Source: Bacteroidales bacterium
Lineage (GTDB): Bacteria > Bacteroidota > Bacteroidia > Bacteroidales > WCHB1-69
Direction of reading: 5' to 3'
Length of the DNA: 64,000 bases
NCBI GenBank assembly: GCA_017395245.1
Contig: JAFPVR010000101.1
Span: 1-64,000, forward strand
A program made the position numbers and the translations under genes. This document shows, one piece after another, positions 1 to 64,000 of the stretch. Positions within the stretch are counted from its first letter, which is position 1, and each line of letters begins with the position of its first letter. The notes under the pieces were generated by a model. The model saw only the letters and a list, made by a program, of their open reading frames with translations, had not been told where the DNA came from and searched no databases.

Positions 1-141
1 TGCTGGTTTGGTATGCCTTTTTCTCCGAAAAAAAGCCACCCAAACGGCACTTGTCGTACATTTTTTTGCGAAACTGGGAAGACTGCCATTCTGCGCAGTC
101 TTTATTTACTGGGCGTGGCTAGTTTTGGTGCGGTTGCCGTG

Positions 142-227
142 TAAGACTTGAGACTTAAGACTTGTTGGAGAAAATGAGAAGGCTCCCTAATTTTCTTTCT
201 TCTTAAGTCTCACGTCTCAAGTCTTAC
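142..227. repeat. Inverted pair of 7-nt-period repeats (heptad locus 1)
   Basis: Positions 142-164 carry three degenerate copies of a 7-nt word (core AGACTT). Positions 202-227 carry the reverse-complement words (core AAGTCT/C). The two arms can fold into a long hairpin just beyond the stop codon of the Sel1-repeat gene, so it could act as a transcription terminator for that gene. The arms and their period are read directly; the terminator role is inferred. Confidence 0.6.
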
Positions 228-1165
228 ATCTCCTTCACCGCACGCTTCATACGCTCGATTTCCTCCTCAAGTCCCTCCTTGCCCCAGCGTTTGGCCCTGC
301 GGTACCAGCGCAGCGCTTCGCGCGGGTCAGGCTCCACACCTTCGCCGTTCTCGTAACAAATCGCCAGATTGTTGGCCGCTTCCTCGTCCATATAAGTACA
401 ACGAATGGCTTTTTTGTACAGCGCAAATGCCTTGTCGTGGTCGATTTGGGTGCCACGTCCCAAGGAATAGCAAACCCCAAGATCGTTGTATGCCATTGAA
501 CATCCATTTTCCACAGCTTTCTGCAACCAAAAGAACTCTTTGTCGAAATCCTTTTCCACATAATCACCATAATGATACCGCAGGGATAGGTCGTATTGCG
601 CAGGTCCATACCCTTGTTCCGCCGCTTGTTGCATCATCTTAAAACCCAAAGGACGGTTCCGGCGCACCCCATCTCCATCAAAAAAACATTCTCCCAACAG
701 GGATATGGCATTGGTGTCCCCTCTTTTGGCCACTTTGCGCAACCAATAGACAGCCAGACGTTTATCTAGTTCCCGATCACGTTTCTCCTTGCTCTCCAAA
801 TCAATCAAACCCTTTCCCAATAATAAAGCAAGATTAAACATGGCGCTTGTATTTCCTCCTTTTGCGGCACGCTCGTACCAATATGCAGCCTTGTCCCAAT
901 CGATTTCTTCCACCCCCACCCCATCGTCGTAAGCCAATCCGAGGTCAAATTGGGCCACCGCATCACCGCGCTCCGCAGCAATGGTGAACAGCTCCACTCC
1001 TTTCTCTGGGTCACGCTTCACTTTACCGCGTTTCCCATAATAGTAGTCATACCCTAAATCGGTAATCTCCCAAATCTGTTTCTTGCTCAACGGCTTACCC
1101 GATTCACGTAGCGCAATTGCCTTTTCGTAGGTCATCTGGTTCTGATTGTTGTTCGATGTTGCCAT
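224..1165 (-). CDS. Sel1-repeat (TPR-like) protein
   Basis: Protein of 313 residues made of about six Sel1-like repeats of 36-40 residues; motifs such as AQFDLGLAYDDGVGV, AMFNLALLLGKG, AYNDLGVCYSLGRG and AANNLAICYENGEGV recur from residue 60 to the end. Such repeats form alpha solenoids that hold protein partners, and the exact partner is unknown. There is no signal peptide, so it is probably cytoplasmic. The start at 1165 (MATSNNN) is chosen because a TAnnTTTG promoter lies at 1192-1199, inside any longer reading, giving a leader of about 20 nt. It ends close to an inverted heptad repeat that may terminate it. It is transcribed away from the DUF4301 gene. Confidence 0.85.
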   Translation of the reverse strand: MATSNNNQNQMTYEKAIALRESGKPLSKKQIWEITDLGYDYYYGKRGKVKRDPEKGVELFTIAAERGDAVAQFDLGLAYDDGVGVEEIDWDKAAYWYERAAKGGNTSAMFNLALLLGKGLIDLESKEKRDRELDKRLAVYWLRKVAKRGDTNAISLLGECFFDGDGVRRNRPLGFKMMQQAAEQGYGPAQYDLSLRYHYGDYVEKDFDKEFFWLQKAVENGCSMAYNDLGVCYSLGRGTQIDHDKAFALYKKAIRCTYMDEEAANNLAICYENGEGVEPDPREALRWYRRAKRWGKEGLEEEIERMKRAVKEM

Positions 1166-1191
1166 AATTGGATAGATTAGTTTTATCGCGG

Positions 1192-1199
1192 CAAACATA
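1192..1199 (-). promoter_or_regulatory. Bacteroidetes -7 promoter element for the Sel1 gene
   Basis: TATGTTTG on the minus strand fits the TAnnTTTG consensus of Bacteroidetes housekeeping promoters and lies 27 nt before the chosen start codon. Confidence 0.6.
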
Positions 1200-1217
1200 C
1201 GAAAATTTTTGAATAAC

Positions 1218-1252
1218 TATTGCCTTTTGCCTTTTGCCTTTTGCCTATTGCC
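1218..1252. repeat. Heptad repeat, word TTTTGCC, five units (locus 2)
   Basis: Five contiguous 7-nt units (TATTGCC, three TTTTGCC, TATTGCC) between the divergent Sel1 and DUF4301 genes, immediately upstream of the DUF4301 promoter. It belongs to the set of intergenic repeats that share a 7-nt period but not a sequence. Confidence 0.8.
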
Positions 1253-1262
1253 TAAAAAATAC

Positions 1263-1270
1263 TATCTTTG
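1263..1270 (+). promoter_or_regulatory. -7 promoter element for the DUF4301 gene
   Basis: TATCTTTG followed by GCCGC, an exact TAnnTTTG match 25 nt before the start codon at 1296. Confidence 0.65.
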
Positions 1271-1295
1271 CCGCATCAAAAAAATACCGAACGAT

Positions 1296-2792
1296 ATGCA
1301 ATTGGAATTCACATTTGAAGATAAAGAATTTATGGCACAGCGCGGAAGCGATCCCGCACAAGTGGAACAGCAGTTCGTCAACTTCGAGAAGGGTTTCTCC
1401 TTCGCCGACATCGACCGCCCCGCGACCGTCGACGACGGTATCCTGCGTCTCGACGAGGAGGAGGTATCTGCTCTGGAGGCCGAATACCCCTACGCCATCG
1501 AAGGCAAGAAGATCGAGAAGTTCGTGCCCGCGTCCGGTGCCGCGTCCCGCATGTTCAAGGACCTCTACGCCCTGCTGAACGAGACCTTGGACGACAAACA
1601 GCAGGCGTTAGCGAAGACCTTCCTCGCCACCCTGTCCCGCTATCCGTTCTACGAGGCGCTCAAGCAGGCGATGGCCGACAAGCAGCTCGACCTCGATGCC
1701 GAAATCCAAAAGGGCGACTTCCGCCTGATTATCCAACATCTTCTTGAAAAAGAAGGTCTTAACTACGGCAACCTGCCCAAAGGTCTGCTGCTCTTCCACC
1801 GCTACAACAACGAGATCCGCACCGCCATCGAGGAGCATTTCGTGGAGGCCGCGCTCTACGCCACCTCCGGCATCGACGCCTACCTGCACTTCACCGTCTC
1901 CGAGCACCATCTGGAGCTCTTCAAGGCGAAAGTGGCGGAAATCCAGCCTATCTATGAGGAGCGTTTCGGGGTGAAATACCACGTCACTTTCTCCATGCAG
2001 GCTGCCTCCACCGATACGCTCGCGGCCACTGCCGACAACGAGCCTTTCCGTGATGAGAACGGCAAGCTGCTGTTCCGTCCCGGCGGACACGGCGCGCTCA
2101 TCTACAATGTCAACAACCGCGACGCCGACATCCTCTTCGTGAAGAACATCGACAACGTCACCAAAGACCAGAACATCGCCCCGACGGTCATCTACAAGAA
2201 GGTGTTGGCGTCCTACCTCTTGCAGCTGCAAAGCATTCAGTTCCAATATCTTAAAATTTTGGAAGCTGGCGAGGTCGATCCGATGACGCTCAGCGAAATC
2301 ATGGACTTTGCCGCGACGAAGCTGATGATTTCCGTCGGGGAGCAACCCACCGCCGAAGACCTCTACGAGCTGATGAACCGTCCTTTGCGCCTCTGCGGCA
2401 TGGTGAAAAACGAGGGCGAGCCCGGCGGCGGTCCCTTCTGGGTGCGCGACGCCGAGGACAACTGCTCGCTGCAGATCGTGGAGTCGTCGCAAATCGACAA
2501 GAACAACCCCGAAAAGCTGGCCATCATGGCGAAGGCCACCCACTTCAACCCCGTCGATATGGTCTGCGCCATCAAGAACTACAAGGGCGAGAAGTTCGAC
2601 CTGCTGCAGTACGTGGATCCCAACACGGGTTTCATCTCCTCGAAATCCTACAACGGCAAGACCCTGAAAGCCATGGAGTTGCCCGGTCTCTGGAACGGCG
2701 CAATGGCCAACTGGATCACCGTGTTCGTGGAGGTGCCGTTGGCTACGTTCAACCCCGTGAAGACGGTGTTTGATTTGCTGAAACGGAACTGA
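1296..2792 (+). CDS. DUF4301 family protein
   Basis: A 498-residue soluble protein recognisable as DUF4301, a family typical of Bacteroidetes and of about this length. Conserved segments visible are KFVPASGAASRMFK near residue 75, the glycine-rich FRPGGHGALIYNVN near residue 265, and FVKNIDNV soon after. The FKDL and GGHGALI patterns resemble sugar-nucleotide pyrophosphorylases, so a nucleotidyltransferase-like fold is possible, but no substrate is known to me. The start at 1296 is chosen because the upstream in-frame codons run through the heptad repeat and the promoter. It stands alone between divergent and unrelated genes. Confidence 0.85.
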   Translation: MQLEFTFEDKEFMAQRGSDPAQVEQQFVNFEKGFSFADIDRPATVDDGILRLDEEEVSALEAEYPYAIEGKKIEKFVPASGAASRMFKDLYALLNETLDDKQQALAKTFLATLSRYPFYEALKQAMADKQLDLDAEIQKGDFRLIIQHLLEKEGLNYGNLPKGLLLFHRYNNEIRTAIEEHFVEAALYATSGIDAYLHFTVSEHHLELFKAKVAEIQPIYEERFGVKYHVTFSMQAASTDTLAATADNEPFRDENGKLLFRPGGHGALIYNVNNRDADILFVKNIDNVTKDQNIAPTVIYKKVLASYLLQLQSIQFQYLKILEAGEVDPMTLSEIMDFAATKLMISVGEQPTAEDLYELMNRPLRLCGMVKNEGEPGGGPFWVRDAEDNCSLQIVESSQIDKNNPEKLAIMAKATHFNPVDMVCAIKNYKGEKFDLLQYVDPNTGFISSKSYNGKTLKAMELPGLWNGAMANWITVFVEVPLATFNPVKTVFDLLKRN

Positions 2793-2797
2793 CAAGA

Positions 2798-2873
2798 AGT
2801 TTCAAGTTTCAGGTTTCAAGTTTCAAGTCTCGGGTTCGTAACAACCTGAAACTTGAATCTTGAAACTTGAATC
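2798..2873. repeat. Inverted heptad repeat downstream of DUF4301 (locus 3)
   Basis: Four or five 7-nt units with core AAGTTTC at 2798-2833 are followed by the complementary words (core GAAACTT) at 2846-2873. Together they form a long imperfect hairpin directly after the DUF4301 stop codon. A terminator role is plausible but inferred. Confidence 0.7.
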
Positions 2874-2938
2874 CATCAGTTACCAGTCCTGTTTCCCCAA
2901 ACAAAGTATTCTTTATCACATCACAATAATACCCCGTT

Positions 2939-3430
2939 ATGAACTCCGGTAAGAACAAATGCGCGTATTTGAAAGAGATACGGAAACGAATCGCTACGGA
3001 GAATGGCATCCCGTTAGAGCAACGAGAGTGTACATTTAAGGGCGAGTGTTCCGGAACGTGTCCCTTCTGCGAAGCGGAGATGCGTTACCTCGAAAAGGAA
3101 CTCCATAAACGCAGGACACTCGGCAAGGCGGTGACCGTTGCGGGTATAGCGCTGTCGTCGGTGATGCTGTTCCCCGCCTGCGGGCCGAAAAATGCGCTCC
3201 AAGGCGAACCCGAACTCCCCTCCGAGCCGGACACCACGCTGACCGTCACCGACACGGTGCCGGCGGACACGGTAGCGGAGATACCACCACCTCCGTCATG
3301 GGATCCTGAAAAACCGCCTGTTGTGGGAATGATTGACGAAGAACTTTATGCCCCGCTGGAACACGACCACGCCGGCACCGCAACAGCATATTCTTCTCTT
3401 GGAAGTGGAAAAGTGATTACCAATATGTGA
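2939..3430 (+). CDS. Membrane protein with N-terminal five-cysteine motif
   Basis: 163 residues. The N-terminal third is cytoplasmic-looking with cysteines at 8, 31, 37, 41 and 44, the last four spaced Cx5Cx3Cx2C and ending GTCPFCEAE. I recognise this motif from the N-termini of several otherwise unrelated Bacteroidales proteins; it could bind zinc or an iron-sulfur cluster. Residues 60-82 form one hydrophobic segment ending in LFPAC, which looks like a membrane anchor and partly like a lipobox, but is too internal for a normal signal peptide. The rest is a proline-, aspartate- and threonine-rich stalk without a recognisable domain. It converges with the next gene, the two stop ends overlapping by 14 nt. 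Function unknown. Confidence 0.7.
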   Translation: MNSGKNKCAYLKEIRKRIATENGIPLEQRECTFKGECSGTCPFCEAEMRYLEKELHKRRTLGKAVTVAGIALSSVMLFPACGPKNALQGEPELPSEPDTTLTVTDTVPADTVAEIPPPPSWDPEKPPVVGMIDEELYAPLEHDHAGTATAYSSLGSGKVITNM

Positions 3431-4385
3431 TTTCCCGTTCGTAAAGGGTGTATCTCTTCTCAGTCTTACGCTTGGATTTAGGCGTTTCGTGCATTTCCAC
3501 ATAGCGAATCCAGTTCCCGTATCTGTCATATTCGTAATGGCGTGTAGTCCGACCCGAAAAGGTTAAATTCGGGTCTCGAGCCTTTCTACCTCCTGTGCAA
3601 TATATAATTTCATGCTTATAACCAACACTTTCATAATTACCATAAGTATCATAACGGCGATAATCATAACCGTCAACAGTCTCACACTTCTCTGTTCGAA
3701 CTTTGCCGTTGGGGTAATAAATCCAAGTCCATCTCCTACCGGCCTTGTTCTCTTGTTCATCTACATCAGTATAAAGCCTTATCTGCCGAAACGAAGTGTC
3801 TAATACACTTCTACTTGTTATATCTCCATCTTTATACACGCACACGATAACGCTGTCGTTTGTGAAAAAATATCTATACGTGATTATATGAGTGCTGGTA
3901 TCATCGGAAATCGTTTCACGAAGGAGATTTCCAACATCATCATACTCGTAAGTCCTGAAAAACGCCAAGATTGTATCCCCATTCCCTTCGGTCAGCTCAT
4001 TGTAAACCATGTCATTGTTATCGTCAAAAACCGCTTTCCAATGTCTATCGCATTTGCCATCCTCATCGCAACAGTAGTACGACTCAATAAGATTTCCCCT
4101 CTGATCGAAATATTCTGTCGTTGTACTAAATGATTTGAGTTTTACCCAGTCGTCGCCACTTTTTGACGGTTTAACTTCCCAGCCGAACTCCCGTATCATC
4201 CGTACCGGACCATTAAGATTCGATGATTCCTGTGGTATCTTTACAGGGGCCTTTGTTGTTGTGTCATGTCCAATGGGATAGACACACCACATAGAAAGTG
4301 TCGAAGGATCACAATTAGAGAAAAAGTTCCCACAGCCAACAAGCAGTCCCGCCGCCGCTATCATGAGCAATAATCTGATCTTCAT
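3417..4385 (-). CDS. Lipoprotein with YD/RHS-like repeats
   Basis: 322 residues starting MKIRLLLMIAAAGLLVGCG, a clear signal peptide with lipobox LVGC, so it is probably an outer- or inner-membrane lipoprotein. The body has several tyrosine-aspartate motifs of the kind found in YD/RHS proteins: YEYDDVGN, YFDQRGN, YDTYGNY and YEYDRYGNWIR. These form beta-strand stretches. It is far too short to be an RHS toxin and has no toxin tip. The start at 4385 is fixed by the signal peptide. Partner and function are unknown. Confidence 0.75.
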   Translation of the reverse strand: MKIRLLLMIAAAGLLVGCGNFFSNCDPSTLSMWCVYPIGHDTTTKAPVKIPQESSNLNGPVRMIREFGWEVKPSKSGDDWVKLKSFSTTTEYFDQRGNLIESYYCCDEDGKCDRHWKAVFDDNNDMVYNELTEGNGDTILAFFRTYEYDDVGNLLRETISDDTSTHIITYRYFFTNDSVIVCVYKDGDITSRSVLDTSFRQIRLYTDVDEQENKAGRRWTWIYYPNGKVRTEKCETVDGYDYRRYDTYGNYESVGYKHEIIYCTGGRKARDPNLTFSGRTTRHYEYDRYGNWIRYVEMHETPKSKRKTEKRYTLYEREITYW

Positions 4386-4534
4386 TGTGATAAATTTTCT
4401 TTTTGATATAACAGAAAATGTTGTAGAATATTGCACGAGATAATCTTTTTCGAGAATCGATGAAGCCATAAATAATGAACAATCTTATGAGGATTTCGGA
4501 TTCCCGAACGCCATTACGACATTCGGAATTTTTA

Positions 4535-4542
4535 TATTTTTG
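4535..4542 (+). promoter_or_regulatory. -7 promoter element for the flippase gene
   Basis: TATTTTTG followed by CCCG fits TAnnTTTG. It lies about 124 nt before the start codon, which would place repeat element A1 (4577-4642) entirely inside the 5' untranslated leader. Confidence 0.5.
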
Positions 4543-4576
4543 CCCGTTTTTCGTGCGGATGATGCGATGACGCACT

Positions 4577-4642
4577 GCCTCGGAGAGGCAACACGCACGA
4601 AGTGCAATTAACTCCATACAAGCGAAGCGCAGTGTGGAGCCA
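4577..4642 (+). repeat. Dispersed leader element A, copy A1
   Basis: Three consecutive hairpins: GCCTC-GGA-GAGGC, then GCAC-GAA-GTGC, then CTCCATAC..GTGTGGAG with an inner GCG-AA-GCGC part. Relative to copy A2, the second base pair of the third stem is T-A instead of C-G, a compensatory change. It reads in the same direction as the flippase gene and ends 23 nt before its ATG. Confidence 0.75.
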
Positions 4643-4665
4643 AGAAAACCAACAAAACCGAAACA

Positions 4666-6168
4666 ATGGCAAAAAGTGAAGTCAAAAAACTGGCCGGGCA
4701 GACGGTCATATACGGCGGGAGCACCGTGCTGGCGCGACTCCTCAACTACCTGCTGGTGCCGCTCCACACCTACATTTTCCAGAACGCGTCGGACTACGGT
4801 GTGGTTGGCGAGCTTTACGCCTGGACCAGCCTCTTCATCGTGATTCTCACCTATGGCATGGAGACCGCCTTCTTCAAGTTCTCGCAGGATGACGGCATCA
4901 AGGACCGCGTCTATAGCACCGTGGTGGGGTCGCTGCTCTGCACCTCCACCCTCTTCATCGTGCTCTGCGGAATCTACTCGCAGCCCATCGCCGAATGGCT
5001 GCAATACCCCAATCATCCCGAATATGTGCGCTGGTTCTCTGTAATCATCGGCGTGGATGCGCTCACCTCCATCTTTTTCGCGCACCTGCGGTTCCAAAAT
5101 CGGGCAATGACCTTCGCGGCGGTGAAGATTACTAACATCCTCGTCAACGTGCTGCTCAACCTTTTCTTCCTGTTGCTCTGTCCGTGGCTGCTCACCAAGA
5201 ACCCCGACTCCGCCTTCGTCAACGCGATTTACAACCCTGAAATCGGGGTCGGCTACATCTTCATCGCCAACCTCGTGGCCAGCGTGGTCACCCTGCTGAT
5301 GCTCTTCCCGGGCATCTTCAAGCAGAAGTTCGTCTTCGACTGGCAGCTGTGGAAGAAGATGTTCCGCTACGCTTTCCCGCTGCTGATTTTCGGTTTGGCC
5401 GGCATCGTGAACGAGACGATGGACCGTGTGCTGCTCAAGCGGCTGTCGCTCGCCCCCGACCCCCAGGCCTCCGTGGGCATCTACAGCGCCTGCTACAAGA
5501 TTTCCATCATGATGACCATTTTCATCCAGGCCTTCAAGTATGCCGCCGAGCCGTTTTTCTTCCGCAAGGCGAAGGACAAGGACGCGAAAGAAACCTACGC
5601 CGAAGTGATGACCGCTTTCGTGCTGGTCTGCTCGATCATTTTCGTTGGCATCATGCTCTACATCGACCTCGTGCAATATTTCGTGGGACCGGGCTACCGC
5701 GTGGGCCTGCCCATCGTCCCTATCTTGCTGATGGCCAACCTTTTCCTCGGCATCTTCTACAACCTTTCAATCTGGTACAAGCTCACCAGCCAGACCAAAT
5801 TCGGAGCCTACATCGCCATCTTCGGGGCGGTCATCACCCTGGTTCTCAACTGGTTGCTGATTCCGCGTTTCGACTACATGGGTGCGGCCTGGACCACCTT
5901 CGCCTGCTACCTCTCCATGATGGTCGTCTCTTACCTTCTCGGTCAGAAGTACTACCACGTCGATTACGACCTCAAGCGCATCCTCTTCTACCTCTTCTTC
6001 GCAGTGGCCGTCTTCGGCCTGAGCCTCGGTGTCAACAAACTCTTCGGCATCGAGAAGGTCTGGGTGCGGTTGGCGGTGAACACGGTGATTTTGATTGGGT
6101 ATTTGGGAGTGCTTGGCTGGATGAACAGGGATATGCTACGGGGGATGTTTGGCCGTAGGGGCGAATAA
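4666..6168 (+). CDS. Polysaccharide/oligosaccharide flippase (MOP superfamily)
   Basis: 500 residues, with about 14 hydrophobic segments and a charged N-terminus (MAKSEVKKLAGQTVIYGGST) typical of Wzx-like members of the MOP exporter superfamily. It probably moves lipid-linked saccharide units across the inner membrane for capsule, O-antigen or exopolysaccharide. The substrate cannot be read from the sequence, and no polymerase or glycosyltransferase is adjacent. The start codon is the first ATG after leader element A1. The last four residues (RRGE) and the stop codon come from a 28-bp palindrome at 6155-6182, so the native C-terminus may have been altered by its insertion. Confidence 0.88.
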   Translation: MAKSEVKKLAGQTVIYGGSTVLARLLNYLLVPLHTYIFQNASDYGVVGELYAWTSLFIVILTYGMETAFFKFSQDDGIKDRVYSTVVGSLLCTSTLFIVLCGIYSQPIAEWLQYPNHPEYVRWFSVIIGVDALTSIFFAHLRFQNRAMTFAAVKITNILVNVLLNLFFLLLCPWLLTKNPDSAFVNAIYNPEIGVGYIFIANLVASVVTLLMLFPGIFKQKFVFDWQLWKKMFRYAFPLLIFGLAGIVNETMDRVLLKRLSLAPDPQASVGIYSACYKISIMMTIFIQAFKYAAEPFFFRKAKDKDAKETYAEVMTAFVLVCSIIFVGIMLYIDLVQYFVGPGYRVGLPIVPILLMANLFLGIFYNLSIWYKLTSQTKFGAYIAIFGAVITLVLNWLLIPRFDYMGAAWTTFACYLSMMVVSYLLGQKYYHVDYDLKRILFYLFFAVAVFGLSLGVNKLFGIEKVWVRLAVNTVILIGYLGVLGWMNRDMLRGMFGRRGE

Positions 6169-6218
6169 TCATTCGACCTTACAATGTGGCATTTTATCGA
6201 CGTTCGTGTCCGTATTTT
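6155..6218. repeat. 28-bp palindrome plus direct repeat, left flank of fic
   Basis: 6155-6182 is a near-perfect palindrome with GTAG/TTAC ends and GGGGCGAATAA in the arm. The following 36 nt (GCATTTTATCGACGTTCGTG and on) recur almost unchanged after the fic gene at 7408-7469, so fic is bracketed by direct repeats of about 62 nt. Confidence 0.8.
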
Positions 6219-6221
6219 TCG

Positions 6222-6229
6222 TATATTTG
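6222..6229 (+). promoter_or_regulatory. -7 promoter element for the fic gene
   Basis: TATATTTG followed by CGC is an exact TAnnTTTG match, 22 nt before the start codon at 6252. Confidence 0.6.
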
Positions 6230-6251
6230 CGCTCTGAAACACTACCATCTT

Positions 6252-7421
6252 ATGGCATTGGAAGAAAGATATTTGGACTTTGACGAGTACATCCGGCAAG
6301 GGGAGCCCGGCAAGCGGGAAAAGGCTGCCATTTGGCAGACGGCCATCGGTTTGCAGGCTGTAGATGGCCTGACGACCTCGGACTATCTCAAGGAGACGGC
6401 CCGCCGGCATATTGAGGGGGAGATCGGCATCGACGATGTGCGCAAGCTGATCACGACCTATTATCATACGAAGGAGATGCGAGAGCCTGACGATGAGGGC
6501 AAGCATCAGGCCGACAAAGTGTCCGCCAATATCACCAAAATCCTTTCTTCCGAAACGCTGGACTTCAGCACCAATGGACTTATTTCGCTGCATCGCAGGA
6601 TATTTGAGGGCGTGTTTGATCATGCGGGCCTTCTGCGCAAATACGACATCACCAAGAGCGAATGGGTACTGGAAGGCGATACTGTACACTATCTGAATTG
6701 GGAGGACCTGCGTCGGGCTTTGGATTATGATATTGCCCAAGAGCGCGGATTCAGCTACAAAGGTATTTCACAGGACGAAATCATTGCCCATATCGCCCAG
6801 TTTGTGTCCGGTATATGGCAAATACACGCTTTTGAAGAAGGGAATACCCGTGCAACGGCCGTGTTCACCATTCTTTACCTGCGTGACATAGGTTTCAAGG
6901 TCAACAACGACATGTTTGCCCAGCATTCATGGTACTTCCGAAACGCACTAGTCCGTGCCAATTACAAAAGCGCCGTGAAAGGCATCGACTACTCGCCCGT
7001 TTATCTGGAACGCTTCTTCCGCAACCTGCTTTTGAGCGAGCAGTGGGATTTGCGCAACCGTTACCTGCATATCCACCCCACGGAAGAATGGAGCGTACAA
7101 CCGAATTTGGCTGACCCTACAAGCGCAGGACAAGTACAGGACAAGTACGGGACAAGTAAAGGGCAACCACAGGATAAGTTGTTCACTGATAACCCGAATA
7201 TCCTGAAACTTATACAAGTGGTTGGAAATAAAGAATTGTCTGTCAAGGAGATGATGGATAGAATAAAACTTAAAGGGCGCGATAATTTCTTGAATCTTTA
7301 TCTTTTACCTGCTATCGCTAACGGTTACGCCCGTATGTTATACCCCAGTTCCCCACGCCACCCGCGACAGAAATACTTGCTGACGGTGAAAGGGTTGGCG
7401 TTATACCGTATGGGCGAATAA
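6252..7421 (+). CDS. Fic family protein with N-terminal helical segment
   Basis: 389 residues. The Fic catalytic motif HxFx(D/E)GNxR is intact as HAFEEGNTR at residues 192-200, so an AMP transfer (or related NMP/phosphate transfer) from nucleotide to a protein hydroxyl is expected. Residues 1-75 are helical and end in ETARRHIEGEIGIDDVRKLI, which resembles the VbhA-type antitoxin helix fused to many Fic proteins, although the usual S/T-x3-E-G spacing is not met exactly. The C-terminal 100 residues look like a winged-helix domain. The start follows from the promoter position. The stop codon lies inside a 28-bp palindrome. Flanking direct repeats suggest the gene entered as a cassette. Confidence 0.9.
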   Translation: MALEERYLDFDEYIRQGEPGKREKAAIWQTAIGLQAVDGLTTSDYLKETARRHIEGEIGIDDVRKLITTYYHTKEMREPDDEGKHQADKVSANITKILSSETLDFSTNGLISLHRRIFEGVFDHAGLLRKYDITKSEWVLEGDTVHYLNWEDLRRALDYDIAQERGFSYKGISQDEIIAHIAQFVSGIWQIHAFEEGNTRATAVFTILYLRDIGFKVNNDMFAQHSWYFRNALVRANYKSAVKGIDYSPVYLERFFRNLLLSEQWDLRNRYLHIHPTEEWSVQPNLADPTSAGQVQDKYGTSKGQPQDKLFTDNPNILKLIQVVGNKELSVKEMMDRIKLKGRDNFLNLYLLPAIANGYARMLYPSSPRHPRQKYLLTVKGLALYRMGE

Positions 7422-7469
7422 TCATTCGCCCATACAACGGCATTTTATCGACGTTCGTGTCCATAATTA
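7408..7469. repeat. 28-bp palindrome plus direct repeat, right flank of fic
   Basis: 7408-7435 is a perfect 28-bp palindrome with GTAT/ATAC ends, followed by the same GCATTTTATCGACGTTCGTG stretch as the left flank at 6155-6218. Confidence 0.8.
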
Positions 7470-7472
7470 TTG

Positions 7473-7480
7473 TATTTTCG
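7473..7480 (+). promoter_or_regulatory. Possible variant -7 promoter element
   Basis: TATTTTCG differs from TAnnTTTG at one position and lies 24 nt before the start codon of the beta-propeller gene, the same spacing as in other genes here. Confidence 0.35.
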
Positions 7481-7504
7481 CCACGAATTCAAAAACGAAA
7501 AAAT

Positions 7505-8467
7505 ATGATAAAATACGTGAAAACCCTGATGGTGACATGTTTATGCGTAATGTCGAGTGCGTTGTGCGTAGGGCAAAACGTGAAAATTTACGACACCTCC
7601 AATTCTGGACTGATTGACAATGACATTTGGGCCGTGGTAGTGGATCATGACGGCAACAAATGGTTGGGTACCCTCAAATACGGGTTGATCAAATTCGACG
7701 GCGACACGTTCACCGTTTTCAACAAAGAGAACTCCGCCATCAAAGGCGATTGCGTGACGACGCTGTTCGTAGATTCCAAAGGGAACCTTTGGGCAGAATA
7801 TTCACGCCCGGAGGAGGGAATCGTCAAGTTTGATGGTGAAAATTGGACGGTTTTCACAGCCGCCAGCTTGGGAGTTGAAAGCATTGATGTGCGAGACATT
7901 CGCGAAGCCTCCGACGGAGCAATTTGGTTTGCTTTTCCTGGTAAAGCGGTGATTTACAAAGACGGATCTTGGTCCACGATGAAAATCCCCTACGATAATA
8001 TTCTCTGCATGGATGTTCGCGAAGACGGCACCATCGCCGTGGGTTGCGATATGCAACTGCTCATTTTCTCTAACGGGAAATGGAAAAAATACACGGAGAA
8101 GAATTCCGAACTGCAATTGGGCACCATCCGCGGTCTGAAGTTCCGTCCCGATGGCGCCTTGATGATCGGTTACGGCGGCGGTTTCGGCGGCGGTGGACTC
8201 TCCGTGCTGAGCAGCAACCTCAAAGTGTGGACCCACTATAACAAGTCCAACTCTCGAATTCCCGACCATCATATCCGCGACATTGAATACGACGGCAAAA
8301 ACTACTGGATGGCCTCAAACAACGGATTGGTGAAAAAGGACGGGGGCGACATCTCTGCAGTTTTCTTCAGGGAAGGGATGTTCAAAAATGTGATCTCCGA
8401 CATCGCCCTCGAAGGCAAAACCCTATGGATCGCCACCAATTTCGGTCTGATCAAATATGAACCATGA
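7505..8467 (+). CDS. Secreted beta-propeller protein (Reg_prop type repeats)
   Basis: 320 residues. The N-terminus has a signal peptide (about residues 1-24, ending ALCVGQ). The rest is a run of about seven repeats with the sequence pattern 'DHDGNKWLGT..GLIKFDG' and 'DSKGNLWAEY', which matches the two-component-regulator propeller repeat seen in the sensor half of Bacteroidetes hybrid two-component systems. Here the propeller stands alone, without membrane helix, kinase or regulator domain, so it is probably a periplasmic or surface binding protein. Ligand unknown. Confidence 0.8.
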   Translation: MIKYVKTLMVTCLCVMSSALCVGQNVKIYDTSNSGLIDNDIWAVVVDHDGNKWLGTLKYGLIKFDGDTFTVFNKENSAIKGDCVTTLFVDSKGNLWAEYSRPEEGIVKFDGENWTVFTAASLGVESIDVRDIREASDGAIWFAFPGKAVIYKDGSWSTMKIPYDNILCMDVREDGTIAVGCDMQLLIFSNGKWKKYTEKNSELQLGTIRGLKFRPDGALMIGYGGGFGGGGLSVLSSNLKVWTHYNKSNSRIPDHHIRDIEYDGKNYWMASNNGLVKKDGGDISAVFFREGMFKNVISDIALEGKTLWIATNFGLIKYEP

Positions 8468-8507
8468 GGTTTTTAAGACAACTAGGAAGAAGGGGTAGCG
8501 TCATACC

Positions 8508-8535
8508 GTAGGGGCGAATAATTATTCGCCTCTAC
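8508..8535. repeat. 28-bp palindrome (GTAG..CTAC family)
   Basis: Near-perfect 28-bp inverted repeat with the same GGGGCGAATAA arm as the copies flanking fic, followed by a short remnant of their downstream sequence. It lies between the propeller gene and the convergent RNase Z gene. Confidence 0.8.
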
Positions 8536-8550
8536 AATCTGGCATTTTTC

Positions 8551-8578
8551 GTTAACCGTTAACCTCTAACCTTTAACC
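8551..8578. repeat. Heptad repeat, core TAACC (locus 4)
   Basis: Four 7-nt units (GTTAACC, GTTAACC, TCTAACC, TTTAACC). The stop codon of the RNase Z gene on the other strand falls within the last unit. Confidence 0.75.
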
Positions 8579-9505
8579 ATTCTTCTTATCCACGATTCTC
8601 ACCGTCACCCCCTCGTCGGCCAACAAAACGTTGGGAAAATAGCGGGTGGCGCACTCCAAGAAGCAATCCTCCGTCTCGTATCGCGACGAGAAATGTCCCA
8701 ACAGCAGTTTGCCTGCATTGCATGCTTTTGCGAACTCGGCCGCCTGGCTCGCGGTGGAATGGTCGTACTTGTAGGCTAATTCCTCGTCCCCTTCGCAGTA
8801 GGTGGCGTCGTGATAGAGCAAGTCCACGCCCTGAAGCAGCTCGGCATACTGCATCACAGGCCGGGTATCGGAAACGTAGGCGTAGCTGCGCACCGGATCC
8901 GGCGGGGTGGTCAGCACCTCGTTGGGAATCACTCGGCCGTCGGCGGTGGTGAAGTCTCCCCCACCCCGAATCCGGTCGATTTCCGGGCGCGGGATGCCGT
9001 ATTTCTCAATACACTCGGGGATGATGTGCCGGCTGCCCTGTTTCTCGCGGAACAGGAACCCGTAGCACGGCACACGGTGTTCCAACGGGAAGGCCGTCAC
9101 ATCGAAATGCAGGTCCGAAAAGATGAGAGTCGGCTCCTGACAGTCGATCGGATGGATGCGGATGCTGAATTCGGCGTGGGTGACGAAAAAGTCGATCTGC
9201 GCCTTGAGGATTTCCACGAAATCGGCCGGTACGTGGATGTTGATGTCGGTGGTGCGTTTGTCGAGCGACAAGGATGAAAGCAGTCCGACCAGCCCGAAAC
9301 AGTGGTCGCCGTGGGCGTGGCTGATGAAGATGTTCTCCAGCTGTCCTGGATGGAATCCGTATCGCATGAGCTGCGTCTGCGTTCCCTCGCCGCAGTCTAT
9401 CATGTACAGCTTGCCTAACCGGCTGACAATCTGCGAGGAGGTGTGGTGCCGGAGGGTCGGCTTCGCGCTCCCGCAGCCGAGAATCGTGACGGTGAATTCT
9501 ACCAT
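8573..9505 (-). CDS. rnz: Ribonuclease Z
   Basis: 310 residues, the usual length of the short form of RNase Z. It is a metallo-beta-lactamase fold endonuclease that cuts the 3' trailer from tRNA precursors. The metal-binding motif HAHGDH is at residues 63-68, and further ligands appear in DATYCEGDEE and in LLGHFSSRY near the C-terminus. The N-terminal LGCGSAKPT matches the family pattern LGTGSAxPT. The start at 9505 is chosen because the promoter at 9530-9537 lies just upstream. Since the valine tRNA here lacks an encoded CCA, a tRNA 3' processing enzyme of this kind is needed. Confidence 0.93.
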   Translation of the reverse strand: MVEFTVTILGCGSAKPTLRHHTSSQIVSRLGKLYMIDCGEGTQTQLMRYGFHPGQLENIFISHAHGDHCFGLVGLLSSLSLDKRTTDINIHVPADFVEILKAQIDFFVTHAEFSIRIHPIDCQEPTLIFSDLHFDVTAFPLEHRVPCYGFLFREKQGSRHIIPECIEKYGIPRPEIDRIRGGGDFTTADGRVIPNEVLTTPPDPVRSYAYVSDTRPVMQYAELLQGVDLLYHDATYCEGDEELAYKYDHSTASQAAEFAKACNAGKLLLGHFSSRYETEDCFLECATRYFPNVLLADEGVTVRIVDKKNG

Positions 9506-9529
9506 GGTGACATATTTTTTTCTCTGGGA

Positions 9530-9537
9530 CAAAAATA
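9530..9537 (-). promoter_or_regulatory. -7 promoter element for rnz
   Basis: TATTTTTG on the minus strand, an exact TAnnTTTG match 25 nt before the start codon. Confidence 0.6.
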
Positions 9538-9707
9538 CAAAAGTTTCGAATCGGATATGATGTGATTTTAACAATAGCCGACAGAAATAATAGTGACTAA
9601 TGCCTGTTGCCTCAAAAAGTCAACAGCCTTCCTTTTTTTTGCCAAAAATACACAATTAATAATTAATCATGTCTGATTATCAATATTTTACATTTACTAA
9701 AAAATGT

Positions 9708-9715
9708 TAATTTTG
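9708..9715 (+). promoter_or_regulatory. -7 promoter element for the glycosyltransferase gene
   Basis: TAATTTTG followed by CCGCC, 28 nt before the start codon at 9743. Confidence 0.6.
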
Positions 9716-9742
9716 CCGCCGTGTTTTTGAAATAGCAATTAT

Positions 9743-10912
9743 ATGAAGATTCTATTTGTAGTAAACAACATTTTCTGTCAGGGTAATGGTCTTGACGCTT
9801 CCGCACGGCGAACAGTTCAGGCACTTCGCAATGCCGGACAAGACGTACGCGTCCTTTCGTGCGAAAATGTGAACGACCCCAATGGTCCACAACCAGAGTA
9901 TAGACAAAGGGAATTCATTTTCCCATTATTCCAGCCCATTATCAAAGCGCAAGGTTATTCTTTCGCTAAATGGAGAGGACCGTCCATTGAAGAAGCTGTT
10001 CGTTGGGCGGATGTCGTTCATATTGAAGAGCCGTTCTTTATCGAACATGCAGCCATGAATTGGGCAAAGAAACTTGGGAAACCTCTCACAGCGACCTATC
10101 ACTTGCATCCTGAAAACATTTTTTACTCGCTCGGAATGGGCAATTGGTCGTTTCCGAACAACACGCTCTTGCGATACTGGTCTCGCGTTTTCCTCGATAA
10201 TTGCCTATATGTGCAATGCCCTACCGAAAACGTCCGGGAACGATTAAATAGTTTTCACGTCAAAGCCAATTGTATAACGCTCTCCAATGGTTTGATACCC
10301 GATAAATGCATTCGTCCCGTAACACCACCAGAAGACTATTACGACGAAAATCGTCCATTAAAGGTGATCTACATCGGCCGTCTTTCCGGAGAGAAGGACC
10401 AGCCCACGCTGCTCGAAGCCATGCGCTATAGCAAATTCGCTCATCGAATTCAATTGCACTTCGCGGGTAGCGGCCCCAAAGAGAAGCAATACAAGCGTCT
10501 TTCGTCAAAGCTCATGAAAGAGGGTGTGCTCAAATACGAACCCATTTTCGGGTTCTATAACCGCGACCAGCTGCGCCAAATTGCCGCCAACGCCGATTTG
10601 GCCGTGCATTGCGCTATCATCGAAGTGGAAGGTCTGAGCATTATGGAGGCCATGCAGCAGGCGGTGATGCCCGTGATTGCCGTTGGACGTTGTTCTGGCA
10701 CATCGCAATTCGCCTTGGATGATCGCAGCAAATTCCCGGCAATGGATCCTAAAGCACTTGCAGAGCGCATCGACTACTGGCTTGATCATCCGAAAGAGCG
10801 TTGGGAGATGGGATTCAAATACGCCGAATCGATGGAACAATATGACATTGCCCAAAGCGTGAAAGGCCTCGTCGAGATGTTCGAAGCGGCGATACGGGAG
10901 CTGGAAAACTAA
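9743..10912 (+). CDS. Glycosyltransferase family 4 (GT-B)
   Basis: 389 residues with two Rossmann-like halves. The N-terminal half begins MKILFVVNNIF and includes a glycine-rich loop (GNGLDASARR). The C-terminal half has the nucleotide-sugar binding region VIYIGRLSGEKDQPTLLEA near residue 210 and the EX7E-type motif EVEGLSIMEAM near residue 295. It should transfer a sugar from a nucleotide donor to a glycan or lipid acceptor at the cytoplasmic face of the membrane. No partner genes adjoin, so the product is unknown. Confidence 0.85.
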   Translation: MKILFVVNNIFCQGNGLDASARRTVQALRNAGQDVRVLSCENVNDPNGPQPEYRQREFIFPLFQPIIKAQGYSFAKWRGPSIEEAVRWADVVHIEEPFFIEHAAMNWAKKLGKPLTATYHLHPENIFYSLGMGNWSFPNNTLLRYWSRVFLDNCLYVQCPTENVRERLNSFHVKANCITLSNGLIPDKCIRPVTPPEDYYDENRPLKVIYIGRLSGEKDQPTLLEAMRYSKFAHRIQLHFAGSGPKEKQYKRLSSKLMKEGVLKYEPIFGFYNRDQLRQIAANADLAVHCAIIEVEGLSIMEAMQQAVMPVIAVGRCSGTSQFALDDRSKFPAMDPKALAERIDYWLDHPKERWEMGFKYAESMEQYDIAQSVKGLVEMFEAAIRELEN

Positions 10913-10919
10913 AAAATTG

Positions 10920-10927
10920 TACTTTTG
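10920..10927 (+). promoter_or_regulatory. -7 promoter element for rsgA
   Basis: TACTTTTG followed by CAGCC, an exact TAnnTTTG match. The start codon at 10985 is 57 nt on, with a heptad-like repeat in the leader. Confidence 0.6.
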
Positions 10928-10930
10928 CAG

Positions 10931-10969
10931 CCTGGTTAGCCTGTTAGGCAATAGCCAATAACCAACAGC
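10931..10969. repeat. Heptad-like repeat in the rsgA leader (locus 5)
   Basis: Degenerate words related to GGTTAGCC, CAATAGC and CAATAACC with an approximate 7-nt spacing. It is a weaker example of the heptad class. The left part (GGTTA..) and right part (..TAACC) are partly complementary and could pair in the leader RNA. Confidence 0.45.
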
Positions 10970-10984
10970 AAAAGTATAATAGAC

Positions 10985-11920
10985 ATGCAAGGTTTAGTAA
11001 CGAAATCCACAGGAAGCTGGTACTCGGTGCTCGACGAGGCTACGGGCGCACGCACGGAGTGCCGGCTGCGCGGACAGTTCCGCATCCACGGCATCAAGAA
11101 CACCAACCCTGTGGTGGTGGGCGACCGCGTGACCTGGGAGCCCGAAAAGGACGGCACCGGCAGCATCACCGCCATTGAGCCACGAAGGAACTATATCGAG
11201 CGGAAATCCACCAACCTCTCGAAAATCCGCCACCTCATTGCCGCCAACATCGACCTGGCGTTCTTGGTTGTCACCCTGCGCGAACCGCGAACCTCCTTGG
11301 GCTTCATCGACCGCTTCTTAGTGGCGGCCGAGGGTTTCCGCATCCCCGTATGCCTGGTTTTCAACAAGATGGATCTCTACAACGAGGCCGAAATGGACGT
11401 GGTGGAGGAGCTGTCGGAACTTTACCGGAACATCGGCTACGGGATACTGCATACGTCTGTGGTGAACGGTACGGGCATTGACGAACTGCGAAAGATGATC
11501 GACGGGAAGGTTTGTCTCTTCAGCGGGCATTCGGGTACGGGCAAGTCCGCGATTATCAGTGCGATAGACCCGACGCTGAACCTGCGTACAGGTGACATCT
11601 CGAAAGTCCACAACAAGGGCAAGCATACCACCACCTTCGCGGAAATGTTCCCGTTAGCGGGCGGTTACATGATCGACACGCCCGGCATCAAGGAGTTCGG
11701 ACTTATCCAGTATACAAAGGAGGAAGTCCGTGACTACTTCCCCGAGCTGCGGGCCTTCAACAACCGCTGCAAATTCGACGACTGTAGTCACACGCATGAG
11801 CCAGGATGCCTTGTGCAGGAGGCCGTGGAAAACGGTGAAATCGCCCTGTCGCGGTACCTGAACTACCTCGCCATCCTGGAGGCCGACGACATGAAGTTGG
11901 CGGACTGGGAGCTGCGGTAG
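10985..11920 (+). CDS. rsgA: Ribosome small-subunit GTPase RsgA
   Basis: 311 residues, the normal size for RsgA (YjeQ), a circularly permuted GTPase that helps the late maturation of the 30S subunit. The order is an N-terminal OB-fold (1-75), then GTPase motifs in permuted order: NKMD at 127-130, the P-loop GHSGTGKS at 181-188, and DTPGIKEFG further on. A C-terminal zinc-knuckle follows, with CKFDDCSHTHEPGC. All key residues are present. It has its own promoter and is followed after about 50 nt by an unrelated secreted protein gene. Confidence 0.95.
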   Translation: MQGLVTKSTGSWYSVLDEATGARTECRLRGQFRIHGIKNTNPVVVGDRVTWEPEKDGTGSITAIEPRRNYIERKSTNLSKIRHLIAANIDLAFLVVTLREPRTSLGFIDRFLVAAEGFRIPVCLVFNKMDLYNEAEMDVVEELSELYRNIGYGILHTSVVNGTGIDELRKMIDGKVCLFSGHSGTGKSAIISAIDPTLNLRTGDISKVHNKGKHTTTFAEMFPLAGGYMIDTPGIKEFGLIQYTKEEVRDYFPELRAFNNRCKFDDCSHTHEPGCLVQEAVENGEIALSRYLNYLAILEADDMKLADWELR

Positions 11921-11972
11921 TTTACGACAACTGGGACAACAGGGACAACCTTTTAAGGACAATTATAATGCT

Positions 11973-14066
11973 ATGTCAGGGAAAACACATCTTGTTGCTT
12001 TGTTGCTGATAGTCTGCACGCTTTCGGCTTTCGCGCAGACGGAAAAGGACTTCGGAGAACGTGTCTCCCCGTGGTTTTGGGGTGTGACGGTGTCGCCTGA
12101 CGGTGGACTGTGGTGTGCGCTCGAAGACGAAGGGCGTTTGTACCACGCCGAAAACATCCACGCCTTCTGGCACAGCGTGAAAAACATCGGCAAGGGGAAT
12201 CCGGACAGCGAGCGTTACGACGGCGGCGGGAAGATGACACGCATCGTCTGTCCCGATAGCAACACCGTATTGATCTTCGGGGAAATTCATAACCCTTTCA
12301 AGCACAGACAGATCCGTAACGTTTATTGGTATTCCGACGACAAAGGCGAAACTTGGGAACCGAGGATTTTTGCCGACAATAAGAACATCATCACCAGCGC
12401 CTTCTGCACTCCGTCGGGCGAGGTTTGGATTGCAGGCGACACCCTCTACTACTCTGCTGACAAAGGACTTAATTTTTTGAAAATCAATCATTTCCACCAA
12501 AATCTGGCATCCATTTCCATGAACCCGGACTTGCGCACGGGCATTGCGGGTTGTTATGACAACGTCCTTTTCTACACCGAAGACAATTGGGCTACCTACC
12601 GCACCCTCCCCACTCCCGACAGCCAGCATCTGATTAAGATGAACACCCCGCTATCCAGGCCAGATTCGTGGTATAAACAATGCGTGGTCACTGGGATTTT
12701 CAAGGACTGGCTGATGGTCCACCAAGCTAACGAATGGTTTTACACATCACGCCAGAAAATCAAATGGGAACGCTTCCCCGCCGGTCTTACCGTGCAGACG
12801 AAAGATATGGAAAACGACTTCCTGTTGGTCACAACGGAAGCCGGTGATATCTTAAAGACCGCTGATTTACAACACTTTGACACAGTTTTTCATACCATTG
12901 GCGTGGTTCCGAAAGGACTTCGTCTCTGCAATGGGCAGCTCTATGGCTATATTACTACCAAAACGGACACTTACTTTTGCCTCTTCGCCGGAGACAGCTG
13001 CATCCGCATGGGCTTTTTCAGCGACGACCACCCGATTGCCGCCCCTCGGAATCGAGCCACCACGGAGGATGGTTGGTACTTACGTTTTATAAAGGAGAAT
13101 GAGGACGGGGTTTACTACGAGGAAGACGATTCTATGGAAGCCTATCCCTGGGGCTGGGAACGGAGGGACATCCTGCATTTCGATACGGCCCGGCAACAGT
13201 GGTACCGGGTGACGACCACGCCCTTCTACATAAAGTACATGTATCCCTATAGCGACCAACAACATACTGGCAAACAGCAAGTTATTGTCAGCGACAGGAA
13301 AAAACTGTATGTGGTGAGCGAGGATGAGCCGCAGTTAAAAACCTTCCATATCGAGGGGCCGTTAGACAACTTCCTCCAATATCCCGTCATCCAGGTCGTC
13401 ATCTCCCCCTACACCCAAGGCTGTTTTCATCATTTGGGAGACATTATCAACTATAACCGCAAAGGCGAACTTTTTGTGGCGCAGAATCTCCGTTTGCGTG
13501 ATTCCATCATGCCGGTAAATCTTGCTTTCCGGGCAGAGACGCTGGATTCGATGTTGCGCGACCTTAACTTGCACTACGACACCGCCATCACGCAAGGGAT
13601 GTTTTCATTCACGCAGGCGGATTACGAACAAGTGAAGAGCTATTACGAACAATACGATGACTATCTGTTCAGACATACCTCAAAGCAGGATATCCTGAAT
13701 CTGAAAGATTCTGTGGCCGCCCTCAGCGACTCGCTTCTCCACTATATCCTGACCACCGGTTTCCAAGACGGCTGCACCTCAATAAACTACTTTGAGGCCA
13801 AGTTGGTGAATAGCAATGGCGACAAGCTGTTTGTTCGCGGGAATGACGGTTCGTGCAGTCGTGGGGGCGAGCATCCCTACATGCTGCCGGTAGAGTTGCG
13901 TGTTGGTGACTATATACTGCCCTGTACGCACATTCCCTTCCTGCGATTCCTCGGCGACGCCATGCCGTCCAAGATGCTGACCAAGCACAACTTTTCCGAA
14001 GAGGACGTGCTGCTGAAATGCCTGAAGTTCCTCACGTTCCCACGAGATAGCTGGCCGGAATGGTAA
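11973..14066 (+). CDS. Large secreted protein with BNR/Ycf48-like propeller repeats
   Basis: 697 residues with a signal peptide (about 1-21, cleaved after SAFAQ). The first 350 residues contain motifs of beta-propeller sensors of the BNR/Ycf48 type, for example WYSDDKGETWEP and YYSADKGLNF, with sequence intervals fitting blades of 40-50 residues. The last 250 residues have no family I can name, though they include a tyrosine-rich helical stretch. There is no T9SS sorting domain and no lipobox, so it is probably periplasmic. Binding partner unknown; it may share a transcript with rsgA. Confidence 0.7.
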   Translation: MSGKTHLVALLLIVCTLSAFAQTEKDFGERVSPWFWGVTVSPDGGLWCALEDEGRLYHAENIHAFWHSVKNIGKGNPDSERYDGGGKMTRIVCPDSNTVLIFGEIHNPFKHRQIRNVYWYSDDKGETWEPRIFADNKNIITSAFCTPSGEVWIAGDTLYYSADKGLNFLKINHFHQNLASISMNPDLRTGIAGCYDNVLFYTEDNWATYRTLPTPDSQHLIKMNTPLSRPDSWYKQCVVTGIFKDWLMVHQANEWFYTSRQKIKWERFPAGLTVQTKDMENDFLLVTTEAGDILKTADLQHFDTVFHTIGVVPKGLRLCNGQLYGYITTKTDTYFCLFAGDSCIRMGFFSDDHPIAAPRNRATTEDGWYLRFIKENEDGVYYEEDDSMEAYPWGWERRDILHFDTARQQWYRVTTTPFYIKYMYPYSDQQHTGKQQVIVSDRKKLYVVSEDEPQLKTFHIEGPLDNFLQYPVIQVVISPYTQGCFHHLGDIINYNRKGELFVAQNLRLRDSIMPVNLAFRAETLDSMLRDLNLHYDTAITQGMFSFTQADYEQVKSYYEQYDDYLFRHTSKQDILNLKDSVAALSDSLLHYILTTGFQDGCTSINYFEAKLVNSNGDKLFVRGNDGSCSRGGEHPYMLPVELRVGDYILPCTHIPFLRFLGDAMPSKMLTKHNFSEEDVLLKCLKFLTFPRDSWPEW

Positions 14067-14144
14067 ACCGAAGACTTTCGAAAACCCCAAACAAATTGCA
14101 TTACGCCAACTTAAGCCGACAATTTCGGGTTTACGTCGTTCGGC

Positions 14145-14178
14145 CCAATAACCAATAACCACTAACCACTAACCATTA
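14145..14178. repeat. Heptad repeat, core AATAACC/ACTAACC (locus 6)
   Basis: Five 7-nt units between two convergent genes. The last units run into the stop codon of the XRE regulator gene (14169). Confidence 0.75.
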
Positions 14179-14810
14179 AACACCTCGAACGAGTGGTCAT
14201 CGTAGAAGAAGACGATTTTCTGCAGTTTCTTCTCTTGCGCAGGTGCGGGTAGGTGACGCTCACGACGTGCGGGAGCGGGTTTGGGTTCAGACGCGGGCTT
14301 ACGTGGACGAGATTGGGGCGTAGGCGTGCGCACAGGCGCAACGGAAGCCTCAACCGGTTCGGGAATGGTCGCAGATACTGGAGCGGAATCTATATCTTGC
14401 TCATCCTCAGCTGATTCGAGATATTCTGTCGACTCTTCAGTGCCAACATCTTCTTCGTCATCCTGTTCAGAATCGTCCGAATTGACAAATTCGGCGAACA
14501 GGTCGTGTTGATCCCCGAATTTTGAATTCTCGGCGCGATGTTGTTCGCCCGTGCTCTCAAGAGTGCCCGTTGCAACAGTGTGTTGTTCAACAGGCTCGTC
14601 CGAACGAAGCATGTCGCCCATGCCCATGATCAGCCACTCCGTGGAGATTTCGGGAAATTTGGCGAGAATTTTCCGGGCCACATCCAAACTCGGCTGGTTA
14701 CGACCGGTTAACAAATGAGTCAGTCCGGAACGGCTGATACCGATAGTATCCGCGAAAGCAGATGCAGACAATTGTGAATACTCAATCGTTTGTTTAATTC
14801 TATCAATCAT
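14169..14810 (-). CDS. XRE-family helix-turn-helix regulator
   Basis: 213 residues. Residues 1-66 form an XRE/Cro-type helix-turn-helix domain (SASAFADTIGISRSGLTHLLTGRNQPSLD), followed by the helix that often ends TEWLIMGMGDML in Bacteroidetes members. A long acidic and proline-rich linker (about 75-190) follows, and the C-terminus ends in a short conserved-looking segment, KLQKIVFFYDDHSFEVFNG. It probably binds operator DNA as a dimer. The AT-rich island upstream of it contains several TTGTTTACA-like words that could be binding sites. Target genes are unknown. Confidence 0.85.
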   Translation of the reverse strand: MIDRIKQTIEYSQLSASAFADTIGISRSGLTHLLTGRNQPSLDVARKILAKFPEISTEWLIMGMGDMLRSDEPVEQHTVATGTLESTGEQHRAENSKFGDQHDLFAEFVNSDDSEQDDEEDVGTEESTEYLESAEDEQDIDSAPVSATIPEPVEASVAPVRTPTPQSRPRKPASEPKPAPARRERHLPAPAQEKKLQKIVFFYDDHSFEVFNG

Positions 14811-14861
14811 TATTTCTTCAATTTATTTCCAATTATAACACATGCAAAGACAGAAACGGTA

Positions 14862-14869
14862 CAAAAGTA
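14862..14869 (-). promoter_or_regulatory. -7 promoter element for the XRE regulator
   Basis: TACTTTTG on the minus strand, 52 nt before the regulator start codon. Confidence 0.5.
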
Positions 14870-15542
14870 AACACGAGTACAACAATAGGTATGACAACAG
14901 TTTTAAATCTAAATACTGATTATAATACGGTTGTAAATACGATTTGTTACAAAAATAATCACCCGAAGAGAATAAAAACAAACCAGAATCATATGCTTCA
15001 AAATTGTTGATAACTACTTTTACTATAGGATTATATAATTCATATATTTATTTGATAAACAATTATTTATTATAAAGAATATAGTCTAAAACATAAATGT
15101 GAATAAGAATGTATGTATAATTGATTTAATACATTAAATATCTTGTATAAAGTTTGTGGAAATAAGATATTTATATAAAATTTATAGCTATCATACATGA
15201 CGGTTCTTTATCAAAGGCTATATCAATGATTTTTCTGTAGGCGTAGAGCAGAAAAAGTTGCCATAATTCGATGTGTATTGTTGTTTACATCTCTAAATTG
15301 TTTTATAGATATTACAATTGAATTTATAATTTGTACCGCATATGCTACGACTGCGAATACATTTATAAACCGCTGTTGTGGTTGTTTACATTTGTATCTC
15401 GTGCCGGTTTTTGTGGTTTGTTACATTTAGAATGCACCGGTTTGCACTTTCTTCGCAACAAATCGGATTGACAAATATTGAATAATTCGTACCCCAATGA
15501 AATTCATCATGTAATTTTCAATTCTCGACGCGATAAAAAATT
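14870..15542. other. AT-rich intergenic island without a gene
   Basis: About 670 nt with no convincing reading frame and a base composition visibly far richer in A and T than its surroundings. Words close to GTTGTTTACA or GATTTGTTACA occur at about 14940, 15280, 15378 and 15410. One exact TTATTCACA (DnaA-box type) occurs at about 15096 on the minus strand. It could be a regulatory region of the XRE gene, a relic of acquired DNA, or an origin-like region. Nothing seen decides among these. Confidence 0.5.
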
Positions 15543-15550
15543 TATCTTTG
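15543..15550 (+). promoter_or_regulatory. -7 promoter element for the DMT-type gene
   Basis: TATCTTTG followed by CCGCC fits TAnnTTTG. A heptad repeat lies between it and the start codon at 15623. Confidence 0.6.
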
Positions 15551-15582
15551 CCGCCGCTTTCGGGAGTCCGCTCCCCTACCCT

Positions 15583-15621
15583 GTCAATAGTCAAAGGTCA
15601 ACGGTCAAAAGTCAAAGTCAG
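15583..15621 (+). repeat. Heptad repeat, word GTCAAAG (locus 7)
   Basis: Five 7-nt units (GTCAATA, GTCAAAG, GTCAACG, GTCAAAA, GTCAAAG), ending one nucleotide before the start codon of the next gene, so it would occupy the translation initiation region of the mRNA. Confidence 0.8.
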
Positions 15622-15622
15622 T

Positions 15623-15991
15623 ATGAAAGGAGTCTATACATTTCTATTGTTAATCTGTTCGAACGTGTTTATGACGTTCGCGTGGTACAGTCACCTGAAG
15701 CTGCAGAGCACGGCGTGGTTCAGCAAGCTGTCGCTGCCCTTGGTGATTCTCTTCAGCTGGGGCATCGCACTCATCGAGTACTGTTTCATGGTGCCTGCCA
15801 ACCGCATCGGCTTCATCGAAAACGGCGGTCCTTTCAACCTCTGGCAGCTCAAGGTCATCCAGGAATTCCTCTCCCTGACCATCTTCACCATCTTCATGCT
15901 CGTCTTCTTCAAGGACCAGCCTTTCACCTACAACCACCTGATCGGCTTCGCTTTCTTGATTCTGGCGGTGTACTTTATCTTTAAGAAGTAG
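15623..15991 (+). CDS. DMT-superfamily membrane protein (DUF486 type)
   Basis: 122 residues with four hydrophobic segments (about 5-25, 35-55, 80-100, 103-120). The short length and motifs FMTFAWYSHLK, SWGIALIEYCFMVPANRIGF and FLILAVYFIF match the DUF486 group of small drug/metabolite-transporter-like proteins. The substrate is not known. The start at 15623 is chosen because a longer frame would run through the heptad repeat and promoter. Confidence 0.85.
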   Translation: MKGVYTFLLLICSNVFMTFAWYSHLKLQSTAWFSKLSLPLVILFSWGIALIEYCFMVPANRIGFIENGGPFNLWQLKVIQEFLSLTIFTIFMLVFFKDQPFTYNHLIGFAFLILAVYFIFKK

Positions 15992-15993
15992 GC

Positions 15994-16029
15994 TTGAATC
16001 CTGAATCTTGAATCCTGAATCCTGAAACG
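15994..16029. repeat. Heptad repeat, word TGAATCC (locus 8)
   Basis: Five 7-nt units (TGAATCC or TGAATCT, last one TGAAACG) just after the stop codon of the DMT-type gene. Confidence 0.8.
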
Positions 16030-16080
16030 TATCCACACTGCGATTCTTATACATTAAAGCCGTCAATACTGGCACTCTCT

Positions 16081-16100
16081 GTGCGGCAAGGATGCCGCAC
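16081..16100. repeat. 20-bp GC-rich palindrome
   Basis: GTGCGGC-6 nt-GCCGCAC, a perfect 7-bp inverted repeat in an otherwise empty spacer. It resembles the inner hairpin at 32567-32586 (GGTCGGCA..TGCCGACC). Confidence 0.5.
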
Positions 16101-16229
16101 CTCCTAAAACTAACATTATCATAGTCAGTTATTTATAGACAAGTGAAAATTATTTCTCAACGGATACAATAATCCGCGCCCATTGTCGTTATCCATCATG
16201 TATTTCAAAGTTTCATAAACCAATTGCCG

Positions 16230-16379
16230 ATGGATAAAGATTTTACCCCTGTAACCAAAAAAACGGTCAAAAAGGAGAAACCTTCGAGGAAAATCATCGA
16301 GAACCTCCTGAATTATTCCAAATCCCTGAGTGTCATTGTGGGGATTTCATCGCAACCGTTACTTTTCATCAACAACTAA
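16230..16379 (+). CDS. Small 49-residue conserved-type protein
   Basis: Reads MDKDFTPVTKK, then about 20 residues rich in lysine, the segment ENLLNYSKSLSVI, and ends LLFINN. The pattern 'lysine-rich N-terminus, helix ..ILNYSKSL.., strand, Asn-rich end' is one I associate with very small Bacteroidetes proteins of unknown function often found beside housekeeping genes. It lies 18 nt upstream of folK in the same direction and is probably co-transcribed. Evidence is pattern and context only; function unknown. Confidence 0.5.
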   Translation: MDKDFTPVTKKTVKKEKPSRKIIENLLNYSKSLSVIVGISSQPLLFINN

Positions 16380-16397
16380 GCGCAGCCGGAGTTCGTC

Positions 16398-16847
16398 ATG
16401 CCGCATAGTGCCGTCATCGGTCTGGGCAGCAACTTGGGCGTCCGCGCCTTCTACCTTCAGTTGGCCAACCGGCTCATTGAATGGGAGGTGGGACGTGTTG
16501 TGCAACGTTCGTCCGTCATCGAGACCCCGTCGTGGGGTTTCATCTCGGCCCCCTTCCTCAACCAGATCATCGTGGTGGAGACGGAGTTAGGGCCTTTGGC
16601 GTTGTTGGACGCGCTGCAGGACATCGAGCGGCGGTTGGGGCGCACCGAGAAGAGCTCGGTGGCGGAGGACGGCTCGCCCGTCTACCACGCCCGCACCATC
16701 GACCTCGACATCCTCGACTACGAGGGGCTGCACTATCATGACGACCGACTCACGCTCCCCCACCCCCGCATCGCCGAACGCGAGTTTGTGCAGGTGTCGC
16801 TGCGGGAGTTGGGATTAACCATTGATCACTATGAAAGTACCCTATAA
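16398..16847 (+). CDS. folK: 6-hydroxymethyl-dihydropterin pyrophosphokinase
   Basis: 149 residues; HPPK transfers pyrophosphate from ATP to 6-hydroxymethyl-7,8-dihydropterin in folate synthesis. The family marks are present: GLGSNLG at residues 8-14, the central IERRLGRTEK, and the signature RTIDLDILDYEG with the two metal-binding aspartates, followed by LPHPRIAEREFV. It is slightly shorter than the E. coli enzyme. Its 3' end overlaps the next gene by 17 nt, so the two are translationally coupled. Confidence 0.95.
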   Translation: MPHSAVIGLGSNLGVRAFYLQLANRLIEWEVGRVVQRSSVIETPSWGFISAPFLNQIIVVETELGPLALLDALQDIERRLGRTEKSSVAEDGSPVYHARTIDLDILDYEGLHYHDDRLTLPHPRIAEREFVQVSLRELGLTIDHYESTL

Positions 16848-17469
16848 CTACATCGTGGTGGAGGGCAGCATCGGCGCGGGGAAGACCACGTTAGCTACGA
16901 TGCTTGCCCGCGACTTCAACGCGCAGCTCGTACTGGAGCGCTTCGCCGACAACCCATTCCTGGAAAAGTTCTACAAGGATCCCGAACATTACGCCCTCCC
17001 TGTGGAGATGACCTTCCTGATGGACCGCCACCAGCAGCTCAAGTCGCTGATCACCACCCGCGACCTCTTCACCGACTTCATCATCGGCGACTATTTCATT
17101 GACAAGTGTCTGCTTTTTTCCAAGAACAACCTTGCCGCCGATGAGTTCGCGCTCTTCCGTACCGTTTTCGATGCCGTCTCGGGTCCCCTGCCCAAACCCG
17201 ATCTGATCCTCTACCTCTACACCACCCCCGACCGCCTGCTGCGACAGATCGCCCGACGCGGACGCGACTTCGAACGCGACATCACCGCCGGTTACCTCTC
17301 CGACATCCAGGAGAAATACCTCACCTATTTCCGTGAAAACCAGCAGACCCCTATTCTTTTAGTAGACACTGAGAATGTCGATTTTGTCGAAAAAGAATCT
17401 GATTATCAACGCTTTAAGGATATTATCACCCAGCATTACGAACCCGGCATCCACCGCATTCTCTTTTAA
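16831..17469 (+). CDS. Deoxynucleoside kinase (dGK/dCK-like)
   Basis: 212 residues. The P-loop GSIGAGKTT is at residues 12-20, followed by LERFADNPFLEKFYKD and the segment DLFTDFIIGDYFIDKCLLF that holds the ERS/DYF-type active site region of deoxynucleoside kinases; RRGRDFERDI is the lid arginine region. It should phosphorylate a deoxynucleoside with ATP for salvage. Which base it prefers cannot be read. The ATG at 16831 is chosen over a TTG nine nucleotides earlier. Overlap with folK is common in Bacteroidetes. Confidence 0.88.
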   Translation: MKVPYNYIVVEGSIGAGKTTLATMLARDFNAQLVLERFADNPFLEKFYKDPEHYALPVEMTFLMDRHQQLKSLITTRDLFTDFIIGDYFIDKCLLFSKNNLAADEFALFRTVFDAVSGPLPKPDLILYLYTTPDRLLRQIARRGRDFERDITAGYLSDIQEKYLTYFRENQQTPILLVDTENVDFVEKESDYQRFKDIITQHYEPGIHRILF

Positions 17470-17528
17470 TTCACAACTGGGTATTGAAAATTATTTTGCG
17501 GAAGTCGTGTTTGTTGTCATATTTTTCG

Positions 17529-17536
17529 TACTTTTG
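17529..17536 (+). promoter_or_regulatory. -7 promoter element for the 17.6-20.1 kb operon
   Basis: TACTTTTG followed by CAAGG, 49 nt before the first start codon of a four-gene run. Confidence 0.6.
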
Positions 17537-17584
17537 CAAGGTTTTTTATAACAGAGGAAATAAATATAAAAGTTATATAACGTT

Positions 17585-18265
17585 ATGAAAGTTAGAACAT
17601 TACTTGCTACCTTATTGGCAATTCTGGTGGTTGTTTTGGCCATCTTCGCCGCACGCAGCATCATGCGTCCCGAAAAATTCAGAACCGTTTACGAACTCCG
17701 CAAGGAGGCCAATGTGCAGAACCTGCTGGCCATCCGCAGTGCCCAGGCCGTGTACAAGAACGTCAACAAGGTCTATGCCGATGACATCGACAAGCTGGTT
17801 GATTTCGTCAACAACGGCACCGTGCAGATCGAGAAGAACGTCGGTAACTTCCCCGACACCATGAGCGAGGCTGAGGCTTTCAAGCTCGGACTCATTCACA
17901 AGGAGGTCGTCGAAGTACCCGCCTTGGAGAAGATTCTCGACATCGACCACAAAATCCCCGCCGAAAGTTTCAAGAACTTCCAGTACATCCCCTTCTCTGG
18001 CAAGGAGAAAAAGTACGAAATCCAGACCGACTCCCTCTCAAGCAAGACCTACACCATCCCCGTGTACCGCATCGATGTGAGCCTGGACGACATGCTCAAC
18101 AACATGGACCGCTCCATCACCCCGGAGAACGCCGGTGCGTTGACTCGCCTCTGGAACAAGATTTTTTACAGCAACCTGTCGGAAGAGAAACAGTACCGCT
18201 CCCAATACGAGGGCATCTACATGGGTTCCCTCACCGAGGCCAGCACGGCCGGCAGCTGGGAATAA
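17585..18265 (+). CDS. Membrane-anchored protein, pilin-like N-terminus, unknown function
   Basis: 226 residues. A single N-terminal hydrophobic helix (about 5-24) is followed by a helical segment (VQNLLAIRSAQAVYKNVNKVYADDIDKL), an arrangement resembling type IV pilin-like or secretin-pseudopilin domains, with most of the chain periplasmic. No cysteine pair or known catalytic motif is visible. It starts a tight run with DUF3822, rsmD and pth, 10 nt before the next gene, an arrangement I recognise from Bacteroidetes genomes. A precise role is unknown. Confidence 0.75.
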   Translation: MKVRTLLATLLAILVVVLAIFAARSIMRPEKFRTVYELRKEANVQNLLAIRSAQAVYKNVNKVYADDIDKLVDFVNNGTVQIEKNVGNFPDTMSEAEAFKLGLIHKEVVEVPALEKILDIDHKIPAESFKNFQYIPFSGKEKKYEIQTDSLSSKTYTIPVYRIDVSLDDMLNNMDRSITPENAGALTRLWNKIFYSNLSEEKQYRSQYEGIYMGSLTEASTAGSWE

Positions 18266-18275
18266 AACCGCATGA

Positions 18276-18947
18276 ATGAACGATACATATAAACTATATG
18301 ACAAGGAATCCATCCGCATTGCGCCGGATGGATTCTCGTTTTATAAGCTGGACGGCAGCAAAACGGTGTCCAAAACCTTCGCCAGTACCTCCGGCGCGCT
18401 GCTCTCCACCGAGTCTCCGCAGTTCTTCGGCAACGCAGCGCAGGTCACGGTTATCGCGGCGCAAAACGTCCCGATGCTCGTGCCCGCAGAACTTTACGAT
18501 GCCGACAAGGACCGCGACTACCTCGCCCTGCAGTTCGACATCTCCAAACTCGGCGCCACCTTCACCGACACGGTGGGTGCGTACCAGGCCGTCTATTTCC
18601 TGACGCAGAACGAGACGGACACCCTCAGCCGGCTGCCTTTCCCGCACCAGACGGTGGCTGAAACCACCCTTTTCTACCGCTTTCTGTGCGCGCAAGGCCA
18701 TTCCGCCGCCCTGTTCGTGTCTGCGAACCCCGGATTTACCGACATTGTGGCCACGCAGAAGGATGAACTGCTGCTTATGAACCGCTTCCGTCCGGCCGAG
18801 CCCGAGGACACGCTCTACCACGTCCTCAACGTCATCAAACAGTGCAATTTGCGCCAGCCCGAGCTCTATCTCTGCACGTTCGGCGACAAGGACCGCAAGC
18901 TGCCGCAGCTGCTCAAAACCTACAACTTGAACCCCATTATCCTGTAG
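18276..18947 (+). CDS. DUF3822 family protein
   Basis: 223 residues matching DUF3822, a Bacteroidetes family of unknown function. Visible marks are the N-terminal ESIRIAPDGFSFYKLD, the middle VPAELYDADKDRDYLALQFD, and the C-terminal YLCTFGDKDRKLPQLLKTY. The order of strands and helices suggests an actin-like ATPase fold (inference). It lies between the pilin-like gene and rsmD with gaps of 10 and 2 nt, so it is in the same operon. Confidence 0.85.
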   Translation: MNDTYKLYDKESIRIAPDGFSFYKLDGSKTVSKTFASTSGALLSTESPQFFGNAAQVTVIAAQNVPMLVPAELYDADKDRDYLALQFDISKLGATFTDTVGAYQAVYFLTQNETDTLSRLPFPHQTVAETTLFYRFLCAQGHSAALFVSANPGFTDIVATQKDELLLMNRFRPAEPEDTLYHVLNVIKQCNLRQPELYLCTFGDKDRKLPQLLKTYNLNPIIL

Positions 18948-18949
18948 TT

Positions 18950-19528
18950 ATGCGAATTATCAGTGGAAAGAACCGGGGCCGGCACATCATCGCGCCCGCC
19001 AACCTGCCTGTGCGCCCCACCATGGACATGGGCAAGGAAAGCCTCTTCAATATCTTGAACAACTACTTCTACTTAGACAGCGTGCGGGTGCTCGACCTTT
19101 TCGCCGGCACCGGCAACATCACCTACGAGTTCGCCTCCCGGGGCGCTATTTCGGTCGTGGCCGTGGACGAGAGTCCGCTGTGCACCAAGTTCATCCAGAA
19201 GACCATCGACCAGCTGCAGTACAATGACCAGGTGACGGTCATCCGGCAGGACGCCTTCGCCTATACGGCAGCGTGTCGGCAGCAGTTCAACATCATTTTC
19301 GCCGATCCGCCGTACGACCTGCCCGATACCGAGAAAATCATTGACAACGTGTTCGAGCACAACCTGTTGCTCCCCGACGGCTGGTTGGTGATGGAGCATT
19401 CGGGCAAGCGCGACTTCTCGGAGCATCCGAAATTCTACGACCACCGGCGCTATGGAAAGCTGCATTTTTCCTTTTTTGTGAACATGTCTGAAGAAAACGA
19501 GGAAAGCGAGGGAAACGATGGAGAATGA
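18950..19528 (+). CDS. rsmD: 16S rRNA (guanine966-N2)-methyltransferase
   Basis: 192 residues. RsmD methylates G966 of 16S rRNA with S-adenosylmethionine. The SAM-binding motif DLFAGTGN is at residues 49-56 and the catalytic DPPY at 119-122; the N-terminal MRIISGKNRGRHI and RPTMDMGKESLFNIL are typical. The start is the ATG immediately after the DUF3822 stop codon. It overlaps the start of pth by 11 nt. Confidence 0.94.
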   Translation: MRIISGKNRGRHIIAPANLPVRPTMDMGKESLFNILNNYFYLDSVRVLDLFAGTGNITYEFASRGAISVVAVDESPLCTKFIQKTIDQLQYNDQVTVIRQDAFAYTAACRQQFNIIFADPPYDLPDTEKIIDNVFEHNLLLPDGWLVMEHSGKRDFSEHPKFYDHRRYGKLHFSFFVNMSEENEESEGNDGE

Positions 19529-20150
19529 GAAACGTTATCTGATTGTGGGGTTGGGCAATGCCGAGCAGCAGTACGCCGGCACGCGTCATAACTACGGTTT
19601 CGAGGTGGCCAACGCCGTGGCGAAAGCCTTCAAGGCGGAGTTCAAAAGCGACCGATTAGCCTACGTGGCCCGCGCCTCGTTCAAGGGCCGCGAGCTCGTC
19701 ATCCTGATGCCCACCACCTACATGAACCTGAGCGGAAAGGCCGTAAAGCATTGGTTGGCAGCTGAAAACGTATCGGTAGACCACTGTTTGGTCATCTACG
19801 ACGATATCGACCTGCCGTTGGGCATCTTCAAGCTGAAACCCAAGGGCGGCGGCGGTACCCACAACGGTATCGGCAACATCATCGAAACGCTCGGCCGCAC
19901 CGACATCCCGCGCATGCGTTGCGGTATCGGCAAGGACTACGCCCAGGGCTACCAGGTCGACTACGTGCTGAGCCGTTTCTCCTCCGAGGAACTCAAGCTG
20001 GTCGAACCCTGCATCGAGCGTGCCGTCAGCGCGGTGAAATCGTTCGTCACCGTCGGCATGCAGATGACGATGAACCAGTTCAACACCAAGGAGGCGGCGA
20101 TAGCGAAAAAGCTTGAGGATGCCACAAACAGCCAAGAATCAGACAGTTAG
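19518..20150 (+). CDS. pth: Peptidyl-tRNA hydrolase
   Basis: 210 residues; Pth frees tRNA from prematurely released peptidyl-tRNA. The signature GLGN..Y..TRHNYGF holds the catalytic His24, and Asn70 (TTYMN), Asp95/96 (YDDIDLP) and Asn116 (THNG) are in place. It is the last gene of the four-gene run and overlaps rsmD, which fits translational coupling. Confidence 0.95.
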   Translation: MENEKRYLIVGLGNAEQQYAGTRHNYGFEVANAVAKAFKAEFKSDRLAYVARASFKGRELVILMPTTYMNLSGKAVKHWLAAENVSVDHCLVIYDDIDLPLGIFKLKPKGGGGTHNGIGNIIETLGRTDIPRMRCGIGKDYAQGYQVDYVLSRFSSEELKLVEPCIERAVSAVKSFVTVGMQMTMNQFNTKEAAIAKKLEDATNSQESDS

Positions 20151-20183
20151 ACAGTGACGCGTTCTACATTAGACACCTTCCGA

Positions 20184-20240
20184 GAGGGCTGTGATCCCGA
20201 CACTATGTCAACCCAGGGTGAAGCGAAGCGGAGCCCTGGG
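20184..20240 (+). repeat. Dispersed leader element B, copy B1
   Basis: A small hairpin (GGGCTGTGATCCC) followed by CGACACTATGTCAA and a longer hairpin with stem CCCAGGG/CCCTGGG. It is in the sense direction and ends 27 nt before the ATG of the outer-membrane barrel gene. Confidence 0.75.
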
Positions 20241-20267
20241 AAACAACAACGAATAATCGATAAAACA

Positions 20268-20843
20268 ATGAAGAAACTGATAGTCATAGCCATCCTGCTG
20301 ATAGCCTCGTTAACGGCGAGTGCGCAGAACTGGTACCAGTTTGGGTTCAGGGTCAGCACGCAGTTCCCGTTGAACCGCGAATATGCGGAGGGCGTGCATC
20401 TTTCGACGTTGCGCACCGTGCATTTCGGGGGCTACTTCCGCGCCGGCATGCACGTTTACGGCGAAGTCGGATTCGGATACCAGTATTTCAAGAACGTGTT
20501 CACCGTCACCAATCCGGAGGGTGAGCAGGAGGATATGGTGGAAACCCGACACTTAGTGATACCCATCAAGGCGGTCGGCGACGTGCCCATAACCAAAAAG
20601 ATCCGGTTCATGCCATACGCGGGTATCGTCTACCAGCCGTTGCTGCAGGTGACGGAAAACATCTTGGGGTTTGACAAGAGTAACATCGAGAACCACCCCA
20701 CCCTGCTCACGACGGGCTTCGACTTCCGGTTCGGGTTCATCACATTGGGTGTCGATTACCGCTATTCATTCCACCATTTCTTCAAAGGTGTGGACGGGCA
20801 GCGGCCGCAGTACATCGGCATTTCCGCCGGTGTCATCTTCTAA
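20268..20843 (+). CDS. Outer-membrane beta-barrel protein
   Basis: 191 residues with a signal peptide (MKKLIVIAILLIASLTASAQ). The mature part alternates hydrophobic and polar residues and ends in ISAGVIF, a C-terminal phenylalanine strand typical of outer-membrane barrels. Length and pattern suit an eight-stranded porin-family barrel of the type common in Bacteroidetes. The start at 20268 follows from the signal peptide; leader element B1 lies just before it. Function beyond an OM barrel is not evident. Confidence 0.8.
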   Translation: MKKLIVIAILLIASLTASAQNWYQFGFRVSTQFPLNREYAEGVHLSTLRTVHFGGYFRAGMHVYGEVGFGYQYFKNVFTVTNPEGEQEDMVETRHLVIPIKAVGDVPITKKIRFMPYAGIVYQPLLQVTENILGFDKSNIENHPTLLTTGFDFRFGFITLGVDYRYSFHHFFKGVDGQRPQYIGISAGVIF

Positions 20844-20907
20844 TCCGTTCATTCACAGCGGCATGCAAAAATCAGCAGGAAATTGTCGGGCATTTGCGGA
20901 AAAAATG

Positions 20908-20915
20908 TATTTTTG
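20908..20915 (+). promoter_or_regulatory. -7 promoter element for tRNA-Val
   Basis: TATTTTTG followed by CACCG, 16 nt before the tRNA 5' end. Confidence 0.65.
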
Positions 20916-20930
20916 CACCGCAATTTTGCA

Positions 20931-21005
20931 GGGAGCTTAGCTCAGTCGGTTCAGAGCACCTGCCTTACAAGCAGGGGGTCGCTAGTTCGAGTCTAGTAGT
21001 TCCCA
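20931..21005 (+). tRNA. tRNA-Val (anticodon TAC)
   Basis: 75 nt cloverleaf: acceptor GGGAGCT with AGTTCCC (one G-T pair), D stem GCTC/GAGC, anticodon stem CCTGC/GCAGG with loop CTTACAA giving anticodon TAC, five-base variable loop, T stem GCTAG/CTAGT with loop TTCGAGT, discriminator A. CCA is not encoded. It has its own promoter 16 nt upstream and a strong terminator directly after. Confidence 0.95.
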
Positions 21006-21011
21006 CGATGG

Positions 21012-21041
21012 AAAGGTCTTCGGGAGAAGGCCTTTTTTTTT
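21012..21041 (+). terminator. Rho-independent terminator after tRNA-Val
   Basis: Stem AAAGGTCTTC / GAAGGCCTTT with a GGGA loop, followed by a run of T. The stop codon of the acyltransferase gene on the opposite strand overlaps its end. Confidence 0.85.
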
Positions 21042-21906
21042 ACGCAAACTTATGCTTCCACCGCCTATGGCTCCAGATCCAATACTCCGGCTTCCGACCG
21101 ATGGTCTCCTCCAAAAGTTCCACGTATCGCTGCGTGATGTAATAGGGCCGCTCGTCGTTTGGATGCTCCGTAATCACCTCCACATCAACACAATACTTTC
21201 CCATACGTTCTTTGACAACTTTGTAGTAAAGCACAGGAATGTCGTACTTGCGTGCGAAATATTCGGGACCGTAAATCACGCCGGTGTTCTGGTTCAGAAA
21301 CCGCGTGACGTAGCACTTCTTGGGGTCACCAGGCGACTGGTCGGCGAGCATCATGTAGGCGGCGGGGATGTGGTTCTCCTCGTAGTGCGCGAAAACCTCG
21401 CGGGCGGTGTCGGCAAAGCATACCTCCGTACCCCTGCGGGTGCGGGCGCGGTTCACCCACTTCTCGAAAACCTTGTCCGAGTTGGCCTTCCCCACCCCGA
21501 TGCCGTGGTGGCGAAACATCCCGTCCAAAGCCACAATCATCCACTCCCAGTTATTGTAGTGGCTCGACATCAGAATCACGCTCCTGCCCTCTTCGTAGAA
21601 CCGGTTCACCAACTCCGGATTGCTGCAACGATAGCGGTATTGCAGCGCCTTTTTCGGAATCAGCAGCATCTTCACCATCTCGACGGCAATCTGCGACAGA
21701 TGCCAGTAATAACGGTTCCGGAGCCGTCTCCGCTCTTTTACCGTCAATTCAGGAAAGGAGTGCAACAGATTGTCGTCCACCACCTTGCGCCGGTACCGCA
21801 CAATAGGGTTCACCACAACGTAGATGACCGGCAACAGCAGATACAGCACGGCCAACGGCAGCGCAGCCAAGGGGTAGCAGAGGAAGAAGATGAAGAAGAA
21901 GGTCAT
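21040..21906 (-). CDS. Lysophospholipid / lipid A acyltransferase family protein
   Basis: 288 residues. An N-terminal hydrophobic anchor (1-32) is followed by the HtrB/LpxL-type acyltransferase fold. The catalytic HX4E motif appears as HYNNWE (in SSHYNNWEW), and LADQSPGDPKK matches the second conserved block. The C-terminus has PEYWIWSHRRWKH, typical of these enzymes. It should add a secondary acyl chain to lipid A or a related lipid at the inner membrane. The upstream spacer holds a heptad repeat and elements D and C. Confidence 0.9.
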   Translation of the reverse strand: MTFFFIFFLCYPLAALPLAVLYLLLPVIYVVVNPIVRYRRKVVDDNLLHSFPELTVKERRRLRNRYYWHLSQIAVEMVKMLLIPKKALQYRYRCSNPELVNRFYEEGRSVILMSSHYNNWEWMIVALDGMFRHHGIGVGKANSDKVFEKWVNRARTRRGTEVCFADTAREVFAHYEENHIPAAYMMLADQSPGDPKKCYVTRFLNQNTGVIYGPEYFARKYDIPVLYYKVVKERMGKYCVDVEVITEHPNDERPYYITQRYVELLEETIGRKPEYWIWSHRRWKHKFA

Positions 21907-21914
21907 TCTTGAAT

Positions 21915-21949
21915 GGTTATGGGTTATTGGTTATGGGTTATTGGTTATT
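21915..21949 (-). repeat. Heptad repeat, word GGTTATT/G (locus 9)
   Basis: Five exact 7-nt units, alternating GGTTATG and GGTTATT on the plus strand, ending 9 nt upstream of the acyltransferase start codon. Confidence 0.85.
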
Positions 21950-21973
21950 GAAGCTTCCTTGAGCAGCCCTATT

Positions 21974-22060
21974 CCCCTTCTTTTAAAAAGGGGTGGGAAG
22001 GGCCGGGGTAGTTAAAACCACTTCCTTGAACAGCCCCGGAGGGGCAAGAGCTCGGTAGAG
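21974..22060 (-). repeat. Dispersed elements D1 and C (single) upstream of the acyltransferase
   Basis: 21974-22014 is element D: a CCCCTTCTTTT..AAAAAGGGG hairpin followed by a GGAAGGGCCGGGGTAGTT tail. 22027-22060 is a single copy of element C (ACAGCCCCGGAGGGGCAAGAGCTCGGT), the unit that forms the array at 32.9-33.35 kb. Confidence 0.6.
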
Positions 22061-22071
22061 CAGATTGCTTG

Positions 22072-22623
22072 TTATGATTGATTATCAACATTAAACGGGT
22101 AGTTTTTCGCAAAATCCAGCAGGTTCCGGTAATGTAACGGCGTGAGCTTCAAAATCTCCTCGTATTCGCCCTCGTGTTTCGCGCCGACATGCACGGGTGT
22201 GATACCCGCATTGACGGCGAACTGCATGTCGGAGAGGCTATCGCCGACCATCACGGAGTCGGCAAAGTCGAGGTCGGGGAAGTCAGCTTTGGCCTGCAAC
22301 GCCATCCCGATGTCGGGTTTGCGGCAGCCGCAGCCCGCACCGGCCTTGTGCGGACAGCAATAAACAGCGTCCAAGGGGGTGAGGTTCTCTTCAAAAGTGA
22401 CCCGCATCTGCTGGTGAATCTCCTCAATATCTTCCATCTTGCAGATGCGCTTGGCCACGCACTGCTGGTTGGTGACCACGATAATGCGGCGGAACTTCGG
22501 CCGCAGCCACTGCATGGCCGTCAGCACGCCCGGAATGAGCTCGAACTCCTCGGGCTTGCGCACGTACCCGCCTACGATTTGCACGTTAATGATGCCGTCT
22601 CGGTCTAAGAATAGGGTGTCCAT
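22072..22623 (-). CDS. gmhB: D-glycero-D-manno-heptose 1,7-bisphosphate phosphatase (GmhB-like)
   Basis: 183 residues of the HAD-IIIA phosphatase type. The nucleophile motif FLDRDGIIN is at residues 5-13, VVTNQQ is motif II, and MVGDSLSDMQFA is motif IV. The zinc-binding CCPH..CGCRKP loop is characteristic of GmhB, which removes the C7 phosphate in ADP-heptose synthesis for lipopolysaccharide. The zinc loop argues against histidinol phosphatase alone. The leader holds a heptad repeat and element A5 in the sense direction. Confidence 0.88.
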   Translation of the reverse strand: MDTLFLDRDGIINVQIVGGYVRKPEEFELIPGVLTAMQWLRPKFRRIIVVTNQQCVAKRICKMEDIEEIHQQMRVTFEENLTPLDAVYCCPHKAGAGCGCRKPDIGMALQAKADFPDLDFADSVMVGDSLSDMQFAVNAGITPVHVGAKHEGEYEEILKLTPLHYRNLLDFAKNYPFNVDNQS

Positions 22624-22629
22624 TTATGA

Positions 22630-22661
22630 GGTTATTGGTTATAGGTTATGGGTTATTGAGG
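22630..22661 (-). repeat. Heptad repeat, word GGTTATT (locus 10)
   Basis: Four 7-nt units (GGTTATT, GGTTATA, GGTTATG, GGTTATT), seven nucleotides upstream of the gmhB start codon. The same word is used upstream of the neighbouring acyltransferase. Confidence 0.85.
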
Positions 22662-22662
22662 T

Positions 22663-22723
22663 CCCCACACTGCGCTCATTTCATTCGCTTATGTGGGATT
22701 AATTGCGCTTCGCGCGTGTTGCC
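22663..22723 (-). repeat. Dispersed leader element A, copy A5
   Basis: Sense to gmhB: contains the GCGCGAAGCGC hairpin and the CCCACAT..GTGTGGGG stem, with the loop enlarged and the first GCCTC hairpin missing. It lies about 40 nt upstream of the gmhB ATG. Element D2 (22728-22780) adjoins in the opposite orientation. Confidence 0.65.
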
Positions 22724-22727
22724 TTAC

Positions 22728-22780
22728 CACCCCGCCCTGCGGGCACCCCTCCATAGGAGGGGAAAGGGCTGCTTAAGGAA
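22728..22780 (+). repeat. Dispersed element D, copy D2
   Basis: ACCACCCCGCCCTGCGGGCA followed by the hairpin CCCCTCC-AT-AGGAGGGG and AAAGGGCTGCTTAAGG. The inner sequence differs from D1 but keeps both hairpins. Confidence 0.6.
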
Positions 22781-22781
22781 T

Positions 22782-22827
22782 ATTCTTCATTCTACATTCT
22801 ACATTCTTCATTCTACATTCTTCATTT
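22782..22827. repeat. Heptad repeat, word ATTCTTC/ATTCTAC (locus 11)
   Basis: Six 7-nt units. It overlaps the last 20 nt of the antiporter gene on the minus strand, so the protein ends with residues (EEEMKNVE) encoded by the repeat. Confidence 0.8.
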
Positions 22828-24550
22828 CCTCCTCCCCATTGAGGTTCGTCTTGAACTTCCGCTCCATGGAGGCGAAGCGGTTCAGGTTGCGGCGCGAAAG
22901 CACCACGATGAAGATAACCGCCACGGCGATCAGCACAATCACCCATTTGGTGTATTTGTAGAATTTCACTAGGATGGTGAAGACGAAATAGAAGACGACG
23001 AGGAATCGGAGGAGTGTCCAAACGATAATAACCAGCATGTTGGCGCGGTTCTCCTTCACCAAGCTGCGGTAGAGCTCCAACGTCTTCGGGCTGTTGCGCA
23101 CAATGCCCACTAAGAACGGCGAGATAATCAGCAGCGAAATGACCGCGCAGATGGTGTTGAACCACCAGACGGGAATATTCTCCACGAAAGGCAGCTTTTT
23201 CAGGAATGGAACCACCGTGTTGAAGAGCACGAACAAGATGGCGAACGACAGCACCGAGAAGACCAGCACACTGGTGAGGTTGCTATTGATGATGCTGCGC
23301 CAGTTCTTTTTGCCCTCCTTGCTGGCCCCGAACAGCGCGTAAGCATCGAGGTTTTGTTTCGCCTTCGGGGAGAGCCGTTTCTCCAAACCGTTGTAAACCG
23401 GCGTGGCTAACTTAATCCAGTAGGGCGTGGTGAAAGTGGTGATGACGGAAGCGGCGATGATGACGGGGTAGACGTACGACGGCATCACATGCTGCGCCAC
23501 CGCCACGGACGCGATGATGAAGGCGAACTCGCCGATCTGCGACAGCGTGAAGCCCGACTTGATGGAATCCTCCAAGCTGGCGCCGGCCACCACCGCCGAA
23601 GCGGAGCAGACAAACGCCTTGACAACCAGCGTGATAACCACCAACGCGAGAATCAGCTTCCAATATTGTACCAGAATCTGCGGATCAATCATCATGCCCA
23701 CGGAGACGAAGAAGATGGCCGAAAAGAGGTTCTTGATACTCTCGGTGAGATGTTCAATGCGCTGGCTTTCAGCCGTCTCCGCCAATATGGAGCCTATGAC
23801 GAACGCACCCAAAGCGGAGGAGAAGCCCACATTGTTGGCGACAATCACCATGGCAAAGCAGAGACCGATGGAGATAATCAACAGATTTTCATTGTTGATA
23901 TAGTTTTTGAACTTCCGCAACAACGTGGGAATCAGGTAGATGCCGACCACAAACCAGAGAACTAAGAAGAAGACGAGCTTCACGATGCTCATCAGCATCT
24001 CCTTGCCGGGCGCGGAGTTCTTACTGGCGGCAACGGTGGAAATCAACACCATCATCACCACAGCCACGATGTCCTGGATGATCAGCACCACCGTGGTGAG
24101 ACGTGCGAACGGCTGGTCTTTGAGCTTCATGTCGTCGAAAGCTTTGACGATAATAGCCGTGGAGGACATCGACAGCATGCCGCCGAGGAAGATGCTCTCC
24201 ATAATGCCCCACCCCATGATGACGCCGAGCAGCGTGCCCACACCCATCATGCCGACAATGCCGATAAGCGCGGTGATGAAGGCCTTGCTGCCCACCGACA
24301 TCAGCTTCTTGAAGCTGAACTCCAGTCCGACCCCGAACATCATGAAGATGATACCGATTTCGGACCAGACTTCCACGTCCTCAGTGCTGGCGACCGTCGG
24401 GAAGATGTTCAAGTGCGGTCCCACGAGGAAGCCTGCCACCAAATACCCCAGCACGAGGGGCTGTTTCAACAGTTTAAAAATCACGGTCACGACTCCCGCC
24501 GATGTCAATATCAGCGCCAAATCCGCAACCAATTTCAAATTCTCAGACAT
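22808..24550 (-). CDS. CPA2-family cation:proton antiporter
   Basis: 580 residues. The first 390 residues hold about 12 transmembrane helices of the Kef/CPA2 type, with GYLVAGFLVGPH, LSMSSTAIIVKAF, IIQDIVAVVMM and GSILAETAESQRIEHL recognisable. The C-terminal part has four more hydrophobic segments instead of the usual cytoplasmic TrkA-N domain, so regulation by NAD(H) or glutathione as in KefC is not expected. It probably exchanges K+ or Na+ for H+ at the inner membrane. The C-terminus overlaps a heptad repeat. Confidence 0.9.
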   Translation of the reverse strand: MSENLKLVADLALILTSAGVVTVIFKLLKQPLVLGYLVAGFLVGPHLNIFPTVASTEDVEVWSEIGIIFMMFGVGLEFSFKKLMSVGSKAFITALIGIVGMMGVGTLLGVIMGWGIMESIFLGGMLSMSSTAIIVKAFDDMKLKDQPFARLTTVVLIIQDIVAVVMMVLISTVAASKNSAPGKEMLMSIVKLVFFLVLWFVVGIYLIPTLLRKFKNYINNENLLIISIGLCFAMVIVANNVGFSSALGAFVIGSILAETAESQRIEHLTESIKNLFSAIFFVSVGMMIDPQILVQYWKLILALVVITLVVKAFVCSASAVVAGASLEDSIKSGFTLSQIGEFAFIIASVAVAQHVMPSYVYPVIIAASVITTFTTPYWIKLATPVYNGLEKRLSPKAKQNLDAYALFGASKEGKKNWRSIINSNLTSVLVFSVLSFAILFVLFNTVVPFLKKLPFVENIPVWWFNTICAVISLLIISPFLVGIVRNSPKTLELYRSLVKENRANMLVIIVWTLLRFLVVFYFVFTILVKFYKYTKWVIVLIAVAVIFIVVLSRRNLNRFASMERKFKTNLNGEEEMKNVE

Positions 24551-24586
24551 TATTATTTCAAGGATTAAGGGTATAGTTTTGTTAAG

Positions 24587-25399
24587 TTACTGTTCAAGGG
24601 TGAGGATGCCGAAACATTTCCCGCGGTTCGTCATCTGGCACACGCGCGTGTTGCCAATGACCACCGGCGGGTTGATTTCCTCGTGCGAGTGACCGCCGAT
24701 AATCACATCTATACCAGGTACTTGGCGGGCAATCTCGAAGTCGTTGTCCGTCACCGTGGTATCCACGCCGAGGTGCGATAGGCAGACAATCAGGTCGCAC
24801 TGCTGACGTTGCAGTTCCGCTACCGTGGCGCTGGCGGCCTGAAAGGGATTAAAGTAGGTGACCTCGTTGGCGATTTGTGGTGCCACATAGCCGTCCAAGT
24901 TCACCCCGAGGCCGAAAATGCCGATTTTATGACCACCGCGCTCAATGATGACGTATTGCTTGACCACTCTGTCTAACTTCTTGTTGGCGAACCTGTAGTT
25001 TGCGCACACCACGGGGAAGTTGGCGGTTTTGAGACGGGCGGCGAGGGCCGCGCAGCCATTGTCGAACTCGTGGTTGCCGAGGGTGGCCGCATCATAGCCC
25101 ATCGCGTTCATCAGCCGGACCTCCATATAGCCCTTGAAGAAGTTGAAATACGGGGTGCCCTGCGAGAAGTCGCCGGCGTCGAGCAGCAGCGTGTTCGGGT
25201 TCTCCGCCCGCACCTCGCGGATGGCCGCCTCGCGCCGCAAAAAGCCCCCCACATTGACATCGCCTTTGTAGGAATAGGGCTCAATCTGGCTGTGCGTGTC
25301 GTTCGTGTGCATGATGACCAACGGCTGCGCCTGCCCCGCTGAAATCATTAACACACTGAATATCAAAAAACTGAATAATAACCTTATTGTATTTTTCAT
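24587..25399 (-). CDS. Periplasmic metallophosphatase (5'-nucleotidase N-terminal domain only)
   Basis: 270 residues with a signal peptide (MKNTIRLLFSFLIFSVLMISAGQA). Metal-binding motifs of the calcineurin-like 5'-nucleotidase family are in order: MHTNDTHSQIEP, DAGDFSQGTPYF, GNHEFDNG, and GGHSHEEIN. The substrate-binding C-terminal domain of 5'-nucleotidases is missing and is not encoded next door; in Bacteroidales the two domains are often separate adjacent genes. So the enzyme may be a stand-alone phosphohydrolase or may use a partner elsewhere. The start follows from the promoter at 25417-25424. Confidence 0.85.
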   Translation of the reverse strand: MKNTIRLLFSFLIFSVLMISAGQAQPLVIMHTNDTHSQIEPYSYKGDVNVGGFLRREAAIREVRAENPNTLLLDAGDFSQGTPYFNFFKGYMEVRLMNAMGYDAATLGNHEFDNGCAALAARLKTANFPVVCANYRFANKKLDRVVKQYVIIERGGHKIGIFGLGVNLDGYVAPQIANEVTYFNPFQAASATVAELQRQQCDLIVCLSHLGVDTTVTDNDFEIARQVPGIDVIIGGHSHEEINPPVVIGNTRVCQMTNRGKCFGILTLEQ

Positions 25400-25416
25400 A
25401 TTTATATACCGAGTGG

Positions 25417-25424
25417 CAAAAGTA
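25417..25424 (-). promoter_or_regulatory. -7 promoter element for the metallophosphatase
   Basis: TACTTTTG on the minus strand, 18 nt before the start codon; only 11 nt separate it from the divergent promoter at 25436. Confidence 0.6.
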
Positions 25425-25435
25425 CGATTTTTTTG

Positions 25436-25443
25436 TATTTTTG
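25436..25443 (+). promoter_or_regulatory. -7 promoter element for the rhomboid gene
   Basis: TATTTTTG followed by CCGC. The start codon is 119 nt on, and element A2 lies between them, so A2 should be part of the mRNA leader. Confidence 0.65.
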
Positions 25444-25470
25444 CCGCTGCTTTCAAGACTGCTTCCTTAA

Positions 25471-25540
25471 GCAGCCTCGAAGAGGCAAAACGCGCGAAGC
25501 GCAATTAACCCCACATAAGGCGAAGCCGCAATGTGGGGCC
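25471..25540 (+). repeat. Dispersed leader element A, copy A2 (fullest copy)
   Basis: Three hairpins: GCCTC-GAA-GAGGC, GCGC-GAA-GCGC, and the long CCCCACAT..ATGTGGGG stem with inner GGC-GAA-GCC. It is preceded by TTCCTTAAGCA, a lead-in shared with copies A3 and A4 and element D. It is sense to the rhomboid gene, ending 21 nt before its ATG. Confidence 0.8.
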
Positions 25541-25561
25541 AAGCAAACAAACAGAAAGTCA

Positions 25562-26650
25562 ATGGCAAACAATCAAATCGGACTCAACGGGTTCAATATC
25601 CTGCCGAAAGGCGTCAAGAACCTCCTTATAATCAACGTGCTGGTGTTCTTCGCAACCGTCGTGTTCGCGAAAACGGGCATTTGCGACCTGAACAAGTGGC
25701 TCGGGCTGCACTACTTCAAGGCCCCCGACTTCCACCTGTGGCAGTTCATCACCTACATGTTCATGCACGGCAACTTCGGCCACATCTTCTTCAATATGTT
25801 CGCGCTCTGGATGTTCGGAGCAGCGGTGGAGAACTACTGGGGCACCAAGAAGTTCCTGATCTACTATCTCGTGACTGGCATCGGTGCCGCACTCACCCAC
25901 TATCTCATCACCTTCGTGGAGATTCACTCTGCTATGGCGCTCTTCGACCAGTTCCTTAACGCGCCCTCGTTAGAGACTTACCGCTATCTCGTTGAGAACA
26001 ACCAGATTACGCAGTTGCAAGGAGCCTTGCAGAACAACTACAACGTGCTGCTGCAGCAGCCCGACCAACTCAACGAACTCGTGGCCGCCACCATCTCCAT
26101 CCAAGACAGCTACCTGAACAGTTTCGTGCTCATCGGCGCTTCCGGAGCCATCTACGGCATCCTGCTTGCCTTCGGCTTCCTCTTCCCCAACTCCCCGATT
26201 TACATCTACTTCCTCTTCCCCATCAAGGCCAAATGGTTCGTGGTGATCTTCGGTGCTCTTGAGTTAATTTACGGTGTGGTGGGCACCTCCGACGGCGTGG
26301 CGCATTTCGCGCACTTCGGCGGTATGATTTTCGGCATCCTGCTCATCTGGCTCTGGCACCGTCACGACAAGCTGGGACAGCAGCAGACCTACTACCAGTT
26401 CAACGGAACCCGCGACAGCGGTCGCCAATCCAACTGGCAGTTCTGGAAAAAAGAAGGGGTAAGCGACCGTAAATCAAAGTATTACGTATCCAAGGAAAGC
26501 GGTCGTCCCCTCAGCGACGAGGATTTCAATGCCCGCCGTCAAGCTGAAAAGGAGCGCATCGACGAGATTCTCGACAAGATTTCCAAAAGCGGTTACGACG
26601 CGCTGAGCAAAGAGGAAAAAGACCTGCTGTTCCACTATTCCCAGAAATAA
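25562..26650 (+). CDS. Rhomboid family intramembrane serine protease
   Basis: 362 residues with six predicted membrane segments. The catalytic serine is in GASGAIYG (Ser194) and the histidine in HFGG (His251); the oxyanion-side HGNFGHIFFNMFALW motif in helix 2 is complete. An unusual loop of about 65 residues (120-185, glutamine- and asparagine-rich) separates helix 3 from the serine helix. The soluble C-terminal tail (from about 265) ends in a helical KEEKDLLFHYSQK. Substrate unknown. The EEP gene starts 3 nt after its stop codon, so the two form an operon. Confidence 0.92.
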   Translation: MANNQIGLNGFNILPKGVKNLLIINVLVFFATVVFAKTGICDLNKWLGLHYFKAPDFHLWQFITYMFMHGNFGHIFFNMFALWMFGAAVENYWGTKKFLIYYLVTGIGAALTHYLITFVEIHSAMALFDQFLNAPSLETYRYLVENNQITQLQGALQNNYNVLLQQPDQLNELVAATISIQDSYLNSFVLIGASGAIYGILLAFGFLFPNSPIYIYFLFPIKAKWFVVIFGALELIYGVVGTSDGVAHFAHFGGMIFGILLIWLWHRHDKLGQQQTYYQFNGTRDSGRQSNWQFWKKEGVSDRKSKYYVSKESGRPLSDEDFNARRQAEKERIDEILDKISKSGYDALSKEEKDLLFHYSQK

Positions 26651-26653
26651 CCC

Positions 26654-27802
26654 ATGGCGAAGAAAAAAAGCGGACGGCTTAAGAAGTTGGGCAAATTCCT
26701 GCTCATCGTCATCACCATATTGGCTTCACTCGGCCTTTTGTTCGCCTTTTTCGCCAAAATCCTGCCGCCGTCGTTCTCCGGCACTGTTGCCTACTGCGGC
26801 CTCTTCTTCCCTTACCTGCTCATCGCCTGCTTCATACTGACCATCGTATGGTTGGTCATCGATTTCACCTGGGCGCTGATTCCTGTCTTAGTAATCCTGT
26901 TGAATGTCAACAATATAGACCGGCATTTCCAGTTCCGTGGTATCGACAAGCCGGAGGTCTGCACCAACTGCCTGAAGGTAATGAGTTACAACGCCAAAGC
27001 TTTCAACATCTACAGCGACGACCAAATATCGCGGAACAGGCAAGTGGTCCATTTCCTGCAGAACGAGAAACCCGACATCCTCTGCATCCAGGAATACAGC
27101 TACGACAATACCGGCAAATCAGGGTTCAACTCCACCGAAGCCATCCTTTACGCGCTGAATGTCAAAGACAACGAGAAAACACACAAGGTGATGCTGCCCT
27201 ACAAGAACAAGTTGGGCTACCAGTTCGGCATGGCCGTTTTCAGCAAATACCGGATTGTGGACGGCGGTTTTGTGGAGACCGCCGACTCGTCGAGCAACAA
27301 GTCGATGTACGTGGACATCCGCTTCAACGGCGACACCTTGCGCATCTACAACATCCACCTGTCGTCGATGCACTTGGACAGTACGGATTACGAAACTGGC
27401 AAGGCGTTGTGGGCAGGTTCCTACGACTCCAGTTTCAACAACAAGGCACAGAAACTGACGGGCAAGATTTCGGCGGCCTACGTGGCACGGCAGAAACAGG
27501 CCAAAGCCATCCGCGAGCACATCAACGGCTGCCCCTATCCCGTAATCATCTGCGGTGACTTCAACGACTCGCCGGCATCATACAGCTATAACAAGCTCCT
27601 GCGGGGATTCAAGGATTCCTTCCGCAGCAGCGGCAAAGGCACTGGGACGACCTACATCGGCGGCAACTTCCCAGCCTACCGCATCGACTACATTGCGCAC
27701 GACAAGCAGTTCAACGATTTCCAATACACCGTGTGCAAGGACCTGACCGTCTCCGACCATTACCCGATTTACACGTATATTTCCATCGTGAAAAAGGATT
27801 AA
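26654..27802 (+). CDS. Membrane-anchored endonuclease/exonuclease/phosphatase family protein
   Basis: 382 residues. Three hydrophobic segments occupy residues 12-90, followed by an EEP (DNase I-like) domain with MSYNAKAFNIY, the metal-binding CIQEYSYD, GDFNDSPASYSY, and a final SDHYPIY. These are the catalytic positions of Mg-dependent phosphohydrolases of this family. The catalytic domain may face the periplasm, judging from membrane segments at the N-terminus. Substrate (nucleic acid, phospholipid or sugar phosphate) is not evident. It follows the rhomboid gene directly. Confidence 0.9.
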   Translation: MAKKKSGRLKKLGKFLLIVITILASLGLLFAFFAKILPPSFSGTVAYCGLFFPYLLIACFILTIVWLVIDFTWALIPVLVILLNVNNIDRHFQFRGIDKPEVCTNCLKVMSYNAKAFNIYSDDQISRNRQVVHFLQNEKPDILCIQEYSYDNTGKSGFNSTEAILYALNVKDNEKTHKVMLPYKNKLGYQFGMAVFSKYRIVDGGFVETADSSSNKSMYVDIRFNGDTLRIYNIHLSSMHLDSTDYETGKALWAGSYDSSFNNKAQKLTGKISAAYVARQKQAKAIREHINGCPYPVIICGDFNDSPASYSYNKLLRGFKDSFRSSGKGTGTTYIGGNFPAYRIDYIAHDKQFNDFQYTVCKDLTVSDHYPIYTYISIVKKD

Positions 27803-27831
27803 AAACGGCACGTTTCCGTAAACCCCAGGTT

Positions 27832-27880
27832 GTAGAGACGCAAAATTTTGCGTCTCTACGCAAATCATGTGCGTCTCTAC
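27832..27880. repeat. 28-bp palindrome plus half copy
   Basis: 27832-27859 is a perfect palindrome: GTAGAGACGC, 8 nt, GCGTCTCTAC. A further GCGTCTCTAC half lies at 27871-27880. The TAG in this half, read on the minus strand, is the stop codon of the deacetylase-like gene. Confidence 0.85.
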
Positions 27881-29250
27881 GGCATAATCGCCGGCAAATA
27901 CACCTCTTCGTAATACGGTTTCATCTCCCGCGTGGTGGCGTGGTTGTGCCAGAGGATAATGAAATCGCCTTCCACGTCGAAGCAGCGCTGTCTCAGCTTC
28001 ATCACCAACTTCTTGGCATCCTCCACAGAGAGTTTCATATAGTCAAACAGCGTGCCATCCATGACGATGAGCGGGTGCTCGATGATGTTCGTCACACGGT
28101 CGTTGCGCACGTCATAGAGCGGATAAGGGTGGCAGGTGCCGCAGCGGAAGCCGCAACGCTCGGCGAAACCAAGGGTGTAGTCGTCGGTGATGCCCGCCTG
28201 TCGCCACAAGTCTAACGAGTTGGGATCATCCGCAAAAAAAGTACGGAGGTAGTGCTGACGGGAGACTCGGATTTCCTCGTCGCACAGCTTGCTGAGATTC
28301 TGTTTCTCCTTTTGGAGATATTGGAGATGTTCTGCAGACGGATAACTTCCGTGAAGGCCGATTTGATGATAACCGGGTTCCATGATAATCCCGATAACCT
28401 CACGAAGGATGGGGTCTTGCACCTCATACGTGGCATCCGGATGACCCTTTTCCGTCGCCTTGAAAAAGAAAACCGAAGACAGATTCTGTTTCTCTTCCTG
28501 AATCAAAAACCAATTGATCGCTTCTACGTAAGGATCCAAGGAAGGACGTATTTTCCAGTTTCGATACGACTTAATGGACTCCCAAACCATCTTAAGGTCA
28601 CGGTTAATCAACAAATCACGACCAAGGATAGACTTCCATGCTTGGAATCGGCCAGTGAATCGGTACAGGATGTCAATGTCGTGCGTGGGCACGATGCGCG
28701 GCGTGCGCGGAACGGCCTCGAATCTGTCTGGTAAATAGAGACATAGCCACCAACGGAGCAGCATCGCATATTCGTCCACCAACGGAATCTCAACCAAGTT
28801 GTATTTGTCGGCCAACGTTCCCTCAAAAGGAATACGGTCGTGCTCGTCATAATCCACCAAACCCAATGCATAGACATTGAACTCCTCGTAACGTGAAAGC
28901 AGTAAAAAAGATGGCGTGAGAATATCGTAAGGAATATGGATGGAGCTATCTGTCTCCGAATAAACCACACCATCATCAACCCCATCGTCATCAAAAACCA
29001 GGGGAATTTCCTGCGTCAGCTTGGCATTGTCCAGCATCAAAAACGGCGACCAGCGACCTTTAATGAAAAAGTCAAATTCCGTCTGGTTCATCGCATACAT
29101 AACGAGCTTGACCTCTTTCACATAAACTGTGATAGTTCCATCTCCTTTCTCAACACGGAAAGGCTCGCTTTCCAGCTGCGGAAAGGCAACCTTCAGCAGA
29201 TGCCGGAAGGTGTATTCCAAAGCGTTGAGGGAAAGCGGGGATTCGACCAT
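27877..29250 (-). CDS. Polysaccharide deacetylase-like protein (DUF7033 type)
   Basis: 457 residues. The N-terminal half (1-190) is an all-Bacteroidetes domain of unknown role; the C-terminal half has carbohydrate esterase 4 features: PTHDIDIL (metal-binding Asp/His), QIGLHGSY with the H-x-S pair, and WHNH near the end. This suggests removal of acetyl groups from a surface polysaccharide or a related hydrolysis. The stop codon is given by a 28-bp palindrome half, so the original C-terminus may have been longer. It follows mnmA after 8 nt. Confidence 0.75.
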   Translation of the reverse strand: MVESPLSLNALEYTFRHLLKVAFPQLESEPFRVEKGDGTITVYVKEVKLVMYAMNQTEFDFFIKGRWSPFLMLDNAKLTQEIPLVFDDDGVDDGVVYSETDSSIHIPYDILTPSFLLLSRYEEFNVYALGLVDYDEHDRIPFEGTLADKYNLVEIPLVDEYAMLLRWWLCLYLPDRFEAVPRTPRIVPTHDIDILYRFTGRFQAWKSILGRDLLINRDLKMVWESIKSYRNWKIRPSLDPYVEAINWFLIQEEKQNLSSVFFFKATEKGHPDATYEVQDPILREVIGIIMEPGYHQIGLHGSYPSAEHLQYLQKEKQNLSKLCDEEIRVSRQHYLRTFFADDPNSLDLWRQAGITDDYTLGFAERCGFRCGTCHPYPLYDVRNDRVTNIIEHPLIVMDGTLFDYMKLSVEDAKKLVMKLRQRCFDVEGDFIILWHNHATTREMKPYYEEVYLPAIMP

Positions 29251-29258
29251 GGTGTAAG

Positions 29259-30344
29259 TTAAGATTCTATAATACCGCCGCCCACCAGATCGTCCCCGTC
29301 ATAAAAGACGGCACTTTGTCCGGGCGTGACGGCGAAAACGGGTTCCTCAAAGACCACTTCGACCTTGCCGTCGTCAAGATGGTACAGACGCGATGGCGTG
29401 CCCGCACCACGGTAGCGCGAACGGCAGACCACGCTCCCACCTTCTTCAAAATCAGGCTGTTTCGTGAGATTGAGGTTCGAAACGACGCAACGGGTGTGCT
29501 GCAAATCCTCGCGCTTACCCAGCACGACTCTGTTGGTATCGTGCTGAAGCGCAACCACATATGCCGGTTCACCCAACGCGATGCCCAAGCCCTTACGCTG
29601 TCCCACCGTGTAGTTGTACAGTCCTTGATGCTTGCCCACCACCTTGCCGTCCGTGGTCACAAAGTCACCCACGGGCATACGATCCTGCAAATCAGGCACT
29701 TCGTCGTGGAGGAAATGGCGGTAGTCGTCGTCCGTCACGAAACAGATCTCCTCGCTCTCCTTCTTTTGCGACAGCTTCACGAAGCCGTGCTCTGCCGCAA
29801 TTTGGCGCACCTCCGCCTTGGTGAGGCCGCCCAACGGAAACAGTGTCCGTTGCAACTGTTCGGATGTAAGCTTCCAAAGAAAATAGGTTTGATCTTTCTG
29901 GGTATCAACACCTTTCTGGAGAAAGTAGCGGTTACCGACATTCGCGATGCGGGCGTAGTGACCGGTGGCGATATAGTCGCAGCCCAACTCGTCGGCCATT
30001 TCCAGCACCCTACCCCACTTGATAATAGGATTGCAAAGCACGCACGGATTCGGCGTCCGACATTGCAGGTACTGGTCGATAAAATCTTGGATGACAGTCT
30101 TTCTGAAAAGATTACGGACATCCAGGATATGGTGTTCAAAACCGAGTTTTTCGGCTAAATGTTTCGCTTCGAAAATGGCATCAACGGAGCAGCAGCCCTT
30201 CTCACGGGCGATGCAACTCTCCGTAATCTGGTCGAAAGTGCGGAACGTCACCCCCACGAGCTCGTAACCCTGCTCTAACAACAACATAGCGGCGACACTG
30301 CTGTCAATGCCGCCGCTCATAGCCATCAGCACGCGCTTGCCCAT
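29259..30344 (-). CDS. mnmA: tRNA-specific 2-thiouridylase
   Basis: 361 residues, the usual size. MnmA makes 2-thiouridine at the wobble position of Glu, Gln and Lys tRNAs. The PP-loop SGGIDSS is at residues 10-16; the two catalytic cysteines are in NPCVLCN and EEICFV; GHYAR and VGQRKGLGIA are also conserved. It lies between the C10 protease and the deacetylase gene with gaps of 11 and 8 nt, so all three are probably one operon read from the promoter at 32506. Confidence 0.95.
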   Translation of the reverse strand: MGKRVLMAMSGGIDSSVAAMLLLEQGYELVGVTFRTFDQITESCIAREKGCCSVDAIFEAKHLAEKLGFEHHILDVRNLFRKTVIQDFIDQYLQCRTPNPCVLCNPIIKWGRVLEMADELGCDYIATGHYARIANVGNRYFLQKGVDTQKDQTYFLWKLTSEQLQRTLFPLGGLTKAEVRQIAAEHGFVKLSQKKESEEICFVTDDDYRHFLHDEVPDLQDRMPVGDFVTTDGKVVGKHQGLYNYTVGQRKGLGIALGEPAYVVALQHDTNRVVLGKREDLQHTRCVVSNLNLTKQPDFEEGGSVVCRSRYRGAGTPSRLYHLDDGKVEVVFEEPVFAVTPGQSAVFYDGDDLVGGGIIES

Positions 30345-30355
30345 CTCCCTCTCTA

Positions 30356-32473
30356 TTATTGTACGGTAATCTTGCGCACCGACTTGCCGTCGGCATTGCT
30401 GATCTCTAATAGGTACATGCCCTTAGCGACATCCCGCAGGCTGAAATTAATGCGGTTCGCTCCCTGTTCGCCGCCAAACAGACCCTGACGCAGCGTCTTG
30501 CCCGTCATGTCCATCAGACGGACATTCACGTTCGCGGACTCGGTGAGAGAAAAGTCGATGGTCACCTGGTCGGTGGCGGGATTCGGATAGACCGTCAAGT
30601 CCTCCAGACCGTTGTAGTCCTCCACGGCGGTCAAAGCGTAGAAATCCATGGCGAAACCCTCGCTCTGCTCATAGTTGTCGCTGACGAAATGCACCCGCAT
30701 GCGCTTGAAATTGACGGTGTAAACGCCCGAAGGCATATTATAGCTGTCAAAGCGCTGGTACAGTGTCGGCGGGTTGTTGGAGCTGTTGTAAACATCCACA
30801 AAATCGCCAAGCCCGAGGTTGAATTTCGGGAACGCAAAAGCATATCCGGCGATATAATTGTGGGTGATATTCCAGGTGCAGGTTGTCTGCGGGAGGTATT
30901 TATCGCCGTCCTGCGAGCCGTCCGTAAGCGTTCCGTTCCACACATTCGGCAAATTGGTGATTTCGTCGCAAGTGCGCGGCGGAAGCGTGGACGAGTAGGA
31001 AATCAAAAAGCCGTAGTGTTCTGTGTTATTGGAGTTTCCGACGAACTTGATGAGCACGCTGTCGGCATTGACGATGTAATGCTGCGTGGGCTTTTCGGAG
31101 CCTGTGAGTGACACTTTTACGCCGCTCTCCTCGGTCGGACCGTTGTAGATGGTCACGTAGTCGCCCTCATTGAGATCGAGTCTGTCGAAAGAGAAGTCAT
31201 AGGCAGTCGCACCCTGGGCGGCCACCATCCACGAGCAGTCGGGATTGGCAGTATAGGGACGCACGGTTTGCGAACCGTCGGCCACATAGCCGAAGCTGGC
31301 AGTGTTGCGCTGATGTCCCTGGCAATGAGAGGGTTCAACGGCAAGCGACGGCCGGATTCTCACTAACGTTTCCGAACCGTAGTCGAAGTGCATCGCGCCC
31401 GCCACGAAGTTGTCGATAGCGTAGAATCCGTTGGAGGAGCCGCCCCAACCGTAGTTCAGGGAGAAACGGTCGTTGTCGTCGTAGCCATCCAGCACGTAGG
31501 CGTGGCACGAGCTGAACGTCTCGGTGCAGCCGGAATAGTAGACCGGACGCTTGCTGTCAATCTCTCCACGCAGCACCGCGTAGAACTCCGTCACCATCGT
31601 GTCGAGGTAATTGCCTCTGTAATAGGTCGTCACACTCGGGTCGTACTTGAAAACCTGGTAAAGTTTCTCTTTCGCCGCCGTCGTGTTGGCACCGGAGCCG
31701 TCGTAGTTGTAGTTCATCTGGATGGCCACACCGTAATGGTACGCTAACTTGGCAATCTCGTTGGCGTATGAAGTCGGATGGTTGGTCATGGCATCATAAT
31801 GGTAGGTATGCTCGTAATATTTGACGGTCTGGCGCGGGTAGCCTTGCGGAATGTACGACACGGAACCTGTGCCTCTGTCCGGATAGCGGTGGTAGTTCAG
31901 AATCTGCGAGCAGGCGAGCGCGACGCAACCGTTCGGCACGCGGTAGTCGTAGTAGGGACCGGCATTCACGTCCCACGGACAGTAGGTGTTGTAGTATTTG
32001 CTCTGGTCCCAGGTGGTGGTGAGCAGCGGTCCACCCGTGGCGCCTTTGGCGGTTTTCGGGGTGAACTCGTCGGCGAGGTAGCGTTGCCAGTCGGCGGCAG
32101 CCTTCGGCTTGGCGTCCCAGCCCATCTTCTCGGCGTAGGCGATTTCGCCCTTGTAGAGGTGGAAGAGGTCGCGCACCGGCGGAATCATCTCAAAATCGTG
32201 TTCAAAGCCGTAGGCGAGCACCGGCGGGGTGGTCAGCGAGGCCGACACTACCACGAACCCCACCTCGGGAAGCTGGAAACGGTAGAGGGCGATATCGCCG
32301 TTGTCCTGCGTGTACACCTCCGCGAGCCGGAACGACTCAGCCGCAGCCAACTGGTTCTTTTCCACTAGGAAACGCTGGCACGCCTGCGTGGCCTGGCTCT
32401 CGGAAACGCGCTGCGCGAAAACCTGCGCGGCGGCCAAAAGGATTATCAATCCTAAAAGGGTAATCTTCTTCAT
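30356..32473 (-). CDS. Secreted C10 (streptopain-like) cysteine protease with CUB domains and T9SS sorting domain
   Basis: 705 residues. Signal peptide 1-20; SpeB-like inhibitory propeptide about 21-140; C10 catalytic domain 141-350 with Cys183 in VPNGCVALAC, His324 in SCHAYVLDG, and LNYGWGG at 339-345. Two CUB-like domains follow (about 380-495 and 500-615), then a type A T9SS sorting domain (YPNPATDQVTIDF .. GMYLLEI) at 623-705. It should be exported through the inner membrane, then secreted and probably attached to the cell surface by the type IX system. No T9SS component is in this window. First gene of an operon with mnmA. Confidence 0.93.
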   Translation of the reverse strand: MKKITLLGLIILLAAAQVFAQRVSESQATQACQRFLVEKNQLAAAESFRLAEVYTQDNGDIALYRFQLPEVGFVVVSASLTTPPVLAYGFEHDFEMIPPVRDLFHLYKGEIAYAEKMGWDAKPKAAADWQRYLADEFTPKTAKGATGGPLLTTTWDQSKYYNTYCPWDVNAGPYYDYRVPNGCVALACSQILNYHRYPDRGTGSVSYIPQGYPRQTVKYYEHTYHYDAMTNHPTSYANEIAKLAYHYGVAIQMNYNYDGSGANTTAAKEKLYQVFKYDPSVTTYYRGNYLDTMVTEFYAVLRGEIDSKRPVYYSGCTETFSSCHAYVLDGYDDNDRFSLNYGWGGSSNGFYAIDNFVAGAMHFDYGSETLVRIRPSLAVEPSHCQGHQRNTASFGYVADGSQTVRPYTANPDCSWMVAAQGATAYDFSFDRLDLNEGDYVTIYNGPTEESGVKVSLTGSEKPTQHYIVNADSVLIKFVGNSNNTEHYGFLISYSSTLPPRTCDEITNLPNVWNGTLTDGSQDGDKYLPQTTCTWNITHNYIAGYAFAFPKFNLGLGDFVDVYNSSNNPPTLYQRFDSYNMPSGVYTVNFKRMRVHFVSDNYEQSEGFAMDFYALTAVEDYNGLEDLTVYPNPATDQVTIDFSLTESANVNVRLMDMTGKTLRQGLFGGEQGANRINFSLRDVAKGMYLLEISNADGKSVRKITVQ

Positions 32474-32505
32474 ATTATGTAATTTTTAATCTCAAAATGA
32501 ACCCG

Positions 32506-32513
32506 CAAAGATA
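32506..32513 (-). promoter_or_regulatory. -7 promoter element for the C10 protease operon
   Basis: TATCTTTG on the minus strand, 33 nt before the protease start codon. Confidence 0.65.
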
Positions 32514-32553
32514 CACTTTTTTGGGTTACTTTTTTTATTTATTTGGGCGAGCC

Positions 32554-32771
32554 GGCGCGGGAGGAGGGTCGGCATTCCTGCCGACCGCCGTTAAGGCGTA
32601 TGCGATATGCTCCTACAACCCCGCATCGCCATCACATCACCCTCCTCCCGCGCCGTCGGGCTATCCGTTCCAATGCTTTTTTGCCTGTCGGTCTCCGCAA
32701 AAACGAACAACAATGCGCCCCCTCAACAACTTGTAGGACAACGCATTCTATGTAACAAGGCAAAAAAGCAT
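32554..32771. repeat. Nested inverted repeats in the 32.5-33.4 kb spacer
   Basis: Perfect 15-bp arms GGCGCGGGAGGAGGG (32554-32568) and the complement (32640-32654). Overlapping the base of the left arm is an 8-bp perfect hairpin, GGTCGGCA-TTCC-TGCCGACC (32567-32586). To the right, a separate perfect 14-bp inverted pair, ATGCTTTTTTGCCT (32673-32686) and its complement (32758-32771). No gene is visible in this part of the spacer. Confidence 0.7.
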
Positions 32772-32871
32772 TTCCACTTCTATCCCTCTCGCGACGCCCG
32801 CACCGTAACGGTGTGTGCGTTTGTCAAAACCTCCACCGCAGACCTTTCTCCCGTCATCGTGTCCCGCTCTT

Positions 32872-33353
32872 ACCGAGCTGTCGCCCTGCCGGGGCTCTGT
32901 TGAACCGCCGACAACCTCTTCCACCGAGCTGTCGCCCCTGCCGGGGCTCTGTTGAACCGCCGACAACCTCTTCTACCGAGCTGTCGCCCCTGCCGGGGCT
33001 CCGTTGAACCGCCAACACCATCTTCCACCGAGCTGTCGCCCCTGCCGGGGCTCCGTTGAACCGCAAACACCCCCTCCTACCGAGCTACCGCCCCTGCCGG
33101 GGCTCTGTTGAACCGCCAACACCAGCTTCTACCGAGCTGCCGCCCCTGCCGGGGCTCTGTTGAACCGCCGACAACCTCTTCTACCGAGCTGTCGCCCCTG
33201 CCTTGGCGTTGTGCCACATCTTGTCCCAGCAGGGACAACAGCTCGGTAGATCAGCGCAACCGCGTGTCCCGTTATGTCCCGACAGGGACAACAGCTCGGT
33301 AGATCAGCGCAACCGCGTGTCCCGTTATGTCCCGACAGGGACAACAGCTCGGT
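32872..33353. repeat. 52/53-bp GC-rich hairpin array (element C), two opposed halves
   Basis: Left half 32872-33200: six units of 52 bp (the first 51) plus a partial one. Each unit begins ACCGAGCTGTCG, has the hairpin GCCCC-TGCC-GGGGC, then CTGTTGAACCGCC and 13 less conserved bases. Right half 33221-33353: units of 53 bp ending ACAGCTCGGT, the reverse complement of the left unit's start, with the hairpin TGTCCC-GACA-GGGACA. The whole unit is repeated, and 52 is not a multiple of three, so neither CRISPR nor a protein repeat fits. A related hairpin follows at 33380-33395. No supported gene lies between 32514 and 33409. Confidence 0.85.
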
Positions 33354-33409
33354 GGACCGACGTTTCCAAAATCAAAAAACGCCCCGACAGGGGCGTAAGA
33401 CAATTACGG

Positions 33410-34414
33410 TTAACTGCTGTACGGCGCGACATCATACCCCACGAACTCCCCCTTCTGGTACTTGAAATATCCGCAAACCGCCACCATCGCGGCGTTGTCG
33501 GTGGTGAGGTCCAACGGCGGGAGTAAAATATTGCGGTGGTAGCGGCGGGCCAGGTCGGTCATCGCCTCGCGCAAGCCGCTGTTTGCCGAGACGCCGCCGG
33601 CCAGCACCAAATCCTTGCAGTCGCACTCCTTGAAGGATTTCTTCACCTTGTCCGTCAGCGACTTGACGATGGCCTTCTGCATAGAGGCCGCCAAATCGTG
33701 GATGTTCTCCTCGATGAAATTCGGGTTCTCCTTGAGGTTGTCACGCACGAAGTAGAGGAACGAGGTCTTGAGCCCGCTGAAGCTGTAGTCCAGACCGGGC
33801 AGGTGCGCGATGGAGAATTGGAACCGGTCGGGATTGCCCTCCTTGGCGTACTTGTCAATGACCGGGCCGCCCGGGTACGGCAATCCGAGAATCTTGGCCG
33901 CCTTGTCGAAGGCTTCGCCCGCCGCATCGTCGATGGTGCCGCCGAGCCGCTCCATGTCGAAGTAGTCGTTGACCTTCAGCAAGAGCGTGTGTCCGCCGGA
34001 GACTGTCAGACAGAGGAACGGGAACTGTGGCTTCGGCTTGGTCTCGCCGGGCTTGTCGAGGAAGTGCGCCAACACGTGCGCCTGCAGGTGGTTGACCTGC
34101 ACGAGCGGGATGCCTAACGTGAAGGCCATCGACTTGGCGAAAGAGTTGCCCACCAACAGCGAACCCAACAGTCCGGGACCGTTCGTAAACGCGATGGCGG
34201 AGAGCTGGCTCTTGTCGATGCCCGCGCGCTTCAACGCCGTATCCACCACGGGGATGATGTTCTGCTGGTGCGCCCGCGATGCCAGTTCCGGCACCACGCC
34301 ACCGTACTCCGCATGGACCTTCTGTCCAGCGATTACATTTGACAAGATGACGTTTTCCTCGATCACGGCGGCCGAGGTGTCGTCACAGGAGGATTCTATT
34401 CCTAATATGTACAT
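33410..34414 (-). CDS. tsaD: tRNA N6-threonylcarbamoyladenosine transferase TsaD
   Basis: 334 residues. TsaD, with TsaB and TsaE, transfers threonylcarbamoyl to A37 of ANN-decoding tRNAs. The start MYILGIESSCDDTSAAV, the metal-binding pair in NHLQAH, SGGHTLL, and LAGGVSANSGLR are all present. The ATG at 34414 starts exactly at the conserved N-terminus. Leader element A4 precedes it in the sense direction. Confidence 0.96.
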   Translation of the reverse strand: MYILGIESSCDDTSAAVIEENVILSNVIAGQKVHAEYGGVVPELASRAHQQNIIPVVDTALKRAGIDKSQLSAIAFTNGPGLLGSLLVGNSFAKSMAFTLGIPLVQVNHLQAHVLAHFLDKPGETKPKPQFPFLCLTVSGGHTLLLKVNDYFDMERLGGTIDDAAGEAFDKAAKILGLPYPGGPVIDKYAKEGNPDRFQFSIAHLPGLDYSFSGLKTSFLYFVRDNLKENPNFIEENIHDLAASMQKAIVKSLTDKVKKSFKECDCKDLVLAGGVSANSGLREAMTDLARRYHRNILLPPLDLTTDNAAMVAVCGYFKYQKGEFVGYDVAPYSS

Positions 34415-34436
34415 ATCTTCTTATTCGTTTTTGACT

Positions 34437-34506
34437 GCCCCACACTGCGGCTTCGCCTTATGTGGGGTTAATTGCGCTTCGCGCGTTTTGCCTCTTCGAG
34501 GCTGCT
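34437..34506 (-). repeat. Dispersed leader element A, copy A4
   Basis: Nearly identical to A2 including all three hairpins. It reads in the sense direction toward tsaD and ends 22 nt before its ATG. Confidence 0.8.
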
Positions 34507-34540
34507 CAATGAACTCTATTTTATATCGGTCGAAGGGCCA

Positions 34541-34582
34541 TTTCCCTTCTTTTAGAAGGGGTGGCCGTAGGCCGGGGTAGTT
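34541..34582 (-). repeat. Dispersed element D, copy D3
   Basis: Contains the hairpin TTCCCTTCT..AGAAGGGG and the GGCC-GTA-GGCC hairpin followed by GGGGTAGTT. It lies between the ispG stop codon and element A4. Confidence 0.6.
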
Positions 34583-35932
34583 TTATCGATCACCTATTAT
34601 CAACTTTTCCAGCACATCCATCGCCTTCTCCGGAGCCATCGGCTCCGAAACCCGCTTCTTGCCCTCGTACACACAGACGAGGCCGTTGGAGGCGCCCACG
34701 ATGCCGAAGTCGGCGTCGGCCATCTCGCCGGGACCGTTCACGATGCAGCCCATGACCCCGATTTTGAGGCCGGGATAGCCCGCAAAGCGCTGTTTCACAG
34801 TGGCAAACACCGTCTGAATGTCGTACTGCGTGCGCCCACAGGAGGGACATGCCACGAACTCCGTGTTCAATATCTTAATACGGCAGGCCTGCATAATGAG
34901 AGATTCGTAGTCTGCAATTTGCTTTTCGCTGAAATGCGGATTACGCAGCTGGAGATTTTTCAATCCGTACTGGAAGTGGGCGTAACCAGTGGCGGCCGCA
35001 GCCCGACAAAACCAACGTTCTTCCTCTTCGGAATCATCGTCGAAGATTAAGGTTCCGTCCTGAATGTTCAGATTTTCAACATCCAGATTTTCAATTGATT
35101 TCAACAACTTGTGAGCAAATGGGCTCTCGTTCTCGGGCGGTTCGGTAAGCGAGACGCGCACGGTGTCGCCGATGCCCATCAGCAGCAAAGCGCCAATGCC
35201 CGCCGCCGACTTCACCCTACCCTCTTTGTCGTTGCCGGCCTCCGTAACGCCAAGGTGCAGCGGATACGAGTCGCCGCGTTGCAACATGCTGTCATGAAGC
35301 AACTTGGTGGCCGTCATCATGGTGAGCACGTTGCTGGATTTCATCGAGAAGACCAGCTTGTGGAAGTCATAGCGGTCGCAGATGTCGAGCCATTCGAGCG
35401 CCGACTGCACCATTGCCTCGGGAGTGTTGCCGTAGCGGCTGACAATGCGGTCGCAAAGCGAGCCGTGGTTGATTCCGATGCGCAACGCCGTGCCGTGTTC
35501 TCTGCAAATCTCGAACAACGGCTTGGCTCTCAACGCCATACGCTCCACCTGCGCGGCATATTCGCTGTCGGAGAGGTCGAGCTGCGAGAAGTTCCGTTTG
35601 TCGGTAAAGTTGCCGGGGTTCACGCGCACCTTGTCCATGAAGGTCGCCACCGCCTCCGCCACTTTCGGGTTGAAATGCACGTCAGCGACGAGTGGCACAT
35701 GCCCGTAGCCGTCTGATTTCAACTGTTTTTGTATAGCTTTGAGGGGTTCCACCTCGTGGAGCGAGGGTACCGTCAGCCTCACCATCTGCGCCCCGGATTC
35801 GATCATCCGCTCGCACTGCGCCACCGATGCGGCCACATCTGCCGTGTCGGTATTGGTCATTGACTGCACCACCACGGGAGCCTTCCCGCCGATGGTCACG
35901 TCACCTATTTGGAATTGTTGGTTGCTGTTCAT
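34583..35932 (-). CDS. ispG: 4-hydroxy-3-methylbut-2-enyl-diphosphate synthase
   Basis: 449 residues. IspG (GcpE) converts MEcPP to HMBPP in the MEP isoprenoid pathway using a [4Fe-4S] cluster. The TIM-barrel part has PVVVQSMTNTDT, ADVHFNP, RVNPGN and GINHGSL; the cluster cysteines are in FVACPSCGRTQ and VMGCIVNGPGE. The Bacteroidetes enzymes I know carry a large insert between the barrel and the cluster domain and are about 600 residues; here the insert (about 265-360) is much shorter, between that type and the E. coli type. The start at 35932 (MNSNQQ) fits leader element B3. Confidence 0.94.
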   Translation of the reverse strand: MNSNQQFQIGDVTIGGKAPVVVQSMTNTDTADVAASVAQCERMIESGAQMVRLTVPSLHEVEPLKAIQKQLKSDGYGHVPLVADVHFNPKVAEAVATFMDKVRVNPGNFTDKRNFSQLDLSDSEYAAQVERMALRAKPLFEICREHGTALRIGINHGSLCDRIVSRYGNTPEAMVQSALEWLDICDRYDFHKLVFSMKSSNVLTMMTATKLLHDSMLQRGDSYPLHLGVTEAGNDKEGRVKSAAGIGALLLMGIGDTVRVSLTEPPENESPFAHKLLKSIENLDVENLNIQDGTLIFDDDSEEEERWFCRAAAATGYAHFQYGLKNLQLRNPHFSEKQIADYESLIMQACRIKILNTEFVACPSCGRTQYDIQTVFATVKQRFAGYPGLKIGVMGCIVNGPGEMADADFGIVGASNGLVCVYEGKKRVSEPMAPEKAMDVLEKLIIGDR

Positions 35933-35965
35933 ATTGGGTTTTATCGTTCGTTCATCCTCAAACGT

Positions 35966-36018
35966 CCCAGGGCTCACTCCGTTCACCCTAGGCTAACATA
36001 CGACGCCCTTACAGGGCT
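35966..36018 (-). repeat. Dispersed leader element B, copy B3
   Basis: Sense to ispG: hairpin GCCCTGTAAGGGC, then CGTCGTATGTTAGC, then stem CCTAGGG/CCCTGGG (one mismatch). It ends 34 nt before the ispG ATG. Confidence 0.75.
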
Positions 36019-36057
36019 TTCAAGGAAGAAGTTTAATATATTGGAGTTCTTTCGTCA

Positions 36058-36094
36058 CAACTACTAACTACTAACTACTAACTGCTAACTAATT
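36058..36094. repeat. Heptad repeat, word ACTACTA (locus 12)
   Basis: Five 7-nt units (three exact ACTACTA, then ACTGCTA and ACTAATT). The thiL stop codon at 36089 lies in the last unit. Confidence 0.8.
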
Positions 36095-37117
36095 AAACCC
36101 CTGCGCCCGCAGCTCCACCTGGACGTTGTCGCCGGTGATGAGATGGTAGCCGGCGGCCTCTTCTTTGATGTAGCCGATGATGGAGACGTTGTCCACCTTC
36201 TTAATCTTCTCGAAGTCGGACTGCTTGATGGTGAACATGAGCTCGTAGTCGTCGCCGCCATTAAGAGCCGCCACGGTGTGGACGATGTCCAAGTCCTTGA
36301 GTGTCGTGAAGGTAAGCTCGGTCATCGGAAGTTTTTCTTCAAATAGAACACAGCCCTTGTGTGAGGCCTTGCAGATCTGCATCACGGCGGTGGCGAGACC
36401 GTCGCTGACGTTGGTCATAGCGGTGGGAAGGACATCCTCCTGCCGCAGTTTTTCAATGATATCCAGACGCGGTTCGGGCTTGAGCTGACGGCGCAGAAGG
36501 TAGTCCATGCCGGTGAAGTCGGGTTGCGCGCCGGGGTTCTTCTCGAAGACCTTCTTCTCGCGCTCTAATAGCAGCAGACCGGTATAGGCTGCCGCGAAAT
36601 CCCCTGACACACAAATGAGTTCGTTCTCGTCCGCACCTTTGCGCGTGCACAGGCGGGCGGGTTCGCACTCCCCTACCGCCGTCATGGAAATGACGAGCTC
36701 GCGAGGCGAGGTGGTGAGGTCAAGACCAACGAGGTCGGCGTGGACCGTTTCACAGCAGGCTGAGACGCCGCTCAAAATCTCGCTCACCATCTTCAGGTCG
36801 AAGCGGTCGGAGACGGCAATGTTGACTAACAGTTGCGACGGCACGGCGTTCATCGCTAACACGTCCGCGAAAGCGACGGTGGCAAGCTTGTAGCCAAGGT
36901 GCCGCAACGGGAAGTAGGTGAGGTCGAAGTGGACGTTCTCGACGTACACCTTCGACGATGTAACCATCTGGTTGTCATTCGGTTCTATCACGGAAGCATC
37001 ATCGCCAGTACCGACGACAGTGGAGCTGTTCTCCTGCGGGAAAAACTTCGAAAGTTCCGCGATAAGTTCATATTTGCCGGGCATCTTCACCGGCTCGGAA
37101 GTAACGTTTTCGGACAT
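36089..37117 (-). CDS. thiL: Thiamine-monophosphate kinase
   Basis: 342 residues. ThiL phosphorylates thiamine phosphate to the diphosphate cofactor. The family marks VGTGDDASVI, VENVHFDLTYFPLRHLGYKLATVAFADVLAMNA, TNVSDGLA and LNGGDDYELMF are all present and in order. The start at 37117 is chosen because the promoter at 37133-37140 lies upstream of it and inside any longer reading. It is transcribed alone, toward ispG. Confidence 0.93.
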   Translation of the reverse strand: MSENVTSEPVKMPGKYELIAELSKFFPQENSSTVVGTGDDASVIEPNDNQMVTSSKVYVENVHFDLTYFPLRHLGYKLATVAFADVLAMNAVPSQLLVNIAVSDRFDLKMVSEILSGVSACCETVHADLVGLDLTTSPRELVISMTAVGECEPARLCTRKGADENELICVSGDFAAAYTGLLLLEREKKVFEKNPGAQPDFTGMDYLLRRQLKPEPRLDIIEKLRQEDVLPTAMTNVSDGLATAVMQICKASHKGCVLFEEKLPMTELTFTTLKDLDIVHTVAALNGGDDYELMFTIKQSDFEKIKKVDNVSIIGYIKEEAAGYHLITGDNVQVELRAQGFN

Positions 37118-37132
37118 AGCTGAAATTTGCCG

Positions 37133-37140
37133 CAAAGGTA
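37133..37140 (-). promoter_or_regulatory. -7 promoter element for thiL
   Basis: TACCTTTG on the minus strand, 16 nt before the start codon. Confidence 0.65.
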
Positions 37141-37178
37141 CATAAATTTTGAACATACGCAACCATAATGTAATGTGT

Positions 37179-37206
37179 GTAGAGACGGGGCGCGCCCCGT
37201 CTCTAC
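37179..37206. repeat. 28-bp palindrome (GTAG..CTAC family)
   Basis: Perfect palindrome: GTAGAGACGGGGCG and its complement. It lies between the divergent thiL and Nudix genes. The inner eight bases differ from the copies at 27832 and 56567, while the ends and the length are the same. Confidence 0.85.
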
Positions 37207-37289
37207 GAGCACTGAGGTAAGATACTTTTTAAACTGCATGTCCGATGTTGAATCTTGTGACAGGACACGAGATGTCTCTATAAAAAATG

Positions 37290-37297
37290 TATTTTTG
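37290..37297 (+). promoter_or_regulatory. -7 promoter element for the Nudix gene
   Basis: TATTTTTG followed by CCGTCC, 23 nt before the start codon. Confidence 0.65.
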
Positions 37298-37319
37298 CCG
37301 TCCAACCAAAACGACGATT

Positions 37320-37817
37320 ATGGACAACCGATACCCTTTGACAGTTTATGACAACAACCGGCCCGTGGAAATCCGCGACGAAGCCGAGTGGGAGCATTTT
37401 TCCCGCGATTTCACCCTTATCCACGCCGCCGGCGGCATCGTTTCCGACGGTAACGGCGACATTTTGATGATTCACCGCCTCGGATGCTGGGACTTTCCCA
37501 AAGGCAAGGTCGAAGACGGCGAGGATTGGGAGACGGCAGCCCTGCGGGAAGTTGAGGAAGAGACCGGCCTGCACGACATCACCCTCGCAGAACCGCTCCC
37601 GAACACCTACCACACCTACCAACTGCGCGGCACCCCCATCCTGAAAATCACCCACTGGTACGCGATGAACGCCCCGCAACAGCCCCTTACCCCGCAAACC
37701 GAGGAGGACATCACCCAAGCCGTTTGGGTGCCGCAGACCGAAGTGTCCGACCGTTTACAGAAATCTTATGCCTCTCTTATTTCCTTATGGTCCAATATCT
37801 TAAGTCTTAAGTCGTAA
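37320..37817 (+). CDS. Nudix hydrolase
   Basis: 165 residues. The Nudix box GX5EX7REUXEEXGU is complete, running from GKVEDGE to REVEEETGL at about residues 60-82, so it hydrolyses a nucleoside diphosphate linked to another group. The N-terminal 40 residues (YPLTVYDNNRPVEIRDEAEWEHFSRDF) form a small extra domain seen in Bacteroidetes members. The position of PKGKVEDGE after GCWDFPKG suggests a diadenosine tetraphosphatase-like type, but substrate is not certain. A heptad repeat follows directly. Confidence 0.9.
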   Translation: MDNRYPLTVYDNNRPVEIRDEAEWEHFSRDFTLIHAAGGIVSDGNGDILMIHRLGCWDFPKGKVEDGEDWETAALREVEEETGLHDITLAEPLPNTYHTYQLRGTPILKITHWYAMNAPQQPLTPQTEEDITQAVWVPQTEVSDRLQKSYASLISLWSNILSLKS

Positions 37818-37836
37818 GTCCTAAGTCTAAAGTCTC
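37798..37836 (+). repeat. Heptad repeat, word TAAGTCT (locus 13)
   Basis: Five 7-nt units spanning the end of the Nudix gene and reaching to 2 nt before the start codon of the hydrolase gene, so it sits where the ribosome binding site would be. Confidence 0.85.
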
Positions 37837-37837
37837 A

Positions 37838-39259
37838 ATGAAAAACTATCTTATCATTTTTACGGTAGCTTTACTCACAACCTCACAAATTTCCGCCCAA
37901 CCCCTCACCGGCTACTGGGAGGGCAAGATCTGCATCACGAAGACAGACTCCTTAACCGTCGGCTTACAGATTGACTATCAAGGCGATACGCTATATGCAG
38001 AACTTGACAGCCCCGACCAGTATTTCACAGGGCAACCGGTGAGCGGGCTTATGTTCGCAGATTCCACCTTGTCGTTTCGTGTGCCGGAGTTCGGCCTCAC
38101 CTACTCAGGCTCGCTTTCTACTGACGGACAACGCTTTACGGGCACGTGTACGCAATACGGGCGCAAGTTCGCCTGCACGCTCGCACGGGGAGCGGAACGG
38201 AAGCAATTTCTCCGTCCGCAGACGCCCATCCCACCTTATCCGTACCGCACCGAAGAGATCAGCTTCCGCGACCGCAACGGCAAGTACTCCCTCATCAACG
38301 GCACGCTGACCTTACCCGACAGCACTCCCAAAGGGCTCATCATTTTCATCAGCGGATCGGGCTGGCAGGACCGTGACGAGTCGCTGTATGCACACAAGCC
38401 CTTCGCCGTGATCGCCGACACGCTCACCAAGGCCGGTTTCGCCACCTTCCGCTACGACGACTTCCCGACGGCCATCTTCCGCAAATCCACCACCTACGAC
38501 TTCGCGGACGGCGTTCGACTCATTCTGGATTCCTTATTGCAACGCAGTGATTTACAATACCTTAAGGTAGGACTGTTGGGACATAGTGAAGGCAGTTTGG
38601 TGGCCAGCATGGTAGCGGCCGACGACCATCGGGTGGATTTCACCATCCACCTCGACGGGGTTGCGCAGCCGATTGACGAAATCCTACTCTACCAGAGCGA
38701 GGCCATCGCCCGCGCCTCTGGCAAGTTGACGGAAAAGGAGATTGCAAACAGTACCGCCATCAACAAGCGTATCTACGACGTTATTAAGAAGAGTAAAAGC
38801 AAGGAGGAATGCGTCGAAAAAATCGGCAAACTGTGGGATGAACTCGCCGCAAAGCTCACCGACGAGGAGAAAGTCAAGTACAACCTCACCCCGCAGAACA
38901 AACTCATAACCCTGCAGACCTTCGGCTCGCCGTGGTACTACGAGCTCTTCCGCATCGACCCGAAAAAATACCTCAAAAAAATCAAGACCCCTGTGTTAGC
39001 CATCTCCGGGCAGAAAGACTTGCAGGTTGATGCAAACGCCACGGAAAAGATCATGGACAAATATTTGACCAGCAATACGTTATACTTCTTTTACAAGATG
39101 CCGGACTTAAACCACCTTCTCCAACCCTGCACCACTGGCAGTCCCGACGAATACGGACAAATCGAGACCACGATCGCACCCGAAGCGCTGGAGTCGATTG
39201 TACATATTGCGGAGTTGTTTGCGACGTATGGGCATCCCGTTCTAAAAGTAGTAAAATGA
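37838..39259 (+). CDS. Secreted alpha/beta hydrolase
   Basis: 473 residues with a signal peptide (1-20, cleaved after ISA). Residues 25-125 form a beta-rich N-terminal domain; from 140 on an alpha/beta hydrolase of the serine aminopeptidase/esterase type follows. The nucleophile elbow GHSEGS is near residue 250, GSGWQDRDE is the oxyanion region, and LNHLLQP near residue 430 holds the likely histidine. Acts probably in the periplasm on an ester or peptide substrate that cannot be named. Overlaps the next gene by 4 nt (ATGA), so the two are coupled. Confidence 0.85.
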   Translation: MKNYLIIFTVALLTTSQISAQPLTGYWEGKICITKTDSLTVGLQIDYQGDTLYAELDSPDQYFTGQPVSGLMFADSTLSFRVPEFGLTYSGSLSTDGQRFTGTCTQYGRKFACTLARGAERKQFLRPQTPIPPYPYRTEEISFRDRNGKYSLINGTLTLPDSTPKGLIIFISGSGWQDRDESLYAHKPFAVIADTLTKAGFATFRYDDFPTAIFRKSTTYDFADGVRLILDSLLQRSDLQYLKVGLLGHSEGSLVASMVAADDHRVDFTIHLDGVAQPIDEILLYQSEAIARASGKLTEKEIANSTAINKRIYDVIKKSKSKEECVEKIGKLWDELAAKLTDEEKVKYNLTPQNKLITLQTFGSPWYYELFRIDPKKYLKKIKTPVLAISGQKDLQVDANATEKIMDKYLTSNTLYFFYKMPDLNHLLQPCTTGSPDEYGQIETTIAPEALESIVHIAELFATYGHPVLKVVK

Positions 39260-40239
39260 AAACAAAAGCACTTTGGCAAACAGCGGCAATCTGCCTGATT
39301 ACGATTACGGCCTTTCTGACAAGCGGTTGCGACAGACCGTTGCGCTTTCCTTTCCAGATATACCCGACACCGGAACCGGCAGAAGGTACCGACAGTGTGC
39401 CCCCTCCTCCCACATCGGAAATCATCCCCAATGCGGTCACCGACTATGACGGCAACGTCTATGACGCGGTGCGTATCGGCAACCAGATCTGGCTGCGACA
39501 GAACATGCACACTACCCACTATGCCGACGGGACGCCTATCCCGAACGGTATCGAGACACCACCCGAGAAGCCCGAATGGGCATGGTACGAGAAAAACCAC
39601 AGCGGTATCCACAACAGCGACTCTTTGGCTTACTACTATGAAATCCCCAACGCCGACAAGGAGTTTTACGGTCTGCTCTACAACTGGTCGGCGGCGGTAC
39701 GTGGCAATTTAGGTAAAACCAACTACGCCGGCGACGTGCAGGGTGTCTGTCCCGACGGCTGGCACGTGCCGAGCGACGAGGAGTGGAGCAAACTGGAGCG
39801 ATATGTGTGCGGGGTTCCGGGCTACACCTGCAGCGACGACAGTTCCTATATTGCGAGTGCGCTTGCGGCGGACACCGGATGGGGTTCTTCCAAAGGCCGG
39901 CACTCTGACCCAGAGAATGCAGCTTATTTGCTGGGGGCGACAAAAAGGTGGAAGAAGAAGGGAAAAAAGGTGGAGGATGTGAAAGAACGCGCCGACTACC
40001 GCACGTTCACGCCGGACTGGAAACCAGAAGACAACAACGCTACCGGTTTTTCTGCGGTACCGGCAGGGCGTTTCACCAGTGGCTTCACAGAGTTGGGCAA
40101 GGAGGCGAACTTCTGGACCGCTTCGCGGAGTCACGACATCTATGTGTGGTACCGATACTTGAACGCAGGAAGCCCCGTAGTGTACAAAACCTACAACTCC
40201 AGGGATTACGGGTTCTCCGTCCGCTGCCTACGCGACTAA
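39256..40239 (+). CDS. FISUMP-domain lipoprotein
   Basis: 327 residues. Signal peptide with lipobox LTSGC at about residue 25, a short proline-rich linker, then a 'Fibrobacter succinogenes major paralogous' domain. Typical marks are YDAVRIGNQIWLRQNM, GLLYNWSAAV, CPDGWHVPSDEEWSKLE, GFSAVPAGR and FWTASRS..GFSVRCLRD. The fold belongs with C-type-lectin-like surface proteins; the role is unknown. Translationally coupled to the upstream hydrolase. Confidence 0.92.
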   Translation: MKTKALWQTAAICLITITAFLTSGCDRPLRFPFQIYPTPEPAEGTDSVPPPPTSEIIPNAVTDYDGNVYDAVRIGNQIWLRQNMHTTHYADGTPIPNGIETPPEKPEWAWYEKNHSGIHNSDSLAYYYEIPNADKEFYGLLYNWSAAVRGNLGKTNYAGDVQGVCPDGWHVPSDEEWSKLERYVCGVPGYTCSDDSSYIASALAADTGWGSSKGRHSDPENAAYLLGATKRWKKKGKKVEDVKERADYRTFTPDWKPEDNNATGFSAVPAGRFTSGFTELGKEANFWTASRSHDIYVWYRYLNAGSPVVYKTYNSRDYGFSVRCLRD

Positions 40240-40261
40240 CTTCCAAGTATCCTCCTAACCC

Positions 40262-40310
40262 TTAAACTCTCAACTCTCAACCCTAAACTCTCAACTCTAA
40301 ACTCTCAGCC
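40262..40310. repeat. Heptad repeat, word AACTCTC (locus 14)
   Basis: Seven 7-nt units (TAAACTC, TCAACTC, AACCCTA and similar) after the FISUMP gene. Confidence 0.85.
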
Positions 40311-40366
40311 CTCCCTCTTTTTTTTCACATTTTATCAACACCCCCCATCGGCAATCGTATATTTTA

Positions 40367-40374
40367 TACCTTTG
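40367..40374 (+). promoter_or_regulatory. -7 promoter element for the TonB receptor gene
   Basis: TACCTTTG followed by CCGAC, 35 nt before the start codon. Confidence 0.65.
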
Positions 40375-40408
40375 CCGACTTATTATATTGAATTTAAATA
40401 CTCTAAAT

Positions 40409-42958
40409 ATGAAGAAATTCCTACTACTGACGGTTCTGGTCCTCTTCTGTTTCGGCGCTGTTTTCGCCCAGGAGAACAAGACGGAAAAGAAAGGCAAGAA
40501 GACTCAGAACAAGGAGGCGGTCTCGTCGAACGAGGGCGATGACAATGTGACATCCCTGCCCCCTTCTATCGAAGAGGACGATGAAGGCGACGACGGGGTT
40601 GCGGGCGGCAACTATGTGCCGAGCCTGTTGCACAGCAGCAAGGACGTATTCGCCAACAACACCTCCTACACCTTCAGCATCGCCTACTTCAAGCCGCGCG
40701 GCTACGACAACCGCTATGGATTGGTCTGCGTGAACGGCTATGACATGAGCAACCAGGTCACCGGCCGCGCCACCTATTCGCTATGGGGCGGTCTGAACCA
40801 CATCTTCCGTTATCCGGAGAGCGTCAGCGGCCTGAACGAGGTGCCGTTTGCCTTCGGCGACATCGGGGGTGCCATCCAATACAACCTGCGGGCCAGCAAC
40901 TTCCGCAAGCAACTGCGGGCCACCTACTCGCTGTCTAATCGCACCTACACCAACCGCATGATGCTGACCTATAGCACCGGTCTTAGCCCCAAGGGCTGGG
41001 CATTCACCGCGTCTATCTCTTCGCGCTTCGGCAACGAACTGGCCTACGTGGACGGCACCGACTACACCAGCTTCTCCGGCTTTGTGGCCGCCGAGAAGAA
41101 AATCAACAGCGAGCACTGGCTCAATCTGTCGGCCTTCACCAACTACCAGCAGCGCGGCATGCAGTCGAGTTCCGTGCAGGAGGCCTACGACCTGCTCGAC
41201 AACCACTACTACAACGCCAACTGGGGCTGGTATCAGGGCAAGCAGCGCAACGCCCGCGTGCGCACCGTGTGCGAGCCGGTGATTATGCTGACCCACAACT
41301 TCACGCCCGCCAGCAATAAACTCAATATCCAAACCACTCTCGCCACCACGTTCGGCTTCAACAACACCACCTCCCTCAACTGGTACGACGCACAGGACCC
41401 GCGTCCCGACTACTATCGCTACCTGCCCAGCTACCAAATTGACGGCACCGACACATCCCAAGCCTACTACGACGTGCTGGCCTTGTGGCAGAACAACGAC
41501 CAAAGCTATACGCAGGTGAACTGGGACCATCTTTATGATGTCAACCAGTTAGCCGCATCGCAGGGAAAACGCGCCCAGTATATGGTGGAGAACCGCCGCA
41601 TGGACCACTTCCAGCTCGGTGCCAGCACAAATCTCAGCTGGTCCATCAACGACCACTGGAAACTCTACGGCGGCGCCATCGTGCGGGGCATGAAACAGCG
41701 CAACTACAAGACCATCGAAGACATGTTGGGCGGAAGCTACTGGTTGGATGTCGACAAATTTTCCGAAGGCGACTTCCCTGAAGACGCGAACGTGCAGTAC
41801 AACGATCTGCAGCACAAGGGAGACACGCTGCATGAGGGTGATGTCTTCGGTTACGACTATGATTACCACGTCTACGAGGAGAAACTCTGGGGCTTGATAA
41901 AGGCCACCTACAACCATTGGGATTTCTATGTGGGCCTGCAGGTCGGTGCATCGCAAATCTGGCGTTATGGACACATGCAAAACGGCCGTTTCCCGACCGA
42001 ATCGTTAGGCAAATCGGAAACGAGATTCCTCACCGACAACGGCATAAGAGGCGGCGTCACATATAAGATTAACGGACGTAATTACCTCGTATTAAACGGT
42101 TTAAGCGAGACAAAATCGCCCAACATCCTTAACTCCTTCCTCTCACCGCGCATTCGCAACGCATATGTGCCTGGGCTGAAATCGGAACGGATTTTCTCCG
42201 GCGATTTCTCCTACATTATGAACTATCCGGTTATCAAGATGCGCATCACTGCCTTCGCCACGAAGATCAACGATGCCTCCAAGGTGATCAGCTTCTACAA
42301 CGACGACTACGCCAGCATGGTCAACTACGCCATTTCGGGCATCGACCAGCGGTATATCGGCATTGAGGCCGGCGCGGAAATCAAGTTAGGCAGCATGTTC
42401 TCGTTGATTTTGGCCGGCACGTGGGGCGACTACCGCTACACCGACCGCGCCCACGTGACGATGAATGCGGAGAACGGCGTCGACTTCGACGGGCAGATGG
42501 AGCGCACCGTCTATTGGAAGAACTACCATGTGGCCGGCAGCCCGCAAGTGGCCGCCACCGGAGGTCTAAAGTTCAACTACAACTACTGGTGGGTGAACAT
42601 CAACTGCAACTGGTTCGACAAAATCTACTGCGAACTGAACCCCGAGCGCCGCACCAGCGCCGCCCGCGGCTCCTTGGACGAGAACTCCGAACTCTACCAC
42701 CAGATCGCCGACCAGGAACGCCTGCCGGGTCAGTTCACCATGGACATTTCCGTGAGCAAGTCCTGGCGCATCGCCCACAAATACAACATCGGCTTCAACG
42801 CCAGCGTCACCAACCTGCTGAACAACAAGAACTTGGTGACCACCGCGTGGGAGCAGTACCGCTTCGACTACACCAACTACAACGTCGGCAAATACGCCAA
42901 CAAGTACTACTACGCCTTCGGCACCACCTTCTATTTAGGCATCAACTTCCAGATGTAG
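40409..42958 (+). CDS. TonB-dependent receptor
   Basis: 849 residues with a signal peptide (MKKFLLLTVLVLFCFGAVFAQ) and a lysine- and glutamate-rich linker. A plug-like domain follows (SSKDVFANNTSYTFSIAYFKPRGYDNR to FAFGDIGGAIQYNL, about 70-165). The rest is a 22-strand-type barrel ending in TFYLGINFQM, a C-terminal beta-strand with aromatic end. No carboxypeptidase-like leader domain is seen. It probably imports an unknown ligand through the outer membrane. Two DUF5689 lipoproteins downstream may be its surface partners. Confidence 0.88.
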   Translation: MKKFLLLTVLVLFCFGAVFAQENKTEKKGKKTQNKEAVSSNEGDDNVTSLPPSIEEDDEGDDGVAGGNYVPSLLHSSKDVFANNTSYTFSIAYFKPRGYDNRYGLVCVNGYDMSNQVTGRATYSLWGGLNHIFRYPESVSGLNEVPFAFGDIGGAIQYNLRASNFRKQLRATYSLSNRTYTNRMMLTYSTGLSPKGWAFTASISSRFGNELAYVDGTDYTSFSGFVAAEKKINSEHWLNLSAFTNYQQRGMQSSSVQEAYDLLDNHYYNANWGWYQGKQRNARVRTVCEPVIMLTHNFTPASNKLNIQTTLATTFGFNNTTSLNWYDAQDPRPDYYRYLPSYQIDGTDTSQAYYDVLALWQNNDQSYTQVNWDHLYDVNQLAASQGKRAQYMVENRRMDHFQLGASTNLSWSINDHWKLYGGAIVRGMKQRNYKTIEDMLGGSYWLDVDKFSEGDFPEDANVQYNDLQHKGDTLHEGDVFGYDYDYHVYEEKLWGLIKATYNHWDFYVGLQVGASQIWRYGHMQNGRFPTESLGKSETRFLTDNGIRGGVTYKINGRNYLVLNGLSETKSPNILNSFLSPRIRNAYVPGLKSERIFSGDFSYIMNYPVIKMRITAFATKINDASKVISFYNDDYASMVNYAISGIDQRYIGIEAGAEIKLGSMFSLILAGTWGDYRYTDRAHVTMNAENGVDFDGQMERTVYWKNYHVAGSPQVAATGGLKFNYNYWWVNINCNWFDKIYCELNPERRTSAARGSLDENSELYHQIADQERLPGQFTMDISVSKSWRIAHKYNIGFNASVTNLLNNKNLVTTAWEQYRFDYTNYNVGKYANKYYYAFGTTFYLGINFQM

Positions 42959-42990
42959 TTGCAGTGATTATTATAAACACAATTCCTTAA

Positions 42991-43058
42991 GCAGCCTCGA
43001 AGAGGCAAAACGCACGAAGTGCAATTAACCCCACACAAGCGAAGCGTAGTGTGGGGCC
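42991..43058 (+). repeat. Dispersed leader element A, copy A3
   Basis: All three hairpins present; second stem is GCAC-GAA-GTGC (A2 has GCGC-GAA-GCGC), a compensatory change also seen in A1. Sense to the DUF5689 gene, ending 24 nt before its ATG. Confidence 0.8.
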
Positions 43059-43081
43059 AAAACGAAAGAAAATAAACAAAT

Positions 43082-44332
43082 ATGAAAAAGATAACCATAA
43101 TACTAATCCTCATCGCCGCCATCCTCGCCGGCTGCGACCTGAAGCAGGATGTGGCCCCCATGCCGACCTTCGTCGGAGAGGCCAACACCACCATCGCCGA
43201 GCTGCTCGCCATGCACCCCATCGGTTCGGAGGACTCCTACGACTCCATTCCCATAGGGTCCAACATCATCATCTGCGGCTACGTCACCACCTCCGACGAG
43301 TGGGGCAACAACTACAAATACATCAACATTGAAGATGAAACCGGCGCCATCCAAATCAAGATCAACCACACCGCGCTGTACAAAAAATACCAGATTGGGG
43401 AGCGCATCTACGTGAAGTGCGACGGATTAGTGTTGGGCGACTACCGCAAGCTGCCGCAGCTTGGTCTCTGGGCAAACGGTGCCATGCAGCCCATCCCGTC
43501 GTTCAAAACCTACCTTTACCTCTTCCCTGATGGCGCGCCCACGGGTGGATTCAACCCCATCGACATGACCACGGTCCCCGCCGCCAACGACATTCCGTCA
43601 ACCATGTACAACCGGAAAGTGCGCCTGTTGGGTGCAACCTTTGTGGAGGGCGGCATGGCCACCTTCTCCGATCCCGGTGCCGCCACCAGCCACGACATCA
43701 AAATGTCCGACGGCTCCACCATCACGTTGAGGACCAGCAATTACGCCACCTTCGCAGGCAAAATCCTGCCCGTCGGCACCGGCGAAATCACCGGTATCCT
43801 CACCCGATACAACAACTACGTGCAGCTCGTCATCAACAGCCCTGACGATCTGGTCGGATTCACCGTTCCCGTGGAGCGTCAGACCATCTTCAGCGTCGAC
43901 TACAACAACGCCTTCAACGATGGCTGGTTCCAAACCGGCACCGGCAACGACTGGCAGACGATGGTCAACAACAATTTCAGCGGCTTTGTCGTCAACCCGG
44001 CTTCCGACCAGGACAAGTACCTGATTTCCCCCGCCGTGGACCTCTCCGACGTCTCCAATCCCGAGCTCTCGTTCACGCACCGCGCCCCGCAGGGATTCTC
44101 CCCCAACACCATGATGTGCTTCTACACGCCAAACTACACCGGCGACATGAGCAGCTCCCTCTGGATTCCGTTCGACCTCTCCGCCGCCACGGGACAGACC
44201 ACTTCCAACAATTTCAGCATCGAGCTCCCCGAAGGCGCCCAGACCGCCAATTTCCGCCTGATGTTCCACATCACCACCGCCCCCTCCTCCTGGTACATCT
44301 CTGACATCAAGATCACGGGAGTCGTACAGTGA
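43082..44332 (+). CDS. DUF5689 / choice-of-anchor J lipoprotein 1
   Basis: 416 residues with a lipobox signal peptide (MKKITIILILIAAILAGC). A DUF5689 domain (about 25-260) begins TIAELLAMHPIG and contains IICGYVTTSDEWGNNYKYINIEDETGAIQI, an OB-fold-like region. Residues 265-416 have the jelly-roll pattern of a choice-of-anchor J domain (DYNNAFNDGW.., LISPAVDLSDVSNPELSFTHRA). Probably an outer-leaflet surface lipoprotein working with the TonB receptor. About 120 nt after that receptor, with element A3 between. Confidence 0.85.
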   Translation: MKKITIILILIAAILAGCDLKQDVAPMPTFVGEANTTIAELLAMHPIGSEDSYDSIPIGSNIIICGYVTTSDEWGNNYKYINIEDETGAIQIKINHTALYKKYQIGERIYVKCDGLVLGDYRKLPQLGLWANGAMQPIPSFKTYLYLFPDGAPTGGFNPIDMTTVPAANDIPSTMYNRKVRLLGATFVEGGMATFSDPGAATSHDIKMSDGSTITLRTSNYATFAGKILPVGTGEITGILTRYNNYVQLVINSPDDLVGFTVPVERQTIFSVDYNNAFNDGWFQTGTGNDWQTMVNNNFSGFVVNPASDQDKYLISPAVDLSDVSNPELSFTHRAPQGFSPNTMMCFYTPNYTGDMSSSLWIPFDLSAATGQTTSNNFSIELPEGAQTANFRLMFHITTAPSSWYISDIKITGVVQ

Positions 44333-44333
44333 G

Positions 44334-44393
44334 CAGTTAAGAGTTAAAAGTTAAGAGTTTAGAGTTAAGTGATAAGAGTTAGCTGTTAGTAGT
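44334..44393. repeat. Heptad repeat, word AGTTAAG (locus 15)
   Basis: Eight 7-nt units with core AGTTAAG, beginning directly after the DUF5689 gene. Confidence 0.85.
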
Positions 44394-44403
44394 TATTTTC
44401 CAA

Positions 44404-44571
44404 GAGGGCTGCAAGCCCGACACATGTCAACCCAGGGTGAGCGTTAGCGAGCCCTGGGATTCCAAAAAGGGCTGAAAGCCCGACCTATGCTAACCCAGGG
44501 TGAACGCAGTGAGCCCTGGGAGACAAGAAAAGAAGATGTGTCAACCCAGGGTGAACGAAGTGAGCCCTGGG
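44404..44571 (+). repeat. Dispersed leader element B, three tandem copies (B2a-c)
   Basis: B2a 44404-44458 and B2b 44466-44520 each have a GGGCT-NNN-AGCCC hairpin followed by the CCCAGGG/CCCTGGG stem; B2c 44536-44571 keeps only the second stem. All are in the sense direction; the last ends 24 nt before the ATG of the second DUF5689 gene. Confidence 0.85.
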
Positions 44572-44594
44572 CCCCCAAAAAAAAACAACCGAAT

Positions 44595-45875
44595 ATGAAA
44601 AAGACAACCATAATCGCAATCCTCATCGCAGCCATCCTCTCCGGCTGCAACCGCTGGGAGGCCAACGCCCCCGTAGTCCCCGTCTACGAAGGTCCCGCCG
44701 CCAACAAGACCATCGCCGACATCAAGGCCATGCACCCGTCCTTGGGCACAGGCACCCAGGATTCCATCTGCCACTACGACGAAACCTTCATCGTGAAGGC
44801 CGTGGTGGTGAGTTCCGACGAGGGCGGCAACTGCTACAAGTACCTCACCATCCAGGACGAAACCGGCGGCATCGAGATCGCCATCGACCGTTCCAGCCTC
44901 TTCAACGACTATCCCGTGGGGCAGACCGTCTACCTGAACTGTGCCGGGCTCATTGTGGGCGACTACCACAACAAATACCAGGTCGGCTGGGTCTATCAAG
45001 GTTCCGTGGGGCGTATCGCGCCCGTGGACCTGCCCAAGTATCTGCAAAAGGACGGGCTTCCTGACCCGAACCACCCATTTGTGGCCCATCCCATCGAAAT
45101 CACCAGCGCCAACGACCTCACCGCCGAGAACGTGAACTGCTTAGTCAAGATTGACAACTGCAAGTTCTCGCCCGCCGACGACGGGCTGCCTTTGGCCGAC
45201 AACGACTTCACCACCGACCGCGACATCACCTTCAACGGCACCACCGTGACCGTGCGCACCAGCAACTACGCCTACTTCCGCAACACCCTCATCGATGCCA
45301 CGAAAGAGTACTGTCTCTACGGCATCCTCAGCATCTACAACTCCGGCTACCAGCTCACCCTGCGCACCAGAGACGACATCCAATCCTCCAGTGCCTCACA
45401 GGTGGAGACGCTCGCCAACCTCTCCTTCGACGCCAACAGCCTCACCACCGGTGGCTGGTCGCAATATCCTGCCAACGACTCGTGGAAGTACCAGGCCTAT
45501 AGCGGCAACCAATTCATCTACCACAACACTACCAATACCGACTGCGACGACTGGCTGATTTCTCCGGAGCTGACCCTCGGAGACATGACCGGCGCCCAAC
45601 TCTTCCTCAATCACCAAAACAACGTCAGCGGCAGCCCCGCAACGTACTATCAGGTTTATTACTCCATCTCCTATAACGGTGGCGCGTTCAACGAGAGCGA
45701 CTGGACGGCTTTCAACCCGAACCTGAACGTCTACCCCAGCGAATTTGGACTGAGTAACGGTCTCGACTTGAGTGCCATCGGCAACCAACCCTTCCGCATC
45801 GCCCTGCGCTACCACAGAAACGGCACCGCTAACGGTACCCGCTGGGCCGTTAAAGGCGTGAAAGTGATGAAATGA
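44595..45875 (+). CDS. DUF5689 / choice-of-anchor J lipoprotein 2
   Basis: 426 residues, paralog of the preceding gene with the same order: lipobox signal peptide (ILSGC), DUF5689 domain beginning TIADIKAMHPSLG, then a choice-of-anchor J domain (LISPELTLGDMTGAQLFLNHQ). The N-terminal 20 residues are almost the same as those of the first copy, while the rest has diverged, which fits an old tandem duplication. The start follows from the signal peptide and lies just after three copies of element B. Probable surface lipoprotein; ligand unknown. Confidence 0.85.
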   Translation: MKKTTIIAILIAAILSGCNRWEANAPVVPVYEGPAANKTIADIKAMHPSLGTGTQDSICHYDETFIVKAVVVSSDEGGNCYKYLTIQDETGGIEIAIDRSSLFNDYPVGQTVYLNCAGLIVGDYHNKYQVGWVYQGSVGRIAPVDLPKYLQKDGLPDPNHPFVAHPIEITSANDLTAENVNCLVKIDNCKFSPADDGLPLADNDFTTDRDITFNGTTVTVRTSNYAYFRNTLIDATKEYCLYGILSIYNSGYQLTLRTRDDIQSSSASQVETLANLSFDANSLTTGGWSQYPANDSWKYQAYSGNQFIYHNTTNTDCDDWLISPELTLGDMTGAQLFLNHQNNVSGSPATYYQVYYSISYNGGAFNESDWTAFNPNLNVYPSEFGLSNGLDLSAIGNQPFRIALRYHRNGTANGTRWAVKGVKVMK

Positions 45876-45984
45876 GATTCGTCGGTGCCTTGACAAGCTC
45901 AATCGCAAAGGCTTAAAATACCGATACTTGAGCTTATCGAACGGTAGTTAATCCAGCCGAAATTACAGACATCACCCACAATAA

Positions 45985-46021
45985 AAACGGGGATCGCTCT
46001 ATTGAACGATTCCCGTTTTTC
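45985..46021. terminator. Bidirectional rho-independent terminator
   Basis: AAAAACGGGGATCG and CGATTCCCGTTTTT arms (one bulge) around a loop between the convergent DUF5689 and nhaD genes; A-run on one side and T-run on the other serve both directions. Confidence 0.85.
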
Positions 46022-46054
46022 TATACCTATGTTATATATATCAGCGAAACCCGT

Positions 46055-47458
46055 TTAGAACGGCATTACCGCAGCCGTTTCCACAATAAGTTCGGAAGCG
46101 GGTTCGAGGGTAATCATGAGCTTGTCCATGAGGATGTAGACACCCGCGCCGGCGAGGTAGCCGATAAACGCGTAGGGGGTGATTTTCTTCAGATACCACA
46201 CAAAATCGATTTTCTCCATGCCCATCACGGCCACGCCTGCAGCGGAACCGATGATCAGCAGGCTGCCGCCCGTACCGGCACAGTACGAAAGATACACCCA
46301 CAACGTGTGGTCTATCGGGAAGTCATACATGCCCATCACACCGGCCACTAACGGCACGTTATCCACAATGGAGGAAAGCATACCTATAATGGTGTCCATT
46401 AGGTAGTAGTTGCTGTTGAGTATGCTGTCCATACCAGCGGCAAGCATGGAAAGATGTCCCGCACTCTGCAGACCGGCGACAGCCAACAGGATGCCGAGGA
46501 AGAAGAGGATAGTGGGCAGGTCTATACGCGTGAGCACGCCCGAAATGGTGTAGTCGATCATGTCCTTGTCGTTGGTGCGGTGCAGAATCTCGGTCACAAT
46601 CCACAGCACCGACAAGCTGAGCATAATGCCCATGTAGGGCTTCAGGTGCGTGGTGATCTTGAAGACCGGCACGAACACGAGCGCCAGGATACCGAGTATG
46701 AAGATGAGATAACGCTGCCAGTCGGGGACTAAGCGTTCTTGCGTCGTCTGCTCGCGCTGGGAAGCGTCAATCTCGCCCTTCTCAAAGAAGGAGATGATGG
46801 CGAGTGGCACAATCATGGAGACCAGACTGGGCACGAGCGCGTGCATCATCACCGCACCGGTGGAGACCTTGCCAGCCACCCACAGCATGATGGTGGTCAC
46901 GTCGCCGATGGGGCTCCATGCACCGCCGGCGTTGGCCGCCAAAATCACCATGCCGCCGAAGAACCAGCGGTCGTGCTTGTCGGGAATCAGCTTCCGCAAC
47001 AGCGACACCATCACGATGGCGGTGGTCAGGTTGTCCAACACAGCGGAGAAGAAGAACGTGATGAAACTCAATATCCACAGGAGCTTCACCTTGTTGGTGG
47101 TCTTGATATGGTCGGTGATGATGGTGAAACCCTGATACGTGTCGATCAGCTCCACCACGGTCATCGCACCCATCAAGTAGAAGAGGATCTCGGCGATATC
47201 GCCAAGATGATGGATGAGCTCATGCGTAGTGAGAAAGTCGATGAACGGGTGCGCCGAATCCGGGTGGTCGAGCTTGAAATCCTCGAACCCGGCCGTGTAA
47301 TGGGTGATGTCGAAGATGCCTTCGCCGGCAATGACGTACAGCACCCACATCATCACACCAAGGAACAGCGCAAACGCGGCCTTGTTGACCTTCAACGGAT
47401 GCTCCAGCGCAATGCAGAGGTATCCGACAACAAAAAGAATGATCATCAAGTAAAACAT
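46055..47458 (-). CDS. nhaD: Na+/H+ antiporter NhaD
   Basis: 467 residues with about 12 membrane helices. Recognisable NhaD marks are FALFLGVMMWVLYV, ELIHHLGDIAEILFYLMGAMTVVELID, FFFSAVLDNLTTAIVM, and AANAGGAWSPIGDVTT, which hold the residues implicated in ion exchange. It expels Na+ in exchange for protons at the inner membrane. It starts 22 nt after the barrel gene and probably shares its promoter. Confidence 0.93.
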   Translation of the reverse strand: MFYLMIILFVVGYLCIALEHPLKVNKAAFALFLGVMMWVLYVIAGEGIFDITHYTAGFEDFKLDHPDSAHPFIDFLTTHELIHHLGDIAEILFYLMGAMTVVELIDTYQGFTIITDHIKTTNKVKLLWILSFITFFFSAVLDNLTTAIVMVSLLRKLIPDKHDRWFFGGMVILAANAGGAWSPIGDVTTIMLWVAGKVSTGAVMMHALVPSLVSMIVPLAIISFFEKGEIDASQREQTTQERLVPDWQRYLIFILGILALVFVPVFKITTHLKPYMGIMLSLSVLWIVTEILHRTNDKDMIDYTISGVLTRIDLPTILFFLGILLAVAGLQSAGHLSMLAAGMDSILNSNYYLMDTIIGMLSSIVDNVPLVAGVMGMYDFPIDHTLWVYLSYCAGTGGSLLIIGSAAGVAVMGMEKIDFVWYLKKITPYAFIGYLAGAGVYILMDKLMITLEPASELIVETAAVMPF

Positions 47459-47480
47459 AATGCTGAAATTTTATGGTTAA

Positions 47481-48194
47481 CTAAAAGATACTCAACGAAA
47501 AACCAATCGACATCGGGGTAATTTTCGGTCCCTTGGAATCGGCGAACAGCGGGGTCGGCTGGAAGCAGTAGTAGACATCGACGAACTTCCACCCGATGCG
47601 CGTATAGACATCGATGTTGTATTTCATCTTGTTCTGGAAATTCAAGTTCTTGTATCGGAGCGTGTCGGCAGGATTCGCCGGATCGTCGCCCTTGTACTTC
47701 TGCGAAATCTCGGCAATGTAACCACCTCTGACGCCGACTGTGAACTTGAATCCGTTGGGATGGCGATAGCGGAATTCCAACGGCACATTGACATTGAGAT
47801 AGTTCATCTTCAATAGGTTATACTTGGTATCCTCAGGCAGGACATAGTATTTCATATTGCCGGACTCCTGGTCATATTGCAGCAACGCATTGCTGTACTG
47901 GGTGTTGTATGTCACACCTACACCTAACCCGATTGCGATGGGCTTGTTCTTGATTTTGAAGTCCCAGATGGCGGAAACCGTGAAGCCGGGGTCGAACTTC
48001 ATGTGCGCAACCTCCGTGGGCATATTCATCCAAAAGGTGTGGTAAATGTCCATGATCAGCCGGTCGCGGAACACCACAAGAGGCTCATCGACAGTGTCTT
48101 TCGGAGCTGTGTAAGGGGTCTCCTTGGTCTGCGCGGTCAGCATCGATCCACCGCACACCAGCAACAACATAACGGTCAAAATTTGTCTTCTCAT
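47481..48194 (-). CDS. Outer-membrane beta-barrel protein
   Basis: 237 residues with a signal peptide (MRRQILTVMLLLVCGGSMLTAQ). The mature chain has alternating amphipathic strands such as KPIAIGLGVGVTYNTQYSN and FKFTVGVRGGYIAEI, and ends in FSLSIF, a typical outer-membrane C-terminal strand. It resembles the PorT-type/porin-like family of Bacteroidetes. The start at 48194 is supported by the signal peptide and by the promoter at 48216-48223. Operon partner nhaD gives no clear functional hint. Confidence 0.78.
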   Translation of the reverse strand: MRRQILTVMLLLVCGGSMLTAQTKETPYTAPKDTVDEPLVVFRDRLIMDIYHTFWMNMPTEVAHMKFDPGFTVSAIWDFKIKNKPIAIGLGVGVTYNTQYSNALLQYDQESGNMKYYVLPEDTKYNLLKMNYLNVNVPLEFRYRHPNGFKFTVGVRGGYIAEISQKYKGDDPANPADTLRYKNLNFQNKMKYNIDVYTRIGWKFVDVYYCFQPTPLFADSKGPKITPMSIGFSLSIF

Positions 48195-48215
48195 TTCGTT
48201 CAAAAAATCAAACCG

Positions 48216-48223
48216 CAAAAATA
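48216..48223 (-). promoter_or_regulatory. -7 promoter element for the barrel-nhaD operon
   Basis: TATTTTTG on the minus strand, 22 nt before the start codon. Confidence 0.65.
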
Positions 48224-48350
48224 CAATTTTTTTGTTTAGGGTTTAAGGGTATTTGGATTAAGGAGCACAAACTTTCTAACAGAAATTTTCAATCTCCTTT
48301 TGCAATAATCAGCGCACTTTTACGTTAACGGGGCGTTATTACTTTAGAAT

Positions 48351-49442
48351 ATGATAATCGGTAGCGCAGCGCTCTTTACACTGGCCATTCTGATCACAAC
48401 CCTCGTCGTGTTGGCGGTCACGGCGCCCATATACCTTCATCTGCCCCGATTCGGCAAGTTCCCGTCGGGCGAGCGCTTGGAACGTATCCGACGGTCGCCG
48501 AACTACCGCGACGGTAAATTCCATAATCTCGTTGAAACCGATGTGATTGCGGATAAATCCGTCGCCACTTTTGCGAAAAACTTGTTCCAGATGGTTTTTG
48601 GCAAGAACGGAAGCGAGCAGAAGCCGAAAAAAGCGCTCAACATGGCAAAGCATGACCTGAACGACATACCCGCCGACCGCGACTACTACGTCTGGTTCGG
48701 TCATTCGGCCTACCTGCTGTCACTGCATGGCACGACAGTCCTCGTAGATCCCACATTCGTGACTGCCTCGCCTGTATCCTTTATCAACAAGCCCTTTGCC
48801 GGCACTGATCTCTACAAGCCTGAAGACATGCCGCACCATATCGACTATCTGGTGATCACACACGATCATTACGATCACCTCGACTGCGAGACCATTGAAC
48901 GGCTCAAAGACCGTATCGGACACGTCATCTGCCCGCTTGGCGTGGGCGAACATCTGGAACGCTGGGGCATTCGTCCCGAGCAGCTCATTGAAATGGACTG
49001 GAACGAAAAGTCTTCGTTGTCAGAGGATTGGACAGTCTACTGTCTGCCGTCGCAACATTTCTCGGGCCGCTCGTTCCGACGCAACAACACGTTGTGGGCA
49101 TCCTTCCTGTTGGAAACGCCATACGGCAAGATTTTCCTCGGTTGTGATGGCGGCTACGGTCCGCACTTCCGCGAAATCGGCGAGGCACATCCCGGCATCG
49201 ACCTGGCCATCCTCGAAAACGGGCAATACAACGAACAGTGGAAGAGCATCCACACCATGCCGGAACAACTTGGAAAAGAGGCGGTTGACCTCGGTGCGAA
49301 ACGGGTTATCACCGTTCACCACAGCAAATACGCTCTCTCGTTGCACCCGTGGGAAGAGCCCCTCGGCAACGAACTTGTCGCCCGCGACGAACACCATATC
49401 GACCTGATTGTCGCGGAACTCGGCGAGATCACGGAACTGTAA
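48351..49442 (+). CDS. MBL-fold metal-dependent hydrolase (NAPE-PLD / UlaG-like)
   Basis: 363 residues. One N-terminal membrane helix (3-28) followed by a metallo-beta-lactamase domain. The metal-binding motif THDHYDHLD is at about residues 165-173, with LPSQHFSGRS and GCDGGYGPHF supplying further ligands, as in N-acyl phosphatidylethanolamine phospholipase D-like enzymes. Acts probably at the inner membrane; a phospholipid or other phosphodiester substrate is possible but not shown. No consensus promoter is visible directly upstream. Confidence 0.88.
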   Translation: MIIGSAALFTLAILITTLVVLAVTAPIYLHLPRFGKFPSGERLERIRRSPNYRDGKFHNLVETDVIADKSVATFAKNLFQMVFGKNGSEQKPKKALNMAKHDLNDIPADRDYYVWFGHSAYLLSLHGTTVLVDPTFVTASPVSFINKPFAGTDLYKPEDMPHHIDYLVITHDHYDHLDCETIERLKDRIGHVICPLGVGEHLERWGIRPEQLIEMDWNEKSSLSEDWTVYCLPSQHFSGRSFRRNNTLWASFLLETPYGKIFLGCDGGYGPHFREIGEAHPGIDLAILENGQYNEQWKSIHTMPEQLGKEAVDLGAKRVITVHHSKYALSLHPWEEPLGNELVARDEHHIDLIVAELGEITEL

Positions 49443-49458
49443 CTCCCTACCCTCTTGA

Positions 49459-50187
49459 TTAGCTGTACATTCCGCCGTTGACCTGGATCACCTGCCCCGT
49501 AATGTACGAAGCATCCGGTGACGCAAGGAACGCGACGGCGGCAGCCACCTCTTCGGGGGTGCCGAAACGCTGCGCGGGAATCAGCTGGCTGAGGGCGGCC
49601 TCATCCAAGCCTGCAGTCATATCGGTAGCGATGAAACCGGGTGCCACTGCGTTGACGGTAACCTTCCGTTTGGCGACCTCCTGAGCCAACGCTTTCGTGG
49701 CACCGATAATGGCGGCCTTCGCAGCGCTGTAGTTGGTCTGACCGGGAACACCCTTCAAGCCGGAAAGCGACGCCATATTGACGATTCGGCCTTCGCGCTT
49801 GCGCAGCATGGTCTTCACCACGCGGCGTGTGATGTAGAAGAAGCCGTTCAGCGGCGCATCGATGACGCTATGCCAGTCCTCGTCGGAGAGCATGATCATC
49901 AGGTTGTCGCGACGAGTGCCGGCGTTGTTCACCAACACGGCGATGAAGTCGTCGGGATGGGCACTCTCCCACCCTTCCAAGGCGGCATCCACAGCCTCGG
50001 CATCGGCAATGTCGAACTTCAGCAGCTCGCACACACCGCCTTGATTCTCAATCATTTGTTTGGTCTCTTCAGCGGCTGCGTCGTTGCTGACGTAATTCAC
50101 GATGACGGGCATCCCGTCGCGGGAGAGCCGCAGGGCGACCGCGCGGCCGATGCCGCGGGAACCGCCGGTTACTAATGCATACTTCAT
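49459..50187 (-). CDS. fabG: 3-oxoacyl-ACP reductase (FabG type)
   Basis: 242 residues, a classical short-chain dehydrogenase: cofactor motif TGGSRGIGRA at 7-16, NNAG, catalytic Ser in MASLSGLKG, YSAAK with Tyr and Lys, and GQVIQVNGGMYS at the C-terminus. It reduces 3-oxoacyl-ACP with NADPH. The neighbouring ammonia-lyase of tyrosine ammonia-lyase type suggests a role in aryl polyene or flexirubin-type synthesis rather than in general fatty acid synthesis. Two copies of element B lie in its leader. Confidence 0.88.
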   Translation of the reverse strand: MKYALVTGGSRGIGRAVALRLSRDGMPVIVNYVSNDAAAEETKQMIENQGGVCELLKFDIADAEAVDAALEGWESAHPDDFIAVLVNNAGTRRDNLMIMLSDEDWHSVIDAPLNGFFYITRRVVKTMLRKREGRIVNMASLSGLKGVPGQTNYSAAKAAIIGATKALAQEVAKRKVTVNAVAPGFIATDMTAGLDEAALSQLIPAQRFGTPEEVAAAVAFLASPDASYITGQVIQVNGGMYS

Positions 50188-50221
50188 ATCGTTATATATT
50201 CGTTACTTTTCGTTATTCGGT

Positions 50222-50338
50222 CCTATGGCTCGCTATCGCTCACCATAGGCTAGCATAGGTCGGGCTTACAGCCCTTCTGGAAGCCCAGGGCTCGACTTCG
50301 TCTCACCCTGGGTTGACACGTGTCGGGCTTGCAGCCCT
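50222..50338 (-). repeat. Dispersed leader element B, two copies (B4a, B4b)
   Basis: Sense to fabG. B4b (50284-50338) has the standard CCCAGGG/CCCTGGG stem. In B4a (50222-50276) the stem is CCTATGG/CCATAGG: both strands have changed and pairing is kept, which is compensatory. B4a ends 35 nt before the fabG ATG. Confidence 0.85.
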
Positions 50339-50369
50339 CTTGGAAACTCTACTGCCTATTGCCTAATCA

Positions 50370-51896
50370 CTAATCCAACTTCAGTTGTTGATGGCGCAAG
50401 AACGTCTCCACGTTCCGTAAATCCTCGTAGAACGGCGTATCCTCCACAAACACGGGGCAAATCTCGCGGACTTGGCGATAGACTTGGCGGGAAATCGGGG
50501 CCAGTTTATCGGCGATGTGCAGGCAATCGACGGCCTGGGCGAGGGCGATGTACTGGATGGCGAGCACCTGCCAGGCGTTTTCGATGACCGTGCGGGTGAT
50601 CAGTGCGGTGTTGGTGCCCATACTCACAATGTCCTGATTGTCATTGTTGTTCGGGATGCTATGCACGTAGTTGGGCATCGCGAGCGTCTGACACTCGGCG
50701 GTGGTGGAGGTTGCGGTGAACTGGCACGCCTGCATTCCGTAGTTGAGTCCTAACTTGCCGAGGTTGAGGAAGGGCGGCAGGATGCCGTTGATGCGGTCGT
50801 GGAAGAGGTAGTTGAGCTGTCGCTCGGCGGTCATCACGAGGCGCACCATCGCGATTTTCACCTTGTCCTGCTCCAACGAGACGTAGTCGCCGTGGAAGTT
50901 GCCGCCGTGATAGACGTTGCGGGTCTCGGGATCCACAATCGGGTTGTCGCAGGCGGAGTTGACCTCCTCTTCGAGCACGCGGCGGCAGTTCGCCAACGTG
51001 TCGTAAATCGGTCCCAAAATCTGCGGTGTGCAACGCAACGAATAGTAAGCCTGCACTTTATGCTCGAAGGTCTCCTCTGTATGATGACCGTCATAGAGCA
51101 TGTGTTCGCGCTGTTGCAGGCATTGGCTGTCGCGGGCGAGCGTACGCATGCGTGCGGCAATCACCTGCTGTCCTTCGTGACGGCGCACCTCGTTGAGCGG
51201 TGCGGCCATCCAATCGTCGTAGGAGCCGGCAATCTCGTTCATCATCACGGCGGCGAGCGTAGCCCAGTCGAGGAGCTGCTCGGCCTGGAACTGGTTGACC
51301 ATCGCCACGCCGGTCATCACGCCGGTGCCGTTGGTGATGGAGAGGCCCTCGCGAATATGGATCCGGAACGGCTCGAGGCCGTTCTCTTTCAGTACTTCCG
51401 CTGCCGGACGCCATTCGCCGTGGTAGTGGACACTTCCCTCGCCGATCATCGTCAAGGCAAGGTGCGCCAGCTGCACAAGGTCGCCGCTGGCCCCCACGCT
51501 GCCGTGGCGGGGAATCATCGGGAGGATGTCGCGGTTGATCATCTCCACCAACAGTTTCACGAGGTCGGGGTGCACGCCGGAGCGGGCCTGCAGGAAAGTG
51601 CCGAGACGGGCCACCATGGCGGCCTTCACGCACTCGTCGGGCAGCGGTTCGCCCGCACCCGTGGAGTGGCTGCGGATGATGTTGTATTGCAAGGCCGTGA
51701 GGTCAGCATCGTTGACGCGCCACTGCGCCATCGGCCCGAAGCCGGTGTTGATGCCGTAGATAATCTTGTCCGCGCTGAACTTTTCTAAAAAGTCGTAGCA
51801 CTCCGCCACCTTGTCCATCGGCAGGTCGGAAAGGGCGATTTTCTTGTCGCCGTAAACGATTTTCTCAACGTCAGCAAGTGTGAAAATGGTGTTCAT
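50370..51896 (-). CDS. Aromatic amino acid ammonia-lyase, probably tyrosine-specific
   Basis: 508 residues of the HAL/PAL/TAL family. The Ala-Ser-Gly that forms the MIO group is at 136-138 (SVGASGDLVQLAH), and YGINTGFGPMAQWR and NNNDNQDIVSMG are conserved. The selectivity pair is Ser76-His77 (IIRSHSTG), which looks histidine-like. However, the surrounding sequence is close to what I remember of the Flavobacterium johnsoniae tyrosine ammonia-lyase, from flexirubin clusters. Deamination of tyrosine would give 4-coumarate as pigment starter. It is followed by fabG; the other flexirubin genes are not in this window. Confidence 0.85.
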   Translation of the reverse strand: MNTIFTLADVEKIVYGDKKIALSDLPMDKVAECYDFLEKFSADKIIYGINTGFGPMAQWRVNDADLTALQYNIIRSHSTGAGEPLPDECVKAAMVARLGTFLQARSGVHPDLVKLLVEMINRDILPMIPRHGSVGASGDLVQLAHLALTMIGEGSVHYHGEWRPAAEVLKENGLEPFRIHIREGLSITNGTGVMTGVAMVNQFQAEQLLDWATLAAVMMNEIAGSYDDWMAAPLNEVRRHEGQQVIAARMRTLARDSQCLQQREHMLYDGHHTEETFEHKVQAYYSLRCTPQILGPIYDTLANCRRVLEEEVNSACDNPIVDPETRNVYHGGNFHGDYVSLEQDKVKIAMVRLVMTAERQLNYLFHDRINGILPPFLNLGKLGLNYGMQACQFTATSTTAECQTLAMPNYVHSIPNNNDNQDIVSMGTNTALITRTVIENAWQVLAIQYIALAQAVDCLHIADKLAPISRQVYRQVREICPVFVEDTPFYEDLRNVETFLRHQQLKLD

Positions 51897-51919
51897 TAAT
51901 CATTCAGAATTAAAGGCCG

Positions 51920-51927
51920 CGAAGATA
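51920..51927 (-). promoter_or_regulatory. Possible variant -7 promoter element
   Basis: TATCTTCG on the minus strand, one base off TAnnTTTG and 24 nt before the ammonia-lyase start codon. The same TTCG variant occurs at 7473-7480. Confidence 0.35.
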
Positions 51928-52019
51928 CGATTTTTTCGGGTTGCGCGGACATGCGGAAATTCCCACTACTCCTCACGGGGTTGCATACGGGAGACGACAA
52001 TGTCTCTGCAATCAGCAGT

Positions 52020-52823
52020 CTAATCCGAAAGCATATTCTGGTTCTCATAATTCTCCAACACCTTCATTTGCTGAATGGCAATCATATTCAACTTTTCCAA
52101 ACGTTCGCTCTGGGGAAGGCCTTCGTTTATGAACACAGCGTTCAGATTTTCCAAGTTCGAAAGGCATATCAGTTGATTCATCGTGGCATAGTCGCGAATA
52201 TTCCCCTTCAAGTTGGGATTCGCCTCACGCCACTCCTTGGCGGTCATTCCGAACATCGCCACATTCAGCAGATCCGCCTCGTCGGCATACACGTATGACT
52301 TTTGCGCGGCGGTGAGTTTGTCAGGAATCAGACATCGCTGGATGGCACTGGTATGGATTCGGTAGTTGATCTTCGCCAACTCCCGTTTCACGCTCCATCC
52401 TAATAGTTTCTGTTCAGCCTCTTTCAGACGTTGGAATTCTTTGACAATGTAAATCTTAAATTCCGGACTTATCCACATGGCGAACTCAAAAGCGACATCT
52501 TTATGAGCGTATGTGCCCCCATATCGTCCAGCCTTTGCCTGAAGACCGACTGCGTTTGTTCGAGCGACGAACTCTTTCACACTGATTTTAAAACTGTTTA
52601 ATCCGGACTGGCTTTTAATTAGGGCGAATTCGCCATAATTAAAAAGAGGATTATAAACCCGCTCCCAAACGCCCAAATACTCAAGAGTATTGCGATTTCT
52701 TAACCAATCTGTAACGAAGAAGTCCCCGTCTTTTGCCTTTATCATATCCGTTAAGCAGAAATAATCTTCATTGTTGACTTTGACAACTGTCACTTCCGTG
52801 TCTTGTACTTTAATCTTTGCCAT
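52020..52823 (-). CDS. KilA-N domain protein
   Basis: 267 residues. Residues 1-105 form a KilA-N DNA-binding domain (EDYFCLTDMIKAKDG, FVTDWLRNRNTLEYLGVWE, AKAGRYGGTYAHKDVAFEFAMWIS), a domain found in phage and mobile-element regulators and antirepressors. The C-terminal half (KLTAAQKSYVYADEADLLNVAMFGMTAKEWR) is typical of bacterial KilA-N proteins. It probably binds DNA; targets are unknown. The start at 52823 is set by the promoter at 52851. It opens the defence-type island and is probably acquired DNA. Confidence 0.88.
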   Translation of the reverse strand: MAKIKVQDTEVTVVKVNNEDYFCLTDMIKAKDGDFFVTDWLRNRNTLEYLGVWERVYNPLFNYGEFALIKSQSGLNSFKISVKEFVARTNAVGLQAKAGRYGGTYAHKDVAFEFAMWISPEFKIYIVKEFQRLKEAEQKLLGWSVKRELAKINYRIHTSAIQRCLIPDKLTAAQKSYVYADEADLLNVAMFGMTAKEWREANPNLKGNIRDYATMNQLICLSNLENLNAVFINEGLPQSERLEKLNMIAIQQMKVLENYENQNMLSD

Positions 52824-52850
52824 ATATTTGAGTTTTAAATTTTCCGACAG

Positions 52851-52858
52851 CAAATATA
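52851..52858 (-). promoter_or_regulatory. -7 promoter element for the KilA-N gene
   Basis: TATATTTG on the minus strand with CTTGAC about 20 nt upstream, 28 nt before the start codon. Confidence 0.65.
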
Positions 52859-53018
52859 CAACGCGGAGATACCCTTTGTCAAGAGTTTTGAATTTTTTTT
52901 ATTTCTTTGGTTGTCAGCTTGATACAAAAATCCCATTAACTAATCGAGGCCGAATAGTTAATTTTTGGAATAGGTTTTCGCAGAAATCGGAGTCGGTCTT
53001 GCGGCAAAGGAGTTTTTC

Positions 53019-53119
53019 GTAAGACTTTAGACGTAAGATTTAGACTTTGTCAGAAACCCGATCCAAAGTCCTAAGTCTCAAGTCCTAAGTCTCAAGTCCT
53101 AAGTCTCAAGTCTTGAAAC
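53019..53119. repeat. Inverted heptad repeat, word AAGTCTC/AAGTCCT (locus 16)
   Basis: Left arm 53019-53049 with words like AAGACTTT and AGATTTAGAC; right arm 53066-53115 with seven 7-nt units alternating AAGTCCT and AAGTCTC. The arms are largely complementary and form a long hairpin. Confidence 0.85.
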
Positions 53120-53783
53120 TAATATGAATCTTCCAATATGTCAAAGAGCGTCTGAAATCCGCACGCGGGCGGATTCCAATTTCGGGCATTCAGCATACCG
53201 GACGGATTTCAGGCGGCAAGCATGACGAATACGCCAAAAACTTTGCAAATATACAAAAAAACGGAGGCTTTGTCAAGGGGTAAATGCATTTTTAACGATT
53301 TTTAAGAGCTTTCAGCCTCTGTTTTCCCCATTTTCCTTTCCTATTCCACTCATTATCCGTCAATTCGGAGCTTAAAGGCTGTAAGTAGCTGGTTGTCAAT
53401 CGTTAATGCAACACCATGCCAGCGGCGCAGCCGCGCAGTGTGGTGACAGGACGAGCGACGGGACACTGAAGTGAGGCCCACTCATACTGACTATCGCCAT
53501 GTCTCTCCTCAGCATCTCGGAGAGATGCGACATCTCAACAGTCCCACCATCGCCTCCACCGGCACAATGCTGTCCATCAGCCCGATGCGGGAGGAGGCGG
53601 CGATTTCGGCAAGCTGTGTGTCCTCCACTCTCTTGCGAATCACATTCTGATGTGGAGAATAATTAAACGCAGGGTGTTTCTGTTTTCAGAAAAAATGTAT
53701 TTTTACGGCGTGAAGGGTTCAGTCCCTTCCAAGGGAATTCAGTTCCCACCCCAAACCCAAAACAAATATTATACAAAAAAACG
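53120..53783. other. Spacer with gene remnants, no intact gene
   Basis: About 660 nt without a supported gene. Around 53138-53283 an open stretch ends GGKHDEYAKN..GGFVKG and a stop; it contains TGAAATCCG words in inverted arrangement but lacks a start codon. Around 53515-53690 on the minus strand an open stretch of about 58 codons reads RKRVEDTQLAEIAASSRIGLMD and also has no start codon. Both look like remnants of lost genes; neither can be named. Confidence 0.4.
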
Positions 53784-53906
53784 ATGAACAACGAAACAAG
53801 CAGCAATTTACCGAACGAAACTTTCACTTGGCTGAAGCCGGGTGCCTGGCGGAAACTATTTTTGCTTTTGACAATCCCGGATATTTGTCGTATACGCTGT
53901 AATTGA
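53784..53906 (+). pseudogene. Probable 5' fragment of a lost gene
   Basis: An ATG with a TATTTTTA promoter-like element at about 53709 and an A-rich leader starts MNNETSSNLPNETFTWLKPG. The frame closes after 40 residues, and its second half is the antisense of the truncated gene on the opposite strand. The good start region and abrupt loss of sense fit the 5' end of a gene cut by a deletion near 53845. Family unknown. Confidence 0.4.
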
Positions 53907-54021
53907 CAACATCTTTCATATACTCATCAAATTCCCGATTCGTAAAGTCCAAAAAACAACCACCTCCCATTCCGAACATTTCCTCCATTAATTGTTTTTG
54001 AGCAAAATTCAAATTCGCCAC
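53824..54021 (-). pseudogene. Truncated 5' part of a defence-type gene
   Basis: About 65 residues: VANLNFAQKQLMEEMFGMGGGC, then FLDFTNREFDEYMKDVVNYSVYDKYPGLSKAK, then an unrelated tail (IVSARHPASAK). The middle matches a short N-terminal module (consensus 'LDFSNRTFxxFFxD..IDIYDxKY..GSKAKRLRAF') that I recall from many Bacteroidetes proteins in defence islands (AbiJ-like N-terminal region). The module is cut right after KAK. A promoter element lies at 54035-54042; GTG 54021 is the likely start. Confidence 0.55.
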
Positions 54022-54034
54022 AATATTTTTTCTG

Positions 54035-54042
54035 CAAAAATA
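54035..54042 (-). promoter_or_regulatory. -7 promoter element for the truncated gene
   Basis: TATTTTTG on the minus strand, 13 nt upstream of the GTG at 54021. Confidence 0.5.
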
Positions 54043-54072
54043 TAAAAAATCCAAACTTCCATGAACCAAAAG

Positions 54073-54098
54073 AAAAAAGGGGCATCACACCCCTTTTT
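54073..54098 (-). terminator. Rho-independent terminator of the methylase gene
   Basis: AAAAAAGGGG..CCCCTTTTT hairpin overlapping the methylase stop codon, which lies in its loop region; it serves the methylase transcript. Confidence 0.7.
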
Positions 54099-57000
54099 CA
54101 ATCATTGCAATCTCCTCCTCCGTCAACCCATACAACTCATACACCAACCCGTCAATCTCACGTTCCAACGCTAAAGTGTCGGCATTAGGATTGTGCTTCT
54201 TCAATTGTATTATTTTCATTGCATTTGACGAAATAAACTCCTGAATCGCATCATCAGCTTTGAGAAATGGAAGTTGTTCTATTGTTGACTTATTTATTGC
54301 CAAATAGCCTCCTGCCAGATGTTTGTCTTTGAACTTGCAACGTAGATAATATGATGTGTATTTTGAATTCAGCAAGCCCGTTATGTAATATGGATTATAA
54401 TTATTGAAAGCAGTGATTGCATATGCACCAACACCAAGAGCGAGAGGCGTGTCAACGTATGTCGCTTCTATCACTTTTGTCATTCCTGCAATCACTATTT
54501 TTGGGGACATCCACATTCTTAACTTACTATTCGCAACATCACAATCTGTCCTAATGTACGCATTATGGTATTTCGTCTTCATATACCGAACATCATTGTT
54601 GTTGAACAGATATCTGTCAATATTTCCACTTACAGTAAAAGGAATAACATTCCCACTTTCTCCATCTATGACATATTCTTTTATAACTTGTGCCTCAAAT
54701 CCAGTAGCCCCAGAACACACCTCTATTCCACAATCTTTTATTGTTGAAGAAGCATTCAACTCTTTAATTGGTCTTGCTTTATTGAAAAGCAAATCTTCGT
54801 ATCTATCCAATGTGTATTTACAAAAATCTTTGTCAGATAATTTAGAACCACATAAGATTATAGGATAAACGCTGGCATTTTTAAACACTTTAAAAACCGA
54901 AACATCAACGCTTGAATATAGTCCATTCTGTTCCAAAAAGTCCTTTGTCTTTTTTGCATAATCTGCAATCAGAAACTTGTTAGGAATAATCCAAAAGAAA
55001 ACATTCTTGGTTAACATTACACCTCTCAATAAAAACAATACATATATGTCGTACGCTCCTGTCGCTTGTGGATAGTTTCTCTTGTATATAAACTTCTCAT
55101 ATTCAGTTCTTGCCATTTCAACGGCACTAATATACGGCGGATTCCCAATCACTATATCAAACCCACCCTTATCGAAGATGTCCTTGAACCAGGTATGCCA
55201 GAGGAAGAACTCCTGGTTGGCGGAGGGGTTGAGGGAGGAGAGACGGGCGACGGCTTCGGGACGGAGATCCTGATGACGGATGTAGCTCTTCACGCTGTCG
55301 TTGATCTCGCGACGCGCCTCCGCCTTCTTCACATGGTCGGTGAGGCTGAAGTATTCGCGCAACATCAGCTGGAGATTGCGCTTGGTGTCGGTGCTCACGA
55401 ACTCGATGCCTAATTGGTTAGCCCCCGCTTTCTGCCTTCCCTTCCCCAAACTGCTGTGCTGACCGTCGCTGCTCATCATCCGGCTCAAATCCACCCCTTC
55501 GAAGCTCTCTATCAGACTGTTGCCCTGCATGAACTTGTAGTCGAAGTTAGGCAGGGCCTGCGGCTCCTCGCTGTCAACCACAATGCTCAACCAGAATCGC
55601 AAGCGGGCAATGTCGATGGCACCCCGCTCGATATCGACCCCGTAGATGTTGTTTTCGATGATCTCGCGCTTGAGGGCGGCACGGGATTGGGTTGATGACG
55701 ATGGATCCATTGATGGAGACGCAAAATATTGCGTCTCTACAACAGGGGATAACGATATTGCCTCCCTACACCGCCACAATTCGTTTAACAATCCCATCGG
55801 GAACGCACCTGAACCAATGGCCGGGTCGCAGATCTTCACCTCGCGCAAGGCACGGTCGAGGGTGTCGCGGTAAGGTTCCAACTCGGATGGGAATTCGTGG
55901 GTTTCGACAAAGGTGCGGATTTTGGAGCCAACTGCGTCCTCGCAGTTGGTATTTCTCGCATCTGCGGGGACGCATGTGTTTCCTGTTTTTCCATCTGCTG
56001 GGAAGCAGATGGCTCCTAAATACGCAATCAACGATTCCTTGCACATATACCGCACAATCTCCTTCGGGGTGTAGAACGCGCCCTTGGCCTTGTTGTCCTC
56101 CAGAAGGCTCTCGAAGATCTTGCCCAACATTTCGGGATCAACACCAATCTCGGCATCGTCGGGGTCGTTTTCATCGACGGTGAAGTTGTAGGAGGCCAAG
56201 AAGGTGAAAAGGTCGTTGAATAATGAAGCCGGCAGCCTTATGTTCATCTTATCGACTTCGTCGCGTTCGAACAAACCGCCGTTGAGATACGGCAAATGCT
56301 CCCATTGTTTCAATAAATCCTTGTCCCAATGTTCGTTAGCAAACAGTTTCTCACGTTGTTCTGATTCGGTGTTGAAGATACCGAAAAAGAGCGGTTCCAG
56401 AACCTGTTCGAGGAAGTCAGCCTGATAAGGACTGGTGAGAAATAGGTCGCGCAAGAACGACGGATTGCCGTTGAGCCAGCCTTTTTTCTGCAGGAAGTGC
56501 AGAAACACAATGCGCCCCATCATCTTCTTGACGTAGTCGTGGAGAATCGTTGGAGATATTCCGTCGGTAGAGACGCAAAATTTTGCGTCTCTACAACAGG
56601 ATTGCATAAGATATGCCACAATCCGGTCGTAATGGATATGGTATTCGTCGAAAAACTCATCGCTGAGCGCATCCACCGAGAACGATTCCTTGAGGTCGGA
56701 CAGCTTTATGTGACCATTCAGCTTGGCCACCTTCTCCAATCGCTCAAGCGGTGTTTTGTATTGCCCGTTTTCGTCACCCATGATATAAGAGAAACGTTTG
56801 GCCGAGGTGCTGCCCTCCTTGAGGTCACAGATGTAGGACAAACGCCAGTGCCGACCGTCGTCGAAAACGGCAATGGCTCCGTCCACATCATATTTCAAAT
56901 AAGGACTGATCAATTTGCGTAGGCCCACACGCTTGCGGCGAACATCACCGCCTTCGGCCACGCGGGTGTAGAAGAAGCCGAGCAGACGATGGTCGGCATC

Positions 57001-57168
57001 ATCCATCTGACCGATGAAAAAACTTTGGTCGCCTTCAGCGTTGGTATCGAGCAATTCGGGATGAGAGGCCACATCGTGGCAACCGAAAAGACGATGCACG
57101 ATTTCGTGACTATAAGTGGAATAGTCGAACGGCGACTTGAAAATCTGACGGAGGGTTTCGATATTCAT
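54085..57168 (-). CDS. Eco57I-type N6-adenine DNA methyltransferase of a restriction-type system
   Basis: 1027 residues. N-terminal helical domain (1-340) ending GAFYTPKEIVRYM; methylase motif I as CDPAIGSGAFPMGLL at about 444-458; NPPY at about 676-679 (IGNPPYISAVEM); C-terminal target-recognition-like region from 750 with WMSPKIVIAGM and HLAGGYLAINKSTIEQLPF. It should methylate adenine in a specific site. Two 28-bp palindromes are inserted in frame, at about residues 190-200 (read CRDAKFCVST) and 474-484 (read VVETQYFAS), the second between methylase motifs. No nuclease motif is seen in this chain. Starts 8 nt after the helicase stop codon. Confidence 0.85.
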   Translation of the reverse strand: MNIETLRQIFKSPFDYSTYSHEIVHRLFGCHDVASHPELLDTNAEGDQSFFIGQMDDADHRLLGFFYTRVAEGGDVRRKRVGLRKLISPYLKYDVDGAIAVFDDGRHWRLSYICDLKEGSTSAKRFSYIMGDENGQYKTPLERLEKVAKLNGHIKLSDLKESFSVDALSDEFFDEYHIHYDRIVAYLMQSCCRDAKFCVSTDGISPTILHDYVKKMMGRIVFLHFLQKKGWLNGNPSFLRDLFLTSPYQADFLEQVLEPLFFGIFNTESEQREKLFANEHWDKDLLKQWEHLPYLNGGLFERDEVDKMNIRLPASLFNDLFTFLASYNFTVDENDPDDAEIGVDPEMLGKIFESLLEDNKAKGAFYTPKEIVRYMCKESLIAYLGAICFPADGKTGNTCVPADARNTNCEDAVGSKIRTFVETHEFPSELEPYRDTLDRALREVKICDPAIGSGAFPMGLLNELWRCREAISLSPVVETQYFASPSMDPSSSTQSRAALKREIIENNIYGVDIERGAIDIARLRFWLSIVVDSEEPQALPNFDYKFMQGNSLIESFEGVDLSRMMSSDGQHSSLGKGRQKAGANQLGIEFVSTDTKRNLQLMLREYFSLTDHVKKAEARREINDSVKSYIRHQDLRPEAVARLSSLNPSANQEFFLWHTWFKDIFDKGGFDIVIGNPPYISAVEMARTEYEKFIYKRNYPQATGAYDIYVLFLLRGVMLTKNVFFWIIPNKFLIADYAKKTKDFLEQNGLYSSVDVSVFKVFKNASVYPIILCGSKLSDKDFCKYTLDRYEDLLFNKARPIKELNASSTIKDCGIEVCSGATGFEAQVIKEYVIDGESGNVIPFTVSGNIDRYLFNNNDVRYMKTKYHNAYIRTDCDVANSKLRMWMSPKIVIAGMTKVIEATYVDTPLALGVGAYAITAFNNYNPYYITGLLNSKYTSYYLRCKFKDKHLAGGYLAINKSTIEQLPFLKADDAIQEFISSNAMKIIQLKKHNPNADTLALEREIDGLVYELYGLTEEEIAMIEKGV
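55715..55740. repeat. Intragenic palindrome in the methylase gene, copy 2
   Basis: GGAGACGCAA, AATA core, TTGCGTCTCTAC: a 26-bp near-palindrome of the 28-bp family. It is followed by AACAGG, as is copy 1. It is translated in a different reading frame from copy 1 and stays open. Confidence 0.85.
56567..56594. repeat. Intragenic palindrome in the methylase gene, copy 1
   Basis: Perfect 28-bp palindrome GTAGAGACGC, 8 nt, GCGTCTCTAC followed by AACAGG, identical to the intergenic copy at 27832-27859. It is translated as part of the methylase. Confidence 0.9.
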
Positions 57169-57176
57169 TGCTGGGT

Positions 57177-60100
57177 TTATTTGAAGGTTTCACTTAAAAT
57201 GATGTCGGCGGCGGTGTAGGCCATCTGCTTGGTTTCGGTCTGCGTCTGTGACTGGCTGTAGCGTCTGTCCAACTCCTCAAGCTGTTCCTGTATCTTGAGA
57301 AGCGGCACTGGCTCTTTCTTCTGCTTTCTCGAAATACGGTTGAGGGCATCGGCTAACTGGTTGTAGGCGCCGCGTTCCACCATCTGCTTCAGACGGTCGA
57401 GGATGCTGCGACCTTCTTCGTCGAGCAGAGGCCGCACCTCGCGCAGGAAAGCGGCGGCTTTTTTGGCGTCGTTGTCTTTGCTGCCGATTTTGAGCTTGTC
57501 TTCCTGATATTCGCGCTGCTGGTCGAGGGTGTATTGCCTCAATGCGGTCTGTACCTGCGCGTAATGGAGGTCTGCGCTGTCACCGAATGGCACTGCTTTT
57601 TCATCGGGTTCCGCATGGAATATGTCGGCGGCTTCGAGGAAAGAGAGCTCGCGGGTGGTGTCACCGACGAAGTAGAAGGCTTTTTTGAGGGGAGAGGACA
57701 GGTATGTGATGGTCTTAGGTAGCGTCTCTTCGAGACGCAGTTTGGTCGCGGCGTCTTCTGCCCCACACTGCGTTCCTTGTGTGGGGTTATTGAGATGGTG
57801 TCTCTTCGAGACACTGGCGGAAGTGCCCTTAAAGTCGATCATCTCCGAGACACTGGCGGAAGTGCCCTCGATGTCGAACATCTCCGATACACTGGCGGAA
57901 GAACTGTTGGGTCCTGATGTATTCAAAACGGTGGCTGTAGAATCGTTGGCGGGACAAAAGAATTTCGAGGCTCTGGCGCAGCGGCTTTTGGGTGGAAGCT
58001 GCTTGATGCGGCGATAGAGCTTGGGGTTTTTGTCGTGAAGGGCACGCACTTCGCGCAGTAGTTCCAGACTACGGTCGGTTTCATCACGCACGTCGGTGTT
58101 GAAGAGTTTGAACTCGTGTACCAGCTCGTCGTGCGAATAGATTTTGGTATCCTCGCCGAGGGCGGAATGGAAACTTTGCAGCTTGATGAGGGAGTTCTTC
58201 TTCAAACTGATGATGGCGTCGCCGGGATCGGAAGGGTAGAACATGTAGTTGTGGATGGCGGTGGCGGTGGAGCCGATACGGTTCACACGCCCGATGCGCT
58301 GCATCAACCGCGTGGCATTCCACGGACTGTCGTAATTGACGATAACATTGGCCCTGTGCAGGTTCACGCCTTCGGCCAGCACATCGGATGTAATCACGAT
58401 GTTGTAGTCGTTACGCCACTCTTCTTTGTACTTGGCATCGAAGTTAGCCTGAATCGTTTTCTGAAGTCGCTTGCGGTTTTTGGCGCACACGGCCAGAATG
58501 TCTTGACGATGCAAACGCTCTTTCAACTCTTTTTCCAGATAGTTGACGGTATCCACGCTTTCGCTGAATACCACTAATTTACCGCCCGGATTCTTCTCCT
58601 TGTCGAACAGTTCCCCTTGCAGCATGTTGATGAAAAGTTCCAGCTTGGGGTCGGATTTCACTTTGTCCCATCGTTGGCACAGCTTGTCCAGCACATCGGC
58701 ATCATACTCCAACATCGGCAGGAAATCGGGCTTGAAATCGGCCGCGTGGAAGAGTATCTCTTTCTGGTCGAACCCTTTGCCGATGGCCAGTTCTATGATT
58801 TCGTCCAACTCGACCCCGTCGGACTGCAACTTTTTCACATTCAACTCGGGGGCGATGATGACTTTGTCTTCCTGGAACATTTTTATCATCCCTTTTGTGG
58901 CTTCCAAAAGGGTGTGGAGCGAGCGACGAAAAGCATCGAAACTGCTTTCCAGCCGTTTGACCATGTGCGTCTGATAGATGGAAGCAAGCGAATCGGCCAT
59001 GTGTTTCGCCATTTTACCGGAAGGGACTTTATACGAAGGACAATATTCAATGGCACGATAACGGGCGTAATGCAGGCCGCTTCCGTTGAATATATCTGAA
59101 TTCACCTCCTTCAGATTGGCTGATGGCGTGTCCACCAGTTTTATGTAAGAGTCGATAAAGAGTTTCAGCAATTCGGGCGACATCTGATAAGTGCGGTCGG
59201 TGGGGTCAAGCAGCTGCGGGAAATGTATTTCATTGGCATAGCGGGGCTCGTGCTGGATATTGCTGCGGGTACGGCGCACCATCACCTTCTCCAATACCTT
59301 ATGGCGAAGATCCTGATTGATAGCGTCGATACGGTTGGTAAGGAAACCAGCACTCATTGTGCGACGCTGCGACATAAGGCTCTTGAATTCCTTGATCCAC
59401 GGGGCAAACGTGTCGGCAATATTGCTGACTCCGTCAATCGTGCAGCGTGCAACATCCTGAAACAGCAGCATTTGGTTCTTGATATCCTCGGGCGTGTTGT
59501 TGAGCGGCGTGGCCGAAAGCAGCAGCACCCGTTTGTCCCCTTTGACATTGCCCTTGTTCAACCGTGCTGACTTGCAGATGCGTTGCAGCAGGTCGTAGTT
59601 GCAGTTGCTGTCGCGTCGGAAATTATGCGCCTCATCGACAATAATGAGGTCGTAGTATTCCTTCTCATCGTAACCGTCACCCTCGATGACTTTTTCAAGA
59701 CTGCCGTTGGTGATAAAACGGCTGTATTTGTTCTTGATTTGGAAATCCTTGAAAGTATCCTCCCAGTTTTTTTGCACGGAGGGCGGAAATATGACGAGGA
59801 TGCGAGTGTTATCCCCATTGGCGGCGATAAACCGCTGGGCAATCATGGCTGCCACCACGGTTTTGCCCAAACCCACCACATCCGCAATGAAGCATCCGCC
59901 GTGCCGCATCATAATGTCGTATCCTTGCACCACAGCATCGCGCTGATAGGTGAGATCATCGTAATTGTCGGGAAGATGAGGAATGAAATCGTCTTCGACC
60001 TGGTTGCCGAAATGGTCGATAAGCATTCGCATATAGAGCTCGTAAGGCGTAGGTTGATGCTCGGGCGACGCAAGGTGAGTCCCATCCGTTATGTGAATCA

Positions 60101-60713
60101 CATCATCCACAGTCACTGGTATGGCATCGTTCCATAGATGTTGAAACTCTTCCTCGCAGTAATGCACATCGTCATAGTCCTTCATGGCCACATTCAATTC
60201 GTAACGTGGCGGTTCGGTAGTGCCAAGCCCTTGCGCACTAAGGTTGCTGCTGCCCATAATGACCCAGCCGTCGCTGTGCTCATTGTGTTCTTTAGGCAAG
60301 CAGAGGTAAAACTTCGCGTGAAGGTCTTTCGTGGGATGGATGCGCAACTGCAAACGTCCATCGGCAATATCGGTGCAAAACTGGCGGATGCCCTCATCCA
60401 CTTCGGAAGAGTATTCCGACTGATAGACATCGCGGAGAAAATCCTTACAAAATTGTTCGAAACTTGCATCCTTGTCGCCAAAGAAAAGTTTGCCAGCGGC
60501 TTGCGATTGGCGAAAAAGATTGTCGATGTTGATGCCGACGAGGATGAGGATTTCTTGTACGTGGTCCAGCTCGCGGCGCAGCTTGAAGTAGCCCGACGAG
60601 CGGAAATAGCCGACCACAGCGTGGAAAAGGTCGAAGTTGGCCATCGACCGGGCGATGCCGCTGAACTTGCCGATGAGCGGCGCATCGGTGTTGTTGAAGA
60701 ATTTGGTGCTCAT
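57177..60713 (-). CDS. PLD-nuclease / SNF2-family helicase of a restriction-type system
   Basis: 1178 residues. An N-terminal phospholipase D-like nuclease domain has the HKD signature at His132-Lys134 (LHAKFYL) and GSSNLS. The SNF2/superfamily 2 motor follows: GLGKTVVAAM (Walker A, about 280), VDEAHNF (about 357), LLSATPLNN, and the C-terminal lobe with FSESVDTVNYLE, ITSDVLAEGVNLHRA and MQRIGRVNRIGS. Residues about 918-998 are an in-frame low-complexity insert made of repeat pieces. With the methylase it looks like a split version of single-chain type ISP enzymes: nuclease-helicase here, methylase-specificity there. The start at 60713 (MSTKFF) is chosen because it begins the conserved part. 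Confidence 0.85.
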   Translation of the reverse strand: MSTKFFNNTDAPLIGKFSGIARSMANFDLFHAVVGYFRSSGYFKLRRELDHVQEILILVGINIDNLFRQSQAAGKLFFGDKDASFEQFCKDFLRDVYQSEYSSEVDEGIRQFCTDIADGRLQLRIHPTKDLHAKFYLCLPKEHNEHSDGWVIMGSSNLSAQGLGTTEPPRYELNVAMKDYDDVHYCEEEFQHLWNDAIPVTVDDVIHITDGTHLASPEHQPTPYELYMRMLIDHFGNQVEDDFIPHLPDNYDDLTYQRDAVVQGYDIMMRHGGCFIADVVGLGKTVVAAMIAQRFIAANGDNTRILVIFPPSVQKNWEDTFKDFQIKNKYSRFITNGSLEKVIEGDGYDEKEYYDLIIVDEAHNFRRDSNCNYDLLQRICKSARLNKGNVKGDKRVLLLSATPLNNTPEDIKNQMLLFQDVARCTIDGVSNIADTFAPWIKEFKSLMSQRRTMSAGFLTNRIDAINQDLRHKVLEKVMVRRTRSNIQHEPRYANEIHFPQLLDPTDRTYQMSPELLKLFIDSYIKLVDTPSANLKEVNSDIFNGSGLHYARYRAIEYCPSYKVPSGKMAKHMADSLASIYQTHMVKRLESSFDAFRRSLHTLLEATKGMIKMFQEDKVIIAPELNVKKLQSDGVELDEIIELAIGKGFDQKEILFHAADFKPDFLPMLEYDADVLDKLCQRWDKVKSDPKLELFINMLQGELFDKEKNPGGKLVVFSESVDTVNYLEKELKERLHRQDILAVCAKNRKRLQKTIQANFDAKYKEEWRNDYNIVITSDVLAEGVNLHRANVIVNYDSPWNATRLMQRIGRVNRIGSTATAIHNYMFYPSDPGDAIISLKKNSLIKLQSFHSALGEDTKIYSHDELVHEFKLFNTDVRDETDRSLELLREVRALHDKNPKLYRRIKQLPPKSRCARASKFFCPANDSTATVLNTSGPNSSSASVSEMFDIEGTSASVSEMIDFKGTSASVSKRHHLNNPTQGTQCGAEDAATKLRLEETLPKTITYLSSPLKKAFYFVGDTTRELSFLEAADIFHAEPDEKAVPFGDSADLHYAQVQTALRQYTLDQQREYQEDKLKIGSKDNDAKKAAAFLREVRPLLDEEGRSILDRLKQMVERGAYNQLADALNRISRKQKKEPVPLLKIQEQLEELDRRYSQSQTQTETKQMAYTAADIILSETFK
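57722..57902. repeat. Mosaic repeat insert inside the helicase gene
   Basis: Contains palindromes GCGTCTC-TTC-GAGACGC (57722-57738) and GTGTCTC..GAGACAC (57799-57815), a fragment of element A in the sense direction (57760-57786), and 2.5 copies of a 39-bp tandem repeat (57808-57902) that encodes the 13-residue unit GTSASVSEM+4. All keep the frame open. Confidence 0.8.
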
Positions 60714-60784
60714 GGGCACAGGCAATGTCCGGCAGATTCCCTGTGCCGCAGTTGTTGGCAATCACTCGTTTCCCAAATCCACAT

Positions 60785-60822
60785 AAAAAAAGCGCGGGAA
60801 TCTGAACCATCGCTCATCCCGC
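60785..60822 (-). terminator. Terminator-like hairpin upstream of the helicase gene
   Basis: On the minus strand GCGGGA..TCCCGC followed by GCTTTTTTT, about 75 nt upstream of the helicase start codon and in the same direction. It may end an earlier transcript or attenuate the operon. No TAnnTTTG element was found between it and the ATG. Confidence 0.5.
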
Positions 60823-60917
60823 TCTTGTAGGCTCTCGCATTGCCTTGCATCCGAGGATAAGCAATGCCGAAGCCCACGCTGTTGTATATATTGAACGGAT
60901 ATATGGATTATCCGTTT

Positions 60918-61244
60918 ATAGAGACGCGCCATGGCACGTCTCTACGGGTACAGACACGACAAATCATGTCCATACCGGGAATATACAAACCAATGGGCAT
61001 TGAACATTGCCTTATCTTGCGGATGCTTTTTTGAATTTGCGAGATTCACAAGAGCCGCAGATAAGACGTTGACTCAACGCCTTTTATTATGTTTTGTCGC
61101 CCGCCCGCGAACCCGCCAACGAGCCACGAACGTTTGACACGGCAAAAATAAAAAAAATAGTCGGATTAACGGTGCGGAATTCGCAGAGACGCAAAATTTT
61201 GCGTCGCCACGCCCCAGTAGAGACGCACGGCCGTGCGTCTCTAC
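60918..61244. repeat. Three 28-bp palindromes in the helicase-RhuM spacer
   Basis: Copies at 60918-60945 (core CGCCATGGCA), 61183-61210 (AAAATTTT core, a few mismatches at the end), and 61217-61244 (perfect, ACGGCCGT core). All have the GTAG/CTAC-type ends and 28-bp length. The 60714-61508 spacer holds no supported gene. Confidence 0.85.
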
Positions 61245-61247
61245 ACC

Positions 61248-61350
61248 CACGTAGTAGCCATACCCATCCAAGCCCTTTGAGCTTGGGTAGAGTATGCCTG
61301 CACTATGGCTACACTATGGGTAGGACTTGGGTAAGGCTTGGGAACGTGGG
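61248..61350. repeat. Degenerate GGGTA/TATGG repeat with inverted ends
   Basis: CCCACGTAGTAGCCATACCC at the left is partly complementary to GGGTAAGGCTTGGGAACGTGGG at the right. Between them are words like CTATGGCTACA, CTATGGGTAGGA and CTTGGGTAAGG with a spacing of 11-12 nt. It follows the palindrome at 61217-61244 directly. Confidence 0.55.
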
Positions 61351-61508
61351 CACTGGTGCGGCGCTGGGACTTGGCAAACAGTTTCTGCCAAATCTCGAGC
61401 TGTAATTTAACAATTTCACGTTGAATAGTTAAATCTTGTTTTGCATTGCTTTGAAAACCAGCCGGATAAAAATTTCCAAAAAGACTTGACAAACGCTTCG
61501 GTTTGTTG

Positions 61509-61516
61509 TATCTTTG
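61509..61516 (+). promoter_or_regulatory. -7 promoter element for the RhuM-PLD operon
   Basis: TATCTTTG followed by CAGC, with TTGACA at 61486-61491 (17-nt spacer); the start codon is 42 nt on. Confidence 0.7.
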
Positions 61517-61558
61517 CAGCATAGAATTCTTTGAACCTAAAAACGAAAATCAAACAGT

Positions 61559-62422
61559 ATGGAACAGAATAAAGACATAAGACAAAACGGCGAAATCATC
61601 CTCTACCAACCCGACAACAGCATCCAGTTGGAGGTGCGGATGGAGGAGGAGACGGTGTGGCTCACGCAGGCGCAGATGGCATTGCTTTTCGGATGTTCCC
61701 AAGATAATGTTGGCCTCCATCTAAAAAACTTATACGCAGAAGGGGAAATCGAACAAGATGCAACTACCGAGGAAATCTCGGTAGTTCGATTTGAAGGAAA
61801 CAGAAGGGTTACCAGACGGATCATGCATTATAATTTAGATGCTATCCTATCGGTAGGTTATCGCGTTAGTTCAAAAAACGCCACTAAATTCCGCCAGTGG
61901 GCGAACGCTGTGCTGAAAGAGTACCTCCTTCGCGGTTATGCAGTCAACCAACGGATTGAACGGTTGGAGCAGCGTGTCAGCAAAACGGAAGAGCAAATCG
62001 GCCTCTTCGTGTGCACCTCATTGCCGCCCGTCGAGGGCATCTTCTACGATGGTCAGATCTTCGACGCCTACGCCTTCGCCTCCGACCTAATCCGGTCGGC
62101 AAGGAAACGCGTCATCCTCATCGACAACTACATCGACGAGTCCGTGTTGATGATGCTGGCGAAGAGAGAGGAGGGAGTGACGGCGGATATTGTCACGCGG
62201 CGCGTCACCGAGGCGCTGACCCTCGACCTCGAACGCCACAACCGGCAATACTCGCCCGTGGATGTTCGGGAGTGCGACCGCTACCACGACCGCTTCCTCA
62301 TCATTGACGACACGGTGTATCACCTCGGCGCATCGCTCAAGGACCTCGGCAAGAAACTGTTCGCGTTCAGCAGGATGGAGGTGAGGGTGGGGAAAATAAC
62401 GGAGGGTGTTTTTACCGAATAA
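61559..62422 (+). CDS. RhuM-type DNA-binding domain fused to PLD-like domain, copy 1
   Basis: 287 residues. Residues 1-120 are RhuM-like (EIILYQPDNSIQLEVRMEEETVWLTQAQMALLFGCSQDNVGLHLKNL .. IMHYNLDAILSVGYRVSS), a putative helix-turn-helix region. A coiled linker (130-155) leads to a PLD-like domain (FYDGQIFDAY .. RVILIDNYIDESVLMMLA) with a single HxR-type motif HDRFLIID at about 243-250 and GASLKDLGKK. As the HKD lysine is replaced by arginine, hydrolytic activity is uncertain. It could act as a dimer. First gene of a pair with a near-identical neighbour. Confidence 0.85.
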   Translation: MEQNKDIRQNGEIILYQPDNSIQLEVRMEEETVWLTQAQMALLFGCSQDNVGLHLKNLYAEGEIEQDATTEEISVVRFEGNRRVTRRIMHYNLDAILSVGYRVSSKNATKFRQWANAVLKEYLLRGYAVNQRIERLEQRVSKTEEQIGLFVCTSLPPVEGIFYDGQIFDAYAFASDLIRSARKRVILIDNYIDESVLMMLAKREEGVTADIVTRRVTEALTLDLERHNRQYSPVDVRECDRYHDRFLIIDDTVYHLGASLKDLGKKLFAFSRMEVRVGKITEGVFTE

Positions 62423-62457
62423 AATCCATTCAACCTATAAACAAAAATCAAAAAAGT

Positions 62458-63303
62458 ATGGAACAGAATAAAGACACAAGACAAAACGGTGAAATTATCC
62501 TTTACCAGCCCGACAGCAGCATCCGGCTGGAGGTGCGGATGGAGGAGGAGACGGTGTGGCTCACGCAGGCGCAGATGGCGATGTTATTCGGTGTTGACCG
62601 CACCGTCATCGTGAAGCATATTGGAAACATATTCAAAACCAAGGAATTGGAAGAATCTCCAACATGTGCAAAAATTGCACAACTTCAACAAGAAGGGAAC
62701 AGACAGGTTTTGCGAGAAGTGAAATATTACAACTTGGACATGATTATTTCTGTTGGATTTAGAGTCAATTCCATCAATGCAACACGCTTCCGCCAATGGG
62801 CGAACCGCGTGCTCAAAGACTACCTCCTTCACGGTTACGCAGTCAACCAACGGATTGAACGGTTGGAACAGCGTGTCAGCAAAACGGAAGAGCAAATCGG
62901 GCTCTTCGTGCGCACGGCTCTGCCGCCCGTGGAAGGCGTCTTCTACGACGGCCAGATCTTCGACGCCTACACTTTCGCCTCCGACCTAATCCGCGCGGCA
63001 AGGAAACGCATCGTCCTCATCGACAACTACATTGACGATTCCGTGTTGATGATGCTGGCGAAGAGAGAGGAGGGAGTGACGGCGGATATTGTCACGCGGC
63101 GCGTCACCGAGACCCTGACCCTCGACCTCGAACGCCACAACCGGCAGTACCCGCCCGTAAATATTCGGGAGTGCGACCGCTACCACGACCGCTTCCTCAT
63201 CATCGACGAAACGGTGTATCACCTCGGCGCGTCGCTCAAGGACCTCGGGAAGAAGCTGTTTGCGTTCAGCAGGATGGAAATCAAGGCGGAGGAGATAATG
63301 TAG
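62458..63303 (+). CDS. RhuM-type DNA-binding domain fused to PLD-like domain, copy 2
   Basis: 281 residues. Same architecture as copy 1, starting 35 nt after its stop codon with a duplicated leader (ACCTATAAACAAAAATCAAA). Residues 1-42 and 107-275 are nearly identical to copy 1, also at DNA level, but residues about 43-106 differ strongly (AMLFGVDRTVIVKHIGNIFKTKE and on instead of ALLFGCSQDNVGLHLKNLY). The divergent part is the putative DNA-recognition segment. HDRFLIID is kept. Probably co-transcribed with copy 1. Confidence 0.85.
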   Translation: MEQNKDTRQNGEIILYQPDSSIRLEVRMEEETVWLTQAQMAMLFGVDRTVIVKHIGNIFKTKELEESPTCAKIAQLQQEGNRQVLREVKYYNLDMIISVGFRVNSINATRFRQWANRVLKDYLLHGYAVNQRIERLEQRVSKTEEQIGLFVRTALPPVEGVFYDGQIFDAYTFASDLIRAARKRIVLIDNYIDDSVLMMLAKREEGVTADIVTRRVTETLTLDLERHNRQYPPVNIRECDRYHDRFLIIDETVYHLGASLKDLGKKLFAFSRMEIKAEEIM

Positions 63304-63325
63304 GTGCAAAATTTTGCGTCTCTAC
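63303..63325. repeat. Partial 28-bp palindrome
   Basis: GCAAAATTTTGCGTCTCTAC, the right two thirds of a 28-bp palindrome, directly after the stop codon of RhuM-PLD copy 2. Confidence 0.7.
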
Positions 63326-63353
63326 ACCCAAACTCTTTCGAGTTGAATAGGAT

Positions 63354-64000
63354 TCAAGTTGTCTCTTTTGTGCGCATACGCCGCCACCCACGCGCCACAA
63401 TCGTCACGTCGTTCCAGACACGGTAGTCGCGCACGTAGAGCTCTTCCGTCCGCGCTAACATCTCGTCGGAAAAGACGCAGTCGGGATAGGCGTCGGCGGG
63501 ATGGAGGACGCCAGGAGGGAGGGAGCCTTCACCAGTTTGCGATTCCGGACGCAATCCCACCCAGCTTTTCTTGCCGGAGAGCACCGCGAAGAGGTTGCGC
63601 ACGAAGGCACCTTTGTGGTCTACAAACCAAATGTCCACGGGCAGGAACAGCAACAGCAGCAAGGAGGCCACGATGTCGAAGGCGCGCTTGCGGCGGCGGT
63701 TCTGCGGCTGATAGACGGGCTGCAGCGGGATGGTGTAAAGGTCGTCAACCGTGAAAATGGTGTTGCTGCCGATAATCGAGGAGGCATCCTCGGGAGCGAT
63801 TTTGAACTCCACCGGACGGTCCTGCAAGCGGTTCATCCAGCCGATAATCTGGTCGGCGGGGATGTCGCGGGCACAGAAAATCACCTCGTTGACCTGGTAG
63901 ATGGTGAGCAGCTCGGAAAGGTCATCCAAGCACCCTATAACCAACGAGTTGGCATTCTCAACGGGCTGCGTCATCACGATTCCCACGAACTCTCGCGGGA
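63354..64000 (-). CDS. Sugar transferase / glycosyltransferase C-terminal part (5' end outside window)
   Basis: 215 residues are visible; the frame stays open to the window edge (PREFVGIVMTQPVENAN..), so the start lies beyond 64000. The visible part has a nucleotide-binding-like region (LVIGCLDDLSELLTIYQVNEVIFCARDIPADQII), then a basic RRRKRAFDIVASLLLLLFLPVDIW membrane segment and SGKKSWVGLRPE, as in initiating sugar-phosphate transferases (WcaJ/CpsE-like). The usual catalytic segment between membrane helix and GLRPE is shortened, so activity is uncertain. It could be the C-terminal part of a larger fused glycosyltransferase. Confidence 0.75.
   Translation of the reverse strand, partial: PREFVGIVMTQPVENANSLVIGCLDDLSELLTIYQVNEVIFCARDIPADQIIGWMNRLQDRPVEFKIAPEDASSIIGSNTIFTVDDLYTIPLQPVYQPQNRRRKRAFDIVASLLLLLFLPVDIWFVDHKGAFVRNLFAVLSGKKSWVGLRPESQTGEGSLPPGVLHPADAYPDCVFSDEMLARTEELYVRDYRVWNDVTIVARGWRRMRTKETT

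Follow-up and report, generated by a model that had tools for sequence, protein, structure and literature searches.

A dispersed REP-like palindromic repeat in sense orientation in the operon gaps of a Bacteroidales genus

REP elements are common, and their near-symmetry leaves them with little strand information. Element A, the repeat described here from a Bacteroidales genome, has a direction, and thus its position alone is enough to read off effects on the transcribed strand. It is a dispersed REP-like palindromic repeat. As the REP, BIME and REPIN systems associated with TnpA_REP (RAYT) are presented in passages of three papers, element A resembles them in being a short, extragenic, high-copy hairpin repeat, in having a tetranucleotide foot before a hairpin, in the occurrence of inverted copies (of its sister form, A′) beside a single Y1 gene, and in lying mostly between co-directional genes (PMC3733652, PMC8266576, PMC6006769). 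It differs from REPs in its foot, which is TTAA instead of GTAG or CGTC, in its organization as a directional three-hairpin unit, and in a partner Y1 protein of the subclass 1.2 type. The foot of a canonical REP, GTRG or CGTC, is absent from element A, and GTAG was found only at the Y1 loci of relatives. Placement differs as well, since element A lies in sense before start codons, whereas the REPs treated in the relevant part of PMC3733652 are found close to 3′ ends and in convergent gaps too. Rickettsia palindromic elements, mentioned in the same paper, are likewise palindromic repeats that are sometimes found in frame in proteins, but almost all copies of element A are intergenic.

The closest described transposases are those of TnpA_Y1 subclass 1.2. 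In the sections of PMC6006769 that bear on them, they carry the motifs Y---Q--HH and DH[VI]H in about 150 aa and occur in Bacteroidetes at low copy number, features shared by the proteins considered here; they are also generally without IS200-type terminal structures and were listed in 2018 without REPs (PMC6006769). In the genus studied here, by contrast, dispersed palindromic repeats lie on both sides of several such genes. These are REP-like candidate substrates for a subclass reported without them, so the enzyme becomes testable in vitro, and they come in two sister forms, A and A′, with opposite polarity. A search of open-licence PMC papers found none on element A.

Copies in the window and dispersal through the genus

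The window is the whole stretch of DNA analyzed, 64,000 nucleotides of contig JAFPVR010000101.1 (assembly GCA_017395245.1). A full unit of element A begins with a TTCCTTRARCA head, followed by H1 (GCCTC-GAA-GAGGC) and a linker ending in AC, and continues with H2 (GCRC-GAA-GYGC), AATTAA, and H3 (CCCCACAC ... GTGTGGGG), which contains a small inner hairpin. All five copies listed in a first-pass annotation were found in the window, and the genes downstream (polysaccharide flippase, GmhB-like phosphatase, rhomboid, TsaD, and DUF5689) are as it had named them. The copy at 4577..4639 (+) consists of H1-H2-AATTAA-H3 without the TTCC head and precedes the flippase ATG at 4666. Those at 25471 and 42991 carry the head TTCCTTAAGCAG, spanning 25463..25538 (+) before the rhomboid ATG at 25562 and 42983..43056 (+) before the ATG of the DUF5689 gene at 43082. 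The copy at 34437, with the head TTCATTGAGCAG, occupies 34438..34513 (−) between ispG (34583-35986) and tsaD (start 34414). The remaining copy, at 22663..22780 (−) ahead of the GmhB-like gene start at 22623, is a composite in which the head TTCCTTAAGCAG is followed by another repeat replacing H1 and then by H2-AATTAA-H3. This corrects the three-hairpin architecture proposed for all five copies. The head TTCCTTRARCAG is common to the window copies except 4577, with one change at 34437. Four copies fold better than shuffled sequences (z −3.0 to −4.4), and the region of the composite copy folds no better (z 0.15). Copies 4577 and 25471 lie in divergent gaps and the other three in co-directional gaps; all five read in gene sense, with 3′ ends 23-39 nt before the ATG, in agreement with the 20-40 nt first described. 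The core pattern gives six matches in the window, a number that 0 of 100 shuffles reach; the sixth, at 10449, has three mismatches and is probably due to chance. An alternative head (about GRTGACRCACYG) stands instead of TTCCTTRARCAG before H1 at window 4555-4576 and at L073, L092, L162, and L451, the latter four being in sense wherever their context is known.

A search of the genome and its relatives, which the first-pass annotation had suggested, was carried out with the core pattern. When at most two mismatches are allowed, the 3.78-Mb genome contains the pattern GCNCGAAGNGCAATTAACNC at 106 places (50 forward, 56 reverse), compared with one match for the reversed pattern. With one mismatch allowed, it was detected in a single Bacteroidales genus, in 31 of the 36 genomes searched, at 1 to 88 copies each (0 to 88 across the genus), and 24 other genomes of the order lacked element A apart from one chance-like match. 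Among the matches listed for named GTDB contigs, 79 of 80 are from Bacteroidales or Bacteroidetes MAGs, many with titles naming ruminant hosts, and viral contigs gave two matches to the core pattern. One contig carrying element A (L140) is titled Synergistales and is possibly a mis-binned Bacteroidales contig.

The edges of the element are sharp, with the 5′ edge at TTCC and the 3′ edge after H3, and the foot is AATTAA in 195 of 207 copies (AAGTAA in 6, AAATAA in 6). In one gap, this genome has head-A-head-B where a relative has head-B, consistent with the head being the edge of a unit. No clean empty site was observed in eight pairs of occupied and unoccupied gaps, and no terminal inverted repeat is seen at the edges TTCC and GGGG. 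With a target-site duplication, such a repeat would mark a MITE of a DDE transposase.

Orientation and spacing relative to genes

The bias in orientation and the nearness to start codons, first noticed in five copies, extend through the genome and its relatives and pass the refutation test that the first-pass annotation had set for them. The counts exclude repeated sequences and any copy close to the end of a locus. The orientation table covers 85 parsed copies of this genome, the 106 places above reflecting a looser pattern. Headed copies (n = 61) comprise 53 sense and 3 antisense in tandem gaps, 3 sense in divergent gaps, and 2 in frame in an N-terminus, as judged by a home-made simple codon-usage caller that misses genes such as 3417-4469 and therefore lists copy 4577 as tandem though it is divergent. 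Once sites of this genome and its relatives had been clustered by homology of their flanks, 119 distinct TTCC-headed sites remained, in which 111 are sense, 6 antisense, and 2 without an orientation call (binomial p = 4e-26 for 111 vs 6), with sense denoting a sense gene downstream or a site inside its N-terminus. The latter applies to 5 of the 119. Of 175 gaps with element A (A′ included), 167 are tandem and 2 convergent, compared with 360 tandem among 484 gaps without A, B, or C (p = 6e-11 for tandem gaps). In single-unit copies (n = 76), the 3′ end lies a median of 30.5 nt from the start codon; two end less than 15 nt from it, whereas in 20 the upstream stop is no more than 15 nt from the 5′ end. 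In-frame copies in N-termini, by predicted starts, were seen at L004, L153, L016, L078, L160, and L169, and the copy at L004 precedes a lipoprotein-like signal sequence.

It had been proposed from upstream promoters that the element lies in mRNA leaders. A TAnnTTTG-like box is indeed present upstream of 4577 and 25471; however, of 76 sense copies of this genome, 4 have the box TAnnTTTG[CT] upstream and 3 have it downstream, while 69 have no such promoter motif in their gap. The leader proposal is thus mostly wrong, and the typical copy is intercistronic.

We favor, with moderate confidence, a reading in which element A belongs to the REP kind of mobile repeat, short and non-autonomous, and owes its sense orientation in operons to selection at the transcript level. 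Judging from its family, a Y1 protein would nick and rejoin the structured top DNA strand and so spread copies, and those in operon gaps would, given their position, be transcribed. Selection may then remove copies that oppose the operon's direction or sit too close to a start codon; the pattern is observed, and it may come about because the reverse strand terminates or destabilizes the operon message. Under such selection the A form would survive in sense, with some 15 nt or more left between it and the following start codon. Counting against this, terminator matches come from one copy, which has two (region expectation 0.9), and one A′ region has none. A bias from the replication strand was rejected, as copies follow gene direction on either strand of contig C89.

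The sense orientation could also arise from the target, if insertion favors an A-rich 5′ flank and the coding strand of leaders is rich in A. In the 12 nt that precede A and B heads (from −16), A makes up 51.5% and T 28.8%, as this would predict. However, of 341 element-free tandem gaps, 210 have A-rich windows and 156 have T-rich ones, which is too even for 111 vs 6. Target A-richness is thus disfavored as the sole cause, and target polarity is very improbable as an explanation.

A further explanation is that the repeat spread by transposition and was then kept as a cis-acting RNA, a transcribed three-hairpin spacer that serves the stability, processing, or translation of operon genes. We regard such domestication as rather unlikely, though the nearly exclusive sense placement of A and of family C and the distance kept from start codons are what it predicts. 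The ispG-tsaD gap bears on it in both directions. Of 30 tsaD loci, 13 are preceded by an ispG match in the same orientation, and in these the gap contains element A in 8, always in sense, and lacks it in 5, most of which carry short tandem repeats instead; the other loci comprise one with a partial copy of A and 16 with neither ispG nor A within the 330 nt examined. Retention in 8 of 13 syntenic genomes is in keeping with domestication, while its absence from the other 5 argues against it, as do the unrelated downstream genes in the window and a copy number that varies so widely within the genus. In 60 comparisons of orthologous gaps, drawn from a sample enriched for A in which some gaps recur, A is sense in 41, antisense in 0, and absent from 19. 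The five downstream genes in the window being unrelated, a regulon of the riboswitch or attenuator kind was rejected. A known Rfam RNA family was likewise rejected, because the curated covariance models give no match to element A at the gathering level in the window; near one copy there are only weak, microRNA-type chance matches.

Sister form A′, Y1 transposases, and strand folding

Genes for Y1_Tnp proteins are present in 36 of 40 genomes of the genus. A flank script applied to 20 Y1 loci parsed 13 and left 7 unparsed. Repeats with the architecture of A but without its head (A′) flank Y1 genes of the closest type at L380, L381, L382, and L384, in sense upstream and inverted downstream; at L383, the contig end cuts the locus and the downstream A′ copy is retained. 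In the broad sense, A′ thus has the hallmark of a REP-like element, being a dispersed palindromic repeat that flanks a low-copy Y1 gene in inverted orientation. At L385, L387, L391, and L394 a GTAG foot, identified by eye, precedes the hairpin where A has TTAA, and other CCCC-type hairpins occur at L392, L396, L397, and L398. The Y1 proteins carry DHVH or NHVH together with Y---Q--HH, the HUH signature of TnpA_Y1 subclass 1.2 by motif comparison with published passages. The two Y1 proteins tested both pass the Pfam Y1_Tnp model and fall below the NCBIfam cut-offs for IS200 and REP_Tyr_transpos. A and A′ share their architecture, and the TTAA-footed element A is probably a REP-like mobile repeat of TnpA_Y1 subclass 1.2 ancestry. 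Against this, its own genome, with 106 core matches, encodes no close homolog of the A′-flanked Y1 protein (best 29% identity). By eye, no link is evident between the closest Y1 type present and the copy number of A.

Away from Y1 genes, the polarity of A′ is opposite to that of A. Copies without a head, with a CACC-type third stem, and more than 900 nt from any Y1 gene were counted as A′; the set is a sample, comprising regions picked among the matches listed and copies met earlier. In its 22 site clusters, the downstream gene is antisense in 15 and sense in 2, one cluster lies in a gene, and 4 have no orientation call (p = 2e-13 for the difference from A). This contrast argues that polarity is no fixed outcome of insertion. 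The effects of head and third stem on polarity are inseparable, because headless copies without the ACACC stem (n = 35, some of them inner units of arrays or copies with degraded heads) are also mostly sense, at 28 vs 3 antisense; headed ACACC copies (n = 6) are sense in 4 and antisense in 1.

The same contrast weighs against the possibility that orientation is set by insertion, with a Y1 protein placing single-stranded DNA where transcription exposes the coding strand and selection playing no part. Y1 transposases are known to use single-stranded DNA (PMC6006769), and the sense orientation of A and C would follow. The antisense majority of A′ sites would not, nor would the near absence of A from convergent gaps, where 3′ ends are transcribed as well, or the distribution of family B in tandem gaps (28 sense vs 14 antisense among 53 rows). 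Insertion polarity is thus improbable.

Paired changes in the stems had been advanced as a sign of structured RNA. They are real: 53 unique headed stem sets contain 66 double-change cells (shuffle mean 21.7, maximum 33), but only 6 pairs show any double change, which is inside the shuffle range (mean 4.7, maximum 7). Headed A has more G-T than A-C pairs, 47 vs 17 over cells and 23 vs 14 over unique stems; for A′ the figures are 16 to 7 over cells and 2 to 7 over unique stems. When folded as RNA, the top strand is the better one in 168 of 179 copies of A and in 29 of 33 copies of A′, yet in A′ that strand is mostly not the transcript of genes. That the same DNA strand folds better in the mostly antisense A′ too is what one would expect if a Y1 transposase acts on it in single-stranded form. 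Selection on single-stranded DNA therefore accounts for the stems at least as well, and covariation was rejected as proof of RNA. For the domesticated spacer considered above, paired changes that preserve stems speak in favor and this DNA explanation speaks against. For the favored reading, a mobile repeat sorted by transcript-level selection, the top strand is the structured substrate that the Y1 protein would process.

Families B and C and other repeats

The TTCC head is found on further repeats besides element A. Family C consists of TTCC, a GGGCTG-AAGCCC hairpin, and a CCCAGGG..CCCTGGG hairpin; two such units lie in sense at 44397..44526 (+), before the gene at 44595, and its 51 sites comprise 42 sense, 7 antisense, and 2 without an orientation call. 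The Y1 gene of this genome is flanked by inverted copies of family C, not by A. Family B, split by eye, shows 14 sense, 2 antisense, and 1 convergent where a CCCAGGG-type hairpin follows it, and 9 sense and 8 antisense in tandem gaps, with 2 inside reverse genes, where none does. Headed repeats related to A, a composite remnant and family B, stand at 21955..22060 (+), antisense to the flanking genes.

A broader proposal, which we hold only tentatively, is that a transposase-linked repeat changed its ends (acquiring the TTCCTTRARCAG head and the CCCC-type third stem), flipped its polarity with respect to genes, and came to serve dozens of operons as an intercistronic RNA part present only in sense. 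The unrelated family C, with the same layout, would then be part of a genus-wide kit of interchangeable REP-like operon spacers.

Several other repeats were noted. Tandem repeats of about 7 nt (ATGAATG, TAACCCA, TTAGTAG, and AAGTCTT types) fill window 37790-37835, 53054-53127, and 21908-21951 and many operon gaps; in some relatives they take the place of element A between ispG and tsaD. The palindromes GTAGAGACGCAAAATTTTGCGTCTCTAC are another dispersed repeat, present at window 27832, 55713, 56567, 60918, 61183, 61217, and 63298. At window 32832-33369, with 32650-32797 (−), family-B-like units form a tandem array of six units of 52 nt followed by three inverted units of 53 nt, beside which a match to the Flavo-1 RNA lies just above the gathering score (42.2 vs 42).
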